From Allacma fusca (lineage: Eukaryota > Arthropoda > Collembola > Symphypleona > Sminthuridae), in assembly GCA_947179485.1 (NCBI GenBank), contig OX359245.1, forward strand, positions 47,169,067 through 47,233,066: a stretch of DNA of 64,000 nt, written 5' to 3'. The notes beneath the pieces were generated by a model. It worked only from the letters and a program-made list of their open reading frames with translations. It was not told where the DNA came from and made no database searches. Below, one piece after another: positions 1 to 64,000 of this stretch (position 1 is the stretch's first letter; each line of letters begins with the position of its first letter). The position numbers and the translations under genes were made by a program.

Positions 1-1254
1 TCACTCGGGCAAAAATTCCAGAACTAATCTTTGCGCAAAATCTAGTAACTCCTGACAAAATATATTACGTGGCGTGAATGCTAAACCATATTAGAAATAT
101 CCAGGCAATAATTATAATGGAATTTTTGAGTGCGATTGTAATATTTGAAAAGCGAAGTTGCAGAAAATATTTTCGCTGTGAACGGAATAGTGCTGGCAAA
201 AATCCTCAAAAACAACATTATTTTGCGTATATTTCTAACGAAAAAATTGAGATCTCTGGAGTTTAAAACGTTAATTTAATTAGTTATTTAGCATTGTAAT
301 TTTTTATCGAAACTAGTTCTCGCTAATTGTATTTTACATAATTGTGCACACAAGAAATCAATTTTGGCTAACAAATTTTTGTATGAGTAAGTCACGTAAT
401 TCGAAACTATGTATAAAGCGAGTGACATAAAGCTACGCTTGTTTTTAAAATATTTTACAACTATTACGGAAAAATAAAATTATTGCGCAAGATAGGAGTA
501 AAACTTGCCTTACAAGATGCTCAACTAAAAAAATGAAAACCGAATAATTTAAACTCAGTTCTCCAAACTTAAATCCAAAATATTTGTGGTTACAAAAATG
601 CAGTTATTTTCAAAAATTTCACGCTTTAGGAAAGTTTCGCTTTGCGTTTCTTTCCCAGGAATTTGCGGAATTTCTCTGCTGTACTTTTGAATTGCAAGGA
701 ACAGCTGAAGAGCATACGATATATATCTGAAATTGAGATTTTCCTTACTCGCTTCCTATAGGTTAACCTCCAAATTATGACTCCTCCCCTCACCTTTCGT
801 ATTTATAACCAAAGCTGAACGCCTCCATTTCTCATTTTCATTTCAACGGTTAATTAAGTTACAGGTTTTCCAATTTCTGCTTCCATACCGTTGTGTAGTT
901 TTGGTCAATTTGATTATTCACAACTTACTGAGTGAGCCACCGTGGTACATTTTTATATCTTCGTCAGTACGTGACAAATGTGTTTTTTTCTTTTTTTATC
1001 TCTCCCTTTTCTACCTTGTGATCGACCATCTTGAGACAATTAGCTTGCGGAACGGCAATAAATGTGTTAGGTGGCGTCAAGACATTAATTGTTTTTAATT
1101 TTCGGTTATTTTTAAACGTTCAATAATGGCTCAATAGATTGCTGATTTATCAAATCCATTTGTCACCTCTATAACAATAAAACATGATGCATGATTGGTT
1201 GGTCAACAATTTCTCATTAAAGTCATTTTAAATTGTGAGAGGGGAATACAAACT
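1..1254. repeat. Long dispersed repeat, copy A
   Basis: This stretch aligns by eye, in the same direction, with about 22.02-23.05 kb and in part with 46.27-46.6 kb. Shared landmarks in order are a GTGGCGTGAA box near 70, a block around GTGCACCCAAGAAATGAAT (near 340 here, near 22270 there), CTATAGGTTAACCTCC near 760 (near 22690 and 46305), a TTACAGGTTTTCC block near 860, and GTGGCGTCAAGACATTA near 1070. The last 120 bases also match about 43.8-43.87 kb. No coding capacity is evident; short open frames here are not conserved between copies. It may be a decayed transposon or a unit of an old tandem repeat. Confidence 0.75.
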
Positions 1255-1475
1255 TCTCACGGGGAAAAAATTCAAAGAAGGCGAAAATCTTAGGGAGAGG
1301 ATATCTTTTTCGTATAAACAGGGATTTTGAAATTCATTTGCCTATTTTAGCAAGGATTTTCGAATTTGCGTAAATCTCGAAGGGGAAATCTTCTGCCAAC
1401 ATGAATATAATATTTTTACCAGGGATTTCTGAACTTCCCATCAGAGACATCAGACTCGGCAGGGAAAATCGGACT
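1255..1475 (+). mobile_element. Degenerate relative of the GGGAA-word hAT-like element
   Basis: The segment is rich in GGGAA and GGGATTT words and shares its order of words with the better-defined element at 2294-2557, including a block reading GACATCA followed shortly by GGCAGGGAAAAT. Clear terminal inverted repeats and a target duplication were not seen, so this is an old or truncated copy. Confidence 0.5.
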
Positions 1476-1999
1476 TCATCGTCCTAGAATGATTATCAAA
1501 ATCCAACCACTGGTTTTACATTAAATGTTTATTGAGGTTTGAAAATTTATAGTAAGCCTAATTTCAAACTTATTTTCCAAATAAATTCTACAAGCACGTC
1601 TTTGAAAATACTTTAAATGATGTTATTTACACTTGAATGCATTCCCAAAGATGATATAAAATCATTACCACAAAAATGTAAAAAAAATTAGGGTTAAGGA
1701 GGACAACCCTGCAGATAATAAAAAGCAAATTGAACTTTCAATTTTGTGTTTAAATTTATTATAATAATAATTAAAATTAGAGTTTAAATCATTCGGTTTG
1801 TTTTAACCATCAAAGGTTAGTAAGGTTTTATTTGCTGATAAAAAATAGCTTTCAATATAACTTTCATTGCAGCTCCACGAACTTCATTATACTACGTTAT
1901 AAAGATCATGGGAAATAGATAATTAATATATACAAAATTAACTGTTTATCGATACGCCCACGCAAGCAGGAGTTTAGGAATTTGTGAAATTTTTAAGCT
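1476..1999. other. AT-rich spacer without recognised features
   Basis: I see no coding region, RNA gene or named repeat here; it is A+T-rich sequence between two repeat copies. Confidence 0.5.
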
Positions 2000-3010
2000 G
2001 CAATTCCAAACAAAATAGCTGGTGTGGCTTGAATTCTAGAATATTTTAGAAATCCCCAGGCAACAGTTATAAAGAATATTTTGTTGTGGGATTGTTATGT
2101 TTGAGAAACGAAGTTGCAGAAAATTATTTCGCTTTGAATTGATTCGTAAAAATGATAAAAATCGTCGAAACCAACTTTGACAGCATTCGATCTCATTTGA
2201 CTAAACATGATTTTTATTTTAAAATCTGGAAACGAATTGTTTGAAAGTGTGGAAGTAATTATGTTCTCACTTATAGGAACTACTGGTGCCGACCAGGGGT
2301 CGGATTTATGTGGGAAGACGGGAAGAATCTTCCCAGGGAAAAACTTTTCAGCAGGGAAATTTTCAAACGGAATTGCAAACAGGGATTTTCAAATCTGTTG
2401 ATCTTTTTTTTGGCAGGGATTTTTGAATTTGTTTGGGTGTATTACGAAAATTGTTTTGCCAATAGGGAGTTTTAAACTTGCTTCGAACAGGGACATCATG
2501 ACCAGCAGGGAAAATAAAAAAAATCTTATAGGGAGATTTACAAAAATCCGACCCTTGGTGCCGACAAGATGTGTGAATGGAAATGATGCAAAATGATGCG
2601 GCAATTCAATTGTAAAATATTTAAAGCGCAGTGGGGCAGTAATTACACGTTTTTAAAAATTACATAACTCTGTATATTATTAATATTGTCAAGCGTCATT
2701 GTCATTTCTGCAGTTTAATTTACTTTACATTAAAGTGGGTATGCCATTTTCCCGCTCAACGCCACATTAAATTTAGCAACAGTCACATTTGTATGGTGCC
2801 TGCGTACTAACTTTACGTCGAATAAAATAGCCTAACTTGTTAAATATTTCAATTTTACCTAGAAATTTAGCATTTACAGCAATTATTCATGTTCTTGAAT
2901 TTTTTGAACTCCCCATTCTTTCCGCGTTTACAGGTTACAGTTCTTTCCTGTAACCGATATATAATAGAGTCCGTCAAAAATTTTCAGTTGTCCATGATTG
3001 ATGCTATGAA
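2000..3010. repeat. Long dispersed repeat, second copy (interrupted by a hAT-like element)
   Basis: Bases 2000-2285 and 2566-3010 align in the same direction with about 15.95-16.67 kb. Landmarks are GTGGCTTGAATTC (2024) against GTGGCGTGAATG (15991), CATGATTTT near 2208 and 16188, and the block CAGCAATTATTCATGTTC near 2878 and 16528. The two halves are separated by the insertion at 2294-2557. No gene is visible. Confidence 0.65.
2294..2557. mobile_element. hAT-like miniature element, GGGAA word family
   Basis: Terminal inverted repeats read CAGGGGTCGGATTT at the left and AAATCCGACCCTTG at the right, i.e. 13 of 14 bases match after reverse complementing. The element is flanked by a perfect 8-bp direct repeat GTGCCGAC at 2286-2293 and 2558-2565. 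An 8-bp duplication and a CAGGG terminus are typical of the hAT superfamily (established knowledge). The 264-bp interior is almost entirely variations of GGGAA or CAGGGATTT words in one dominant orientation, with a few reverse complements. There is no coding capacity, so a transposase would have to act in trans. Confidence 0.88.
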
Positions 3011-3316
3011 AAACGATTTGCTTGAAAGGCAATTCAAAAATGTTCCCTTATATTTGTATAGTTTTTAAAACCAAAATCGTTTACGTAGATAGGTAGTGTG
3101 GGACTTTAATTAAGTTTTTAAAATTTTTTGGAAACTAAGCTCCCGTAAAAATCTATGAACGCCGGACTGTCCAAGAAAAGTCAAAGATCAGAAATCCCGA
3201 CATTCTTCATCTTTCTAGCTTTCTTGAAGCTGAATTTTGTTAAAATTTTTGACCATGTCCATATGTATTACCTTACAATCTTATTAGTATGAACATTAGC
3301 AGCTTAGAAAATCATC

Positions 3317-3359
3317 GGTGATCAGCACTACGTGCTAAGTCACCAGGGGGCGAAGCGCC
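3317..3359. other. GC-rich double hairpin
   Basis: Bases 3317-3344 form an interrupted stem (GGTGA with TCACC outside, AGCAC with GTGCT inside). It is followed at once by a second small hairpin at 3349-3359 (GGCG, loop AAG, CGCC). Both stand out from the AT-rich surroundings. They could be the structured end of a mobile element; I found no matching partner end. Confidence 0.4.
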
Positions 3360-3518
3360 GGCGGAATGTGGCGACAAGGGCTTTTTAACAGTAATGTGGT
3401 GTGTACAAGGAAACGTTTATTTAAAATCCCCCAGTACTGGTCACAGTTATTTCTACTGGGAAAAGATGTTAACTGGAGCAAACGAAAAAAAAGGTTCATA
3501 CATGTGCTTCCTTGTATG

Positions 3519-4043
3519 CAGGGTTGGTTTGGTTTAAATCAAATGATTTAAACCAAACGGTTTTTTAATTAAAACCAATGGTTTAAACCAAACACCTGAA
3601 ATTTTAATATTTTCAATCCAAAATGCTTATATTTCGTCGTGCACAAAACTTGTGCAGTTACTGTGATATTGTGTAGTTAAACTTTAGTGAAGTAAATAAT
3701 ACTATTAGCTTTTAGTCTTGTACATTTAGAAATTCGGAATTGTTTGTAAAATGAAAAATGTCAAACTTGTGTTTATGCTGTAAAGTTATCGTTAAAATTG
3801 TATCTAAATATTTAATATTTAATGCTTTGTGATACTTACTGAGCTAGGGAAATATGTAAATTTGTTCAAATTCAAATTTTTTTGCATATGTATGAATGTT
3901 TTGGATTGAAAATTTGTTTAAACTAAAAAAAACTGGTTTAAACAAAAACAATCCGGTTTAAACAGAACAAAAAACCGGTTTAAATCGAAAAAACCCGGTT
4001 GTTTGGTTTTTTTTTGAAAAAAACCAAAAAACCCCCAACCCTG
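3519..4043. mobile_element. hAT-like element, GGTTTAAACC word family
   Basis: Termini read CAGGGTTGG on the left and CCAACCCTG on the right, a perfect 9-bp inverted repeat. Flanking octamers are CTTGTATG (3511-3518) and CTTGTATA (4044-4051), 7 of 8 identical, as expected for an aged hAT target duplication. Both arms (about 3525-3595 and 3910-4030) consist of the palindromic word GGTTTAAACC and variants such as ACCGGTTTAAA. The central 300 bases are ordinary AT-rich sequence without a gene. Confidence 0.82.
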
Positions 4044-4339
4044 CTTGTATATATGTATAGTATTACATTCAGTACGCATATAATCAATTGTGAAAACGTT
4101 TGATGTTCGATTTTAAAACACCATGTACAAGTACTCCCGACCTCTACCGGTCGTTAGAACACAAAGTTCAATGTAAACAACAAATCCTACAATAGATGTC
4201 CCAATCTGTACTCCCCGATGTGCCTACATATGTATTACCATGAGTTTATACGTGACCTCATTTAATTTTCTGAGGTCAACACATTTCCTTCAAAAACAAT
4301 AGGATTCTTCCTTTTACATCAAAACATTATCAAACAATA

Positions 4340-5010
4340 AAAATTTAATTGCGGCCCAAAAATATTTAAAGCGAAGTGAAATATTTAAATATTTAAAAAG
4401 TAATTTTGGTCCCACAAAGGGATAAGAAAGTCCCATATCACTGGCTTCATTTTTGTGTAATGTATTGTAAGGATGAAGCTAATTAAAATTAAAATTTGAA
4501 AGAAAATGAGCAAAAAATTGCAGTTAAAATTGTGAAACTAATTTGATAATTCAAATTTCAATAGTAATTTTGGTTTCTCAACAAGCATTGGCTCTTGAAA
4601 GTTTGTCTGGCTTTGCTCCACCACCGTCAGGGAGTAATTTCAAACGTTTTCCAGCTAGCGCAACGAGAAAATTTTGAAATATTTGAAAGAAATTGTGCTA
4701 GAAAATAGAAAAATGTAATGTTTCTTGACGTCTGGCCTGCTTGGGTTTGGAAAGACTTAACGATTTTAATGAACATGGCAAATCCTCATATGTATGCTTA
4801 TATTTTTTAAACATATCAACAACACTGCGATCTTTAAATCTGCACACCAAGATATCTTGGAAAATAGATACAGTGGCGTTGAAGCAAAAGTATTTTCAAA
4901 TTTTTGTAATTTACTTTATTTCGACAAAATAAATTTTGTCTCAAGGCTAACGATTTTTAGGACGCAATACGTAGTGTGACTAGAATTTTAAAACATTTTA
5001 AAAAAATTAA
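4340..5010. repeat. Dispersed repeat block P, copy 1
   Basis: This block aligns in the same direction with about 20.52-21.17 kb: AAATATTTAAAGCGAAGTGAA near 4363 against AATATTTAAAGCGGCGTGAA near 20547, then TATTGGCTCTTGAAAGTTTG, TTTGCTCCACC, the box at 4871, TTTATTTCGACAAAATAAA and an AATACGTAG box near 4967. A shorter match lies at 15.65-15.78 kb. The 63-aa and 61-aa open frames here are not conserved in the other copies. Confidence 0.7.
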
Positions 5011-5084
5011 AAAACAAATCGAATGAGCATTTAGCATTTACCAAATTAATTATACCAACAAAACAATAATATTTCCATCAAATT

Positions 5085-5480
5085 TCCAAACAATAATAAT
5101 TCTCACTTCATACTGAATGATTATGGACTGTTTGAACTCATTTGTGATTATTAGTACAAAACGCAGTAACTTAAATGAACAAAATGATAAATTATATTAT
5201 CTGAATTTTACTTACATAGCACAGATCATCCAATAAATTTATAGCCCCTGTGTGTAAATCCCACGGCTGTACAATTATGGAAAATGCAATTAACGTCCGA
5301 AAATATTTCAAGCAACGTGAAGCTGTAAATATTCAAAAGACAAATTATATCCTACAAAACTGTAATTGTTTTCAAATTCACATATCACTTTTGTATACAT
5401 TTTAACGTGAATCTATTTAAAACTGAAATTCTAAAACAAATTATGCTGGAAATTTGAAATTAAAATTGTGAAACTCAATC
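5085..5480. repeat. Dispersed repeat block Q, copy 1
   Basis: This block matches about 19.78-20.13 kb in the same direction, including GATTATTAGTA, TGATAAATTATATTATCTGA and a CACCTGTRTGTAAA region. Here Q follows block P, whereas at 19.8-21.2 kb P follows Q, as expected for a cyclic tandem arrangement. Confidence 0.65.
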
Positions 5481-5675
5481 AAATACTGTTAAGCCATTAT
5501 TGGCTTTAGGAATAATTATGAACCATACTGTACCGTATAACAACATTACTGTACATATATGTCCGGTTAAGATACAATAATGCGTGTAAAATGCGTACTT
5601 TATTTGTTACATTTCCATTGGTTAAAAGAATATCTGAAATATTCCAGGAGGTTGGCACATAAGTGCTCACCTCCG

Positions 5676-5700
5676 TATATAAACCCCTGCCCCTTCAGTC
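5676..5700 (+). promoter_or_regulatory. TATA box and initiator of gypsy element 1
   Basis: TATATAAA at 5676-5683 is followed by TCAGTC at 5695-5700, a TCAGT-type initiator like those of many arthropod promoters and retrotransposons. The spacing is slightly short (about 21 bases from TATA to the A of the initiator). It lies about 460 bases before gag, where a 5' LTR U3/R boundary would be expected. Function is inferred. Confidence 0.45.
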
Positions 5701-6159
5701 TCAAAAGACGAGAGAATCCCGAGCCACAGACCAAGAAAGACCAAGAGACGCGTGCAAGAAAGTGTATCTCATTAACGCACTACACAGAATAATGTATATA
5801 CTGAGTGACTAAAAACTATAATACATACGCACTTATTCTGAGACCGAACGTCTCAGGCCGCTCTCACAGCAAGCATCGTGTGCTCTCTGCCTGCTGCACA
5901 TTCCCTCGTTCACATTCACATTGCCATTCTCTCTTCTAATTCTTTCCTCTCCATTTTTTCCTATTTTTATCCTTTAATTCCCATTTCCTCCTTTCTGAGC
6001 TCTATTTCCCCCCAAATATCAAATATAACTTAACATGGTGCACGGTGCGCGGTTCTTCTGTACTTTGAATTTGTTAATTCTAGTATAGACGATTCGTAAC
6101 CTCTCAGCGAGTTTGCCCAAAAATTCCTACTTCTTCCTCCTTTTTCCTCAAAAAATCCC

Positions 6160-8776
6160 ATGTCTCGACAAGAAATAAGACTCATACGGGTGGTGAAACT
6201 AAATTCTCGTAGTGAATTTATCCGTTTTAATAACATTAATTATATCGCCATCCTCCAACGTGACGCCAACAACGTCGACCTTAGTTCTACAGAACAACAG
6301 GAGGCGATAGATAAATATCCACACCTCACTATAGAAAAAGCCATAAGTCAGTTTCGCGTTTATAAACTATTTCGTCAGAAACTTCCACAATATCTCAACA
6401 CGGACATAGTGCCAGAAACGGTCACCGCTGCTGATTTTGACGTGTTACATAAAAAACGCAGCAGGATACCCACATTAACAACCCTGTCAGAGAAAACTGT
6501 AATTCCCGTACCAGACGACACACGAGCTCAAACTCCACCGAGCACGAACGGAGAAAATACCGAGGGCCCGACTCCCGAACCACCGACAACGCCAGACGAC
6601 TTCAGGTCATTCAACCCGTCCCGAACTTTCACACCAGCCATCTCTACTGGACCACATGATCCTGATAACAATTTGACCGTTACAACAGAAACAGTAAGTC
6701 CGAATTTTAATTTGTCCAATGAGCATACAATCGTCGCCACTCCAACAGCTACGAATTCCCAACCCGCGTCTACTCGTCTATTTAACAACCACAATTATTT
6801 CGAGGAAGTGTCCCAGCAGTTCGTCGATCGAATAAACTCCAAACAACAGCGAGATTCATCCGGAACAAGCATTGTAAACTACCCATATTATCGACAACTT
6901 TTACGAGACCTCAACGTAGCTACAGCTATCAATCCAGACCTTAGCTTTTTAAACACCCGAGCAAGTTTCAACCGTATTGTTGCAAGAATCATTACCATCT
7001 TTCGAAATTGGCAAACCCACTGTACCGAACACACATCCTTAATAGAGGAATTGCAAGATATTCACGAATCCTTATTGGCTACGGATCTCCTCACAATTGT
7101 AACTACATCAACAGCAATCCCCACAACTTCAACTGCAACTGCATCCACTTCTTTTCTCTCTCACCCCACACCTTCTTCTTCATCACCACAATTTTACAGT
7201 TTGATCCCTCTCATTAGTTCCTGGTCAGACAGGCTCAAAACTTTGAAAAGACAAAACCAAGACGTTACTCACCAATTTACCTTAACTTATTACCGTAACC
7301 TTGTTGCTGAGAAAACCCTTTCCAGTAAAATAACTCTTTCAAACTTCCCTTTCACCTCTTCGGAAGCCTACCGAGAGGCTATTTTTCTCTTACCACAAGA
7401 ATTTATTTATGAAGCGACCCACCAACAACCAAACCTTCTGTCTATCCCACCATCCTCCTTTCCTGAGAATCCTCAATCAAATCCTAACCAAAACAATAAC
7501 ACTACTGATATTGATCCTGACGAACCCACAACTATCATTCCTAACGACGATAATCCACTTTATAATATTTATATCACACCTCCTCCTCCTCCAAACCCTG
7601 ATATTGATTCTGATTCCGACTCCGAATCCCTTCATTTCACAACTGCTTCTAATAGTGTTTCCTCCTCTCGCACTTCATCTCGAGCCTCATCTCCAACTGC
7701 TTCAATTTCTCCTATTTCTCCTCCCTTCGTGGCACCTCAACCAATCATGGACAATAACAGATTCCTCCTCGATAAACCAAAATGTTCCCCTTCTGAGCTC
7801 TCCTCTGACAATCTCAGAAAATTCTTCTCACGCTGCAATTCCTTCTTTGCCACCTTCACTGCTGATGACGCTACCAAAAAGGATACATACAACACCAAAT
7901 CTCAGATGCCTCAGCAACAGTAAAGAATTACCTAGACCATTATTGTGACTTAAGATCCACCCAACGTAAAACCTATGCCCAATTCTGTGATGACATCCTC
8001 AATAATATTCCCAAAGATGTACCAGATAGTAAGACCAAAATACTCAATGCTCTCTCCATGACAAAATACGCCACGGAAACTGCAACAATGTTTGCGCTCC
8101 GAGTTAAGGCTACAGCTGGTTCCGACTGGAACAATTTTCCAGAAACAACAGCAGTGGAATCCATCCGAGAAAAATTAGACCCTACGGTCAAAATATTTCT
8201 TCAGCGGCACAATGCAAAAATTCGTAATTTTGCCCATTTACTAGATGGTTCAAGGCATACGAAACCTGTGCGCCTCAAAATCCACAAGAACACGCTACTC
8301 CTACTCCACAGCTTCCCTCCAATTTGGTTGACAAACTTGACGCCGTCCTCGAACGACTGGATAAACTCGAAACTACAAATACAGCTATAATGGCCGTCAC
8401 CAACCAGATGCCCCAACAAAGACGCCAGTACTCCCAAAACTTTCACCAGGGACAAAATTCCAATACTTCCAACCCTGTCGTATGCTACAGATGCCACAAG
8501 CCCGGCCATATAGGTAGACAATGCCCCACCATGAATGCTCAACAACAAGGACAGGCAACTGCATCTACAGTTATTTGTGAACGATGCTCACGGCCCGGTC
8601 ATCAGACAAAATTTTGTCGTCAGCATCTACCCATGCATTACACGGACTATGGAACTTATCTTGCTGAAAGACGACAACAAGGACACCAACAAGGACAAAA
8701 TTTAAACTCGCCAGGGCAGGCTGCCCTAGGCCTGCCTCAAACTCAATTACGAGCTTTACCAGCTCCGGACACTTAA
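6160..8776 (+). pseudogene. gag of gypsy element 1 (frameshifted)
   Basis: Gag would package the RNA into cytoplasmic particles. The first open segment runs 6160-7923 (587 codons). It is rich in Pro, Ser and Thr, with acidic and serine tracts near codons 480-520. A frameshift just before 7908 moves the gag reading into another frame (region around ATVKNYLDHYCDL). A second, near 8235, restores the frame that carries a short coiled coil (LVDKLDAVLERLDKLE) and two CX2CX4HX4C zinc knuckles (CYRCHKPGHIGRQC and CERCSRPGHQTKFC) before the stop at 8774. The knuckles identify the nucleocapsid part with confidence; capsid boundaries are not clear. The start at 6160 is the first ATG of the long frame and is not independently supported. 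Confidence 0.8.
8698..8736 (+). promoter_or_regulatory. Candidate -1 ribosomal frameshift signal, gypsy element 1
   Basis: The heptamer AAATTTA (8698-8704) sits in the gag frame as A AAT TTA, the X XXY YYZ pattern of known -1 slippery sites. Ten bases later GGCAGGC (8715-8721) can pair with GCCTGCC (8730-8736) around an 8-base loop; a smaller alternative stem AGGGC/GCCCT overlaps it. After a -1 shift the frame is open through the gag stop into protease, which lies in exactly that frame. Function is inferred from position and pattern. Confidence 0.6.
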
Positions 8777-9362
8777 GCCTCCAACCGAAATTAATAATTC
8801 CAACCATCTCTCTGCACTCTTCTATTCCAATATCCATTCATTCCCTTTCGTGTTCCTTGAAAATTATGATTACCATTAACAGCCAAAAACTCCCGTGTCT
8901 CATTGACACAGGAGATGCGGCTTCATTAATACACCCATCATTTTTACCAAATGAATCCCGTATAAAGCCAAGTGCAATACGACTCATCGATGCTAATGGA
9001 AATCCAATGAAGAACAACGGCATAGCCCTCGTCAAATTCAAGATAGGTCAATGCACTTTCAACCATCCCTTCATTGTAGCTCCATCGACTGCTCTCAACT
9101 GTATTCTCGGTACAGACTTTCTGTACTCTAAAACTGGGTTCATCATAAATACTACAACAAATACACTCTGGAATAAGTTCACGGGACACGTTCCCCTTAT
9201 TCACACGGTTCTCCAACATGAAAAGGCCTTCCAGGACCAAAGTGAACTTCCAATTTTACTTCCACAGGCTGCTATAACAAAAGCAACAATTTCCAACAAG
9301 TCATTGCACCCAAACGCGGCACCAACGAATGCTACGCTTCACCAACGCTCAAACAATGGATA
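8777..9362 (+). pseudogene. Protease domain of gypsy element 1 pol
   Basis: This is an aspartic protease of the retropepsin fold, expected to cut the Gag-Pol polyprotein. The active-site motif LIDTGDAASLIHP begins near base 8899 and the second conserved block ILGTDFL lies near 9100; both spacings fit gypsy proteases. The frame is -1 relative to the end of gag, so Pol would be made by frameshifting. The frame ends with TAG at 9361, before the RT region. Whether that stop is original or a mutation is unclear, but most gypsy elements keep protease and RT in one frame, so I read it as damage. Confidence 0.8.
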
Positions 9363-9995
9363 GGAAACTCTGTTCGTTGACCCTCCTCTGACTTCTTCCA
9401 ACGAACCCTATACACATTCTCGAACGTCTGCCTCAACACAAACTCTTCCAACTTTTACAGACAACTCATCTCAAACCCTTTCCATCAGTAAAAATAAAAT
9501 TCCCATAGCAAGAAATATTTCCTACAATATTCAAGTACAACAGATATTACCTCCGACGAGTCTGACAAGGGATACTACCATAGGTCATCGAACCCACACC
9601 GTCGCAGAATTTCAACTTCTCGCAGAGCTACTATTAAAACTATACCCACTTCTATATCTTCCCAGCCTACTATATCTCCCAAACCTACAACATTTACAAC
9701 TCTTCCCATTTTGTGTGTTTCACACACTAAACCAAATCATGTACTACGGGTACAAGGCACTCAAACTATTGGCCCCAGGTCCCATGTCACAATCCCAACT
9801 TTACACTCCTCTGAGGACACCAATCCGATATATTTCCAGCCTCATCCTTCTCTGTATAACGATTATCACATTTTAGCTCCTCACTCCATCCTGTCTCCAA
9901 CTTCTAAATTTTTACTTGTTACTAATCCCACCAATATTCCAGTTATTCTACCCGATGGCCTCGGATTAGGGCATATCACACCATTAGACCATTAA
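9363..9995 (+). pseudogene. Protease-RT linker of gypsy element 1
   Basis: This 630-base stretch has no single long frame. From 9711 a 94-codon frame contains a segment like the usual beta-rich linker between protease and RT (LLVTNPTNIPVILPDGLGLG). Before it the reading appears frameshifted. No catalytic motif is expected here. Confidence 0.5.
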
Positions 9996-11480
9996 GACAA
10001 CTCCATGAATCCCATTCCAATTTATGCCATCGACAACTTGACAATGAATTATCCTCCTTTAAAATCAATCCCGACCTCAACCCCGAAGATACAACCAAAA
10101 TCAGAGATTTACTCAAAGAATACCGTAGCTCGTTTGCATTTTACCCTCACGAATTAGGACGATGTTCTACGCTTCCCTTTACAGTGGAACTGGAACAAAA
10201 CAAAATTGTAGCTCACAAAGCATACAAGACCTCCGAATATCAGGACGACATTATAAATGCCCAAGTTCAAACATTACTTGACAACATCCTTATTGCACCA
10301 TCAACTTCACCATTTACCAGTCCCGTGATTATTGTCCTCAAGAAACCCAATGATCAAGGCCTACGTAAACCACGCATGGTAATAGACTTTCGCTCCCTAA
10401 ATAAATTAACAAAGGCAATGCACTGGCCACTGCCCAGCATCGATGAGATATTAAGGCGACTAAAAAACAACAAATTCTTTTCCACATTGGATCTCGCCCA
10501 AGGGTTCCATCAAATTACGGTGGACAAAAATTCTCTTGAGAAATTAAGCTTCATCACCAAAAATGGCCAATATGAATACCTCTTGATGCCATTTGGAACA
10601 AAGAATTCACCTTCCCACTTCTGTCGCATTATAGACTTAAAATACTCAACAGCTTTAGCCTACGTCGACGACATTATCATAGCCAGCCAAACAATAGATG
10701 AACACATCACCAAATTAAGAAATATCTTTGACTGGTTCAAACAACACCACTTAAAATTCGAACCTACTAAATGTAGGTTCGGTTTTGAGAAAATTAACCT
10801 ACTGGGTTTTACGATAACCTCCTACGGCATACAGCCCTACAATGAAAATCTAAATGGGATCAGACACATGCCCTCTCCACACGATGTCAAATCAGTCCAA
10901 TCATTTTTAGGCATGGCCAACTTTTTTAGACGCTTCATCCCTCACTTCGCTCAAATTGCTTTCCCACTACGGGAACTGACCAGACAAAATATACCCTTTG
11001 AACGGACACAAGAATGTCAACAGGCATTCGAGGCTTTGAAGAACCTCCTCATTTGTCAACCCGTACTAGCGCATTACGACCCCAATAAACCTACCTTCCT
11101 ATACACGGATGCATCTTTACTAGGAATGGAGCCTATCTTACCCAGCCTAAACCTGACGGACACGAACACCCCATATATTTCCTCAGTAGAAGACTGAATA
11201 AGTACGAACTAAAATATAACATCCGTTTATTAGAGTTACTGGCCAACACATGGGCCACAATGAAGTTAAAGGAATATCTCTTAGGAATTCCATTTACCGT
11301 CAAAACTGACCATCACAGCCTTTGCTATATTATGAAGACAAAAGATGACCTGGATCCCAAACTCCAACATCTTTAGTTGTTATTAATGCCTTATGACATC
11401 ACAATTCAATATGTTAAAGGCACTACACACCGCGTAGCTGATTGCCTCAGTCGCAACCCATTTGGGGAGCCTGAACACTA
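9996..11480 (+). pseudogene. Reverse transcriptase and RNase H of gypsy element 1
   Basis: The domain would copy element RNA into DNA. The frame from about 10000 enters RT with SPVIIVLKKP, RMVIDFRSLN, TLDLAQGFHQI and the polymerase motif AYVDDIII near base 10659. The stretch between SHFCRIIDLK and STALAYVDD is some ten residues shorter than usual, suggesting a small deletion. The thumb/connection region (GFTITSYGIQP, FLGMANFFRRFI) is complete. RNase H begins FLYTDASLLG near 11100. A frameshift near 11125 moves the rest (HPIYFLSRRLNKYE, VKTDHHSL, VADCLSRNPF) into a second frame, which also has an in-frame TAG near 11373. Both changes would inactivate the protein. Confidence 0.88.
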
Positions 11481-11547
11481 ACAAACAGACGATGCTGCAT
11501 GTCTCTCAATCAATGCTATCAGCATTTCTACTCTCAAAGAAGAACAG

Positions 11548-13285
11548 ATGAATGATCCAGCCATAGCAAAAATAATTACTAAACTACCAACAACCTGGAA
11601 GTTGAAATCAAAATATACATTGATTAATGGTATTTTATATAAATACAATTCCAAACAAGGTGAAAACTCCCTCATCGTAATTCCAAAGCAAATGGTCCCT
11701 GACATAATTCAAAAACACCATAATTCTGTTTGCCATCTGGGCCAAGACTTTAAAAACCTTACAAACTAGTTTTTACTGGAGGACCATGTCCAAAGACGTC
11801 CATGCATATATTCAATCATGCAAAATCTGCCAGGAGCGTAAAGCTCCCAGAGGACAGAAACAACCTGGAGAATTCCAGTACATCCCAATTCCACTCCGCC
11901 CATTTGAAAGAGTACAAATGGATATTCAGGGTCCGCTCACAAATCAAGCCGGACGTCCACGATACATCATAACAGCTATCTGCTACTTGACAAAATTTTT
12001 GGTCACTGACGTCGTCCCTATAGCAGATGCCAAAACAATTGCGATTTTTATCTGCAATAAACTGGCCTGTTTATACTCACTGCCTGAAATTATCCAGACT
12101 GACCAAGGTACAGAATTTAACAATTCAGTCCTCACTGAACTCTCCAAAATTTTTAACTTCAACATGCAGTTTTCCACTACATTCCATCCACAGAGCCAAG
12201 GACTCGTAGAGAGGACCCATCAAACTTTAGGGGATGCTATAGCAATGTACACTGCTGAAGCTAAGGCTGACTGGCCTTTGGCGCTACCCGCTCTGACCTT
12301 CCATTTAAATAACACGATACATACTTCTCATGGATACACCCCGTTCTTCCTTCTTCACGGATTCAATCCTCGGACTCCTCTTAGAAATGCCTTCCCCACA
12401 TTTTTCCCTGAACACCAAAATATCCAAAATATGGACACACTATGGAAATTAACAGACGATATTATCGCACGTCATCGAGAAAAATATGCTGCCCGAGTTA
12501 ACAAAAGTACACGCACAGTTACGTATGAAATAGGTGATAATGTGCTCTTAGAACACACTTCCATTCAGCCGGGAGTAAGCACAAAAATTCTTCCCCGTTG
12601 GAAAGGTCCATTCAGTATCATTGACATTCCTTCCGACGTAAATTATACAATCCGTGGTTCCACTGGCGCGACTATGAAAACAATGACAGTACACGTTTCA
12701 AGACTCAAGAAATATTATGAACGCCCAAACTGGTTAAAACTGCCATCTTTATTGAACACAGCACATCAAGCTCCAAATCCAGAGCCGTTCACAAATTTAC
12801 AAAATTTATCACAGGAAGATATTGACTCTACAGGCCCTGTGACCTCACTTGACCCTGCAAATTTATCTAAGTGTTTACCAGAGAAAAAATCGGGCGTGAC
12901 CCCTCTAGGACCTCACGATCCCGGGGGCCCCACCCATACACCTCCCCCTACGGAAGGCACCCCTCCCCCAAGAGGTAGCCTTCCCCCCTTGGAATCAAAC
13001 CCTTCTAAAGATTCAACACCTGACCTACCTACAGTAAATGGTCAACCTACGGCACTATCAAATCAAACTGACTCATTACGTGCAAATTTGCAAAAATCAG
13101 AGTCCATTACTCTACCTACAAAAAGGATCAGAAGAACCCAACAACAAATTCTAGAAGAGGATTCACAAAAAATAATTCCGTCAGATGTTTACACTCGCAA
13201 AGATGAAGAATTCCGACGGTCCACAAGACACAACATCGCTGCAGTGGAGAATTTGTTCCACTCAATGCTTCTTCGTTGTTCCTAA
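11548..13285 (+). pseudogene. Integrase of gypsy element 1
   Basis: The integrase would insert element DNA. The N-terminal HHCC zinc site is split: HHNSVCHLG lies near 11723 in the first frame, and after a frameshift near 11765 the frame starting at 11786 gives SCKICQERK. The catalytic core shows VQMDIQGPL, IIQTDQGTEF and, 35 residues on, FHPQSQGLVER, so all three acidic residues of D,D-35-E are present. A GPF/Y-like module (WKGPFSIIDI, VSRLKKYYERP) follows, then a proline/serine-rich tail of about 150 residues ending near a basic RRSTRHN stretch. No chromodomain is seen. Confidence 0.88.
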
Positions 13286-13715
13286 AGTTAATCTGAGTTC
13301 ATAAAAATATTTTACTCAAGAGAATAATAACAAAAGTTCAAAAGAAAAATTCTGGAATTCAAGAAAATCCCAGCCTCGGGAACTCAACTCTGCCCCATGT
13401 GTAATGCAACTCACAAACACCATTGAACAAAGGTCACCATTCTATGGCAGGGGTTCCCGACCCTCTCAGGTGCCTTGAACTCCCACTGGATTGCTCCGAC
13501 CACCAAGTGCCATTATGTACACGATGTTAGCAAATTACATTATACAATCACCGGCTTCATAGATAATTTCCCTGGATCTACGGACCGTAAGGGTACCAGC
13601 CTCCAGACCCTTCGCCCTATCCTAACAACAACTATCACTTTCACTTTTGAACTTTTATCCATGAGAGATGATTTCAGAATCACAAAATTGTCGTCACCGT
13701 GTAGAAAATAAAAAA

Positions 13716-14376
13716 TACAGGATTAAAATTTTGATTGTCACAAGTTTCCACTAATTTATTAATATTTTTGAGTTCTAGAAACATTTACATTCTGCAGAAT
13801 TATACTCAAGTATCGTTTATTTGTGTTAAAATATGTTCTCACGTTTTCTGCTGAAAATTTTGAGAGCTTGCTAGGAATCCAGCAGAATGGTCCTAGCCCC
13901 GAGAGTATTAATTTACAACAACTATTTTTAATTTATGTTTAATTTACAAATACAATATTGGCAGGAATTACAGGATTTCTGTAATTTGAAAATTGGCTAT
14001 TTGTTTTCAAGTTTGGACAAACATTTTTGTTTAAAATTGCGTAAAAATCGAAGCGTTCTTTTTGTAATAATCAAAAAGTAGTGATAATTTAGTGGTTTTT
14101 CCTAAAATTGTGGTGAATATAGTCAAACCGCACATTTTAAAAAATCATTTTGCATTCCAAGCAACAATTTGTATTTGAAAATTTGATTTCTTTAACAAAA
14201 AACCTGGCTTGGCTCCACGTCTTTGCGAGAGTCATATCAAGAGTTTTTGAGTTATCGGAATGAGACGAATTTCTAAATATTTGTAACGAATTGCGCGCAT
14301 GTATTGTTACTTGTTTGGTTACTATCGTGGAAATTTACCTTTGGATATAGAGACAGAATTTCGAAATTTTTAGAAA
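13716..14376. other. AT-rich stretch without recognised gene
   Basis: I see no gene or repeat family here. The 3' end of gypsy element 1 may lie inside or just before this stretch, but I could not place it. Confidence 0.4.
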
Positions 14377-14384
14377 ATCGGCTG

Positions 14385-15559
14385 TAGGGTATGTCGATTT
14401 GAAAATGCCCGGCATTTTGGGCAACTCGCCCACCCAAAATGCCAGGGCATTTTGGGCATTTTCATTTCTGGGCGAGGGCGGCATAATAGGGAATATTGGG
14501 CAAGGGCATTTTGGGCATTTTCATCGAGGACAAATTTGGCAGAATCGTGGAATATAATAGAACAATCTATACAATTTGACAATGGATTTGAAAATTTCTT
14601 TGTAATTTTGGAGAAAAAGCGTTCGAAATTTTCTTGAAAATTTTATTCTACATGTCATTATTTTGACGAAGTTAATTCAACCGGTGATGAAATAGGTTTG
14701 GATACCACAGGTCATATTGAACTTTACAATTTGTGAAACACCTGTACAGTACACGATACGGCTATAAATTAAAATATTCTAGGAACTATTTTTCCAAACT
14801 GCAGACGATGTAAAATGAACTTCCACCGTCCTGGGAATATTCAAATACCCCTATACATGTATGTATATTACTGTGATCAGAAATGTCGTTTCGGTTAAAA
14901 TTTGAACACATACGGTAATTGTTTTATACATCATATAACTACAAACAACAATATTTGGGGAACCTGTATGAAGGATGTATGTATATTGGTTTCTACTCGA
15001 GCCATTTTTGGCTGATCGTTGCAAACTGCAGACAATAGTGATGTAGAATAAAATGAGTATAAAATTCAGCTTCATCCCCTATTTAAATTTTGACTGATCC
15101 ATTACATTAGATTTTTACTCTTAGGAGTTCGTACTTCAAAAGAAAATAGTACTTCTGCCCGCCCGTCAGTGACGCATATGTAAATTTATTTCATGTTATT
15201 GTTTACATAGAAATTAATTTTAATAGGAGTGATCAATGATATCAATGATTAAATTGATTTAACTGTTTTTGCCATTAAAATATACGCGAAGAAGCGAATA
15301 ACCAGACATTCACATTTGTAACTTTTCCTTGGCTGCGCTTTCATGCATTTGGATGGATATTCGGAATATATGCTAGTAATCCAATTTTGGTGCCGTGAAA
15401 ATGCCCAAAATGTCCAACTTGTCCTGCCCAAAATGCCCAAAATCAGGGCATTTTCAAAAGCTGCCCATATGCCCAGTTTTTGGGCATGTGGGCAGGCATT
15501 TCGGGCATTTTCAGTTAGGCGGGCAAATACTGCAGGGCATTTTCAATCGACATACCCTA
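14385..15559. mobile_element. hAT-like element, GGGCATTTT word family
   Basis: Termini read TAGGGTATGTCGATT on the left and AATCGACATACCCTA on the right, a perfect 15-bp inverted repeat. They are flanked by ATCGGCTG at 14377-14384 and 15560-15567. The identity extends to 10 bp (AATCGGCTGT) if the terminal T/A pair is counted as target. Arms at about 14398-14530 and 15395-15545 are made of GGGCATTTTGGGCATTTT words in both orientations. The middle 850 bases are AT-rich and show no transposase. Total length is 1175 bp. A related half element ends at 46259. Confidence 0.9.
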
Positions 15560-15569
15560 ATCGGCTGTG

Positions 15570-18500
15570 ATTTGTTCGACGCTTTTATGAAGTATCAAAA
15601 CAGGCGTTACATCATCGTCTAGGGCAGCTCCGGAGGATCCTGGATAATGGTTACAGTGGCGTCGAAGAAAAACATTTTTAAAGTTTTGATTTATTTTTGA
15701 AATATTTTATTTCGACAAACAAATTTTGTTTAAGGCTACTGAATTGCAGGACATAATACGTAGGGTGACATGAATTTTTAAACATTTCTAAATTATCAAA
15801 AGACACATTGACTGATAAATTGTCGTTGAGCGGAAATATTCTATTGAGCTGGCCGTCAGAACTAGTCGTTGTTCGAACCAATCGGATTTACAATTGAAAG
15901 CTGCTATATAAATATCAGTGCATTCACGCACGAAACAGATTGGCTATAAGTTGTTCAATCTGCGGAAGCAATTCCAGACAAATATGTGGTGTGGCGTGAA
16001 TGTTTAAACATTTTACAAATATCTAGACAAGAAATGTAAAGAATAATTTGTGATGTGATTGATATCTGTGATAAACGAAGTTGCAAAACCTTTTTTCACT
16101 TTGAAGGGAGTAGTAAAAATGGCGAAAATCACCAAAAACTACTCTGACCATTTTTTATCACATTTTTCAAAACATGATTTTAGTATTTTAAATCGGCAAA
16201 ATACATTTTGCTTCAAGCTGTTGATTTTCAGAACCTAATACGTAGTTTGACATGAATTTTTAAACATTTTTAAAACATCAAAAGACAAATTAAATAAGCA
16301 AACGCATAGAAACTGCAAAGCAGGAAACATTGATTTCGCATCATAACTAACGTTGTTCGGACCAATTGACGTTGAAATTTAAAGCTGACATACAAATTTA
16401 TAATTAAAGCCACAGTATATTATGTAGGATTCACATTTTCCGTGGTGTCCGCGTACTACCGTTGCATCGAATGAAATGATATCACTTGTAAAATATTCCA
16501 ATTTACCTCGAAATGTATCATTTCCAGCAATTATTCATGTTCCTGAATTTTTTTGAACTCTTGGGTAGTTCTGCGTTTTGAGGGACAGGGTGTTAATAAA
16601 CATTCAATCCTGTCACCGAAATATAAGATTGGGTCAAAAATATTCAGTTTCCCATTTTGAAGCAAATCTGTTTTTTTATTCTAAATCTGAATAAGGAATA
16701 ATTATTGTAGATGCTACCTCAGACGGATTTTGGTAAAATGGAAGCATTTTTGAAACAATGGAAAGATTTAAAATTCCTTAAATTTGTTTAGAATCACGTA
16801 TGGTGTTGGCTTATTGAAAAATGTCTTTATGTCCAGAAATATCATCATGGCAAAAACATGATGTCAAGATGATCTTAACAAAATGGACAGGAAGTTATTA
16901 AAGAGATTTAGCCTCAAGCGTAAAAATGAGAAAGCGTAGATTGAAGAAATTTTATTTTAGGCATTTATCATGGAAGACCTGAAAATTCATACCTCTTGCT
17001 GCAAATGTTTGGGAATTCAATGGAAGAATCGTATGAATCAAAAGAATATTCTTCCCAAGGGGAAACTTGAGACCTCTGGAATTTAACACATAAACTTAAA
17101 TTTAATCAGTTTTTGAATGTTGGAATTATTAGTCAAATTTCATTCTCGTGTATTGTATTGTCAATGTGTACCCAAGAAATGAATCTTGGCTCACAATTTA
17201 TTTTCATGTGGGTAATACACGTAACTCGAACCTAAATCTAAAGCTAATAACATAAAACCACACATGTTTTAAAAATACTATAAATAATAGTGGAAAACAA
17301 AATTATAGAATATGTTGTCAGTAAAACGTTGCCTTGCATGCCATCAACAAAAAATAATTGAAAACGAATAAATTTAAACTTAGTTCTCCAAACCTAAAAC
17401 CAAACTTTTTGCAGTTACAAAAATATTGTGATTGTTCTTAAAAGTTGCACACATAACAAATTGTAGCTTTTATTTTCCTTCCCAAAGAAACTTCCTCTTG
17501 TACTTCTGAACTGCAATGAAGAGCTGATGAGTATACGATATATCGCTGCAATTCCGATTTGCGTGTTTGTATGAAAACGAATTCCCAAAATCAGTAAAAA
17601 TAAAGCTTTTCTAAGCTAGTCAAACTTTGTTCTTGTTTATTGAACTTTAAGAAATCAATTTGACCCAAGAAATGAAACTTGGGTCACAACTTTTTGTTGT
17701 GTTAGTAATTAACACGTAACTCGAATCTGCATCTAAAAAATTTAGCATAAAATAAAACTTGTTTTTTGAATATTCTAAAAATAATATTGCAAAATAATAT
17801 AGTAATTTAGGACAGGAGTAATAATCATCGCATGTGATGCTAAACAAAAAATTCTGAAATTAGAGTTTGTAATTGTTACATTTTAGTTTCTTTTTATTTT
17901 GATTAACTTCAAAGTTCAATATATTGAACTTTTGATCTACTATAGTTTTGGGTAAATGAATTTAAGATCAAGATAGTTATCTCGTACTAGTAATTATGTT
18001 GTTATTAATGTAAATTATCAATAGTTTTAATTGCCGTAATTTGCATTAAATTCTAAGACATTCTTCGTTTTTTACCACTTTTCCCCCTTTTCTGGTCTAA
18101 TGGGAGACGAAATATTATTGAATTCTGTACTGATAAAAATTCCTAACTTTTCAAAATAACTGTAATTTTCAAAATAACTTTAATTTTCAAAATAACTGTA
18201 ATTTTCAAAATAACTGTAATTTTCAAAATAACTAATTTTCAAAATAACTAATTTTCAAAATAGCTAATTTTCAAAATGGGTTTAAATATATAAAACGAGT
18301 TTGTTGGGAAAACGATTTCGTCAATTATTTTCCCTGCAAATTTTACAGTTTCAGTAAAAATTCTTCCCGGAAACGTGTGAACCTGACGTAATGTTGCTCA
18401 TGGAATTAGGTCTCTTTGATTTCAATCAAGATTTAGCATCCCAAACTTATGTTTCGAAATACTTTATGTTTTATTATTATTTTATAATTATCCTAGCTCA

Positions 18501-21222
18501 AAAATTGAGACCTATAGATTTTAAAATTTGAAGTTAATGCAAAATAAAATAATTAAAGCGTAGGGCATGAAGGAAAAATTGCCTTGCATGATGCTCAACT
18601 GACGAAAATTTAAAACGAATCAATTTTTTTAAACTCACAATCGGTCGTTCAAAATTAAAACCCAAATATTGGAGGTTACAAAAATGTTGTTTTTAAAAGT
18701 TTCAAACAAAATTTTAGCTTTGCGTTTCCAATTTTTTCCTTTTTTTATTGGTTTGATCCGTTGGCCTCCATGTATTTTTTTCGTCTCTCCATCTCTTTGT
18801 TTTATGCTTCGGGACGAAAAATCTATTATTCGTCTCTGCACCTTCTGCTAATTGTAAGAGTTCTATTAATTGGCGTGAAGACATTAGTTGGTCTTAATTT
18901 TCGCTTATTTTAAAACTCATAATTGAGTCCTCAGTCCTCACAGAACTGTTGTACTGTTCTAACGTATTTTAAAAAGTGGGTATTTATTTAAAAGTTTTGA
19001 CAATAAATTAAAACGTAATCGTTGAAATCTTTAAATCTTTCTCTTCCGGGGAACAATTGACATCGCTAAATCGAACATGAACTCTGTTCATATAATTGTT
19101 GAAATGTAAGGTTGACAATAAAATTTAACAATAAATGCTACGTAAGTGCATTAACTAAGGCCATTTTCATTAAAAAATATTTCTATAGAAAATCCGGAGT
19201 TGCAATGTTTAAAGACAAATAGCTCAGCAAATTCGGAGTATTGATTTCTCCAGTTTGAAGCACACAATGAAATACCGAATGCGATTTTAAATTAAGATCA
19301 AACTCCTGCACTTTAAATTGCAGATACATTCCATTGTTGTCACTGAGTAGTTTCAAATTACTCTAACAAGTTACCCACGCCCCATGCCCACTCGGGATCG
19401 GAAAGAAATTTTATGGGAGCTTAGGTACTTGGCCCAATGTTCCAGCGAGAGCAGAAGTTTGTGCCATCTAGCCAGGTTTGCGCGGGAAATCGCGCAGAAG
19501 TTTTAAATTCTAATTCGTAAACACCCCCCTGGTTTTCCCCTGAAAATGATCATATCCAAACACAGTTACGCCAATTCTAGTAGAACATCTCGAGTGGCGT
19601 TACGGTTAACATATTTTATTTTGTGTTTAAATAATTTTAATTATTCTTGCTAAGATAACAAAACCGTTACAAAATAAGAGCCGCTTGTCAACAGTTGACC
19701 TTAACTATGGAAAAAAAATCTATCTTTTATACTCTTAATAGAACCCGAAACAATTAATTTCTATTATCTTTTGCTAGAACTATCTCACTTTCTACTGAAT
19801 GGGTATGAACTGTAACGACGAACTCATTTTTGATTATTAGTATAAAACATTTAACTTAAATTAGCAAACTGATAAATTATATTATCTGATTTTTATTTAC
19901 ACAGTACAGTTCAATCAACAAATTTGTGGCACCTGTATGTAAAACCGGCTTTGCACTTTTATATAGTATTTAAAGCAGCCTGAATTTGTAAATACTTAAA
20001 AGAAGAGTATACAAAGTCTCATGGAAAAGAAATTTAAATTGTAAATTTTCCAATACATAGTAATGCGAAATTAATCGTTGATAAACGTGTATGTTGAAAT
20101 TTCAGGTTCAAAACTGAAATTGCGGCATTATAAACAAATGCACTACATCCCCAATTCAGTTGTTTCTATCTCGTGTGGCGTTATTGTTAAAATATTTAAT
20201 TTTGAGTTTAAATCATTTTGATTTATTTTTGCTGGGATTTCAAAACCGTTACAAAAATGCAACCCATTGTCAATATTTGACCTTAAGAATGGACAAAACA
20301 ATTTAGTTTTTATACTGTTATTGTAACCAGGTGCTTCAAATATTAGGGATTTTGCCATTTGAAGTATTTGAAGCACAGCACTGTATGTAAAAACTACAAA
20401 ATATTTTGTTTCCTATATTTTTTGCTGGGACTTCTTCACATAAAGCTTAATGAGCATGAGATCCATTATTAGTAATTATTAGCCTCTTACATTCCTATTG
20501 TTCAAAACTTTAGCAAATAGTAATAATTTCAGTGCGCCCCGTGTAATATTTAAAGCGGCGTGAAATCTGTGAATATTGAAAAAGTAATTTATGGCTCGCA
20601 AAACTTTAAGAAAGTCTAATATTACTAGATTAATTTTTAATGTATTTATGTATATGTTTAACATGAAGCTATTTACAAATTTACTCAAATTTGAAAGAAA
20701 GTGAGTAAAAATGAAAGTTAAAATTGTTATGATCAATTTGATAAATCAAATTTTAGTAATAATTTTGAATTCTCAGCAAGTATTGGCTCTTGAAAGTTTG
20801 TGTGGCTTTGCTCCACCTCCGTCAGGAAGTAATGTCAAAAGTTTTTGAGCTGGCACAACGAAAAAATTTAGACGAAATTATTCTAGAAATTGGGAAAATG
20901 TAATGCTTCTTGACGGCTTGCCTGCTGGGGTTTGGGACGAATTAACGATTTTAAAGAACACGGTACATGCAAATATGCTTATATTCTTAAGCTTATCAGC
21001 ACAACTACTGGAGAATGGATACAGCGGCGTCGAAGAAAAACCATTTACAAATTTCGATACATATTTTATTTCGACAAAATAAATGTTGTTCAAAGCTACT
21101 GATTTGCACGACGTAATACGTCGGGTGTCATGAATGTTTAAGCATTTCTAAATTATAAAAAGGTAATTTGAATGAGCAAATATATTGTCCTTGCCAAGCG
21201 GTCTAATTGTACTGGGCTGGGC
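15570..21222. repeat. Long dispersed repeat block, copy B
   Basis: Pieces of this 5.6-kb block match other parts of the window in the same direction: 15.65-15.78 kb with 4.86-5.0 and 21.0-21.17 kb; 15.95-16.67 kb with 2.0-3.0 kb; 17.04-17.56 kb with 0.2-0.72 and 22.16-22.65 kb; 18.87 kb with 1.07 kb; 19.13-19.33 kb with 44.38-44.6 kb; 19.78-20.13 kb with 5.09-5.48 kb; 20.52-21.17 kb with 4.34-5.0 kb. No coding region is supported; short open frames are not shared between copies. Small tandem repeats lie within it at 18148-18279. Confidence 0.65.
18148..18279 (+). repeat. Short tandem repeat, 18/16-bp unit
   Basis: Four units of TTTTCAAAATAACTGTAA (18 bp, one base variant) are followed by three 16-bp units lacking two bases and a partial unit. 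It is a minisatellite with a unit-length switch. Confidence 0.9.
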
Positions 21223-21921
21223 CATATCTCGGCGAACTCGTGAATTCTGAGTTCCGAACTCGAACTCAGCTCACATTCGAGTTCCATAAAATCTGGTTTT
21301 GAGGCCGAGTTTGGCGCTGTTTTAAAAGCCGCCGTGACTTGAGGCTGAGAGCCAATCATTCATGATAGAACTCAAATGACTGAGTGCGAGTTCGAAATGT
21401 GGACCTCTCCAACACCAACCTCCTAATTCCATCTATGCTTAAATATTTATATTGTGGAATAACGATTGATGTGCATACCTGCGTATTGATTCTTATCGAA
21501 TTCGGTTAATGAAGAGTGTGCAAAATAATGGTTTAAGCGCTTAAAATAAAATGAAAAAAACTGAAATCACTAATGTTCGTTTGATTTGTTTTTAGATAAT
21601 TACATAATGTTTAATATTTGACTTTTGTTCTTCTTATTATTCCGAAGAGTTGAAATAAAAATATTATATATAAAAAGTGGTAAAAAATGTTTTAAAATGA
21701 ATTGATGTATTTAATTGGCAGTATACTTGCTTCACGAAACTGGAAATTGAGTCTTAGGTGAGTGCGAGGCTAAGTTCCAAAGGGTAATAAACGAGCCTCC
21801 GAGTTCGAGTTCGAGGCAAAGAATTACATACAGTTCAGTGCCTCAGTGAGTTCGAGGCTTAGAGATCTTGCACACGTTTAACCGAGTCCGAGTTCGAGTT
21901 CGAAATTTTTGCCGCGGTATG
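21223..21921. mobile_element. hAT-like element, GAGTTCGAG word family
   Basis: Ends read CATATCTCGGC and GCCGCGGTATG (9 of 11 bases complementary). They are flanked by a perfect 8-bp duplication GGCTGGGC at 21215-21222 and 21922-21929. Arms at 21230-21410 and 21745-21905 are built from GAGTTCGAGTTCGAGGC and its complement. The middle is AT-rich with no gene. The related repeat at 15.83-15.87 kb runs through the equivalent place (GAGCTGGCCGTCAGAAC) without an insert, which supports the boundaries. Confidence 0.87.
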
Positions 21922-21929
21922 GGCTGGGC

Positions 21930-23282
21930 GTCATCACTAGGCGTTGTCCGGACCATTCGACGTTACACTTTATAGCTGATAAATTGCTACACTCACGCTG
22001 AAACTTAACTTTCGTTTTTATTCAGTACTTCCTGACAAAATATCTAGTGTGGCACGAATGCTAAAACATTGTAGAAATATTTATTATACTTGACAAGCGA
22101 AGACGCATAAAACATTTTCCCTGTGAACGGAAGAGTAATGGCGAAAATCCTCAAAAACAACATTATTTTCTAACGAGAGAATTGAGACCTCTGTAGTTTA
22201 AAACTTGAACTTTAATTTAGTTAATTATTTAGCATTGGAATTTTTTATCAAAACTCGTTCTCGCTTATTGTATTTTATAAAATTGTGCACCCAAGAAATG
22301 AATCTTGGCTCACAAATTTTGTATGGGTAATTCTCGTATAAAGAGAATTGCTTAAAACGACATTTGTTTTTAAAATATGTAACAAATATTAGGGCAAAAT
22401 AAAATTATTATGTAAGATACATAGGAGTAAAACTTGCGTAACATAATTCGCAACTAAAAAAAGGAAACCAAATCAATTTAAACTCAGCTCTCCGAACTTA
22501 AACCCCAAATATTTGCGGTTACAAAAATGTAGTTGTTTTCAAAAATTTAACACTTAAAGAAATTTTAGCTTTGCATTTCCTGTCCAAGAAATTTGCAGAA
22601 ATTTCCTCTGGTACATGTGAATTGCAATAAAGAGCTGAAGAGCATAATATTTACATATATATGGAATTCGGATTTTCCTTAATCGTTTCCTGTAGGTTAA
22701 CCTCCGAATTATTACTGATCCCATCATCTTTCACACTTATAACCCAAGATCAAAGCCCTCCATTTCTCATTTTCCTTTCAACAGCTAATTAAGCTACAGG
22801 TGTTCCAACACATGCTTCCATAGCGTTGTGTTGTATTGGTCAATTTGATTTTCCATAACTTACGGAGCCACTCTAGTATTGGATCTCCGGCAGTACAAGA
22901 CGAATGTAGTTTTTTCTTTTTTATGTCTCTCTTCTATTTCTTGGGACCACCAATCTGTAATCAGTAGAAAGTCACTACAGGTAAGAAATGTGCTACGTGG
23001 CGAAACTTTAGTTGTTTTTAATTTTAGCTTTTAGCTAGACTGCTAGTTTAGCAAACCCGGAGTATTTATTTCTCTAGTTTCAAGCACACAATAAATTACC
23101 AATGATTGCAATTTTAACTAAAACCAATTTTTGCAATCAAAACTTTTAATTGCAAATACACGGTATTTTTGTCATTGGGTCATCCCAACCCATTCTAACT
23201 GATAATTCTTTGACAGAGAAAATATGGACTGGCTCAAAGTTGATTATATTAAATAATTTTTATTCCATAAGTCCTTCGGTAT
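21930..23282. repeat. Long dispersed repeat, copy C (cut by gypsy element 2)
   Basis: This copy aligns with 1-1.13 kb over its first kilobase and with 46.27-46.87 kb over its last 640 bases. The match to the 46-kb copy stops abruptly after CCTTCGGTAT at 23282, where the copy at 46.87 kb continues CATTTACATG. That break marks the left edge of gypsy element 2. Confidence 0.75.
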
Positions 23283-23883
23283 TGTAAGGATACAATCCTT
23301 CCAGTTACTTATATAAATAATATTATAATACGAATTACACTAAAATGTAAGGTACGCTTATCTATAAGGTTAATGGACGGTGAGCGTCTAGATGTTCTTG
23401 GGAGTTGAGGAAAGGAATATAGAATAAATGGGACTCTGAATTTAGCGTTCAAACCGTGAACACCTCTCCGGCTCTTTTTAGTTTTTAAGCATTTCATAAT
23501 TATTACTCATGTTATAATTACTCATACTTACACTAGGTTAAGATAGTCATAGGAAGAGAGTTAGAGCCTCTCATTTCTGGTGGAGGTGCTTCATTTCTTT
23601 TCTCCCGTCCTTTAGCACAGCCAAGCAGTGCTAAATTTAACTTAAAATTAGGTAATTATTAATTCCTAAAAATAAATTAAGAGCTAAAGTGCTACTCTGC
23701 GTCTGGGCATTATCTCAAGATGGTCCCACCCTGCTGATCCTTATCGCGGCCGTTGGATCGTCAAGACCGTCCTGCAGAAAGGAACTGAGTGCCGTTGGTA
23801 ACATTTTTGAATTAATTATGGATAGTTAATATTAATTCTGTGAATTCTGACCGGTCATCCCAAAGTCACCTGTACCACTAACA

Positions 23884-25311
23884 ATGAGTGGATCCGGGGA
23901 CGAAAGAGAAGGCAAGAAGTCCAGACATCCGTCCACAGGGTCCAATTCCGGAGAGGAAGAGAAAAAGGTCCCACCAAAGGCACCTTTTATCAGTCTCAAC
24001 GGAGTAGAATTCCCAGTGCAGTTCGTCGGAATTAATCCACAACAGGATTTCAGACAGGCTGACAACTCCTACCGATGCCTAGAAAAATTCAGGTCAGAAG
24101 TCCGGCACTATGTAAGTGACCAAGACCCCAAGGAATTTATTGATAAGGTAGAACGGGAAAGGAAAAGGTTAGTGATCTCATATGATGATGTCATTAATAA
24201 TATAGAGAGATTTTTTGCAGATTCGCCCGACAAAGCTGTTAAAGAATGGTTTGGCTACCAGGTACCGCAAATCCGTTTACGGAAAGCGGATAGTGCCAAA
24301 TCCAGCCAGTCTATTTGGCAATGGTTCTCGGGTAATTTGTGTGAAACATTTTGCCAGGAAAAAAGGCTAGAACAAAAAATAGCCGACCTGGAAAATTTTA
24401 AACTAAAATCTAACATGTCTGCCTCATCATTTGTTTCAGAGCTGGCTCGACGATGCTGGGAAATCGACCCAAAGATGCCCGAGGAGCGCGTTGTAAGGAA
24501 GGCTTGGCCAAAGATTCCTTCATGCATGAGGGCCATAGCATGCACTCCGTCCAAAACCATCGAGGAGCTTATTGAAAACCTGGATGGGATGCTAAAGGAC
24601 CAGGAGGTAAATCCATGGCTAAAGGGAGCAGTGACCTCATCGGGCTCATTTACATCCCAAGCTCCACAGTTGGCCACAAGTGCGGTCAGAGCACTCACAA
24701 GTCAGGGAGGCTGTGACTACTGCAACAGGTCCAATCACATTACCATACACTGTAGGGATATGCACCGTGATATTGCAAATGGTCGGCTGGATCGCCTCAA
24801 CGCATTGTTTGAAGGTCGACAGGTTAAAGGACCTCTGAAAGGTACGAACTTTAATTTACCTAATTCATCACACGGCACTAATCCCACTCTAAGTCAGGGT
24901 CAACAATCCCAGCATCAGTACAATCAGCGTAGTAATGTTAGGGGACGTCTTCAGGGCGGGGCGGCGTACCAACAGTACCAAAACCCTCCACAGCCGCAGG
25001 ACAATTTCCATCCACAACAAAACTACGTCCAACAACAAGTCCAATGGTGGCAGCAGCAGAATGTCCCTCAACAACAGTGGACAGAAGCCCCACCCAATCC
25101 TCCACAGCAAAATAATGCACAACCTAACCAAACGGGACGACAACCGGATTGGATGAATAGGGGGTATGCTCCTCGAAACCAGCAACCACAGGCTAACCCA
25201 ACTCAACAATTTGTATGGGTTCAACAGCCCGTTCAATCTCAACCGGCTCAAGGGAATCCTAACCCAGGGACTTCCCAGGCCCCACCTCAACAACCAAATT
25301 CGGGAAACTGA
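23884..25311 (+). CDS. gag of gypsy element 2 (intact, 475 aa)
   Basis: This structural protein would form the particle and bind element RNA. It begins with a charged, serine-rich segment, followed by an alpha-helical capsid-like region (about residues 60-250, with motifs such as IERFFADSPDKAV and FKLKSNMSASSFVSELARRC). A single CCHC knuckle CDYCNRSNHITIHC lies near residue 280, and the last 150 residues are a Gln/Asn/Pro-rich tail. The frame is uninterrupted. It ends with TGA at 25309 directly after a slippery heptamer, so most ribosomes would stop here and a minority would continue into pol. ATG 23884 is the first in frame and the protein has the expected length for gypsy Gag. Confidence 0.88.
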   Translation: MSGSGDEREGKKSRHPSTGSNSGEEEKKVPPKAPFISLNGVEFPVQFVGINPQQDFRQADNSYRCLEKFRSEVRHYVSDQDPKEFIDKVERERKRLVISYDDVINNIERFFADSPDKAVKEWFGYQVPQIRLRKADSAKSSQSIWQWFSGNLCETFCQEKRLEQKIADLENFKLKSNMSASSFVSELARRCWEIDPKMPEERVVRKAWPKIPSCMRAIACTPSKTIEELIENLDGMLKDQEVNPWLKGAVTSSGSFTSQAPQLATSAVRALTSQGGCDYCNRSNHITIHCRDMHRDIANGRLDRLNALFEGRQVKGPLKGTNFNLPNSSHGTNPTLSQGQQSQHQYNQRSNVRGRLQGGAAYQQYQNPPQPQDNFHPQQNYVQQQVQWWQQQNVPQQQWTEAPPNPPQQNNAQPNQTGRQPDWMNRGYAPRNQQPQANPTQQFVWVQQPVQSQPAQGNPNPGTSQAPPQQPNSGN

Positions 25312-25358
25312 ATAGTCTGACTTTCGGGGACGTTCAGACTATCCAGCCTCACCACCCG
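25302..25358 (+). promoter_or_regulatory. -1 ribosomal frameshift signal, gypsy element 2
   Basis: GGGAAAC at 25302-25308 is in the gag frame as G GGA AAC, a canonical X XXY YYZ slippery site, and the gag stop TGA is the next codon. Three bases further ATAGTCTGA (25312-25320) pairs perfectly with TCAGACTAT (25334-25342) around a 13-base loop. The loop contains CGGG (25325-25328), which can pair with CCCG at 25355-25358 to make a pseudoknot. The -1 frame after the slip is the pol frame. Pattern and position are direct observations; activity is inferred. Confidence 0.8.
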
Positions 25359-27566
25359 GTCTCCTCCTCCATCCAGAAGAAAATCTTGGACCTAAGCACA
25401 CAAGTCGCTAGGACTCAAGATAATCTACACCAACCTAACATTATACGAAATGATGAGAAGACCCAACCAGAGGCAAGAGCCTCGTCAATTCATCCTGGAA
25501 CCTTGTGTCCGCCACCAATTTTGCCGACACTTGCAAGGATCCCAGATGAAGTAAAGAAAAAATAAGAATACCTCCGAAATTCTTCAAGAAAAAGAGAAGT
25601 TCCACCTGAGATCAGGAAACACTCAAGAATGCAGCTCAGATCACTACCCAAGATCAGAAGAGCTGACGAAGACAGCGAACCAAGATCTCCGGATTCAGGA
25701 GACAGTCAATCAACTCAAGATAAAAAACTAGGACGCGAATTTCTTCGCTTATGGAACCTGTCCTATCAACGGAAGGAGAGAACATACCTACTAAGGATTA
25801 TGGGATACAATATGAAGCTGAGATCCACAGTGGACACGGGGTCAGAGCTAGCAACAATTGCAGCCGCCACAGTGTACTACATGGAGAGGCATTGTCCAAA
25901 ATCCATAAAGGTGTTCTCCCACCAAGATAGAAGCTATGGCACCACATGCAAAGATATGAGTGGTACTTACAACCGTTCCGCAATACTTTATTTTCATTTA
26001 GATTTTGATCCTCATCGACCTCTTAGCTATGAATTCGCCATAATTGAAGAAATGGATTCATTGCTACTACTAGGCGAAAACTTCAACAGGAGATTTTTGT
26101 TGGACATCAGTACCGCAAACAATATCATCCGATTTGAAGGAGATGCGCAAATATCTCATACAGACTCGCAAGTCTCGGAAGAGGAATTTAGGTTGGGGGA
26201 AGTGAGCTCACCAGTAGCCAGATTACCTTCATCCTCTTTATACTCACCGGACTATGATGAGCAATTCATCCCATCACGTTTGGATAGGGTTAAGCAAACC
26301 GAAACTAATCATTCCAGAGGCGATCCAAATGCAAGTGAGCCACAAAGAGCATCACTGACTTCGGACGTCCAGGATCAAGATAGTAGGTCGACTCTAACAT
26401 CAAACATATATCATGGGGTTCACAGATTGCCCACATCAGAATCCGGAGATTCGGAACTAACAATATCTAGTAATTATAGGGACGGACAAACCGTCAGCTC
26501 GAAAGGTATTCCGATGGTCAAGGAAAAATTCCCAAAACCAGGAATTCGAAAACTTTCAACTTCTCTTTACACTAAATTCCCTAACGAGATTCCAGCCAGG
26601 ACTTGGAGGCAAGTCACCGTATTCTCCAGAGACCCAAAGGCGTCCGGGGATATCGTGATGACAGCAAACCCCAATCAGCAACAAGGAATTCTTTTCGGAA
26701 ATACAATTTTAAGATTAAAGAATGGCCGTGCACAAACAGCTATTCTGAACCCAACCGAGACTCATGTCACAATGCCTGCAATTAGGTACATTGGACTCTA
26801 TGAGCCGTTTGATGACTCCAACATGATCAATGCAGAAGATCCAAGGTACGATTTTCTTCCTGAATTTCGACAATCCCAGCAAGAGCAGAGGAATCCCTTC
26901 TCCAAAGAGGAATTGAAGTTGGGTCCCAATCTCTCGGAGGAACAGAAATTTAGGATTGTCAACTTACTCAACAAATACTCTACCAATTTCGCCCGCTCAG
27001 ACGAAGAGCTCGGAGTAGTCAATTATCCGCCAGTGGTAATTGACACAGGATCCAATAAGCCCTTTCATAAATACTCGTACAGACTCGCCCACACCGAGAA
27101 GAAGGTCCTGGACGAGCATGTGGAAAGGAACCTACGGCTAGGAGTTATTGAGCCTTGCGTATCTCCTTATAACTCTCCAGTGATCGTCGTCCCGAAGAAG
27201 AAGGACGACCAAGGAAATCTTCAATATCGGGTCTGCGTGGATCTGCGGCAACTAAATTCGCAGGTCACCCAGAACACCTACCCGATCCCCAGGATCGACG
27301 ATTGTTTGGACCACTTGGCCGGATCAACCTGGTTCATCACTTTGGATGCTCTCCAGGGATTCCTTCAAAAATTACTTTCGGAGGACAGCAAAATTAAGAC
27401 GGCATTTTCAACCCACAGGGGCAAGTTTTGTTACAACCGCCTTCCATTTGGTTACAAGAATTCCCCGGCTGAATACCAGTCGATGATGGACACGATACTC
27501 GGGGATCTCAAATACTCAATTGCCCTTGTATATATCGATGATTTGTTAATATATGCCCATGATTAA
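25312..27566 (+). pseudogene. pol part 1 of gypsy element 2: protease and reverse transcriptase
   Basis: The frame is entered by -1 slippage. It has one premature TAA at 25563, then is open from 25566 to 27566. The protease active site TVDTGSELATI lies near 25830 and LLLLGENFNRRFLLDI, the second conserved strand, near 26065. A long acidic spacer with many Ser residues precedes RT. RT shows SPVIVVPKKKDDQG, CVDLRQLN, ITLDALQGF (the usual D of this motif is kept), LPFGYKNSPAEYQ and the catalytic LVYIDDLLIYAHD. Immediately after that motif a stop follows, and the thumb/connection region is absent, so the polymerase is non-functional. Family: Ty3/gypsy. Confidence 0.88.
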
Positions 27567-28857
27567 TATATGACCTTGCTAAAAAGGATGTGAAGTTTGT
27601 TTGGACGGAAGTGGAAGAAGACGCCTTCCAAAATTAAAGAAAGCGATGATCTCAGCCCCAGTCCTGGATTTCTTTGATCCCGACGGTCAGGTACGAGTCA
27701 CAACGGATGCCAGCGGATACCGTCTCGGAGCCGTTTGTGAGCAGTCACGAGACAACAAAACTTGGAAACCTATTGCTTTTGCCTCCAGAATCCTTAAGGA
27801 CGTGAAACTAAAATATTCCGCGGTGGAAAAGGTAGGCCTGGCAGTGATTTTTGCCTTCGAACAATTTCGGCCCTATATCTACGGAAGGAAGATACTCCTC
27901 CAGACAGATAATAAGGCTCTCACGCAACTCAACAACATGAAGGATCCACATTCCCGGCTCGCACGATGGCAGTTGAAACTTGTACAACAAGAAAAGGAAA
28001 TTGTACACGTGCCTGAGGCAAAGATTCCTCATGTAGATTGTCTCTCACGGTATCCCGTGAGATCCCTAAGAATTCCACTAACAAAGCAGAATGAGCAGCA
28101 AATCCACGGAGATGAGCCAGTCATTCAAATAATCCTCGGAGGAAATGCTGAAGCTTTCAAGAAGCATCAGCACTCGGACTCTAATCTCAAAAGTATCATT
28201 GACGATCTTCAGAAGAATGGAGAGAGTGACGGACAACTGGCCAACAAATTGTCCAGTAGGCACGCTCTTATCCAGGGACTGTTGTACAAAGTGGACAACA
28301 GGTCATCAGAACCATTCAAATTAATAGTTCCCTCAACACTCAGAGGACCTGTCCTTAAACTAGCCCACAATGATGGCGAGGATGGAGGGCACACAGGTTT
28401 GTATAAAACTGCTCAGAAGTTGATGTCCCGCTATTATTGGAAGGGGATGCGAGATGACATTCTTAACTACATAAAAGGGTGTGTCACTTGTCAATCTGCC
28501 AATCATCGCACTGCCAAACCCAGAGGACTAATGAAAATAGTCCCCCCGCCGGATGACGTCTTCACAAGAATAGCCATCGACTACGTTGGACCCCTTACTA
28601 CCTCAAAAACGGGTAACAAGTTTATATTCGTTGCCATTGATCATACCAGTAGATACGCTTGGGCAGCCGCGACTCCCACAGCAACAGCTAGAGACTCGTG
28701 TAGACTCCTAAAGAATCTAATATTTGATCAGATTGGAGTCGTGCCGTATATTGTTTCAGATAATGGAACATATTTTTCCGGAGCAGAGTTCCAAAACTTC
28801 CTAAAAAAGAAAGGAGTTACCCACATCCGGATCATGCCCAACCACCCCGAGTCAAAC
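27564..28857 (+). pseudogene. pol part 2 of gypsy element 2: RNase H and integrase N-terminal and core
   Basis: Reading resumes right after the RT stop with a typical end-of-connection segment (KKDVKFVWTEVEEDAFQKLK). RNase H follows: TTDASGYRLGAV, the SAVEK glutamate, LLQTDNKAL, and HVDCLSRYPV. About 115 residues normally present between YIDD and this point are missing, so an internal deletion of roughly 350 bases is inferred. The integrase has its zinc site (HNDGEDGGH ... CVTCQS) and the first two catalytic Asp residues (IAIDYVGPL, IVSDNGTYF). TGA at 28858 falls in the conserved HPESN-G-VER segment, before the third catalytic residue. Confidence 0.88.
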
Positions 28858-29440
28858 TGAAATGTTGAGAGAAAAAACATGGAAATAAAACGATATCTCC
28901 GGAAATATGTATCCCGTCAACAGGATAATTGGGATGAGCTATTGGGGTCAGCTTGCAAAACCCACAATCAGCACGTACATTCCATGACAAAATATACTCC
29001 TTTCAGCCTCGTTTATGCTGTGACTCCCTAGACTAAATTGGATTTAGTCACTCCGACAGCAAATGTCAACCAGCCCATATCACATGAACAGCGGGAAGAA
29101 GCACGTAAGAATCGTGTCTTCGAAGCCAACTATAATACCCTAAAGTTCAAGAACAGAGAGCTAAGGCTTTTAACAAAAATCGCTAACCAAATAATTTTAA
29201 AGTTGGTGACATTGTCTGGCTTAATGATGGGACCAGAAGAGGCCTCGATTTGAGATGGATTGGTCCTTATTAGATTACATTTCCGAGAGGTACAACATCT
29301 TTTGATGTAGAGTACCGCGGAGACCAGCGAAACCGGCACAGGATGATGAGAGTCCACTCTCACAACATGAAGCCGTACAATCCTCCGGTGGCTTGGCAAG
29401 ACGATTATGCCGACGTTTTTAAGCATAAGGTCATTAATAG
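28858..29440 (+). pseudogene. pol part 3 of gypsy element 2: integrase C-terminal part
   Basis: In the same frame after the TGA come NVERKN (the catalytic Glu), YTPFSLVY, a TAG near 29030, and a charged linker. Near 29165 the frame shifts; the following frame carries the usual C-terminal beta domain (VGDIVWLNDG, RWIGPY, HSHNMKPYNPP). The integrase is therefore recognisable to its normal end but disrupted at three points. Confidence 0.75.
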
Positions 29441-29492
29441 CCATAACCTTTAAACACCTTTTCAGGAAATAAGAGAGGCACACCGGTCAAAT

Positions 29493-32058
29493 ATGAGCCC
29501 AGTAGTGAGCCTTCCTCAAATTCCGCCAGTGATCATTGGATCATCGTACGGGTATGGAAACTCCCCGTGGATTGACAGAGCACACGTTAAAATTCCATTG
29601 GCAAGACAAAAGGGCGACGCTAAGGTACTCGCACACGAAGCTCTGATTCGTGACCCAGTGAGGTCAGTCTCCTCTCATGACCAATATCAACCACCAAATT
29701 CAACTGCCCGAGAGGTAGTCAGATCTCCAGTTCAGACCAGGCTCCGTACCAGAAACAGTATAGGGAATCCGAGGGTAGAAAATCTGAATTCTCAAATCGC
29801 TGGAAACAATTCCCACGTAGTGACAGTGGAAAGAATCCCGATGGATTGGAACGAGGATTTGGACGGGAAAACCCCAGAACCAAACCCCAGTGGAAATCTA
29901 CATTTTGTTTCTATTTCCAGTGTCGAGGATCAAGACTTGATAGTCTCCCCTATACACCCGCAGGAAGCGCCAACACTCACGCAACATGGGAACAGTTCAA
30001 TGTCTCTGAATGAGGAGGAGGAAAATGAAATTAATCCTCCCACATTATTTTCAGAACAGAATCCCTCAGTCCACACTTTCCCTAGAACTCCCGTTCCGAC
30101 GGATAGTGAAAAAGAGGACGGAGCAAATTCTGGGAATTGGAATCCCCGTCAAAAGAACCAGAGGAATAGTATTCCCAGCAGTCCGGAGGAGACCAATAGA
30201 AGTCACAACAATTCCAGGAGTAAGGAGAATCCGCTGCAAATAGTGGACAAAATTACTCCAGGAAGGAAGAGAACTAACAATATTCAGATATCATAATATT
30301 ACATGGATATGGCCAGTATTGACTGTGTCACAAAACATGCAGGTCCAAATAAATGTGAGGTTTTCCTTATTCAAAAATCTCAAGTCCTACCAGTACCTGA
30401 AAAATTCCTACAGCCGTCTGAATACAGGTCTCAAGATGCCCCAGAGCATGCCAGCTCAATTTTGGATCATAGGGGAACCCCAACCTCGGACCAAAAGTCG
30501 TCAAAAGGATCGCCCGAAGTACTGGCAGCATCTTCCAGCTCAAGGGAGAGTATTTATAATACTCCTGAGGGAGCTCAACAAATCTCGGACCGGAAAGTAA
30601 GTCCCGAGAAGATATTTTCTACAGCATTTTATAATTGGATTGCCAATAAATCCCCCAACGCTATGGAAAAATCGACGGATAAATCTCCGCCCAATCCAAG
30701 TAGGGTTTTAGAGAAAAATTGTCAAGACCAATCCGAGTCTAGCAATCCGGAAAGCAGACCTCTGGTTTTCACGGGACTCAAGGATAACGAGTCACCAAAT
30801 GTTTTCGACTCACCTGTCATGGATTATACTCCATACAGATTCACCAAGCCTTTTCAAGGATCTACTATGGTAAAAACAGCCGAAAATAAATCAGGCTCAG
30901 TCATGGTGGAAACCCCGTCTAGATTGGAGTCATCAAGAGACTCAATCACATTAAGGAAAAAGAAGGATCTCTCTAGAAAGAAAAGAGAAAGAGGTACTCA
31001 TGACGAGGGTAATGGTAAAGATGAAAGGGAAAAACCTAAAAGAGTGAATGTTGATAATGGTGTTGTTTATTTCAACAGTAACTTATCCGAGGAGGAAGTA
31101 CTTGCCTCAACGCCGCCGATCTGTAGTGGTCATTTGTCCCCGACGTACGCTGAAATTGTCAGGAACGACTCGGTTGGATCCTCATCCCAGACATGCCGGA
31201 AGGTCATTGTGGGGGAAGAGGACATCCCGGAAAAAGACCGCCCAAGTGTGGAAAAATACACACGAGCGGAAGACCGTGCTACTGCTGTACATCACACACG
31301 AGTGGAAGACCGTGCCAGTGCAGTAGTGTACACGCCAAAGGAAGACCTAGCGAATGTCTCAAATTCCAGTACAGGGGAAGACCTTACTATTACTGTCCAC
31401 ATCAAGGAAAAGTCCTACAAGTGCAGTGCACAAACAAGGGACTCCAATCCTGGAAGAAGAGTCAGGAGACAGTTGGGAGAAGATCCTTAATAAAATCCGA
31501 AAGGGGATTAAGGACGCGACCCCAGAGAAGGTTGTAAGGGAAGCTGAACATTCTCTTAACCAGGACAACCAACAGAGTGGACACGACAATATAGAGAATT
31601 GTGATCCACTTCCAACTCCACTAATCCGTCCTGCTAAATTATTAGTAGGGTTACCGATTCGGAAGGACGTCCCAAAGGTTTTGGCGGAAATCCCGCCACC
31701 TGAGGTCAGAACTCCACCAAGGAAGATTCCGATTCCCGTTCAAGCTGGGATAAGTGGACATCGCCAGAGTCCGGGAAAACAAACCATAAATTCTATCAGC
31801 GGACAAGTGCTGGGAGCCTCGAAGGGGAGAGAGACTTCTTCGAAGATTTCTGTCGTTTCATCTAAAAGTAGGAAATCAATCCCAGAATTCGAGAATCATC
31901 CGATTCCAGCCCGCCCAGCAGCGAAAGCGGCCGGCCATAAAGCTTTTATTAATAGCCCATTAGCAGTGGACATCCGACCTGAAGGACCTAGAAGAGGGAC
32001 TCGGGAGAGGAGAGCTGCAGTTCCACATCAGGCGCCAGATTTCAGGAAATTACGCTGA
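29493..32058 (+). pseudogene. Long third reading frame of gypsy element 2 (unknown function)
   Basis: Downstream of integrase an almost open region of about 850 codons follows: 29493-30296, then in the same frame 30303-31490 (separated by a single TAA), then after a frameshift between about 31354 and 31490 a last frame to 32058. The product is hydrophilic, rich in Ser, Pro, Lys and Glu, and probably mostly disordered. I see no signal peptide, membrane segment or cysteine pattern, so it does not look like an envelope protein. Residues from about 31255 form a short peptide repeat of type YTRAEDRATAV. The end (RRGTRERRAAVPHQAPDF) resembles the basic tail found at the C-terminus of many gypsy/copia Pol proteins. 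It may thus be a very long integrase tail or a separate ORF3. I do not recognise a function. Confidence 0.6.
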
Positions 32059-32615
32059 AAGCAAGCTCTGAGTTCAGGTTTCCGATGGGTTACCTTTAAT
32101 TTCTCTCCCTCCGGCCAAGTATCTTATTTAGCTCATAAGTAAGAACCAGGGGTTAATTATATTAATCTTATTGATTTTATTAATATTTTAATATCTTAAA
32201 GTTAAAATAGCCATACAAATAGTTTCATGGAGTCAGGGTTATAAGAGACCTACAATTTAATTTTATTGTAAATACATTTAATTAGGTAAGAAAAACCATT
32301 TTAAAAGCCATTCTCATTTGGAATGTATTCTTATTTTCTTTTTCGGTTATCTTTTCACTTTGGGAATTTCCTTCAGTTTCTTCACGAAAAAGAAATCTTC
32401 AAGCATAGACCCGTAGTGCAGGGATGGGGGCCGCCACTCCGAATGTTTGGAGCAGGATCCACGTTCCTACAAAACCATAATAATACCTTATATCATGTAC
32501 TTTGATTTTTTATTATTACTAATATTTTGTAGTTTAGTAATGCTAGTCTAAAATGGAGTAGTTTTTCCTAAAATCCACTACGAACAGAAAAATACAAAGG
32601 CTATGTAAAAATATA
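32059..32615. other. AT-rich stretch after gypsy element 2
   Basis: No gene is visible. A 3' LTR would be expected here but nothing matches the 5' leader at 23.28-23.72 kb by eye; only a weak resemblance around GTTAAAATAGCCATA (32202) to GTTAAGATAGTCATA (23539) is seen. Confidence 0.4.
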
Positions 32616-33449
32616 CAGTAAAACCTGTATATAATGGCCGTTCATATAGTGGTTTCCTGTCAATAGTGGTCAAATTTGGCTTCCCGGTCCCATCTCCTAT
32701 CCTTTATCATAGGGAATTCCCTCTATATAATGGTTTTCTATATAGTGGTAACCTGTTCATAGTGGTCTAATGAGCATGCCCCTTCAGTTCAAAATACAGC
32801 TTAAAGCACCTGTATATAGTGGTCAACCAGTCAGAACGAAGGGATACAACTCGCGCAAACCCGAACCAATGACACAGCTGTTTGAGTTTAGTGCAATTAA
32901 AGGCATTTTGGGGCGTTTTTATCTCCAGCCGTTTAATATTGCATGTATTTGTACTAAATCAAACGATGGTTTATTGGCTATATTATTAGTCCTTTGAAGT
33001 ATTTCAATTAATTAGTGGTTACTTTTAATCATTTTAAAAAATTATTATTAGCTTTAAAAGATCTCAGATGATTTAATCATCCTGAGGTAATTCGAAACGA
33101 AACTTCGTCGAATAAATAGGTCGACAAATATTTTTACCCAATTTCTCTATGGAAAATGCCTAAAAGGCAAGGTGCTTTGAAGATCATTGCAGTATTCTTC
33201 AAGATTCCCTTGGCAAGGTGAAAATTCGAAGTCTCAATTAGAAGTAAATTAGTGATTATTTTTAAAAAAGTGTAAAATTGCTGGTTGTCAATAACATATG
33301 CAATTCAAACTGCTGGATTCCTGCTCGTATGCCTGTATATGTATGTGTATATAGTGACTTTTGACCACTATATACTTATACAGTGGTCCCTGTCTATAGT
33401 GGTCAAATTTCGGCGTCCCTAGGAAAACCATTATATACAGGTTTTACTG
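32616..33449. mobile_element. Non-autonomous pogo/Tigger-like element
   Basis: Perfect 22-bp terminal inverted repeats start CAGTAAAACCTGTATATA and are flanked by TA at 32614-32615 and 33450-33451. TA target choice plus the CAGT..AACC terminus is characteristic of the pogo/Tigger branch of Tc1/mariner (established knowledge). Inside each end the word ATAGTGGT recurs (six or more times, as in TTCATATAGTGGTTT and CTATAGTGGTCAAATTT), mostly in direct orientation. The 834-bp element has no recognisable transposase; a 75-codon frame at 32770 does not resemble one. Perfect termini suggest recent movement. Confidence 0.92.
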
Positions 33450-33451
33450 TA

Positions 33452-34097
33452 GTTAGCCCTTGACAGGACATCTACAAATTTCTGTGAAAATTATAGGAGC
33501 CAAAGCAAGGCATTTTGCATAAAAAGATATGCAAATGTCGGTTCGTAAAGCCTCGGCCATCTTTGAGAAAGGCCACACTTCCATTCATTCTCCTCTAAGA
33601 TTCCGTACTTGCATTTTCCAAGTTGGTGTGCTCCAGACTTTCAAACAAGTTAAAAATCCAGTCCTGTGCTCTCTTGGGTTCTGAATCTTCTGGGATCGTT
33701 TCATAATCTTTTGGGAAAGTACTTCTGAATTAAGGTAAAACAATTCTTTACAATACCTAATATAAAAATGGAATTTTTTGTGGTATTTTATTTCTCTAGA
33801 AATGTAAGACTTACGGCGTGCGTTTCAAACACTATCAGTGTTAACCATCAATAAACTAGTACTTGAGTACTGTTTCTTTTATGTACCAACTGAGTCGACT
33901 CAATTTGTAAATTTAATCTAACTACAATTATTGTAGAGAGATGAGTTCCTACGGTCAGGTGGCAGATCCCACAGTAGGGATCGTGGACCAGAAAACCTCC
34001 AACCGTAATTTGATACGCGAAATCGGTGACCGTCTGGCTCAAAAAACGATGGTAGCAAAATTAAAGGAGGGTATGGATATGGAAATGGAGTGAAGGT
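33452..34097. other. Stretch without recognised features
   Basis: I see no gene, RNA or repeat family here. Confidence 0.4.
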
Positions 34098-35165
34098 TTA
34101 AATTACAAAGAATCTACTAGAAAATGTTTCCCACATTTAAAAATGTTTCCTTGACTTCCGTGAATTTCAAGAGGCGCTCTTTGTAGAACATTCTGAGGGG
34201 TTTCCAGGGAAAGCTATGTGGAGGATCCTTACCTTGAAAATTGAGAAAACATGAATTAATCATAATAAACAAGCATAAAAGAAATATACAGATATAGTTC
34301 CTGTCCCAGGGGTCAAAGGGAACACCTATCTGTATACATATCTAAATTTGGGGGACGCATCAAATAATTATTTATGAAAGGCTGACGCATAGTAAAGAAA
34401 TTATTCGCTTATTAATATTATTAATATTAAGTTCACTCAATTTTAAAAAACCAACACTTTTGAGAAAAATTCTCCCGTTAATTTTAATAATTTTTTTTCG
34501 AATGCCGAAATTCTTTCATGCAGTTATATTTTTAAATGGGAAACATCTTCAAATATATTTTGACAAGTTATTTTTCCTTTTGATTTACTTTCTCCCAAAG
34601 TGAATCCCAAGCATGTTATAGCAAAACTCGCGAAAAAAAAAAATCTAAGTTTCTGAGTTTAATTTCTTATTTTAGCAATCTCGTTTAATCTAGCAGTACT
34701 GAAATTCAATGCAATAGGGACTGAGTGGCGTCTAAGCTCAAATTATTTTGAATTTATATTAAACTCAGGAGAGCAAAATCCTAAAATACTTAATTCCCCC
34801 AGTTTGTAGAAAAATCCTTGGCAGATTATCTAAAATTGTGCTCAATATCTGGTTATCCAATGGGTTATAAAGCAGACATTAATTGTGGAGTTGAGAAGAA
34901 ATCACAAATTACGAGGAAAAATTCAGGAGCGTATTTATGAGACCTGTATTTTATTTCCACACCCAAGGATGTTTATTTTATGCCTGTTGGCAAATGTAAT
35001 TATTTTGTACTAACGAAAAATATCCTAGCTGGTGATACAATTATAATTCATAATGATTTACCAATTCAATTATTTTCAATTTCATTTGCTGCAAATCCAG
35101 TTGGAGGCCACTCCAAATTTTGTTACTGACCCGTTTTATAATGTTAGGTGTAAACAAGGGTTTAG
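34098..35165 (+). repeat. Left arm of a long imperfect inverted repeat
   Basis: This arm is the reverse complement of about 39850-40490, with gaps. Matching blocks include ACATTTAAAAATGTTTCCTT (34133) with the complement of 40447-40466, CCAGGGGTCAAA (34307) with TTTGACCCCTGG (40270), TTTGGG..GCATCAAATA (34348), and TATCCTAGCTGGTGATAC (35021) with the complement of 39999-40016 (one mismatch). The arms enclose 4.7 kb that includes two hAT-like elements. Either the arms are the ends of one large element or two copies of a repeat landed in opposite directions. Confidence 0.65.
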
Positions 35166-35404
35166 TTGAGCTCTGTACTAAAATGTGCCTGTTTTTTAGA
35201 TAATTTTCCTGAGTGTTTTTTTAAATTTCTTACTTATCAAAAGAATTAGAAGACAACATCAATTGAATGCCTGACATTGTTAATACACCATTGGAAAAAT
35301 TTCCAAGAGGTTTTTTATTTTTCACAGCACGTGTAGTCGAGCAACCAGAAACACTAATGTGGCGTGAAAGCTTAGCAAATTAGTCTAATTTTCTAAGTCA
35401 GCAT

Positions 35405-36606
35405 TCGTGCCCCGCATGGGTACAAAAATGTTGTACCTGGACCTGAACCTGTACCTGAATCATGGGTACATGGATTTTTTGAACCTGTACCCGTACCTGT
35501 ACCTGAATACCTGGGTTCAATTTTCCTGAACCTGTACCTGTACTCAAACTAAATCAGGAGTACCTGTACCTGAAAAGTACCTCTACCCAAAAAGTACCCA
35601 AAAAAGTACCTGTACCCGGGTATATTTTTAAAGTACCTGAACCTACAAGGGTATTTTCGATTGTACTAATTTAAAGGATTATCAAAGATATTACAGGAAA
35701 TAACAAATTAAAATATCTGTGACCATGACGTTTTGACTTAATAAATATATTTACCATATTAGATTTTTTTTTATTTTTTATTCTTCGAAAGTATGACGAA
35801 GTACTGGAATTATCAACAGTTATAAATGATTACAAAAAGGTTGGCAAGGTAACAGATAGCAAGATCTACGATATGAATAAAGTAATGATAAGTTCACAAT
35901 ACAACTGCAGTAAAATATTTTCTAAACGTTCAATAATGCCGAGAAACTAAATTATTAAGGATTTGTTTTGCAACTTGCTTTTGCAATAGAAAACATATTT
36001 TAGATTCACACTCCCCAGATTTTAACTTCAGCCAAGCTTTGAGACAAATATAAATATTTCCTACCGTATCCCCACTCTTATATAAGCGTTTATGCGTCAG
36101 ATCTGGACCATAGGAGAAGTCTATCTGTACTCCAGTTCCAGGAAGTGCTAAAAGATCTCTGGTCTTTCCAGCTAATGCTAGGTAACTAGCCACGTGTTCC
36201 TATATGGTGGAATTAGTTTTCATGACTGAGTTTATACATACAAATTTTAATGCAACATGTTTCAATGTAAAAAATTCTAATGAGTTTTTAAAGCTCAACA
36301 ACACCTTTACGGGTGTTATTTGGTAATTATTATTGACTGAGAAATACCTGAAAGTTCAGGTATTTTACATTCAGGTTCAGGTATTTTCCCAGTGCGTACC
36401 CGTACCTGATGGGTTTATACCCAAAATATTGGTTTTTGTACCTGTACCCATACCTGAACCTGAACCTGAATTTTCAGGTATCTAACGACTGAACCTGAAC
36501 CTGTACCCAAATTGTATGGGTACAAAACAGTATGTACCTGATACGTACCTGTACCTGAACCTGTACCCAATTACCCGGGTAAAACCTGTACCCATGAGGG
36601 GCACTA
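35405..36606. mobile_element. hAT-like element, ACCTGTACCTGAACC word family
   Basis: Ends read TCGTGCCCCGCATGGGTAC and GTACCCATGAGGGGCACTA (17 of 19 bases complementary) and are flanked by a perfect 8-bp duplication GTCAGCAT (35397-35404, 36607-36614). The paralogous repeat at 56.05 kb reads AATCAGCATCGTCTC without insert, a related empty site. Arms at 35405-35655 and 36340-36606 consist of ACCTGTACCTGAACC and GGGTAC words in both orientations. The middle holds a hAT transposase remnant on the minus strand. Confidence 0.93.
35930..36202 (-). pseudogene. hAT transposase C-terminal dimerisation domain remnant
   Basis: The minus-strand frame (about 87 codons, first residues MASYLALAGKTRD) contains TRDLLALPGTGVQIDFSYG, then LTHKRLYKSGDTVGNIYICL and KAWLKL. 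It aligns in pattern with the C-terminal end of hAT transposases, where an L-A-xPxT(S/G) block is followed by a conserved arginine-rich R..L segment and a final LxxLKxWLK helix. Upstream catalytic parts are missing, so the element is a deletion derivative. The match is by pattern memory, not by search, but its position inside an element with hAT ends makes it consistent. Confidence 0.6.
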
Positions 36607-36614
36607 GTCAGCAT

Positions 36615-37589
36615 CGTCTCTCTTGTAGGAAAGGTGTGTGACCTGGAGTGTTTTAAACTGTCTGCGTCTGCGCCATATGCCTAATTTATTGTGATTTTAA
36701 TTAACTTCAAAGTTTATAATATTGATTTTGATCACCTATATTTTTGAGCAAATCAATTTGAAATCCAGATAATTATCTCTTGCTATCATATAGTTATCAG
36801 TTAGCATATCAGTTATTAATTTTAATTGTCTTAATTCCCATTACATTCTAAGAGTAAAGCTTCTCTCCAAACTGAAACTGATGCTACATGAAATTATAAA
36901 GAACCTACATTGTAGAGCGGGTTTTGATAAAAGTAACGGGACACTTGTAGTTGAAAACAAAACAAGCGATAAACTTTTAGAAAATTGGAGACTAAATCAC
37001 TCTCTACTAAGTTTTTTGTAAAAATTCAAACGATTTAAAAGAATTCAAAATCTTCAGTTCCAAAACAAATCAATTTGGAGAATCTCTAACAAAGTTTAAA
37101 TTTAGTTTTTTGTAAGACGGATTCCCTTTTCCTGGTCTAATGAGGGGCAAAATGTTATGGAAATCGGAACCGGCAATTACAAACTTTTTAAAATGGTTTA
37201 GAATTTGCAAAACGAGTTAGTTATGAAAAAGAATTCGACAACTATTTTTCTGTAACCGTAACAATTTCATCAAAAATTCCATCTGCTAACGTATCAATTC
37301 CTGTTCAAAATCCTGCCCCGAAGCACTACAGTGTAAGGGGAGACAGACACGTTCACAGACAACAGTCACCTGGCGTGGAAGTTATAGAAATTAAAATATG
37401 ATATATCTTGTTGTTATCTCTCAATCAATATGCCAATTATGTATAAAATGTTTACCGGTAGGGCTGAGATTTATTAACTTTAATTTCAATCAAGATCCAA
37501 AGTTTGTTTTTTTTGAAATTTCAATAGCAGATGGCATCAATTTTTTAAAAATGCGTTTGGAAAATTTATCTCGAAATAATTTATCATGA
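36615..37589. other. Interior of repeat S between the two hAT-like elements
   Basis: This stretch is AT-rich and homologous to 56.06-56.85 kb. A 63-codon frame at 37398 is not conserved in the second copy and is not regarded as a gene. Confidence 0.5.
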
Positions 37590-37597
37590 ATCTGGGG

Positions 37598-38351
37598 TAG
37601 TGGTCGGAACAATTCAATTCAATTCAAAATTTACAATTCAATCCAGTTCGAATACTGAACTGGATTAAAATTTGGGTTTCAATTCGGTTCAGTAAAAAAC
37701 AATTCAATTCAATTCAGTTCACTCTGTGAACTGAACTGAATTGTAAACCATTTGGTTCGCCGAGCATATTTAAATATTGCCAAGGTGGCTAGGGTGGAGC
37801 GTCAGCTTAGGCCATATCTCCTTACCATTTTTATAGTATTATGTTGAGGTCATTTAAAAAATAAAAATGCAAAATTTTGAGAAAATAAAATTGTGATAAT
37901 TTTTCAAAAACAAAATCCATTGAAATCGGTGGAACAGTTTGTCGTTTTTGTTTTTTTACGTACGAACAAGCATTACGATTTCAACCAATAAAGAACTCCT
38001 CCAAGAGAGTGGCCTAAAGAATGTTCACAAAATTAGTTCGGAGCATCCACGGACAACCCTATCATATAAGGGGGCTGACGCCACCCTAAAAATATTAACA
38101 CATACGTTTTCTTGTTCGTTACGTTGACGCAAAGATGGTGCTAAACTTATCCTAACAATATCGGTTTTAATTCAGCCTGAAATTGTTTTGAATTGGAATT
38201 CAAAGAAAACAATTCAATTCGATTCAACAGGTGAATTGAATTATTCGGTTCAGTAAACGATCGAATTGAATTGAAAAATTCCTGAATTGAACTGAACTGA
38301 ATTGAATTGAATTGTAAAATTGCAATTCAAACTGAATTGGTCCGACCACTA
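37598..38351. mobile_element. hAT-like element, AATTCAATTC word family
   Basis: Ends read TAGTGGTCGGAACAATTC and GAATTGGTCCGACCACTA (17 of 18 bases complementary). Flanks carry a perfect 8-bp duplication ATCTGGGG (37590-37597, 38352-38359). Arms at 37610-37760 and 38165-38345 consist of AATTCAATTCAGTTC words and their complement GAACTGAATTG. The middle 400 bases have no recognisable gene. The paralogous repeat at 61.95-61.98 kb has the uninterrupted site. Confidence 0.93.
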
Positions 38352-38530
38352 ATCTGGGGACAAGTCCCAAATTATTTGTTCTTGCCGAGACATTGAAATT
38401 TTAGTCGAAAAATTGATGAACTTGCACATCCCGCCCGAATTTTGATTAGGATTTTGAGATTTTGGTTGAAATAATTTTAGGTTTTAATAATAATAGGTAT
38501 TTATAATTTATTAACTTTTTAATCAAGTTT

Positions 38531-39849
38531 TGCAATTCTTATACAAAATTATTGTGGCGAATGGTTGACTTGGACAGGACTAAGTTGTATTAACACTTGG
38601 TTACTATAATTTAAGTATGTCCATGTAAACAAAAAAGAAATGTTAAAAAAGAATAGCGATTCATTGTTTTCTAACATTTGTGCAAACAGTTCTTTAAAAT
38701 AAAAATCAAAGCATATTTTGCACGAGTGAAAGAAAAAAATGAACCGGTATGTTCAACATGTCATATACATAAGTGACTAGTAATCCAACTTAAGGATTGC
38801 CCTAATGTTTAAGGCGTGATCCCTTGAAGATCCTATCAACAAAATTTTGTTGTATCATCCTATTTATGAAAAGCGTGTCACAATAAAATTTTATGAATTT
38901 CTGAACACAGAAACACCCTCAAATATTTTCCAATGTTAAATGTACGGTCACTATGGAACTTAAATTACCATTGCCTCCAATTTCTGTTTACTTTTCCGAA
39001 GGGCTCGTCGACTTTAAGTGTTACAAAAATTCATAAAGATTCGCGATGATCTCCCGTTGACTTTAATCTTTTGATGATAGAATTACATCAAGCTGTCCTG
39101 GAGAGTCACTTTTTGAGGTATGAATGAAAGCATTTTGATTTTTAGCTTCTGCACAGACCTGGGCATGCACGCAGACCTGGGCGCCTAACCTTTAAAAGCA
39201 ACTTCTAAAAAACTGCAACTGTTTTTAAATATTTTAAAACTGACACTGTAAAATAAAATTATAGTGTATGTTTAAATTTGCTTTGCATGTTGCTCAACTA
39301 AAACAAATGGAAAGCGAATAAATTTAAACTCAGTTCCGCGAACTTAAAACTTCAATTTTTGTGATTACAAAATATTGTGGCAATTAGATTTGGGAAATTG
39401 TACGAATACGAAATAGCAAATAATAGAGTTTTATTCACTCACAATTTGTATAGAGTGTTGCTTCTTTTCGTTTCACAAACACAATTAGTCCGGGAAAGAA
39501 CTTCTAAACTAAAGCTGAAATTGTTCACAGTTTTAGGTCATGTAAATATTTCCTACCTTGAAGTCCTGATATTAAGTAATAGCAGCTTTTCCTACGAAAG
39601 AAATGCTGCTGGTGTCGAAACTGAGAATGACTTGGTATATTTAAGGCTTCGCTTTGACGTCACATAATAATTTGTTGCGCGACGTGGACGAATATGTCTT
39701 GAAGCTCCAAACCGCAGTCCAAATCCATCCGGAGTTTAAATACGTGGGGTATTAAAAATAGAAGGTGACCGCTTGATGTTCTGTTACGATTCTTTACGAA
39801 CGCAAGAAATTCACAAACACTCGGGACAATTACCTAAGAAATTCGCGTA
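38531..39849. other. Stretch without recognised genes
   Basis: Apart from a 96-codon frame at 39377-39667 that resembles nothing I know and lacks a supporting context, no features are visible. A block near 39250-39370 (CTCAGTTCCGCGAACTTAAA) resembles 540-600 and 17380-17410, so part of this stretch belongs to the long dispersed repeat. Confidence 0.4.
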
Positions 39850-40490
39850 CATTTCAGTATACAGTTATAAAACGGGCGATTAAACAAATTTGGAAAAAAC
39901 TTTAAATTTGGCACGACTTCCAACTGGATTTTGAGCAAATGAAATTGAAAATTATTTATTTGGTAAATTATTATGAATTGTAATTTATTGTGTCATCAGC
40001 TGGGATATTTTTCTATAAATATTAATAAATGGCATAAATATTTTAACATCCTTGGATGTCAATTTTTTTTTATTTATTTTTTAGGCGTTATCACTGTGCC
40101 CCTGAAAAGTAATTGCCCCCAATTAGACCATATAAGGGAGTAGTTCACAAAATATTTGATGCCCAAATTTTCATGGAAATTCCTTTCTAGTAGATTTTGT
40201 TTCAAGAGTTAATTTTTGTGGTCCCAGCGGTTGTTAACGAAACAAAGTCAGATTTTTCACAGATGTTCAATTTGACCCCTGGAACTAAATATTTGTCTCC
40301 AGCTTGTTTAATACGATTAAGGCTCAATTTTCTAGGTAAAGATCCGCCATATAGCTCCCTGGAAAAGCCTTCCGATTTTTAATCAAAAAGCGTCAGAACA
40401 TCATTAGAAACCTCTACTCTGGCGACTGTTGAAGTTCACGAAGGTCAAGGAAACATTTTTAATGTGCGAAATGTTTCGTAGGTTTCTGGA
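39850..40490 (-). repeat. Right arm of a long imperfect inverted repeat
   Basis: This arm is the reverse complement of the arm at 34098-35165, with several gaps. See that entry for matching blocks. No gene is visible. Confidence 0.65.
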
Positions 40491-42440
40491 ATTTGAGCGT
40501 ACACTTTATTTCCAAATTCATTTAAAATGAAAGGAGCGACAGCGCACATATGGAAAAATGAAATGTGCCATACTTACAAGACAATAATTGTTATTGTGTC
40601 CATCTCGGTGTATATGTCTCATAAAATATTTTATTCTCTTTAAGATTGTAGAAAAATTACAGAATTTTTAGAAATCAATTCTTCCACCTGGGTCAATATT
40701 TCAGCTCACAAGGTCAAGATGTATCAACCAAAGTTGGTGTTTTCCGAAATATTAATTTGAAAATTATATTCATATAAATAGTTATAATTTCGAACCTAAT
40801 TTGGGAAACATAAAATGGATTTTCTAAGCTGATATGTATTATTTATAATTATGACTCTAAGGTAAGAAATATGGACATGACCAAAAGCTGTAAATAAATA
40901 ATAAATAATTCGTAATTCGTAAAGATCGTAGTATAATTTCAGTAGTTAACATCAGATAATTTCGTAGAAATTCATCAAATTTGTAATATGTTTTTACAAG
41001 AAATATTTTTCCAAATCGAGCCTTGCAGAATAATTAACCTATGTCGAAATACAATGAAAAATACAATTTATCAAAAACGCCACGATACAAAATGAATTTA
41101 CAAATTATTAATTAGGTGAAGATATTTAAATACAAAATACAATGTATTACTATATTTAGAAACAACTTACTTTTGCCTAGAAATCATTCCAGAAAGTCTG
41201 TCCCATTTTTGTCATGATGAATGTAATCCCATGTATGCACTATCATAGATAAAATGATGTAAGTGAAACTTCGTTTGAGCAAAATATTTTATTCCCAATG
41301 CATTTGATATATGTTATTCAAGGTAGGCAGAAAGAAAGTGTATTTTCTACTTCCAGTCTAATATAATACTGCTAGCACAACTTAATACCTGAAATACTTT
41401 ATGGTACTAATAATTTGTATAAAATATTAAGAAGTATAAAATACGTTATATCTAGTGGTACTAGTATTTTCTAGCAATTTGAAAATAACAAAACGAATCG
41501 AATTATTTTAAAAATCCCTATACGTAAAAAAAATCCCCTCCCATTTTGATTTTTCCTGTCGGTTTTTTTTGCTGGGAAGAATCTTCCCGTTTTCCCAAAA
41601 AAATTCGAAACCAGTAGATTCGTATTTGTGCAGGATCGGCGTTTCTGAATGCTTTAAAACACTAATGTCGGCCAATTTTCCCCATGACCTTCCACATGAT
41701 ACAATTTATATCTGGCAAAATGTAGAAATATTAGTCACGGCGTAAAAGCAAACAAACATAGCAACTAATTTTTATCCCAAATTCTAAGAATTTTTAGTAT
41801 AATTAACAGTCTTTAACACTTCATCCCTTTGAACCTAAGGATTATTTAGAGAACTTAGAAAAAACTTCTCGGGAATTTTTTATCTCGAAGTTTTAAGTGT
41901 ATCTATATATCATTTAAGGTCTCGATTAAATTTTGAAAAATTGCGAAAAATTCAGTCCTCGAGTATTCGTTCGTTATGAATTCCAATTTGAATATTTATT
42001 GAATACTGCTATTATACTGAAAATAAAAAGAATTTAATTATAGAAAAAGTTCAACCGTAGAAACATGATATCATCAATGTTTCGGGAAGCTAGTTTCCCT
42101 CGCAGGTCATTAAGTATCAATTTAAGAGCTGAAAAATAAGTTCAGCTGATACTGGAAGTCCAACATTACTAATTTTCGTTCGTCCCAATTTTAGTTACCT
42201 AACAAAATCTTTAGTATCAACGATTTAAATTTGAGTAATTAACTTGTAGGACAAACAATTGTTTTGAGCTCAACCGTTAAAAGCATATGACAAGTGCTAA
42301 TAATTCGACTCTATTTTACGCAGAATGTGGATGTGGAAGCATGTTCATTTCGGATGAAGAAAAAAGAAAACGTCCGCCAACGCTTTTTGATTAGCTTTAC
42401 GTTGTAAGTAAAAAAGTGTGACAATTTTAAATTTATATTT
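40491..42440. other. AT-rich stretch with one relic
   Basis: No gene is seen. At about 41520-41635 a minus-strand relic of the GGGAA-word hAT-like family is present: its complement reads CTGGTTTCGAATTT and then GGGAAAACGGGAAGATTC, parallel to the left end at 2294-2340. Confidence 0.45.
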
Positions 42441-42454
42441 AAGTATGTACATTT

Positions 42455-43622
42455 AAAAGCTAACCATGAAGACATCAAAACGAGAGTAAGTGGCGACATC
42501 GAAGAACTAACAAAGGAACTATACAAATGCGCACAGCAAAGTGGACTACAGGGAGTAAGACGGCTTGGCGGAAATCGAAATATCGCGCCAACATGGTTTA
42601 ACCAAGAATGTAGAACTCTAAAAAAGAAATGTAACAACAATCTGAAAGTATTAAGGAAAGACTCGGGCAATAACCAACATATACTAAACTACGTCAACGC
42701 TAGAAACCAATATAAGGAATGTACCAGAAAAGCAAAACACAATCATTACGAAGTACTACGAAATAATATAATCTACTCAAAGAACTCAACAGACTTCTGG
42801 AAAAGTTTAAATGTCTTCAGGGATAATACGAGAAGAAGCAATGCAAGCAACCCAATAACAAATGAGATTTGGAAAACCATTACAGTAAGTTATTCGAAGG
42901 AGTAAAATGCCCGCTGACCAAAAATCGCTCCTCGGAATATATCCCATATACCTTATACGAACTAAGTGAGGCAATGAAGAAGCTGTCGAACAACAAAAGC
43001 CCGGGTACCGACGGAATACCTAACGAAGTCTGGAAATACCTACCACAAGAAATTCAACCGTGCCTATTAGAGTGCCTGAACAACTGTCTCTTAGACTCCA
43101 TACCCCAGAAATGGGGGGAAATCATCATAGCGCCAATATACAAGAAAGGCGACAAAAACACCCCTGGTAACTACAGACCAATCTCCTTAGTAAACACAAT
43201 AGTAAAGCTGTTCACCATACTTGAAACACGTATAACAATAACTCACGACTTGGAGGCACTAATATATTTGTAAACCAATTTAAATGTACTTGTATATTCT
43301 CTCGCAGCTAATACATCTGATATACCCATAATCTATAAATAATTATCTACAATGTCCTATCTGGTTTTTGATGAATAAGTAGTACAATAATGAAGTGTAA
43401 TGGAGAAAGACGTGTAGGTTTTTGACGGCCCTTGTTATAGCAGGGAACTTTTTCACCTACACCACAACACTTAGTAATGTTTTTCAATACATTCTACTTC
43501 CTTATACAATTCACAATTCATTTACTCTAATTAAAACTATACTATTTTTTGTAATTAATGCGATAATAAGCGGGTTGCAAGGGCTCAGGCCAAATCGACC
43601 TTTAATAAATCTATAATCTATC
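42455..43622 (+). mobile_element. LINE copy, 5'-truncated and internally deleted
   Basis: A 14-bp duplication AAGTATGTACATTT flanks the copy at 42441-42454 and 43623-43636, the mark of target-primed reverse transcription. The coding part (about 42461-43250) is followed by a 350-base 3' untranslated region ending in AATAAATCTATAATCTATC, a short tandem tail of the kind seen at LINE 3' ends. The catalytic RT palm and everything after it are missing, so the copy lost its centre as well as its 5' end. Confidence 0.85.
42461..43273 (+). pseudogene. LINE reverse transcriptase fragment (linker and fingers only)
   Basis: Before a frame change near 42870, one frame gives a linker with APTWFNQECRTLKKKC, as found between endonuclease and RT in many LINEs. 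From 42869 the second frame (134 codons) gives MKKLSNNKSPGTDGIPNEV, IIIAPIYKKGDK and NYRPISLVNTIVKLF, the conserved N-terminal RT blocks of the I/Jockey/R1/CR1 broad group. The catalytic FADD block is absent. Exact clade cannot be told from this part. Confidence 0.85.
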
Positions 43623-43759
43623 AAGTATGTACATTTGATGAAATAAGAATGCGCCATTGAAAACAATACTTAATTTTAATCGGAATTCATTAAAAATATG
43701 AATTAACATCTAATTATTAAAGTGTATTAAAATTGTTGAATATAATTTGAATTCCGATT

Positions 43760-44960
43760 ACGATTCCAATACTGGGTCAAGACATTTATTTTTTAAATTT
43801 TCGATTATTTTTAAACGTTCATTAATTGCTGAATATATTACTGATTTATCAAATCCAACTTTCACCTATCTAAGACATAGTTCAGATTCTCTTGGGATGA
43901 ATTTAGCATTTTCGCAGTCTGTTCTGTGGGATAATTGTGTCTTATGAACTTTGTTAGCTACAACAGACCTCTGGTGTTAGTCATGTTCCTCCGACGTATA
44001 AATAATTACAAGGACCACACTTAAACAAGTTGAAGGTTCGTTTCCAATTGAAAAGTGGATTTGTAATATTATTGTAGTCGAGGCATTGAACGGAGTATAT
44101 ATTTATTCTTCTATTTGGAAATCTTACATGATCACATTATTGGCTGCTTGGATAATTTGCAGGTTTACGTCAGTAGTTTCGATATCTAGAATATTGTAGG
44201 AGTGTGGTTTGAATTTTTACAACAGAAATGATTTGGTCCGGTGAATTTTGTTTGCAAAATCTCGTAATTCTTCTTTCAATAAATGTTTTGGGCATCCATT
44301 TCTCATTAAGGCCATTTGTAAATCTATCAGTTCTTCATCAATGAGTTTTTCATTACAAATGCTAACAATAAATGTTACGTAAGTGTATTAACTACTAACA
44401 TTTTATTTTAAAAAAGTATTTCTATAGACAATCCTGAGTTGCAGTTTTTAAAGACAAATAGCCCAGTAAATTCGGAGTATTTATTTCTCCAGCCTGAAGC
44501 ACATGATGAATTACGGAATGCAATTTTAATATAAAATCAAATTCCTGCACTTTTAATTACATATACATACCATAACGTTGTACTAATCAACTGTATGTGA
44601 GAATCCCTTGACCGAGAAAATACGGGCAAGTTAATAATAAAGTTAATTATATTAAATAGTTTTTATTCCAATAAACCGTCTATATTATATATGTACATCT
44701 CAAGGCCATTGGTCCCTTTACTTAGCGCCATTAGATAATTTACAGAATTCACCGAAAACACTTAACACACATCGCAGAACCGAGCTCACTGTAGATATGT
44801 TGGGGACGGCGTGAAAGCTGTAAATATTTTAGAACCAATTTATTTCCTAGACGACTTTTATTTTTTAGATGTAACTTGCATGTAAAATCCCATAAAAAAA
44901 TTCACTTTTCGAATTCTAGAAATGAAGTGGGTATTGGTTAAAATATGTCACAAAAGCCTC
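43760..44960. repeat. Long dispersed repeat, copy D
   Basis: Pieces match 1.07-1.15 kb (ATTTTCGRTTATTTTTAAACG and GATTTATCAAATCCA), 19.13-19.33 kb (AGACAAATAGCYCAG, TTCGGAGTATT) and 46.97-47.13 kb (GCGTGAAAGCTGTAAATATT), all in the same orientation. No coding region is visible. Confidence 0.65.
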
Positions 44961-45647
44961 AATTACCTGTGGTTGATCAATGTGTCTCAATGATTTAATG
45001 ATCTGAGATTGGACGAAATATGTCGCAAAAAGATTGCAAAAATTGATTTACGTTTGGTTTTCGTTTAATCGAATTATTACAAGTTTAGCAACTTCGTTTA
45101 CATTACATTGTTCCTCTTTGCTTAAAGATGTCTAAGATCCAGAGTACCCGGGTAGTACCCATACCCCGACCCATACCCATTTACCCGAGTATTAGCCGTT
45201 CCTAAGAATTACATACATTCATCGTTTCAGTGGGTTGCAACCAACCGAAATAATATTTAAAAAATTTACACTTGAGTTACATATTGAGGAACGGAGTATG
45301 ATCCCCGCACAATGATTCATTCACAAAATATTTCTGTGTTCTCTGGTTTTTGTTTTCCGATTAAATTGATTTATCAAATCACGCCTTCAGAATACTTTTC
45401 GGACAAAACATTCAGTAGCGTCAGAGCATTGGTTGTTTTCAATGTTTGTTTATACAGTGTTGACAGGTCTCCCAAGAGTGGTCTAATGTGGAAACTGATT
45501 ATTTGTTTAAAAGCTTTAACAAACGATTAATACATTATTGTTGGGTTCATTAAATAAAATACTAAATCACTAAACTGGTAATTCTCTTCGAGCCAACAAA
45601 CAACATCTCAAGACCCCAGATACCTACAAATGATGCTCAGTTTAAAT
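44961..45647. other. AT-rich stretch with a short GGGTAC-word relic
   Basis: At 45145-45205 lies a short run of TACCCGGGTAGTACCC and ACCCATACCC words, probably a relic of the family at 35405-36606. A 72-codon frame at 45312 has no support as a gene. Confidence 0.35.
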
Positions 45648-45905
45648 TAGTGCCCCTCATGGGTACAGGTAGTACCCGGGTATATAGGTACAGGTCCAGG
45701 AACAAAATGGGTACATACATTTTGTACCCAAATATTTTGGGTACTTTCTGGGTACACACAATTTGTACCCGCAAATTTGGGTACAGGAACAAGTGTGGGA
45801 ACGGGTACGCAAGAATACCTATTTGAGTCGATTCCATCAGGAACAGGTACAAATGCTTGAAATACCTGAACCTAATCTCCAAGTACCTAAAACATTTGGG
45901 TACTT
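45648..45905. mobile_element. Truncated hAT-like element, GGGTACAGG word family
   Basis: The left end TAGTGCCCCTCATGGGTAC is almost identical to the termini of 35405-36606, so it is the same or a sister family. About 250 bases of GGGTACAGG/CCTGTACCC words follow. No right terminus (GGGGCACTA) and no second copy of the flank GTTTAAAT is found downstream, so the right half is lost. Confidence 0.7.
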
Positions 45906-46124
45906 TTGAAAACCTAAAATCAAGAAAGTAGCCTACTCTACAACATATCGTTGGTTAAATTCTAAAAAGTACCATTTTCATTTCAGAACTGTTTCTATAA
46001 TTTTATCATATAATCCAGTTGAATATTAAAATTATTTGTAACATACTGTTTTGTGACTTATTTTGCTAAAAAAGCCATATATTTAAAAAAGGTGGAAAAA
46101 GCCATATATTTAAAAAATTGGTGC

Positions 46125-46259
46125 GAATATGTCGAAAATGCCTGCCCTAGGCTGAATATGCCCAAAATTGCCAAAGTGCTATAGATGCCGAAAATGCACT
46201 GGCATTTTGGGCAGGCATAATGCCGAAAATGCCATGGCATTTTCAATTGTGCAACGCTG
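46125..46259. mobile_element. Truncated hAT-like element, GGCATTTT word family
   Basis: The right end GAAAATGCC..GGCATTTTCAATTGTGCAACGCTG gives a terminus CAGCGTTGCACAATTGAAAA when read inward, followed by GGCATTTTGGGCAGGCAT words like those of 14385-15559. It is next to a (TA)n run at 46260. A left end was not found. It is probably a sister family of the 14-kb element with its outer terminus changed. Confidence 0.6.
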
Positions 46260-46264
46260 TATAT

Positions 46265-47130
46265 ATATATATATAAAGAATTCAGATTTCCCTAATCGTT
46301 ACCTATAGGTTAACCCCCGAATTATTACTGATCCCACCATCTTTCACATTTATAACCCAAGATCAACTCCATTTCTCATTTTCTTTCAACATGCTAATTA
46401 AGATACAGGTGTTCCAACACATGCTTCCATACCGTTGTGTACTATTGGTCAATTTGACTTTCCATAACTTACGGAGCCACTCTAGTATTGGATCTCCGGC
46501 AGTACAAGACGAATGTATTTTTTCCTTTTTGTCTCTCTTCTATTTCTTGGGACCAATAATCTACAATCAGTAGAAAGTCGCTACAGGTAAGAAATGTGGT
46601 ACGTGGCGTGACATTATTGTTTTTAATTTTAGCTTTTAGCTGTTTAGCAAACCCGGAGTATTTATTTCACTAGTTTCAAGCACAAAATGAATTACCAATG
46701 ATTGGAATTTTAAACCAAAATCAATTTTTGCAATCAAAAATTTAATTGCAAATACACTGTATTGTTGTCATTGAGTCATCCCAACCCATTCTAACTGATA
46801 ATTCTTTGACAGAGAAAATGTGGACTGGCTCAAAGTTTAATATATTAAATAATTTTTATTTCAAACGTCCTTCGGTATCATTTACATGTCCCGGAATATG
46901 ATCCCTTTGGACCATACGATAAGTTACAGATTTACCAGACGACATCTGTAACAATTTATACCCCGCAAAGAGGAGATATATTGGGAACCGCGTGAAAGCT
47001 GTAAATATTTAGAAAGCAATTTATATCCTAGATGAATTTTATTTTTTAGTTGCAACTTGGATGTCAATTCCCATAAGAAATTTCGCTTTTCGAATTCGAT
47101 ATATGAACTTGGCATTGGTTAAAATGTGTC
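46265..47130. repeat. Long dispersed repeat, copy E
   Basis: Bases 46280-46875 match 22.67-23.28 kb closely (for example TACGGAGCCACTCTAGTATT, GGATCTCCGGCAGTACAAGA and TAACTGATAATTCTTTGACA). Bases 46960-47130 match 44.79-44.96 kb. The close match to the 22.7-kb copy gives a reference for the target of gypsy element 2. Confidence 0.8.
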
Positions 47131-48640
47131 ACCAAGGCTTGAGGAATGATCACCCACCTAGCACTGGTAGAACATAATGATTTCAGAATGATTTTAGTGG
47201 CACTGTAGGGTACTATTCATAATGAAAATAGCACGTTTTCATTATGAAATCAAAACGATGTCACTATGATCCTGAAATGTCCGCTTATTCGGCTCATTAA
47301 GCTGTAGTATTAATATCAAATATATTTCGTGCGTGCGGAGAAATTATGACCAGATTATGAGGCAACAATGATTCCCTCTAACAGTAATCAAAGAATGTAT
47401 TCCCTTGCTACTACTACTTCGTGTACGGCATATACAAATTCTATAGTAATTAGACATTACAAACTTAGTTCCAACTAATGTATATAAAATGAAAGCAAAG
47501 TTACAATAAATATAACGATTGGAAATAATTTTGTTTAATAAATATTTCCAATAAAACACTTAGTTCATCTACACAACTTCCCTTCCACAAAAAATATTGA
47601 CTATGATCAAGTGTATAACACCCTTTTTTTAAATTATAAAAAGAAATTACACTCAAGACAGAGTATTGTAACTGTATAAATGCGAGGCTTAATTCGTTCA
47701 GAGGAAACATAATGAATTTTTGCTGGCTGCACTGATGAAAAATTTAAACAAAAATGTTATATGTTGAATGCTCTTATTGAGCGTGTAAGGTGTAAGTATG
47801 TATACATTATCTTCATTTGTATATGCTCAACTCACTTCACTTCACTAATTATATAAGTCTACAATTTAGTCTAGAAAAGTATATATAAAGTTCTCAACAT
47901 TTTAAACTCAATGAAGCTTAGCATACCTTACAATTTTATGCATTCTGTACAAATAAATTATTTTATAAATATACTTAGCTAAATTAGTTATAAACATTAA
48001 TAATGAATTATTACCCATAATTAACACAGGGTGGCATAGTAGCAGGAATTTTCTGCTCCGTTGGAAATCATTAAATTGGAAATTCATCCGTTATTATTAG
48101 ACATGCCGCTAAACTTATACATGACTATATTTTCTCGGCTTTTTATTTCATATCTGTACATGAATACAATAACCATCTAATTGTTTTCATGTTTTCAGGT
48201 TGTCTGATTAAGTTAGGACGAGTTGAAATGTACTAATAAAGAACTAATTCTGGTTTCCTTTGACGGATTAGCCAAGCTATTATCATGTTGACTATTATGA
48301 TTGGAATGGTAAGTGGCACTTGTACAATTTACTCTCGCTGAAAGAGAAACACTAAGCAAAAAACGAATTAAGAATGATGTTTAAATTGGTCAACTGATTT
48401 AAAGCTGCGGCTTTTCACGCCTAGCATGTCAGTTTCGTTGTCAGTTTATAAACAAAATCAATTATTTCCAGCTAAATCTTTCCAATTCGTGTAATTTCAT
48501 TAATTCTTTGTATTAAAATGACGATGTTCTGAAGGTCGACGATATTCTGTTAACATATTAAAAGTATTTCACCCCTGATTGTGCCACTAATAATCCGAAC
48601 GATGTGGAATGACACTTCTGGAATCTGCGAGAAAAGGCCA
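47131..48640. other. AT-rich stretch without recognised features
   Basis: I see neither genes nor repeats that recur elsewhere in the window. Confidence 0.45.
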
Positions 48641-48644
48641 AAAA

Positions 48645-49128
48645 GGGTGTAATGACCTAAATGGTGTTTGAGCTGGGGGTTTCATTGGTCCATATTTCTT
48701 TGTAGGCAATATCACAGGACAATCTTATCACAGGCTTCTACGAACAAACGTCGTCCGGGCTCTCCGGTCTCTTGGATTACTGAACCAAATTTCGTTCCAA
48801 CAAGACGGCCCCACACCTCACCATACAGTACCGGTTATGGAATATCTAAGTCTTGTATACGTAATCCGTCTTATTGGTAGGACTACTGAGGTCAGATGGC
48901 TTACGAGTTCGCCTGACTGAACACCCCCTGGCTTCTAGTTACGGTCGCGTTTAAATCCAGAAGTTCCAAAAACAGAACTCTCAAATGGCCAGGCTCACCA
49001 AACGGCAGCACAAGCTGAATTTAGAACTTTACAGGTGTCATAAATACAAAAGGCCGTATTAAACATCAAACAAGAATGGCACATTGTATTAGAAGGGGTA
49101 GGAAACAAGTGGGAAAGGGATTAAAACC
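48645..49128 (+). pseudogene. Tc1/mariner-superfamily transposase, C-terminal half (decayed)
   Basis: From 48672 one frame reads GGFIGPYFFVGNITGQSY, then SFQQDGPTPHHTVPV near 48795 and LTSSPD near 48900, followed by an in-frame TGA. In related transposases these are the block before the second Asp (FQQDGAPPH) and the third catalytic Asp (SPDLTPLDF). Three or more stop codons follow. The first catalytic Asp region is not in this piece. The residual end (VGNKWERD) matches the usual ending of such proteins in pattern. A fragment with the complementary N-terminal half is found at 51.98-52.4 kb. Confidence 0.8.
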
Positions 49129-49795
49129 CTAAGATTGTTCATATTATTTAAAGTCAGATATTCATATTAGAAAACATGGATGTTTTACACAACATGTTTC
49201 ATTGCCGTAGTTTATGATTGTTTAAATATTGCTAATTGTTTATGCTCATATGATTTATCGAGTGCAATGTTATGGTTCTTACTTGAATTGAACAAATTAC
49301 ATAAAATGCACTTTAACTTACAAAATTGTTGAATTAAAAATTTTTTGGTAAATATTTCCTTAAATTACTTGTAAAAAATCCAATGTTTCTTATTTTGAAC
49401 ACCTAATAACTGATTACACTTGATAATAGGTTGCAGAAAACATTGTTGCTAGTAACTGATTTATTACTACATGCGTAGAGGTGTCCGTAGGTCATGCATT
49501 TCTTGAGTCAATTAGATTTCGCATGAAAGATATATTGTACTCTTTACTCCATGTCATCTATCGGAGTTTTTTCCCACTGACGCTACATTATTCCTCAATG
49601 CAATTATGATACTGTTGTTGATCAGGTAATTTAATGAGAATGCAAATGCTATTTGGAGAAACCCTAAATCTATACAAACATTGGAAGATTATCAGAAATA
49701 CTGTTTTCTCTCAAAAAGGTTGCCTTTATTGACTAGAATTTAATTCAAACATGGCACTTTTGTATGTTTGATACAAGAAAATATTCCGTTGCAAA
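49129..49795. other. Stretch without recognised features
   Basis: Nothing supportable is seen between the transposase relic and the zinc-finger pseudogene. Confidence 0.4.
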
Positions 49796-50225
49796 TTATA
49801 CCATGCATGCGCCTTTCCTGATGGGTGACGTTATTTTTGAAGGCAGCAGAGCATGAGCAGAATCGATATTTGTGAGGTTTTCACCCGTGTGGGCCACGAT
49901 GTGCCTTTCCAAATTTCCACTTTCATTGGTAAAGAATAAACATATATTGCAACAATAGGGCTTTTCTCCCGAATAAGTTCTTAGATGAGTATCCAAATTG
50001 ATCTTTTGAGTGGCAGAGTAAAAACATTTTTTGCATTTGTATGACTGTTCACCCGAATGGACTACCACAGGTTTTTTTCAAATTGGTTGTGTAATAGGTA
50101 GAGTAATTGCACTGATTGCATTAGTGGCTTTTCTTCCTTCTCCATCCTTGTATGAAGATTCCTTGTATGCTTCATCATTACGTCATTATTTCCAGTACAA
50201 AACTTGCACTTGTCAAACGTGAACA
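49796..50225 (-). pseudogene. C2H2 zinc-finger protein pseudogene
   Basis: On the minus strand two adjacent fingers are readable in one frame: SYKCKKCFYSATQKINLDTH and YCCNICLFFTNESGNLERHI with linkers YSGEKPY and HTGEN, the standard TGEKP-type connection. Upstream (about 50105-50222) another finger CKFCTGNNDVMMKHTRNLH and a further one (CNQCNYSTYYTTNL) appear in other frames. Downstream a fourth (YRFCSCSAAF with H at the end) needs a frame change. At least four fingers with two or more frameshifts therefore remain. It is likely a decayed copy of a host transcription-factor-like gene; the parent gene is not in the window. Confidence 0.8.
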
Positions 50226-51975
50226 TTTTTGACCAATACATTGATCACCTTGATAACTCCGGTGGTGGAATGTTAATGTACCTGGTGCAAATTTAAATTA
50301 TGATTGTTATTAAACAATGTTGTATGTCAGTTAGCTGACAGGTATTATTATATTATTCCGTTCACGACATGCAATTTTATTTTACTGACTTATAATTTCA
50401 GCTATGAAAAATATTGTTAAGACTTACATGGATGTGGTGACGGAACATGAAATCTTCTGTGAAATAATATTTAAAACTCCACAACTCCTTGTATTCGTGC
50501 CTACAAACAAGCAATTTAAAATCAATACATAGTTGACTGTTCCCCCGTATGAACTGGTGTCTACTAGATTTGACTGTTATGAAGTTATTTTTAGTTCAAA
50601 TGGCAAAGGGTTCAACCATGCACGATTCAAGAAATAGGTAGTTTCGTTCGCGAGGTATTTTGTTCATCATGGAATTTACATGACACATTTGTAAAGACAA
50701 TCGTAAAATGAACGCTAATTACGGAGTCAAGCAAATGTGTCTTTAGTTTTAAACCGGTAATGACTAAATTATTCTGTCATTATATCCCTGACGTATCGTT
50801 TAGTAAAGTATCACCAATGTTTCATAAGTTCAGACTGTCTGTCCAGTTTAGTAAGACAAATGTTTGTTAGTTCTGAAATAGCGGTTTCATTTTTTCAAAA
50901 CAATACCAAAGTTAGGACTTTATTTCAAACTATTCTAGCTGCATTTATCCTGGCGGTTTAACTTAATTAAGTAATATCTTCAGATTGCTAATTTTTTATA
51001 GGATCCGGACAAGTCCTTTTCACAAGCCAATTGCAAATACCCAAATTTGCAATCGTTAATCTAGAACATGATTTTTGATTTTTTTAAAATCCCTTAAAGG
51101 TCATGATTTCCGAATCAAATAATCTTTACCTCTTGCTCGTGCGTTTTATTAAATAATTCTGTCATGTACAGTTAAGGTAACTACTTGCGCAATAACGTTT
51201 TAATTGTGTGGTTTTAATGAATCCAGATTATGTAACATCAATAATAATATAAAACATTATCCATGTGTAAGAAGTTGGTAATTTTTAATGGTAAATCTGG
51301 TTATGTAATTTAAATATTCTTTCTTAGTTTTCTTATTAATCCCTTCATCCAATCCAAATATCTGAACGTCAAAGGATTTTATAGGTTAAATTCTGTCATG
51401 ACGAACTTGAATAAGTTTGGGAAGTAATTTAGTAATTTGATTTCACTGTTATACATGAGGTTCTCGATATGAGTAGGGTTTCAGGTCTGACTATCAGAAT
51501 CAGAAAGCTTACACGCATATACGTATGTAATTCGATGTCGAATTATTCAATAATTAATTTATCACCATGTTCATGACCTTCTCAGAGACGTTACAATTGC
51601 GATCAGCGCAGTCATGCTGGATAATATTTATGTAATTAATTGGTTTGAAATATAAAGCGATAAGGAAAAGTCATGGTGGTAATGTAATACTTGTTTCTAT
51701 GGTTTAAATGTAATAGTTGACTTTATTGTAGCTTTTTTCTGCTCGTCAACAACATTTACGAAATGTTTAATTTCGGATTTGGAAAATGACTGCTATGAAA
51801 ATATGAAGGCTGCCAGAGCAGTAATTTCAGTGTTGATCAAGTACAGAAATGTTTTCATGCTGTGCAAAGGCATGGAAATAATGGCGGGTTCTAATATTCA
51901 CTCTAATTGGAGATATTTTGATGCGAAAAAACCAGATGTTGTTTTTGTATATAGGTTCCATCTAAGAATTGGTCT
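50226..51975. other. AT-rich stretch without recognised features
   Basis: No gene or recurring repeat is visible. Open frames here do not show conserved motifs. Confidence 0.4.
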
Positions 51976-51979
51976 ATCA

Positions 51980-52400
51980 GTTCACCTGGCGGGTTTAAAA
52001 ACTAAACAGTTTTATCGGGAAACTTATCGGAATGGAAAATGTCCGTGTAGGAAAACCGTTCTCACTATAGATAGGAATTCTAAAGAAAGTGGATCTGTTG
52101 CAAACAGAAAACACCGTGGAAGACCTATATCGGCTGAACACCTGAGAATATTGAAAAATCAAAACTAAGTTGGAAGTCAATCACAAACTTTCCAGCTCGG
52201 CAAATGCCTATTTAAAGAACATCTTGTAGACGGATTCTTAAGAAAGCTGGCTACACAAAAAGTCGTGCGCTCAAAGTCCAGCAACGTTTGCCAGCGGGCA
52301 ATCCGAAAAAGCTAGAATTTAGCCACGAACTACTTAGACGCTTCAGAGATCCAGTAATATTCACTGGGGAGCTTTTTATTGAGGTCAATAGAGCTTTGAT
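51980..52400 (+). pseudogene. Tc1/mariner-superfamily transposase, N-terminal half (decayed)
   Basis: The frame ending at 52168 carries a helix-turn-helix region (FYRETYRNGKCPCRKTVL, then SGSVANRKHRGRPISAEHL), the usual spacer between the two DNA-binding helices. After a frame change, bases 52215-52400 read RRILKKAGYTKSRALKVQQR and KKLEFSHELLRRF, followed by a region corresponding to the first catalytic Asp motif (FSDEAHF in relatives) that here reads IFTGELFI, so the Asp is lost. The first half of the 129-codon frame (51779-51979) has no resemblance and is excluded. Confidence 0.75.
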
Positions 52401-53089
52401 TAAGACCTGCTTGCAGTTATTAGGTGGTGCCTGAAAAATACCGGCGGAGTCGGGTTTGGGTTAAGTTCGAGTCAGCTACAAAAAGAATTCCCTGAGATGA
52501 GAGCTGCAATTTCAAAATAATAAATAACCAAACCTTTCTAACTACTTTGCTGGTATAGCCTTACCGTTGTAACATACAGCATCAAATTGAAATCTATTTC
52601 GTGTGTATATGTGACTTAAGGCTTAGTTACATTTGGAAAAACTTGATGATTATCTACGGTCTCATGCTGAAACCATCGCTCAGGGAACGCTTGAGGAAGC
52701 TTACATAGAATGTTTTCATTCTTTAAGTGATGCAAGTAACTTAGAATTAATATAGTTCACGCATTTGACTTCACGTCATTTTACGTCAAGACATATTTAC
52801 TTTGACAAAGCATTAGGATGGAACTATGTTTGCTCTGACAAAATACTTAGAAATCGGCTTCAAGTTCGGCTCGGGTTTGTGTTGAGATCCTCACCTTAAG
52901 TATGTTTTCAATTATGGGTAGCCAAACAATACCTGATCCAAAAACACCCAACAATTGCGAATATTAACTGAGGGCCAAAATATGATCGACGAAAAGATAA
53001 ACTTGATATTTTTGGTACGGGTTGAGTTCAGGGACGAATATTGATTTTTTACTACCTTGAAGCAGCTCTGGTTTGACTGTATATCCTTT
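52401..53089. other. Stretch without recognised features
   Basis: No coding region or repeat was recognised. Confidence 0.4.
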
Positions 53090-55400
53090 TCATGTACTCA
53101 TTTTTACATTCTCGCAAAATATTAAAATCTTACAAATTAATACAAGTGCAAACATAACTACGGTTCTTGTAGCAGAGTGATTTATAATAGAATAGCACAA
53201 GTGGTTCCGGAACAATTTTAGCGCCAACATTGTTGTTTTCATGTTTATATGATGCTTGAGGTATAACTCAACTTGGAGTAAAAAAGTTTTATATGGTAAA
53301 CATTGGAATTCATTCGAAATTATTCTGATTGGAAATTTCCCCATGGTTCTTGTATCTACTCGGAAGGGTGTAGAATACAACAAATGGTTCTAGAACAATT
53401 TAAGGACAGGGATCGGTCCACCAATGACAACAGAATGCACCAACTATCGTGTATATAACGGCTATAGTGCAATAAATGCAAAATGTTTAACAGTTTCGAA
53501 ATTATTAAAACTGCAAATTTTACTACGGTTCTTGTAGCAGCGTGATTTATGGTAGAATAACACAAGTTGTTTTAGAATCTTTTAAGCGATAACATTATTT
53601 TATTAACGCTTACAAAATGCTTGAAATATAGCTCATCTTAGGATAATAATGTGTGAAGTGGTAAGAATCAAAACTGGAGTTTTTGCTATGGTTCCTGTAT
53701 TTACATGTGTAAGTGTTAAATAGGACTAAGTGTTCTAGAACATTGTAAGGACATGTTTTGATCCGCCCATGACAACCGAATGCACCAACCATAGTTTATC
53801 TTACTACTATATTGCATTAAATGCAAAATATTTAAGTCTTTCAGAATCATTAAAAGTGCGAATTTAACTACGGTTCTTGTAGCAGCGTAATTTATTGTAG
53901 AATAAAACGAGTCGTTCGGGAACGATTTCAGAGCTAACAATGTTCTATTAACGCTTACAGGATGTTTTACACTGCAAGTATATTGAAGCTTGACGGGGCA
54001 TTGTAATACACATTTTTGTGTTAAACCCATAGTTAGGATTCATATTTTGCAACACCATATGTCTCATTTCGAAGCCTAGAATGTGTACATTCAGTTTCGA
54101 TAGCAATCCTTGCAAGAGCGCGAATAATAACATTAGGCAAGTAAATGACCTTGACTAGTCTCTAATTCCCCGTATCAAATGATGTTGTACGATTCCCACG
54201 GATTTGTAGTCACAAAATGGGCAAGTGTTTCAATTATTTTACAATTGTTTGCATAAAAACTAAAACTTGCATATCTTATTGCTTTTTTTGTAAATATATT
54301 CTCCAAATTTTACATCCAGGAGGTCCGATGAATCCTTTTAAACACATCCCCATCGCCATCCGTCAACATATGATTGATCTCAAAACCCGGGGGTATATTT
54401 TACGGGAGATTGGCGAAATAACTTGTTTAAGTAAGTCCACCGTATATTACCTTATTTCTAAGTTTGAAAAAACCGATCAGTCCTTGCGGCCAGAGGTGGA
54501 CCTCCACGGTATTAGATTTAAAGATTCGGGAAAGATTTTGAATTCAATATCAGGTAAATACCAGCAACCAGCTTCAATTGACGATGGAAATTTCGGAGAA
54601 CAAATTTCAAAGTTTTATTGCACCTTATACACCAATGGTTTTGTTGAATAATTATATTTGTACGTAATCCTAGTATGTGTGACATTAATACTAGAATATT
54701 TCATTAAATTTGCGTTAGTTCCTACAAAGTTAATCGCATATTTACTTTTCTACGTACATCGTCCAGGTTGAATTGACTGGCAGTGTAGGTAAAGTTCAAC
54801 GTAGGGTAATAATGTGTTAAATGTTCAACATTGAAAATCATTCGAAATTATTTTGATTGTAAATTGTGATGTGGTACTTGTATCGACATGATCAAGCGTG
54901 AATTACCAGTGTTCTATAACAATGTTAGGATAATTTATGTTTCACCCATGATAACAGAATGCAACAACTATAGTTGATGTTACGGTTTTAACTTGAAAAC
55001 TTTAAAATCATCTGAAATTATTCAAAGTACAAATTTCATTGTGGTTTGTATAGCGGCGTGGACACTGTTAAATTATTTGAAGTTGTTCAAGAACTGTGTA
55101 AGGAAAGTTATTGTTCTACAAACGCTTGTACGTTGAAGCATAGCTAAACTAACGGCTATATTGTGTTACAAATTGGAAATCTACCGAAATTATTCAGACT
55201 GGAAATTTTGCCATGGTTCTTGTATCTGCATAATCATTGGTAGAATTCTACAAAGGGTTCTAGAAAAATGTTTTTACAATAATTGGTTGACCCATGACAT
55301 CAGAAAGCACCAACTATAGTTTACCTTGCGGCTTCAGTGCATCCAAGAAAAATATTTAAATCTTTTGAAATTATTACAATGATTACAAATGATATCGCCC
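53090..55400 (+). repeat. Tandem array of ~180-bp monomers in two alternating types
   Basis: Monomer starts (the block GGTTCTTGTA) lie near 53162, 53345, 53527, 53691 and 53872, then again near 54874, 55042 and 55213, i.e. 164-183 bases apart. Two monomer types alternate: one with GTAGCAGCGTGATTTAT, one with TATCTAC followed by CATGACAACAGAATGCACCA. This makes a dimer of about 360 bp. Each monomer carries a 10-bp palindrome near its first third (GTTCTAGAAC, GTTCCGGAAC, GTTCGGGAAC). The array is interrupted at about 54.0-54.78 kb. Apparent minus-strand open frames here arise from the repeat and are not genes. Confidence 0.85.
54320..54553 (+). other. Possible exon with a Tc1-type helix-turn-helix
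   Basis: A pyrimidine-rich acceptor (CAG at 54317-54319) precedes this stretch and CAG|GTAAAT ends it at 54553. From ATG 54328 the frame gives IRQHMIDLKTRGYILREIG and LSKSTVYYLISKFEKT, the N-terminal helix-turn-helix of Tc1-like transposases. The rest shows no transposase core. It lies inside the interruption of the tandem array. It could be the first DNA-binding part of a Tc1-like element, or an exon recruited by a host gene. I cannot see partner exons. Confidence 0.45.
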
Positions 55401-57354
55401 ATCCTGGACCAGAGATTTATTGCAAAATTATAGATGTGGTATGTGAATGATACTTCAACCATGAATTTTTGTATAGTCAATCTGCTTCAACTTACAATGG
55501 ATTTCAGTGCAATAGGAAGTGACTGTACAGTATGTCAGTGCAAACAAGATTACTTGCAGTGCAGAATCATTTGGTTTAAACCAATATAGATAACTCTGCG
55601 CATAAGACAGTACTCTTTAGAATTATCTACGTAAATGTAGCTCCTTGGAATGGAGGCATTTTCGATCAGGACAAGTATGGGACTCAAATATTTTTCATAA
55701 TGTATAAACACAGGATCTGGACTCACGATTTTTAAATTTTAATAATAATTTTAATAAGATAGATTTGCTAGAACTGCATAATAAATTTGACTAATAATGA
55801 ACTTCTGCTTTCATTTACACAGAAAACTAAAGAGTAAAAAACTAAAAAGTGTTTATTTTTTTAGGTAATCTTCCTAAACGTTTTATAAATTTCTTACTTT
55901 CACAAAGAATTTGAATTCAACATCAATTGAACGTCTGACATTGTCAAGACGCCATTGGAACAAATTGCAAGGTGCTTTTTAAACTGCCTTAAGGAACTAA
56001 ATACAGAGGAATAAGAAATACGAATGTGGCGCCAAAGCGAAACTCTTATTTTATAAATCAGCATCGTCTCTCTTGTAGGAAAGGTGTGCCTAATTTACTG
56101 TAATTTTAATTAACCTCGAAGTTCAATACATTGATTTTGGTCACCTTAATTTTTGAGGAATTTAATTTGAAACCCAGATAATTATCTATTGCTGGTATTT
56201 AAGTCATATCAGTTATTAATTTTCATTGTCTTGATTCCCATTACTGTCTAAGAGTAAAACCAAAGCTCCAAACTGAAACTGATGCTACAGGAAATTATAA
56301 AGAATCTACATTGTGGATCGGATTGTGAAAAAAGTAACAGGGCAATTGTAGTTGACATTTTTACTTAAGTCCAAGTAACCAACATATTACTTTATTTTCC
56401 CTCTTTTACTCCTCGTCTGTAAAACTTTGGCAAACATTGTGTCCGGGATTTATTAGAGAATTATATTTCCGACAACACAAACGATAAACTTAAACTAGAA
56501 AATTGCAGACTTAAATACTCTCTAGTAAGTTTTTTGTAAAAACTCAAACGAGCTGAAAAACTTCAGTTCCGAAACAAATCAATTTCTAAAATCTCACACA
56601 GAATTTGATAACGAAGGGGAAATTTAATTTTTCGTAAAACGGTTTACCTTTTCTTGGTTTAATGATTGATTAAATGTTATGGAAATCGCTACCGGCAAAT
56701 ACAAATTTTTCAAAGGGTTGGAATTTACTGATACAAAACGAGTTTGTAATAAAAAAGATTTTGACAACTATTTTTCTGTAAGTGTTACAATTTCATCAAA
56801 AATTTCTTCCCCAAACGTTTCAATTCCTGTAGAAATTCCTGCCCATGAAGACCATTTTGCCTATTCTGCGACAATTTTGTGCGGAGAAAAACTTTCATTC
56901 CTGATTCAGTCACATCCAGAGCTGCGCTCAAGTTCAAGTAGTACTTGACAAGTATCAAGTCAGGTCAAGTTCGGAGTAATTTCGGGATCATGAGCGTTTC
57001 TACATACTTGGTTAGTTATAGTTTTTGCAGGATCCGAACTTAGAACTTCAAGTCCGTTCTGGTCCAAGCGCAAGCCCACAGAATTTACTTGAACAAAAGA
57101 TCAAGTTCAAGTTCGGGTCTGGGCATGGATTTTACTTGAACCCGAACTTGCACCTTCAAGTACCGATTCAAGTATCCTAGTTCCATTTGATTTGATTTGA
57201 TTTATTTAGATTTAATTGTCAAGTTATACATCGAATTAAATCAATGATTTCCAATAACGGACAATATTTAAAAACTAGGAGTAAATTACAAAATTTAAAA
57301 AAAACTATAAGTAAGACATGGTCAATAATATATATGTGTATATTTTTGTTTACA

Positions 57355-57914
57355 TCAATTTATAAAATTTAAGGGATCCCGTTTGAGCATGATCCATTTT
57401 GTCAATTCGCTATAAAAATGTACATTATCTAGGTCACGAAGGGAAGGCGGTAGCTTATTCCACATATGAACGAGTCGATACTTAATTGATCTTTCGAAAG
57501 TTACAGATTTGTGCTTTATAGATTTGAGTGTATTTCTATGGCGTACATTTAAAACATTTAGTTCGTATTTAAATACCTCATTAAATTTTTCGCATCGGTT
57601 TTTATATAATAAATGGCGTCTAATCTGTACCATAGCAGTATATAGACGCATTTCTTGTATTGATAAAATATTGAATTTTTCAAGTAGAAAGTTTTGCATG
57701 TCATTTGAAACAAACATTGACTCTCTGTGACTACTGAGTCTTCTGACACCTCTCTTTCTACAATTAATTTTATACAAACCAGAATACAAGAGTTTGTTTA
57801 TCTTATTTTGAAGATAGTTTACATCATCTGAGCTAACACAGCACCAGGACATGATACAATAATTTATATTCGAGAATAGATGTGCACGTATTAACAACTT
57901 GAACATTTCAAAAT
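57355..57914 (-). pseudogene. LINE ORF part 4: thumb and C-terminus
   Basis: The frame (183 codons) continues LLIRAHLFSNINYCIMSW, INKLLYSGLYK, then a C-terminal segment with VRHRNTLKSI and WNKLPPSLRDL; the LWNxLP-type block is common near the ends of CR1/Jockey-like proteins. It ends at 57355, followed by a 3' untranslated region of about 170 bases. Confidence 0.8.
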
Positions 57915-58568
57915 TTATATATGGATATAACTTATTCGAAAGATAAAAGACGAGGATAACTTTTTTCGTATATGAGCATAATGTTCTTTGAATGTTAGAT
58001 TGCAGTCTAAGTATATGCCTAAATATTTGAAAGTATATACACGTTCTATAGTATTGTTACGACAATTCATATATACATTTTGAGGTACAGATTTGTCATT
58101 TGTCTTATTGAACACCATAAATTTTGTTTTTTCATAGTTAATTATTAAGCCATTATCATTGCACCAGGTGTCAATATCTGCGAGCGTACTTTCAACTTTC
58201 CTTACTGCAGAATCAATGTCCTTGTCATTGACGTAAATAACAATATCATCGGCAAACAGTAGACAAGTGCCTAAAGAGGCTATAATGGGTAAATGGCAAA
58301 GATCATTTATATATAATATAAATAATAAAGGCCCCAGAATAGTACCCTGAGGTACGCCACAATAGAATTTGAATTTATCCGAGATTTGGTCACCTATCTT
58401 TATACTATAAGATCTTTGGTATAAATAACTACATAGCAATCGCACAATATCTTCATGCAATTTAAAAGTTAATAACAGCTTTTTTAACAAAGGAACATGT
58501 TGAACCGTGTCAAAAGCTTTTTTAAAATCAATGAATACAGCCACTACATGGCCTTTGGTAACATCTAT
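57915..58568 (-). pseudogene. LINE ORF part 3: RT palm
   Basis: The frame, read in phase with the previous part, has VFIDFKKAFDTV, GVPQGTILGPLLFILYI and LLFADDIVIYVND (the catalytic FADD), then TKFMVFNKT and YLGIYLD. All core RT motifs are intact. A frameshift near 57910 separates it from the C-terminal part. Confidence 0.9.
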
Positions 58569-59282
58569 TTAATTAAATATTTCTTGCGTAAGTATTTGCA
58601 CTGCTGTATCACATGAACGACCTCTTCTAAAACCGTGTTGATTATCTGCAAGATTATTTGATACTGCAGATAGAATGTGGCGTTGCAGTACTTTCTCAAA
58701 ACGTTTACACATAAACGGCAGATTACTGATTGGTCGATAATTTTTTCCGTCGGTTTTACTACCGGTCTTTTTGTAAAGAGGAGTCACTTGCGCATGTTTA
58801 AATTCAGCAGGAAAGTGTCCTTCTTTCAGAAGTTTTGTGAATATGAATGCAACTGGTGCAGCAAGAGATGACAAGCACATACAGAAGATAAACGAGGATA
58901 TCACGGATTGAGAGGCATTTGATCTTCTCTTCACATATTTTGCAGCTGAAATTATTTCCTTAGGTGTGAATTCAATAGGAGAGTTAGAACGAGGGATGGC
59001 ATTTGATAGAGTGTTTATATCAAATGAGGTATTAGGGGCTTCAATAACAAAGTTTTCGTTTAGTGTTTTGCAATTCTTGCAATCATCAAAATTCTCTACA
59101 ATTTCACCATTAGAAACTATCTTGTTTATTTCCATGGGTTTAGGTTTACCTCCTGACAAGTCTTTAAAATTATTCCATAATGATTTGGAACTGTTAGATT
59201 TCTCACATTTAGCTTTATGATATAGAACTTTTGAACTTTTTATGGAGCGTGAAACTTCATTACGAAGAGATTTGTAGGAACT
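58569..59282 (-). pseudogene. LINE ORF part 2: linker and RT fingers
   Basis: In the same frame after the TGA, a linker (SLRNEVSRSIKSSKVLYHK) leads to the methionine at 59159 and an RT N-terminal part with LLKEGHFPAEFKHAQVTPLY, KTDGKNYRPISNLPF and NQHGFRRGRSCDTAV. It ends at a TAA (58569), after which the frame continues. Only two single-codon stops thus separate the endonuclease from the RT palm. Confidence 0.85.
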
Positions 59283-60638
59283 TCATAACGCAAGCTGTGT
59301 TTGGGATTCGTGTAATACACGTTCATTGCATCCTTCAAATTTGAGAGATTGCAAGAAGGAGCGTGACTTATGGAACTTCTTTAAACATTTATTTCGATTA
59401 TAAATTAACTGCCGAATATTATCATCCAGCCATGGACATGGTTTTCCTTGGACACGTATATTTCGTAAAGGAGCGTGCTTATCAACTACAGCCATAACTT
59501 TAGCTTCAAATTGGGACCATACAAATTCATTTGTTGCATGAAGATCGTTGGTTAGGTCAGCTCTTAGTAGCTCTGCATTTAAGTTTTCCCAGACAACATT
59601 CTTGAAACTTCTTATGGAAGCAACATTTGGTCTATATTTTAGTTTCGGACTTTTGACTACTATGTATATCATATCATGGTCAGAACTAAAAGGAAGCGTT
59701 CCGTACAAGGAGAGTTTTTCTGGCACAGAGGAGTAAAAATGGTCAATAAGAGTTGCACTTAAATCACTCTTAGTCTTGCGTTTTGCTATTCTTGTTGGGG
59801 TATTTATTATTTGTGTTAATCCGAACTGTTTGGTTACCAATTGTAGCATATATGCTTCAGTCTTTGTGTGGGCTAGATCAATGTTAAAGTCACCGGCAAC
59901 AAAAGGGTCAAAATTATCTGCTCGAATATTTGTTAATAACTCATCAAAGCAGTCAACAAAGGCTGGTGAATATACGGAAGGGGGCTTATATACACATACC
60001 AAAATAAATGGTTTAAGGTACGGTGGCCAGATTTGTATACATGTCACTTCAACCTCGGTTGGGAATTTGACATTGTAATTTAGTTCTAAATATTTCATAG
60101 CAACAGATGTGTATATAGCCGAACCACCTCCTAATCTGTTTTTTCGATCATGTCGTATAAGGTTGTAGCCTGGAATATTATAATAGCCGTCAGGTACATC
60201 CTCTGTCCATTTTGTCTCTGTACACATTAAGGCATCTATCTTATAGAGATCAGATAACATCCGAAGTTCACTTAACTTTACTAAATTCAGGCTATTTGCA
60301 TTTATATGTACTAGCTTCAATCCTTTAGTTGTTTTCAGCTGTACATCTGCAGTAAATGATGCGTTTATAATAGGTATCTCGTTATTGTCACAAGTAAGAT
60401 TACCCAGTGGATTTTCAATTGTTTCAAGTACCACAGGGCTGCCTTTATCTTCACAAATAACACATTTCCATGATTTAGACTTCACTAATTTATGAAAGTT
60501 ATAGATAGAAGGGCGCGGAGTTAGGCAAATACGATGGAATAGAAGCAAGCAGTCACAATGAATGGCCAGTTGGAATTTTTTTACAACTTTATGGCATATT
60601 GCACAATTAGGGTGTTTCTCCATATTTGCATACGACAC
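59283..60638 (-). pseudogene. LINE ORF part 1: PHD-like finger and AP endonuclease
   Basis: The frame starts MSYANMEKHPNC and opens with a Cys/His-rich zinc module (CAICHKVVKKFQLAIHCDC, HRIC, CVICEDKG), a PHD/RING-like arrangement known from several LINE ORFs. From about residue 105 an apurinic endonuclease fold follows, with LVHINANS, CTETKW, GGGSAIYTS, VCVYKPPS, AGDFNIDL and SSDHDMI in the right order. All catalytic residues expected for EN (Glu in ETKW, Asp/Asn in GDFN, Asp/His in SDH) are present. It would nick the target to prime reverse transcription. The frame ends in TGA at 59283; the next part continues in the same frame. Confidence 0.88.
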
Positions 60639-60890
60639 AAATAGTAACTAGCGAGGTGTGATATAGCACTGAACACAGGTAAATGGACTTAGAACAGATA
60701 TTGTAGACTGAATTAAGCAAAGCACTGGCTAGTAAGATAAGGTAAGGAGAGGAAAGGTAACCATATTCTGGACAAGAGGCAGGACAACCTACCTGGAGCT
60801 TGTCCAGAACTGGAATGAACCAACGTTTGCTTCCTTTGTGTGGTCTTCTCCCTCGGTTGTTCGCAATTCCGCAACACGCATTCTAGAAAC

Positions 60891-61232
60891 TGGTGATGCC
60901 AATGGTCTGGTCTGATCCAGATTTTATGAAACTGGTCTGATCCAGTCGTTCGGACCAGACCAAAGACCATGCTCCGGATCATGGTCCGGAAAACCATTGA
61001 GAGCATACAAATAATCACATTTTATCGCGTCAAATTCTTCTTTTATCCCCAGAAAAATTTCAGTTTTAATTTTCTCCATGGGATTTCTTTAACTGATAAA
61101 TTTTCGTTTGAGACCACGGTCCTGTGTTCACATCTGGTCTGGTACTGAAGCTGGACTAATTATATCTGGTTTGGTCCAGGTGTGAATCAGACAGAACCAG
61201 ACCAATAACGGACACGACCATTGACATCCCAA
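60891..61232. mobile_element. hAT-like element, GGTCTGGTC word family
   Basis: Ends read TGGTGATGCCAATGGTC and GACCATTGACATCCCAA (14 of 17 bases complementary). An 8-bp duplication CTAGAAAC is at 60883-60890 and 61233-61240. Arms consist of TCTGGTCTGATCCAG and its complement. It lies in the 5' untranslated region of the LINE, so it is younger than that LINE copy. No coding capacity. Confidence 0.85.
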
Positions 61233-62189
61233 CTAGAAACTATGCCTGCAGAGATATGCGCAGAAGCTGGAGCTCACTTTCATTTGGGGTGACTGTTGTG
61301 TATTCTGTAAATCGTCGTGCTTCAAAATATTCTAATTTGTCATCATTTTTTTACAAAACTGTAGACGTAAATTGTCCGGTGAGACTAAAAAAAGGAAAAA
61401 ACCATGTGTGAACCCGAATCTGAATTTAATAAATACAACGGAAATTGAAAATCTTAGTTCTACCCGTTGGAGCGTTTTTGCGACTTTATACTACAAAGTT
61501 GTAAGGTTCGAGTATTTGAAATCCAAGTTCGGTTCGAAAGATTTAGGGACCCGACTTTCAAGTATCAGATCAAGTTCGGGTTTAGCAAAGATTACTTGCA
61601 AGATATTACTTGGTATGACAAGTAATTCCTGGGACCCGAAACGCAAAGTTCCGGTACTGACAAATATCTACTTGAAAGTTCAAGTGCGGGTCAAGTTCAA
61701 GTTCGGATCCTCAAAATACTTGACCCGAACGCAGGTCTTGTCACATCCACACGGAACAGTCACCTGGCGTGGAAGTTATAGAAATTAAAATATGACATAT
61801 TGTTATCTCTCAAGCAATATCGCCATTTATAGCAAACGTTTAAAGACAGGGCTGACATTAATGTCACCGAAATTTGTTTTTTAATTTTAATACCAGATGG
61901 CACCAACTTTTTTTAACTGTGTTTGAAAAATTTATCACGGATTAATTTATCAAGAGTCCGGGGGGGGCAAGTCTCAGATTATTTGTTCTTGGCGAGACAA
62001 AATATAGACATTTTAGTCGAAAAATTAATGAACTTGAATATCCCGCCCGAATTTCGATTAGGATTTTGAGATTTTAAGTTTTAATAATAATAGGTAAGTA
62101 AGAGAGAAAGACTTTATTGACACTGCTTCTCAATAGACGTAGCCCTTGTGGACTCAACAATTTTCAATTAAGTAACTAATTTGTATAAT

Positions 62190-62700
62190 TTATGACTTAT
62201 AAAGATGATTATTACAAATTAATGCACTGTTCTTAAGAACTAAAAATACTATTTCTTCAATAACTTTCATTGGTATCCTAAATCGTTTTAGGAATGATAC
62301 AAAAAAATTTGAAATTGTCACTCGTGCCCCAATGTACAGTCCAATTGTTTCCGCTGCTTTTAAATTGAATTTTGATCGAAAGTAGGGGATGCATGGATCA
62401 TAAATTGATTTCTTTTCTTGATTCACTTTTTCAGGCTGGTGAATATCTTGTTCCATTCTTATTGTTGGATTTAAAATGTATCCTTTTCTAGAGTTTGGTT
62501 CAATAGCAAGAATGTCAACTCTTCTGCTTGTCCCATTTTCCCACTTCTTCTTGTACTATATAATTATGTTCTTTAAATTGTGTAGCTATCAATGAGCGAA
62601 TGCTGTGATGACGATTATTACGTAATAATTCACCTCTGGGGCATTTACCAAGGATATGTCCTAAGGTTTCAAACTCATTGCAATATCAGCAATGGCTATT
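62190..62700 (-). pseudogene. R2/R4-type LINE zinc knuckle and restriction-like endonuclease
   Basis: At 62641-62691 the minus strand reads C-stop-Y-C-NEFETLGHILGKC, i.e. CX2CX7HX4C with a TGA inside the first pair. In another frame from about 62535, RRVDILAIEP and GYILNPTIRMEQ follow, then from 62456 a frame with KSIYDPCIPYFRSKF and ETIGLYIGARVTISNFF. The D...E/D pattern of a PD-(D/E)XK nuclease is visible (VDILAI, then a P-T block). This domain nicks the target in R2-like elements. It is broken by the stop and at least one frameshift. Confidence 0.75.
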
Positions 62701-63071
62701 ACCTTGGCTGTAATCCGGATTGGTTTTATTAGGCAATACGTGTCCGTTCATTTTGATTGCATTTATCCATTCAGATGTTGATAACCCAAATTTATTAGTT
62801 ATCCATTTGTTAGCAGTGGGACATTCGGAAAATTGTGCGACACCTTGCCCTTTACTTGGAAGCTTACTTCATTTTTCTTATTCTATCTTTTGCAATTCAT
62901 TCCTAATAAGTTTACATTTCTTTATTTCTGTTTTGGTTGCTGTTTGTCAATGTTTTTCATTGATTCTTCTATATTGCTTCCTGAAGTATCTTCATCATGA
63001 TAGATTTCTACAAGAGATGATTTGATTTCTTCGGTCATATTTAGATTATCCAAACATTTATTTTTTCATTG

Positions 63072-63290
63072 TTAAAATTTTCTTCTTTTGTTAAAAAGAA
63101 CTTCAATACCACTATTTTGTAGATTGTCACATGCATTATAATTTTGAAACTTTGCTTCCCATGCTGTTTTAATAATTCCCAATCCTTTTACCTTTCTACT
63201 AGAATAAATCATAGCGTCAGGGGTTGTTGTTGGTATTTGCAAAATTAAGGATTTTATCCACTTTATCAAAGAATGAAGGCGAAATTTTAT
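63072..63290 (-). pseudogene. R2/R4-type LINE thumb region
   Basis: Continuing in phase after the TAA, the frame reads LIKWIKSLILQIPTTTPDAM and GLGIIKTAWEAKF. This matches the block where R2-like proteins have a W-LP-T-P pattern followed by GGLGI. It ends with TAA at 63072. Confidence 0.75.
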
Positions 63291-64000
63291 TTAAGGGAAT
63301 ATGTTGTTTGGCCAGATAAATTCATTAATGATATTCAATTTTTGGTCTGGATTAAGGAATGGAGTTGCAACTAGTCTTTCAATTTGGCCTCGAAATTTAT
63401 GGAGTAATGTTTCTGCATGACAAACTATTTCATCATTAAAATTCATACCAAGATACTTCACCATTTCTTTAGCTCCAATGCACTTGATCCGAGTATTTTC
63501 ATTGAGAATCAGATCATCTCTACATAATTCTCCTTTTACCTGACTAATACATTGGGATTTTCTAGAATTAATTTGAAGTCCTAATTCATTGTAAAGTCCA
63601 ATAAATGTTTGGTTGAGAATGATGGCAGATGTACGAGAGTTCGCTGAAATGTCCGAATCATCAGCGAAATTTTGGAGAGTTTCATTTGGGAAGTCAGGGT
63701 GAAGCTGGAAGCAATACATACTTTTTACAGATGGTTCATTTAATTCCATAATCTCGTCAACAACTGCGTTGTTATAGATCCATGGGGATTGTGGTGCCCC
63801 CTGCATTACACCACATTTGAAAAATATTTTTTGAGATTTGCCTTTAATTGTATTGGTCCGTGTGTAATTCTCAATCATGAAATTAATGGTAAGGTTTTTG
63901 AGTGCTGTTGGTCCTCTTCTAGCTTGAATCCTATTTGAAGCATGTAAGTGGCCTATCTTATCAAAAGCTTGAGTAACATCAAAGAATGTATTAGTGTAGT
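63291..64000 (-). pseudogene. R2/R4-type LINE reverse transcriptase (partial at the window edge)
   Basis: The minus-strand frame is open to the window edge. It shows FFDVTQAFDKIGHL (motif A with its Asp) near 63970, then CGVMQGAPQSPW (template-grip block), NFADDSDISANS (catalytic FADD), LGLQINSRKSQC and KYLGMNF. The thumb start (LNPDQKLNIINEFIWPN) fits R2-like RTs better than CR1/Jockey ones. A TAA at 63291 interrupts it, after which the same frame continues. Confidence 0.87.

Follow-up and report, generated by a model that had tools for sequence, protein, structure and literature searches.

We analyzed a 64,000-nucleotide stretch of Allacma fusca DNA (the window) and found it to hold eight elements with inverted tips and 8-bp flanking duplications, E1 to E8, and a further left end of the E5 type whose matching right end was not found in the window with up to five mismatches allowed (Table 1). 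The duplications are perfect in seven elements and match at seven of eight positions in E2, and the first 12 bp of opposite ends agree at 9 to 12 positions (nine each in E2, E4, E7, and E8). Our rereading of ends and duplications agrees with an earlier note on this DNA, which had described the elements in these terms. By their inverted tips and 8-bp duplications, the eight elements are hAT-type. hAT transposons move by cut-and-paste via a hairpin on the flank, and their terminal inverted repeats are short, with the consensus YARNG; we found the consensus exactly at both ends of E1, E2, E3, and E6, at one end of E5 and E7, and at neither end of E4 and E8.

Table 1. Positions and properties of the elements in the window (TSD, flanking duplication)
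Feature	Position	Strand	Length (bp)	Word	TSD	TSD match	Remarks
E1	2294..2557	.	264	GGGAA/CAGGGA	GTGCCGAC	8/8	non-autonomous hAT element
E2	3519..4043	.	525	GGTTTAAACC	CTTGTATG/CTTGTATA	7/8
E3	14385..15559	.	1175	GGGCATTTT	ATCGGCTG	8/8
E4	21223..21921	.	699	GAGTTCGAG	GGCTGGGC	8/8	internal-deletion derivative (by alignment) of 4645-bp transposase-domain element
E5	35405..36606	.	1202	ACCTGA/ACCTGT	GTCAGCAT	8/8
E6	37598..38351	.	754	AATTC in tandem	ATCTGGGG	8/8
E5-type left end	45648..45920	+		GGGTAC			TAGTGCCCCTCATGGGTAC exact; far limit approximate
E7	56917..61739	.	4823	CAAGTTC/ACTTGA	GTCACATC	8/8	arms ~56917-57190 and 61490-61739
E8	60891..61232	.	342	GGTCT(GGTC)	CTAGAAAC	8/8	nested in E7

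The elements have the character of MITEs, being short (264 to 1202 bp), transposase-free, and present in many copies with conserved ends, except for E7 with its 4823 bp and nested elements. As the interior of E7 harbors a LINE-like element and E8, the eight elements are not all mutually independent. E8 and a left arm of E7 are close neighbors at further places in the genome, too.

An unsupervised scan for ends, requiring 13-bp tips, an 8-bp duplication, and an element length of at most 3000 bp, gave five matches in the window (E1, E3, one within E3, E5, and E6) and none in three simulated sequences. E2, E4, and E8 failed this strict scan, and E7 was beyond its reach due to the length limit. 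A looser scan found seven end scores of at least 13 in the window versus zero and zero in two controls; its shared-k-mer score was set aside, as it favors the overlapping arms of short elements.

Repeated Words in the Arms

The arms of each element carry a short word of its own in many copies. Using the words of the earlier note, which had been chosen from the same sequence, and counting exact matches for E1 and up to two mismatches for the others, we found 13 to 37 word sites per kb inside E1 to E6 and E8 and 0.6 to 4.1 outside. For E7, the densities were 5.0 inside and 2.1 outside, the low value reflecting the small share of the arms in its 4.8 kb. The density exceeded the maximum of the element's own 30 shuffles in all eight cases. 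That the arms consist of almost nothing but the word is a fair description of E5 and E6 and too strong for E1, E2, and E8: the repeated fraction of arm 6-mers was 0.55 in E5, 0.44 in E6, 0.36 in E3, and 0.33 in E7, and 0.19 to 0.23 in E1, E2, E4, and E8 (z of only 1.7 in E2). Likewise, the word was said to occur in both orientations; this is true of both arms in four of the seven elements with a nonpalindromic word (E3, E5, E6, and E8) and of the left arm only in E1, E4, and E7, and the word of E2 is a palindrome.

A blind 6-mer scan of the window detected 46 repeat-rich windows, of which 38 overlap E1 to E8, four the E5-type end, and four a minisatellite. We also compared the arms of 15 elements, the eight from the window and seven containing an hATC domain (see below). 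In 14 of them, the own 3' arm was the best partner of the 5' arm (permutation p 5e-5); in E1, it ranked third.

Copies across the Genome

For each element, we scored 40 genomic matches from candidates numbering 1943 (E1), 576 (E2), 1483 (E3), 102 (E4), 1660 (E5), 1304 (E6), 576 (E7, left arm only as query), and 1061 (E8, the majority of matches ending before the right end). Base-by-base reading of copy ends covered E2 and E3. Both tips were present in 8/8 of the best-scoring E2 loci and 30/30 of the best-scoring E3 loci, and the duplication matched at seven or more of eight positions in seven and 25 of these, respectively. Copies of E2 and E3 at the best-scoring loci have both tips in common and mostly different duplications. 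Consensus identities across copies were set aside because the copy orientations were mixed. Among the scored matches, one other copy of E5 and five of E6 were listed as 100% identical, which in the case of E6 suggests recent movement; E5 and E6 are the best candidates for systems active in the recent past.

Transposase-Bearing Relatives

Searching the genome for hATC, the C-terminal dimerization region of hAT transposases, gave 860 candidate loci, of which 150 were scored and 39 of these read. Among 20 regions examined, we found ten elements combining an hATC domain with both tips, an 8-bp duplication, and word arms (L010, L015, L017, L018, L022, L023 with a duplication of 7/8, L026, L032, L034, and L038), and all seven that were compared have matching words in the two arms. 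Elements with a transposase domain thus share the build of the window elements, which is a new observation. The longest exon of L032 matches PF14372 below the cut-off. Related transposase families have similar tips (CAGAGATGCGCA-like) and different words, some of the ends having been set by eye. Word arrays were absent in the 601 bp read at L094 and at L097, and also at L025.

One of the window elements could be assigned to a parent. The parent of E4 is 4645 bp long, is flanked by a perfect duplication (GTATAAAA on both sides), and contains an hATC domain (PF05699, Pfam E 6.2e-16). Positions 1-347 of E4 align with its left end at 82% and positions 347-699 with its right end at 77%, and its arms contain the E4 word; by this alignment, E4 is an internal-deletion derivative. 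Word positions were not significantly less changed than spacers between E4 and the parent in either arm (left, 3/58 versus 18/142, p 0.135; right, 5/50 versus 26/150, p 0.26). No transposase partner of the other seven families was recognized among the 39 loci read. Two candidate partners were rejected. The hATC element of L023, considered for E6 (593-4359, duplication 7/8 by eye), sits within an E6-type element (391-4591, duplication 7/8), and the E6 words around it are therefore foreign to it; L028, considered for E1, is adjoined by a nested E1-type element.

Comparison with Known hAT Systems

Tol2 and maize Ac/Ds are both precedents for subterminal repeats in hAT elements. In Ac/Ds, with an 8-bp duplication and 11-bp tips, copies of the hexamer AAACGG lie within 200 bp of each end and bind the transposase cooperatively, and Ds-del elements are internal-deletion derivatives (available text of PMC3260210). 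The elements studied here are alike in the duplication, the multiple word copies near the ends, and the deletion derivatives, and even similar words are found (CGTTAC/AACGGA in L030 and, by eye, AACG-type words in L090, L095, and L098). Unlike Ac/Ds, where there is one word and one family, this genome contains, by our count, at least 15 different words, which in several families are denser and often of mixed orientation.

In Herves of Anopheles gambiae, the motif CG/AATTCAT (CGATTCAT) occurs several times at both ends and is critical and sufficient for binding in vitro (PMC3143072, seen in part). The E6-type words GAATTGAAT and GAATCGAAT resemble it by eye, but the Herves repeats, as far as that text goes, lie within 100 bp of each end and the arrays here extend 200 to 300 bp. 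According to the sections available of PMC10368747, the BED finger of Hermes reads AAG(T/C) sites, of which one end has 17 and the other 14, through residues R63 to R70, mainly the helix residues N67 and R70. With the left-end sites farther than 50 bp mutated, ~70% of the activity remained, which would count against explaining the words by binding, and scrambling the left end beyond 50 bp abolished the activity or nearly so. The Hermes sites thus differ in being sparser and, deep in the end, dispensable, and the same sections describe no family-by-family variation of the word. They also state that most hAT transposons carry such repeat sets near their tips; the kind of arm is therefore known, from Herves and Hermes as well as from Ac/Ds, the only precedent considered earlier, and the unusual part is its density and variety. 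The Drosophila hAT MITE mar is likewise a short non-autonomous derivative, with cross-mobilization by a related transposase discussed but word arms not mentioned in the text available of PMC3517528. The coral MITEs belong to a different superfamily (PMC2872659, in part).

Origin and Putative Role of the Word Arms

We consider it probable, at roughly 0.7, that the window elements represent several separate hAT families, all as non-autonomous members, and that the words are the subterminal binding sites of each family's own transposase. The words are best read, by analogy, as dense, family-specific versions of the known transposase-bound repeats. The transposase would bind the word through an N-terminal zinc finger, and the short tip would be where the catalytic core cleaves; several transposase subunits would be recruited cooperatively by the many weak sites next to a tip. 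The array would give the family a private address, so that one family could not stand in for another even where their tips are alike, and a change in the finger would be followed by the words changing together in both arms. The arrays, often tandem units of 4 to 6 bp, probably grow and homogenize by slippage or template switching and would be maintained by selection for binding.

The suggestion of a different coevolving transposase for every word gains partial support from the matching words of the hATC elements, the E4 word in its parent, and the likeness to known repeats, while a partner is at hand for one of eight families. Arm similarity correlated with transposase similarity (rho 0.37, Mantel p 0.019), but dinucleotide-shuffled arms reached that correlation in 97 of 200 cases at k 5, 152 at k 4, and 91 at k 6, and we rejected it as evidence for coevolution.

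As to the N-terminal BED zinc finger expected of hAT transposases, a C-x2/4-C...HL pattern was found in ten of those read. Of these finger peptides, cut at exon ends, one matched Pfam zf-BED above the cut-off, one below, and eight, including that of the E4 parent, not at all; a profile of the ten matched no BED structure (best E 0.28, a different family). In the arms belonging to five GW-type fingers, AGG was at least 3.0 times as frequent as AGT, whereas AGT was at least as frequent as AGG for five fingers that carry N and K/R where Hermes has N67 and R70. A sixth finger, sister of one of the latter five, agrees with the AGT trend; the exceptions are L015, with an N/R pair but an AGG word, and L022, with equal AGG and AGT. 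At L033, for which a prediction had been set down in advance, the end of another element occupies the place inspected. The association, made post hoc, suggests that finger type and word may be linked. A bolder form of the model, in which hAT end recognition is modular, is possible but speculative: related families would retain similar tips and exchange the word concertedly over tens of sites as the base-contact residues of the finger change, giving a readable code (GW-type helix to AGG, N-K/R helix to AGT) and private words that bar cross-mobilization.

Alternatively, the arms could be products of slippage or template switching with no binding role, any short motif adjacent to a tip being expanded as hairpins are processed or gaps repaired and then spread to both ends. 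Tandem 4- to 6-bp units and near-tandem blocks are indeed seen, longer E1 copies hold a stretch twice, the words of E5 and L018 point mostly in the same absolute direction in both arms, and short-unit arrays would likewise homogenize in concert. Simple slippage yields direct repeats, however, and the mixed orientations within arms count against it. So do the interior pieces of the hATC elements, free of excess repetition in all seven tested, and the window itself, whose sole other repeat-rich place of this scale away from a hAT end is the minisatellite, with an 18-bp unit. We regard this explanation as unlikely.

Considerably less plausible is that the arms are secondary-structure devices, such as hairpins, or homology for gene conversion, the word itself being unread. 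Inverted copies within an arm could pair, but the arms of L018 and E5 are largely of a single orientation, and the same word in two unlinked arms is more than pairing within an arm requires. Spurious ends on chance or unrelated low-complexity sequence, to which the 9/12 tips might point, are scarcely credible given the copies with their own duplications, the E4 parent, and the empty controls of the strict scan, and are already contradicted for E2, E3, and E4.

Implications

To our knowledge, hAT subterminal repeats have been dissected in only a handful of elements. The principle is known, and the density and variety of words within one genome are unusual and useful. With many hAT families that have their own words, several of them with transposase sequence remaining between the arms, this genome offers matched pairs of finger and site. 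Two questions thereby come within direct reach of experiment: what determines the site preference of a BED finger, and whether related families are prevented by their private words from mobilizing each other.

Word arms of eight hAT-like elements

The window (C1:47169067-47233066 of the 393-Mb assembly, C1 being contig OX359245.1) had been described as holding eight hAT-like elements with inverted tips and 8-bp duplications, here E1 to E8, and sequence reading together with scripted checks confirmed all of them. In the scripted check, the duplications matched at 8/8 positions in seven elements and at 7/8 in one, and the best ends of E4 were 21223 and 21921 with the duplication GGCTGGGC. When tips and duplication were searched for together in a strict blind scan, E1, E3, E5 and E6 were recovered along with one match within E3; the scan covered elements of up to 3000 bp, which put E7 beyond its range, and it gave no match in three simulated sequences. 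The words that the earlier note had chosen, short motifs repeated in the arms beside the tips, were enriched against 30 shuffles of each element and against the remaining window. Their reported presence in both orientations held for both arms of E3, E5, E6 and E8 and for the left arm only of E1, E4 and E7.

Using overlapping 250-bp pieces (step 50), we counted those in which one 6-mer occurred at least seven times. This resulted in 46 of 1275 pieces, 38 of them overlapping the eight elements; four of the others lay on an E5-type left end and four on a minisatellite. A right end to pair with this E5-type left end was not found within the window.

Features of the window and first-look candidate totals from genome searches (40 candidates scored per element)
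Feature	Positions	Strand	Candidates	Remarks
E1	2294-2557		1943	
E2	3519-4043		576	
E3	14385-15559		1483	
E4	21223-21921		102	
E5	35405-36606		1660	
E6	37598-38351		1304	
E7	56917-61739		576	left arm alone searched
E8	60891-61232		1061	
E5-type left end	45648-45920			exact tip TAGTGCCCCTCATGGGTAC and GGGTAC words; absent from the earlier list
Minisatellite	18148-18277			18-bp unit, 7.6 copies, 93% matches; away from any recognised transposon end
LINE-like element	57190-60650	minus		endonuclease- and reverse-transcriptase-like frames, by eye; between E7 left arm and E8
Two LTR-retrotransposon-like stretches	6100-13285, 23851-32058			gag-pol type frames in several pieces, by eye
E7/E8 pairs outside the window	C5:53250204, C1:47114230, C12:55414531, C8:69874429, C1:21441774			

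Copies across the genome

Genome copies of E2 and E3 keep the reported ends, as checked base by base at the best-scoring loci: with the best tip pair taken per locus, both tips were present in 8 of 8 and 30 of 30 loci and a duplication of at least 7/8 in 7 of 8 and 25 of 30, respectively. The duplications mostly vary among copies, as for independent insertions. Among the matches scored, five other copies of E6 and one of E5 were given as 100% identical. Nested E8 and its host E7 seem to have been amplified as one unit, because E8 lies 68-84 bp from the E7 left arm in five pairs among the 39 non-window matches listed for each; in the window, the LINE-like stretch parts the two. Some E1 copies are longer than the one in the window, which is a short form: in these (e.g., C1:71878335-71878838), positions 87-187 of the query match twice. 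Even spacing on C8, both of E1 matches (11522540, 11528738, 11534893; 6198 and 6155 bp) and of matches to hATC, the hAT dimerisation domain of the transposase (28181777, 28191590, 28201403; 9813 and 9813 bp), suggests larger tandem units containing hAT sequence.

Word arms around transposase domains

A genome search for hATC had 150 of 860 candidates scored; 30 of these loci (L-numbers) were read with 1.5-kb flanks and 20 of them extended upstream. In 10/20 extended regions, hATC lay between inverted tips and an 8-bp duplication (L010, L015, L017 and L018 of one family, L022 and L038 of another, L026, L032, L034, and L023 with a 7/8 duplication set by eye). All ten had word arms, with words such as CGGATA/ATCCGA (L032), C(C/G/A)CTCA (L022), CCTTC (L015) and GTTCA (L034). 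The coding frames of many of these elements are divided into exons. The right end of L011, L013, L027, L030 and L033 was placed by eye, without a duplication, and ends were not found in the remaining five extended regions. Of nine more 601-bp pieces downstream of hATC domains, four contained CGGAT arrays and three, judged by eye, AACG-type words; the other two had no word array. The arms of L091, L093 and L096 were built on GGATAGGAT (CTATCC eight times each) and that of L092 on GGATCGGAT (CGGATC nine times), a shift of word running across the arm. At L019, L020 and L021, a CGGGTA/GGGTAC array some 600-950 bp upstream of hATC is a candidate nested element or own arm.

For E4, a longer parent element was identified: the L026 region plus 501 bp contains a 4645-bp element with tip CATACCTCGGCG, duplication GTATAAAA on both sides and hATC in its last exon. 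E4 aligned to the parent's first 358 bp at 82% and last 355 bp at 77%, and both alignments broke off at position 347 of E4; it is thus an internal-deletion derivative retaining both word arms. Between E4 and the parent, words did not change significantly more slowly than spacers. At L031, an element of the E4-parent type is followed downstream, directly from its end, by a long array whose unit (TTTGAGGCTCAAAGGTAAT...) measures roughly 32 bp.

The best partner of a 5' arm was its own 3' arm in 14/15 elements (permutation p 5e-5), that of E1 ranking third, and an excess of repeated 6-mers was not found in the interiors of the seven hATC elements among them. Tips were alike across several families (CAGTGATGGGC, CAGTGATGCTC, CAGAGATGCGC), and despite similar tips the words were unlike: GTAGAG (L011), GTAGTG (L013), GTAACG (L030) and GAAGGC (L033), in elements with transposase C-terminal identities of 35-58%. 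Arm similarity correlated with transposase similarity (rho 0.37, p 0.019), yet no better than for dinucleotide-shuffled arms.

Zinc fingers and words

Ten N-terminal exons carried a C-x2/4-C...HL pattern. Among these ten finger peptides, which end at exon borders, only L034 passed the Pfam zf-BED cut-off, L013 fell below it and the other eight had no zf-BED match; a finger profile compared with solved structures found no BED protein. Passages of PMC10368747 place the base contacts of Hermes at R63, Q64, T65, S66, N67 and R70, directly ahead of the zinc ligand H71, and we aligned the fingers by eye on the equivalent histidine. N and K/R occupied the N67 and R70 places in L013, L022, L026, L030 and L034, whose arms had AGT at least as often as AGG; a GW motif stood there in L010, L015, L018, L023 and L028, and in their arms AGG outnumbered AGT by a factor of 3.0 or more (counts from the right arm alone for L013 and L030, and from an unbounded 250-bp cluster for L028). 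L027, a sister of L034, fits the pattern, and L015 is an exception, keeping the N/R pair with words still AGG. A preset prediction for L033 gave no test: the expected site of its finger exon, L099 (C8:70611640-70611960), is occupied by the end of an L022-type element with TGAGTG words and, by eye, tip CATAGATGCACATTTTCA. Since the comparison was framed after the words had been seen and the families are related, a tie between finger type and AGG or AGT words counts as a lead.

Relation to known hAT systems

Titles and abstract openings yielded no survey of numerous hAT families, each with its own word array, within a single genome; this is weak evidence of absence given that most subscription literature lay outside this scope. 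Word arms of the subterminal-repeat type are a kind of feature already known from hAT elements, as the repeats of Ac, Herves and Hermes show. In the parts of the sources consulted, Ac transposase binds cooperatively to AAACGG hexamers lying in the 200 bp next to each Ac end (PMC3260210), the Herves motif is CG/AATTCAT (PMC3143072), and Hermes has 17 and 14 AAG(T/C) sites, such sets being present in most hAT transposons (PMC10368747). In Hermes, about 70% of activity remained when the sites deeper than 50 bp were mutated, though scrambling that stretch abolished or nearly abolished activity (PMC10368747). By analogy with these mutated deep sites, some words of a 250-bp arm may be dispensable.
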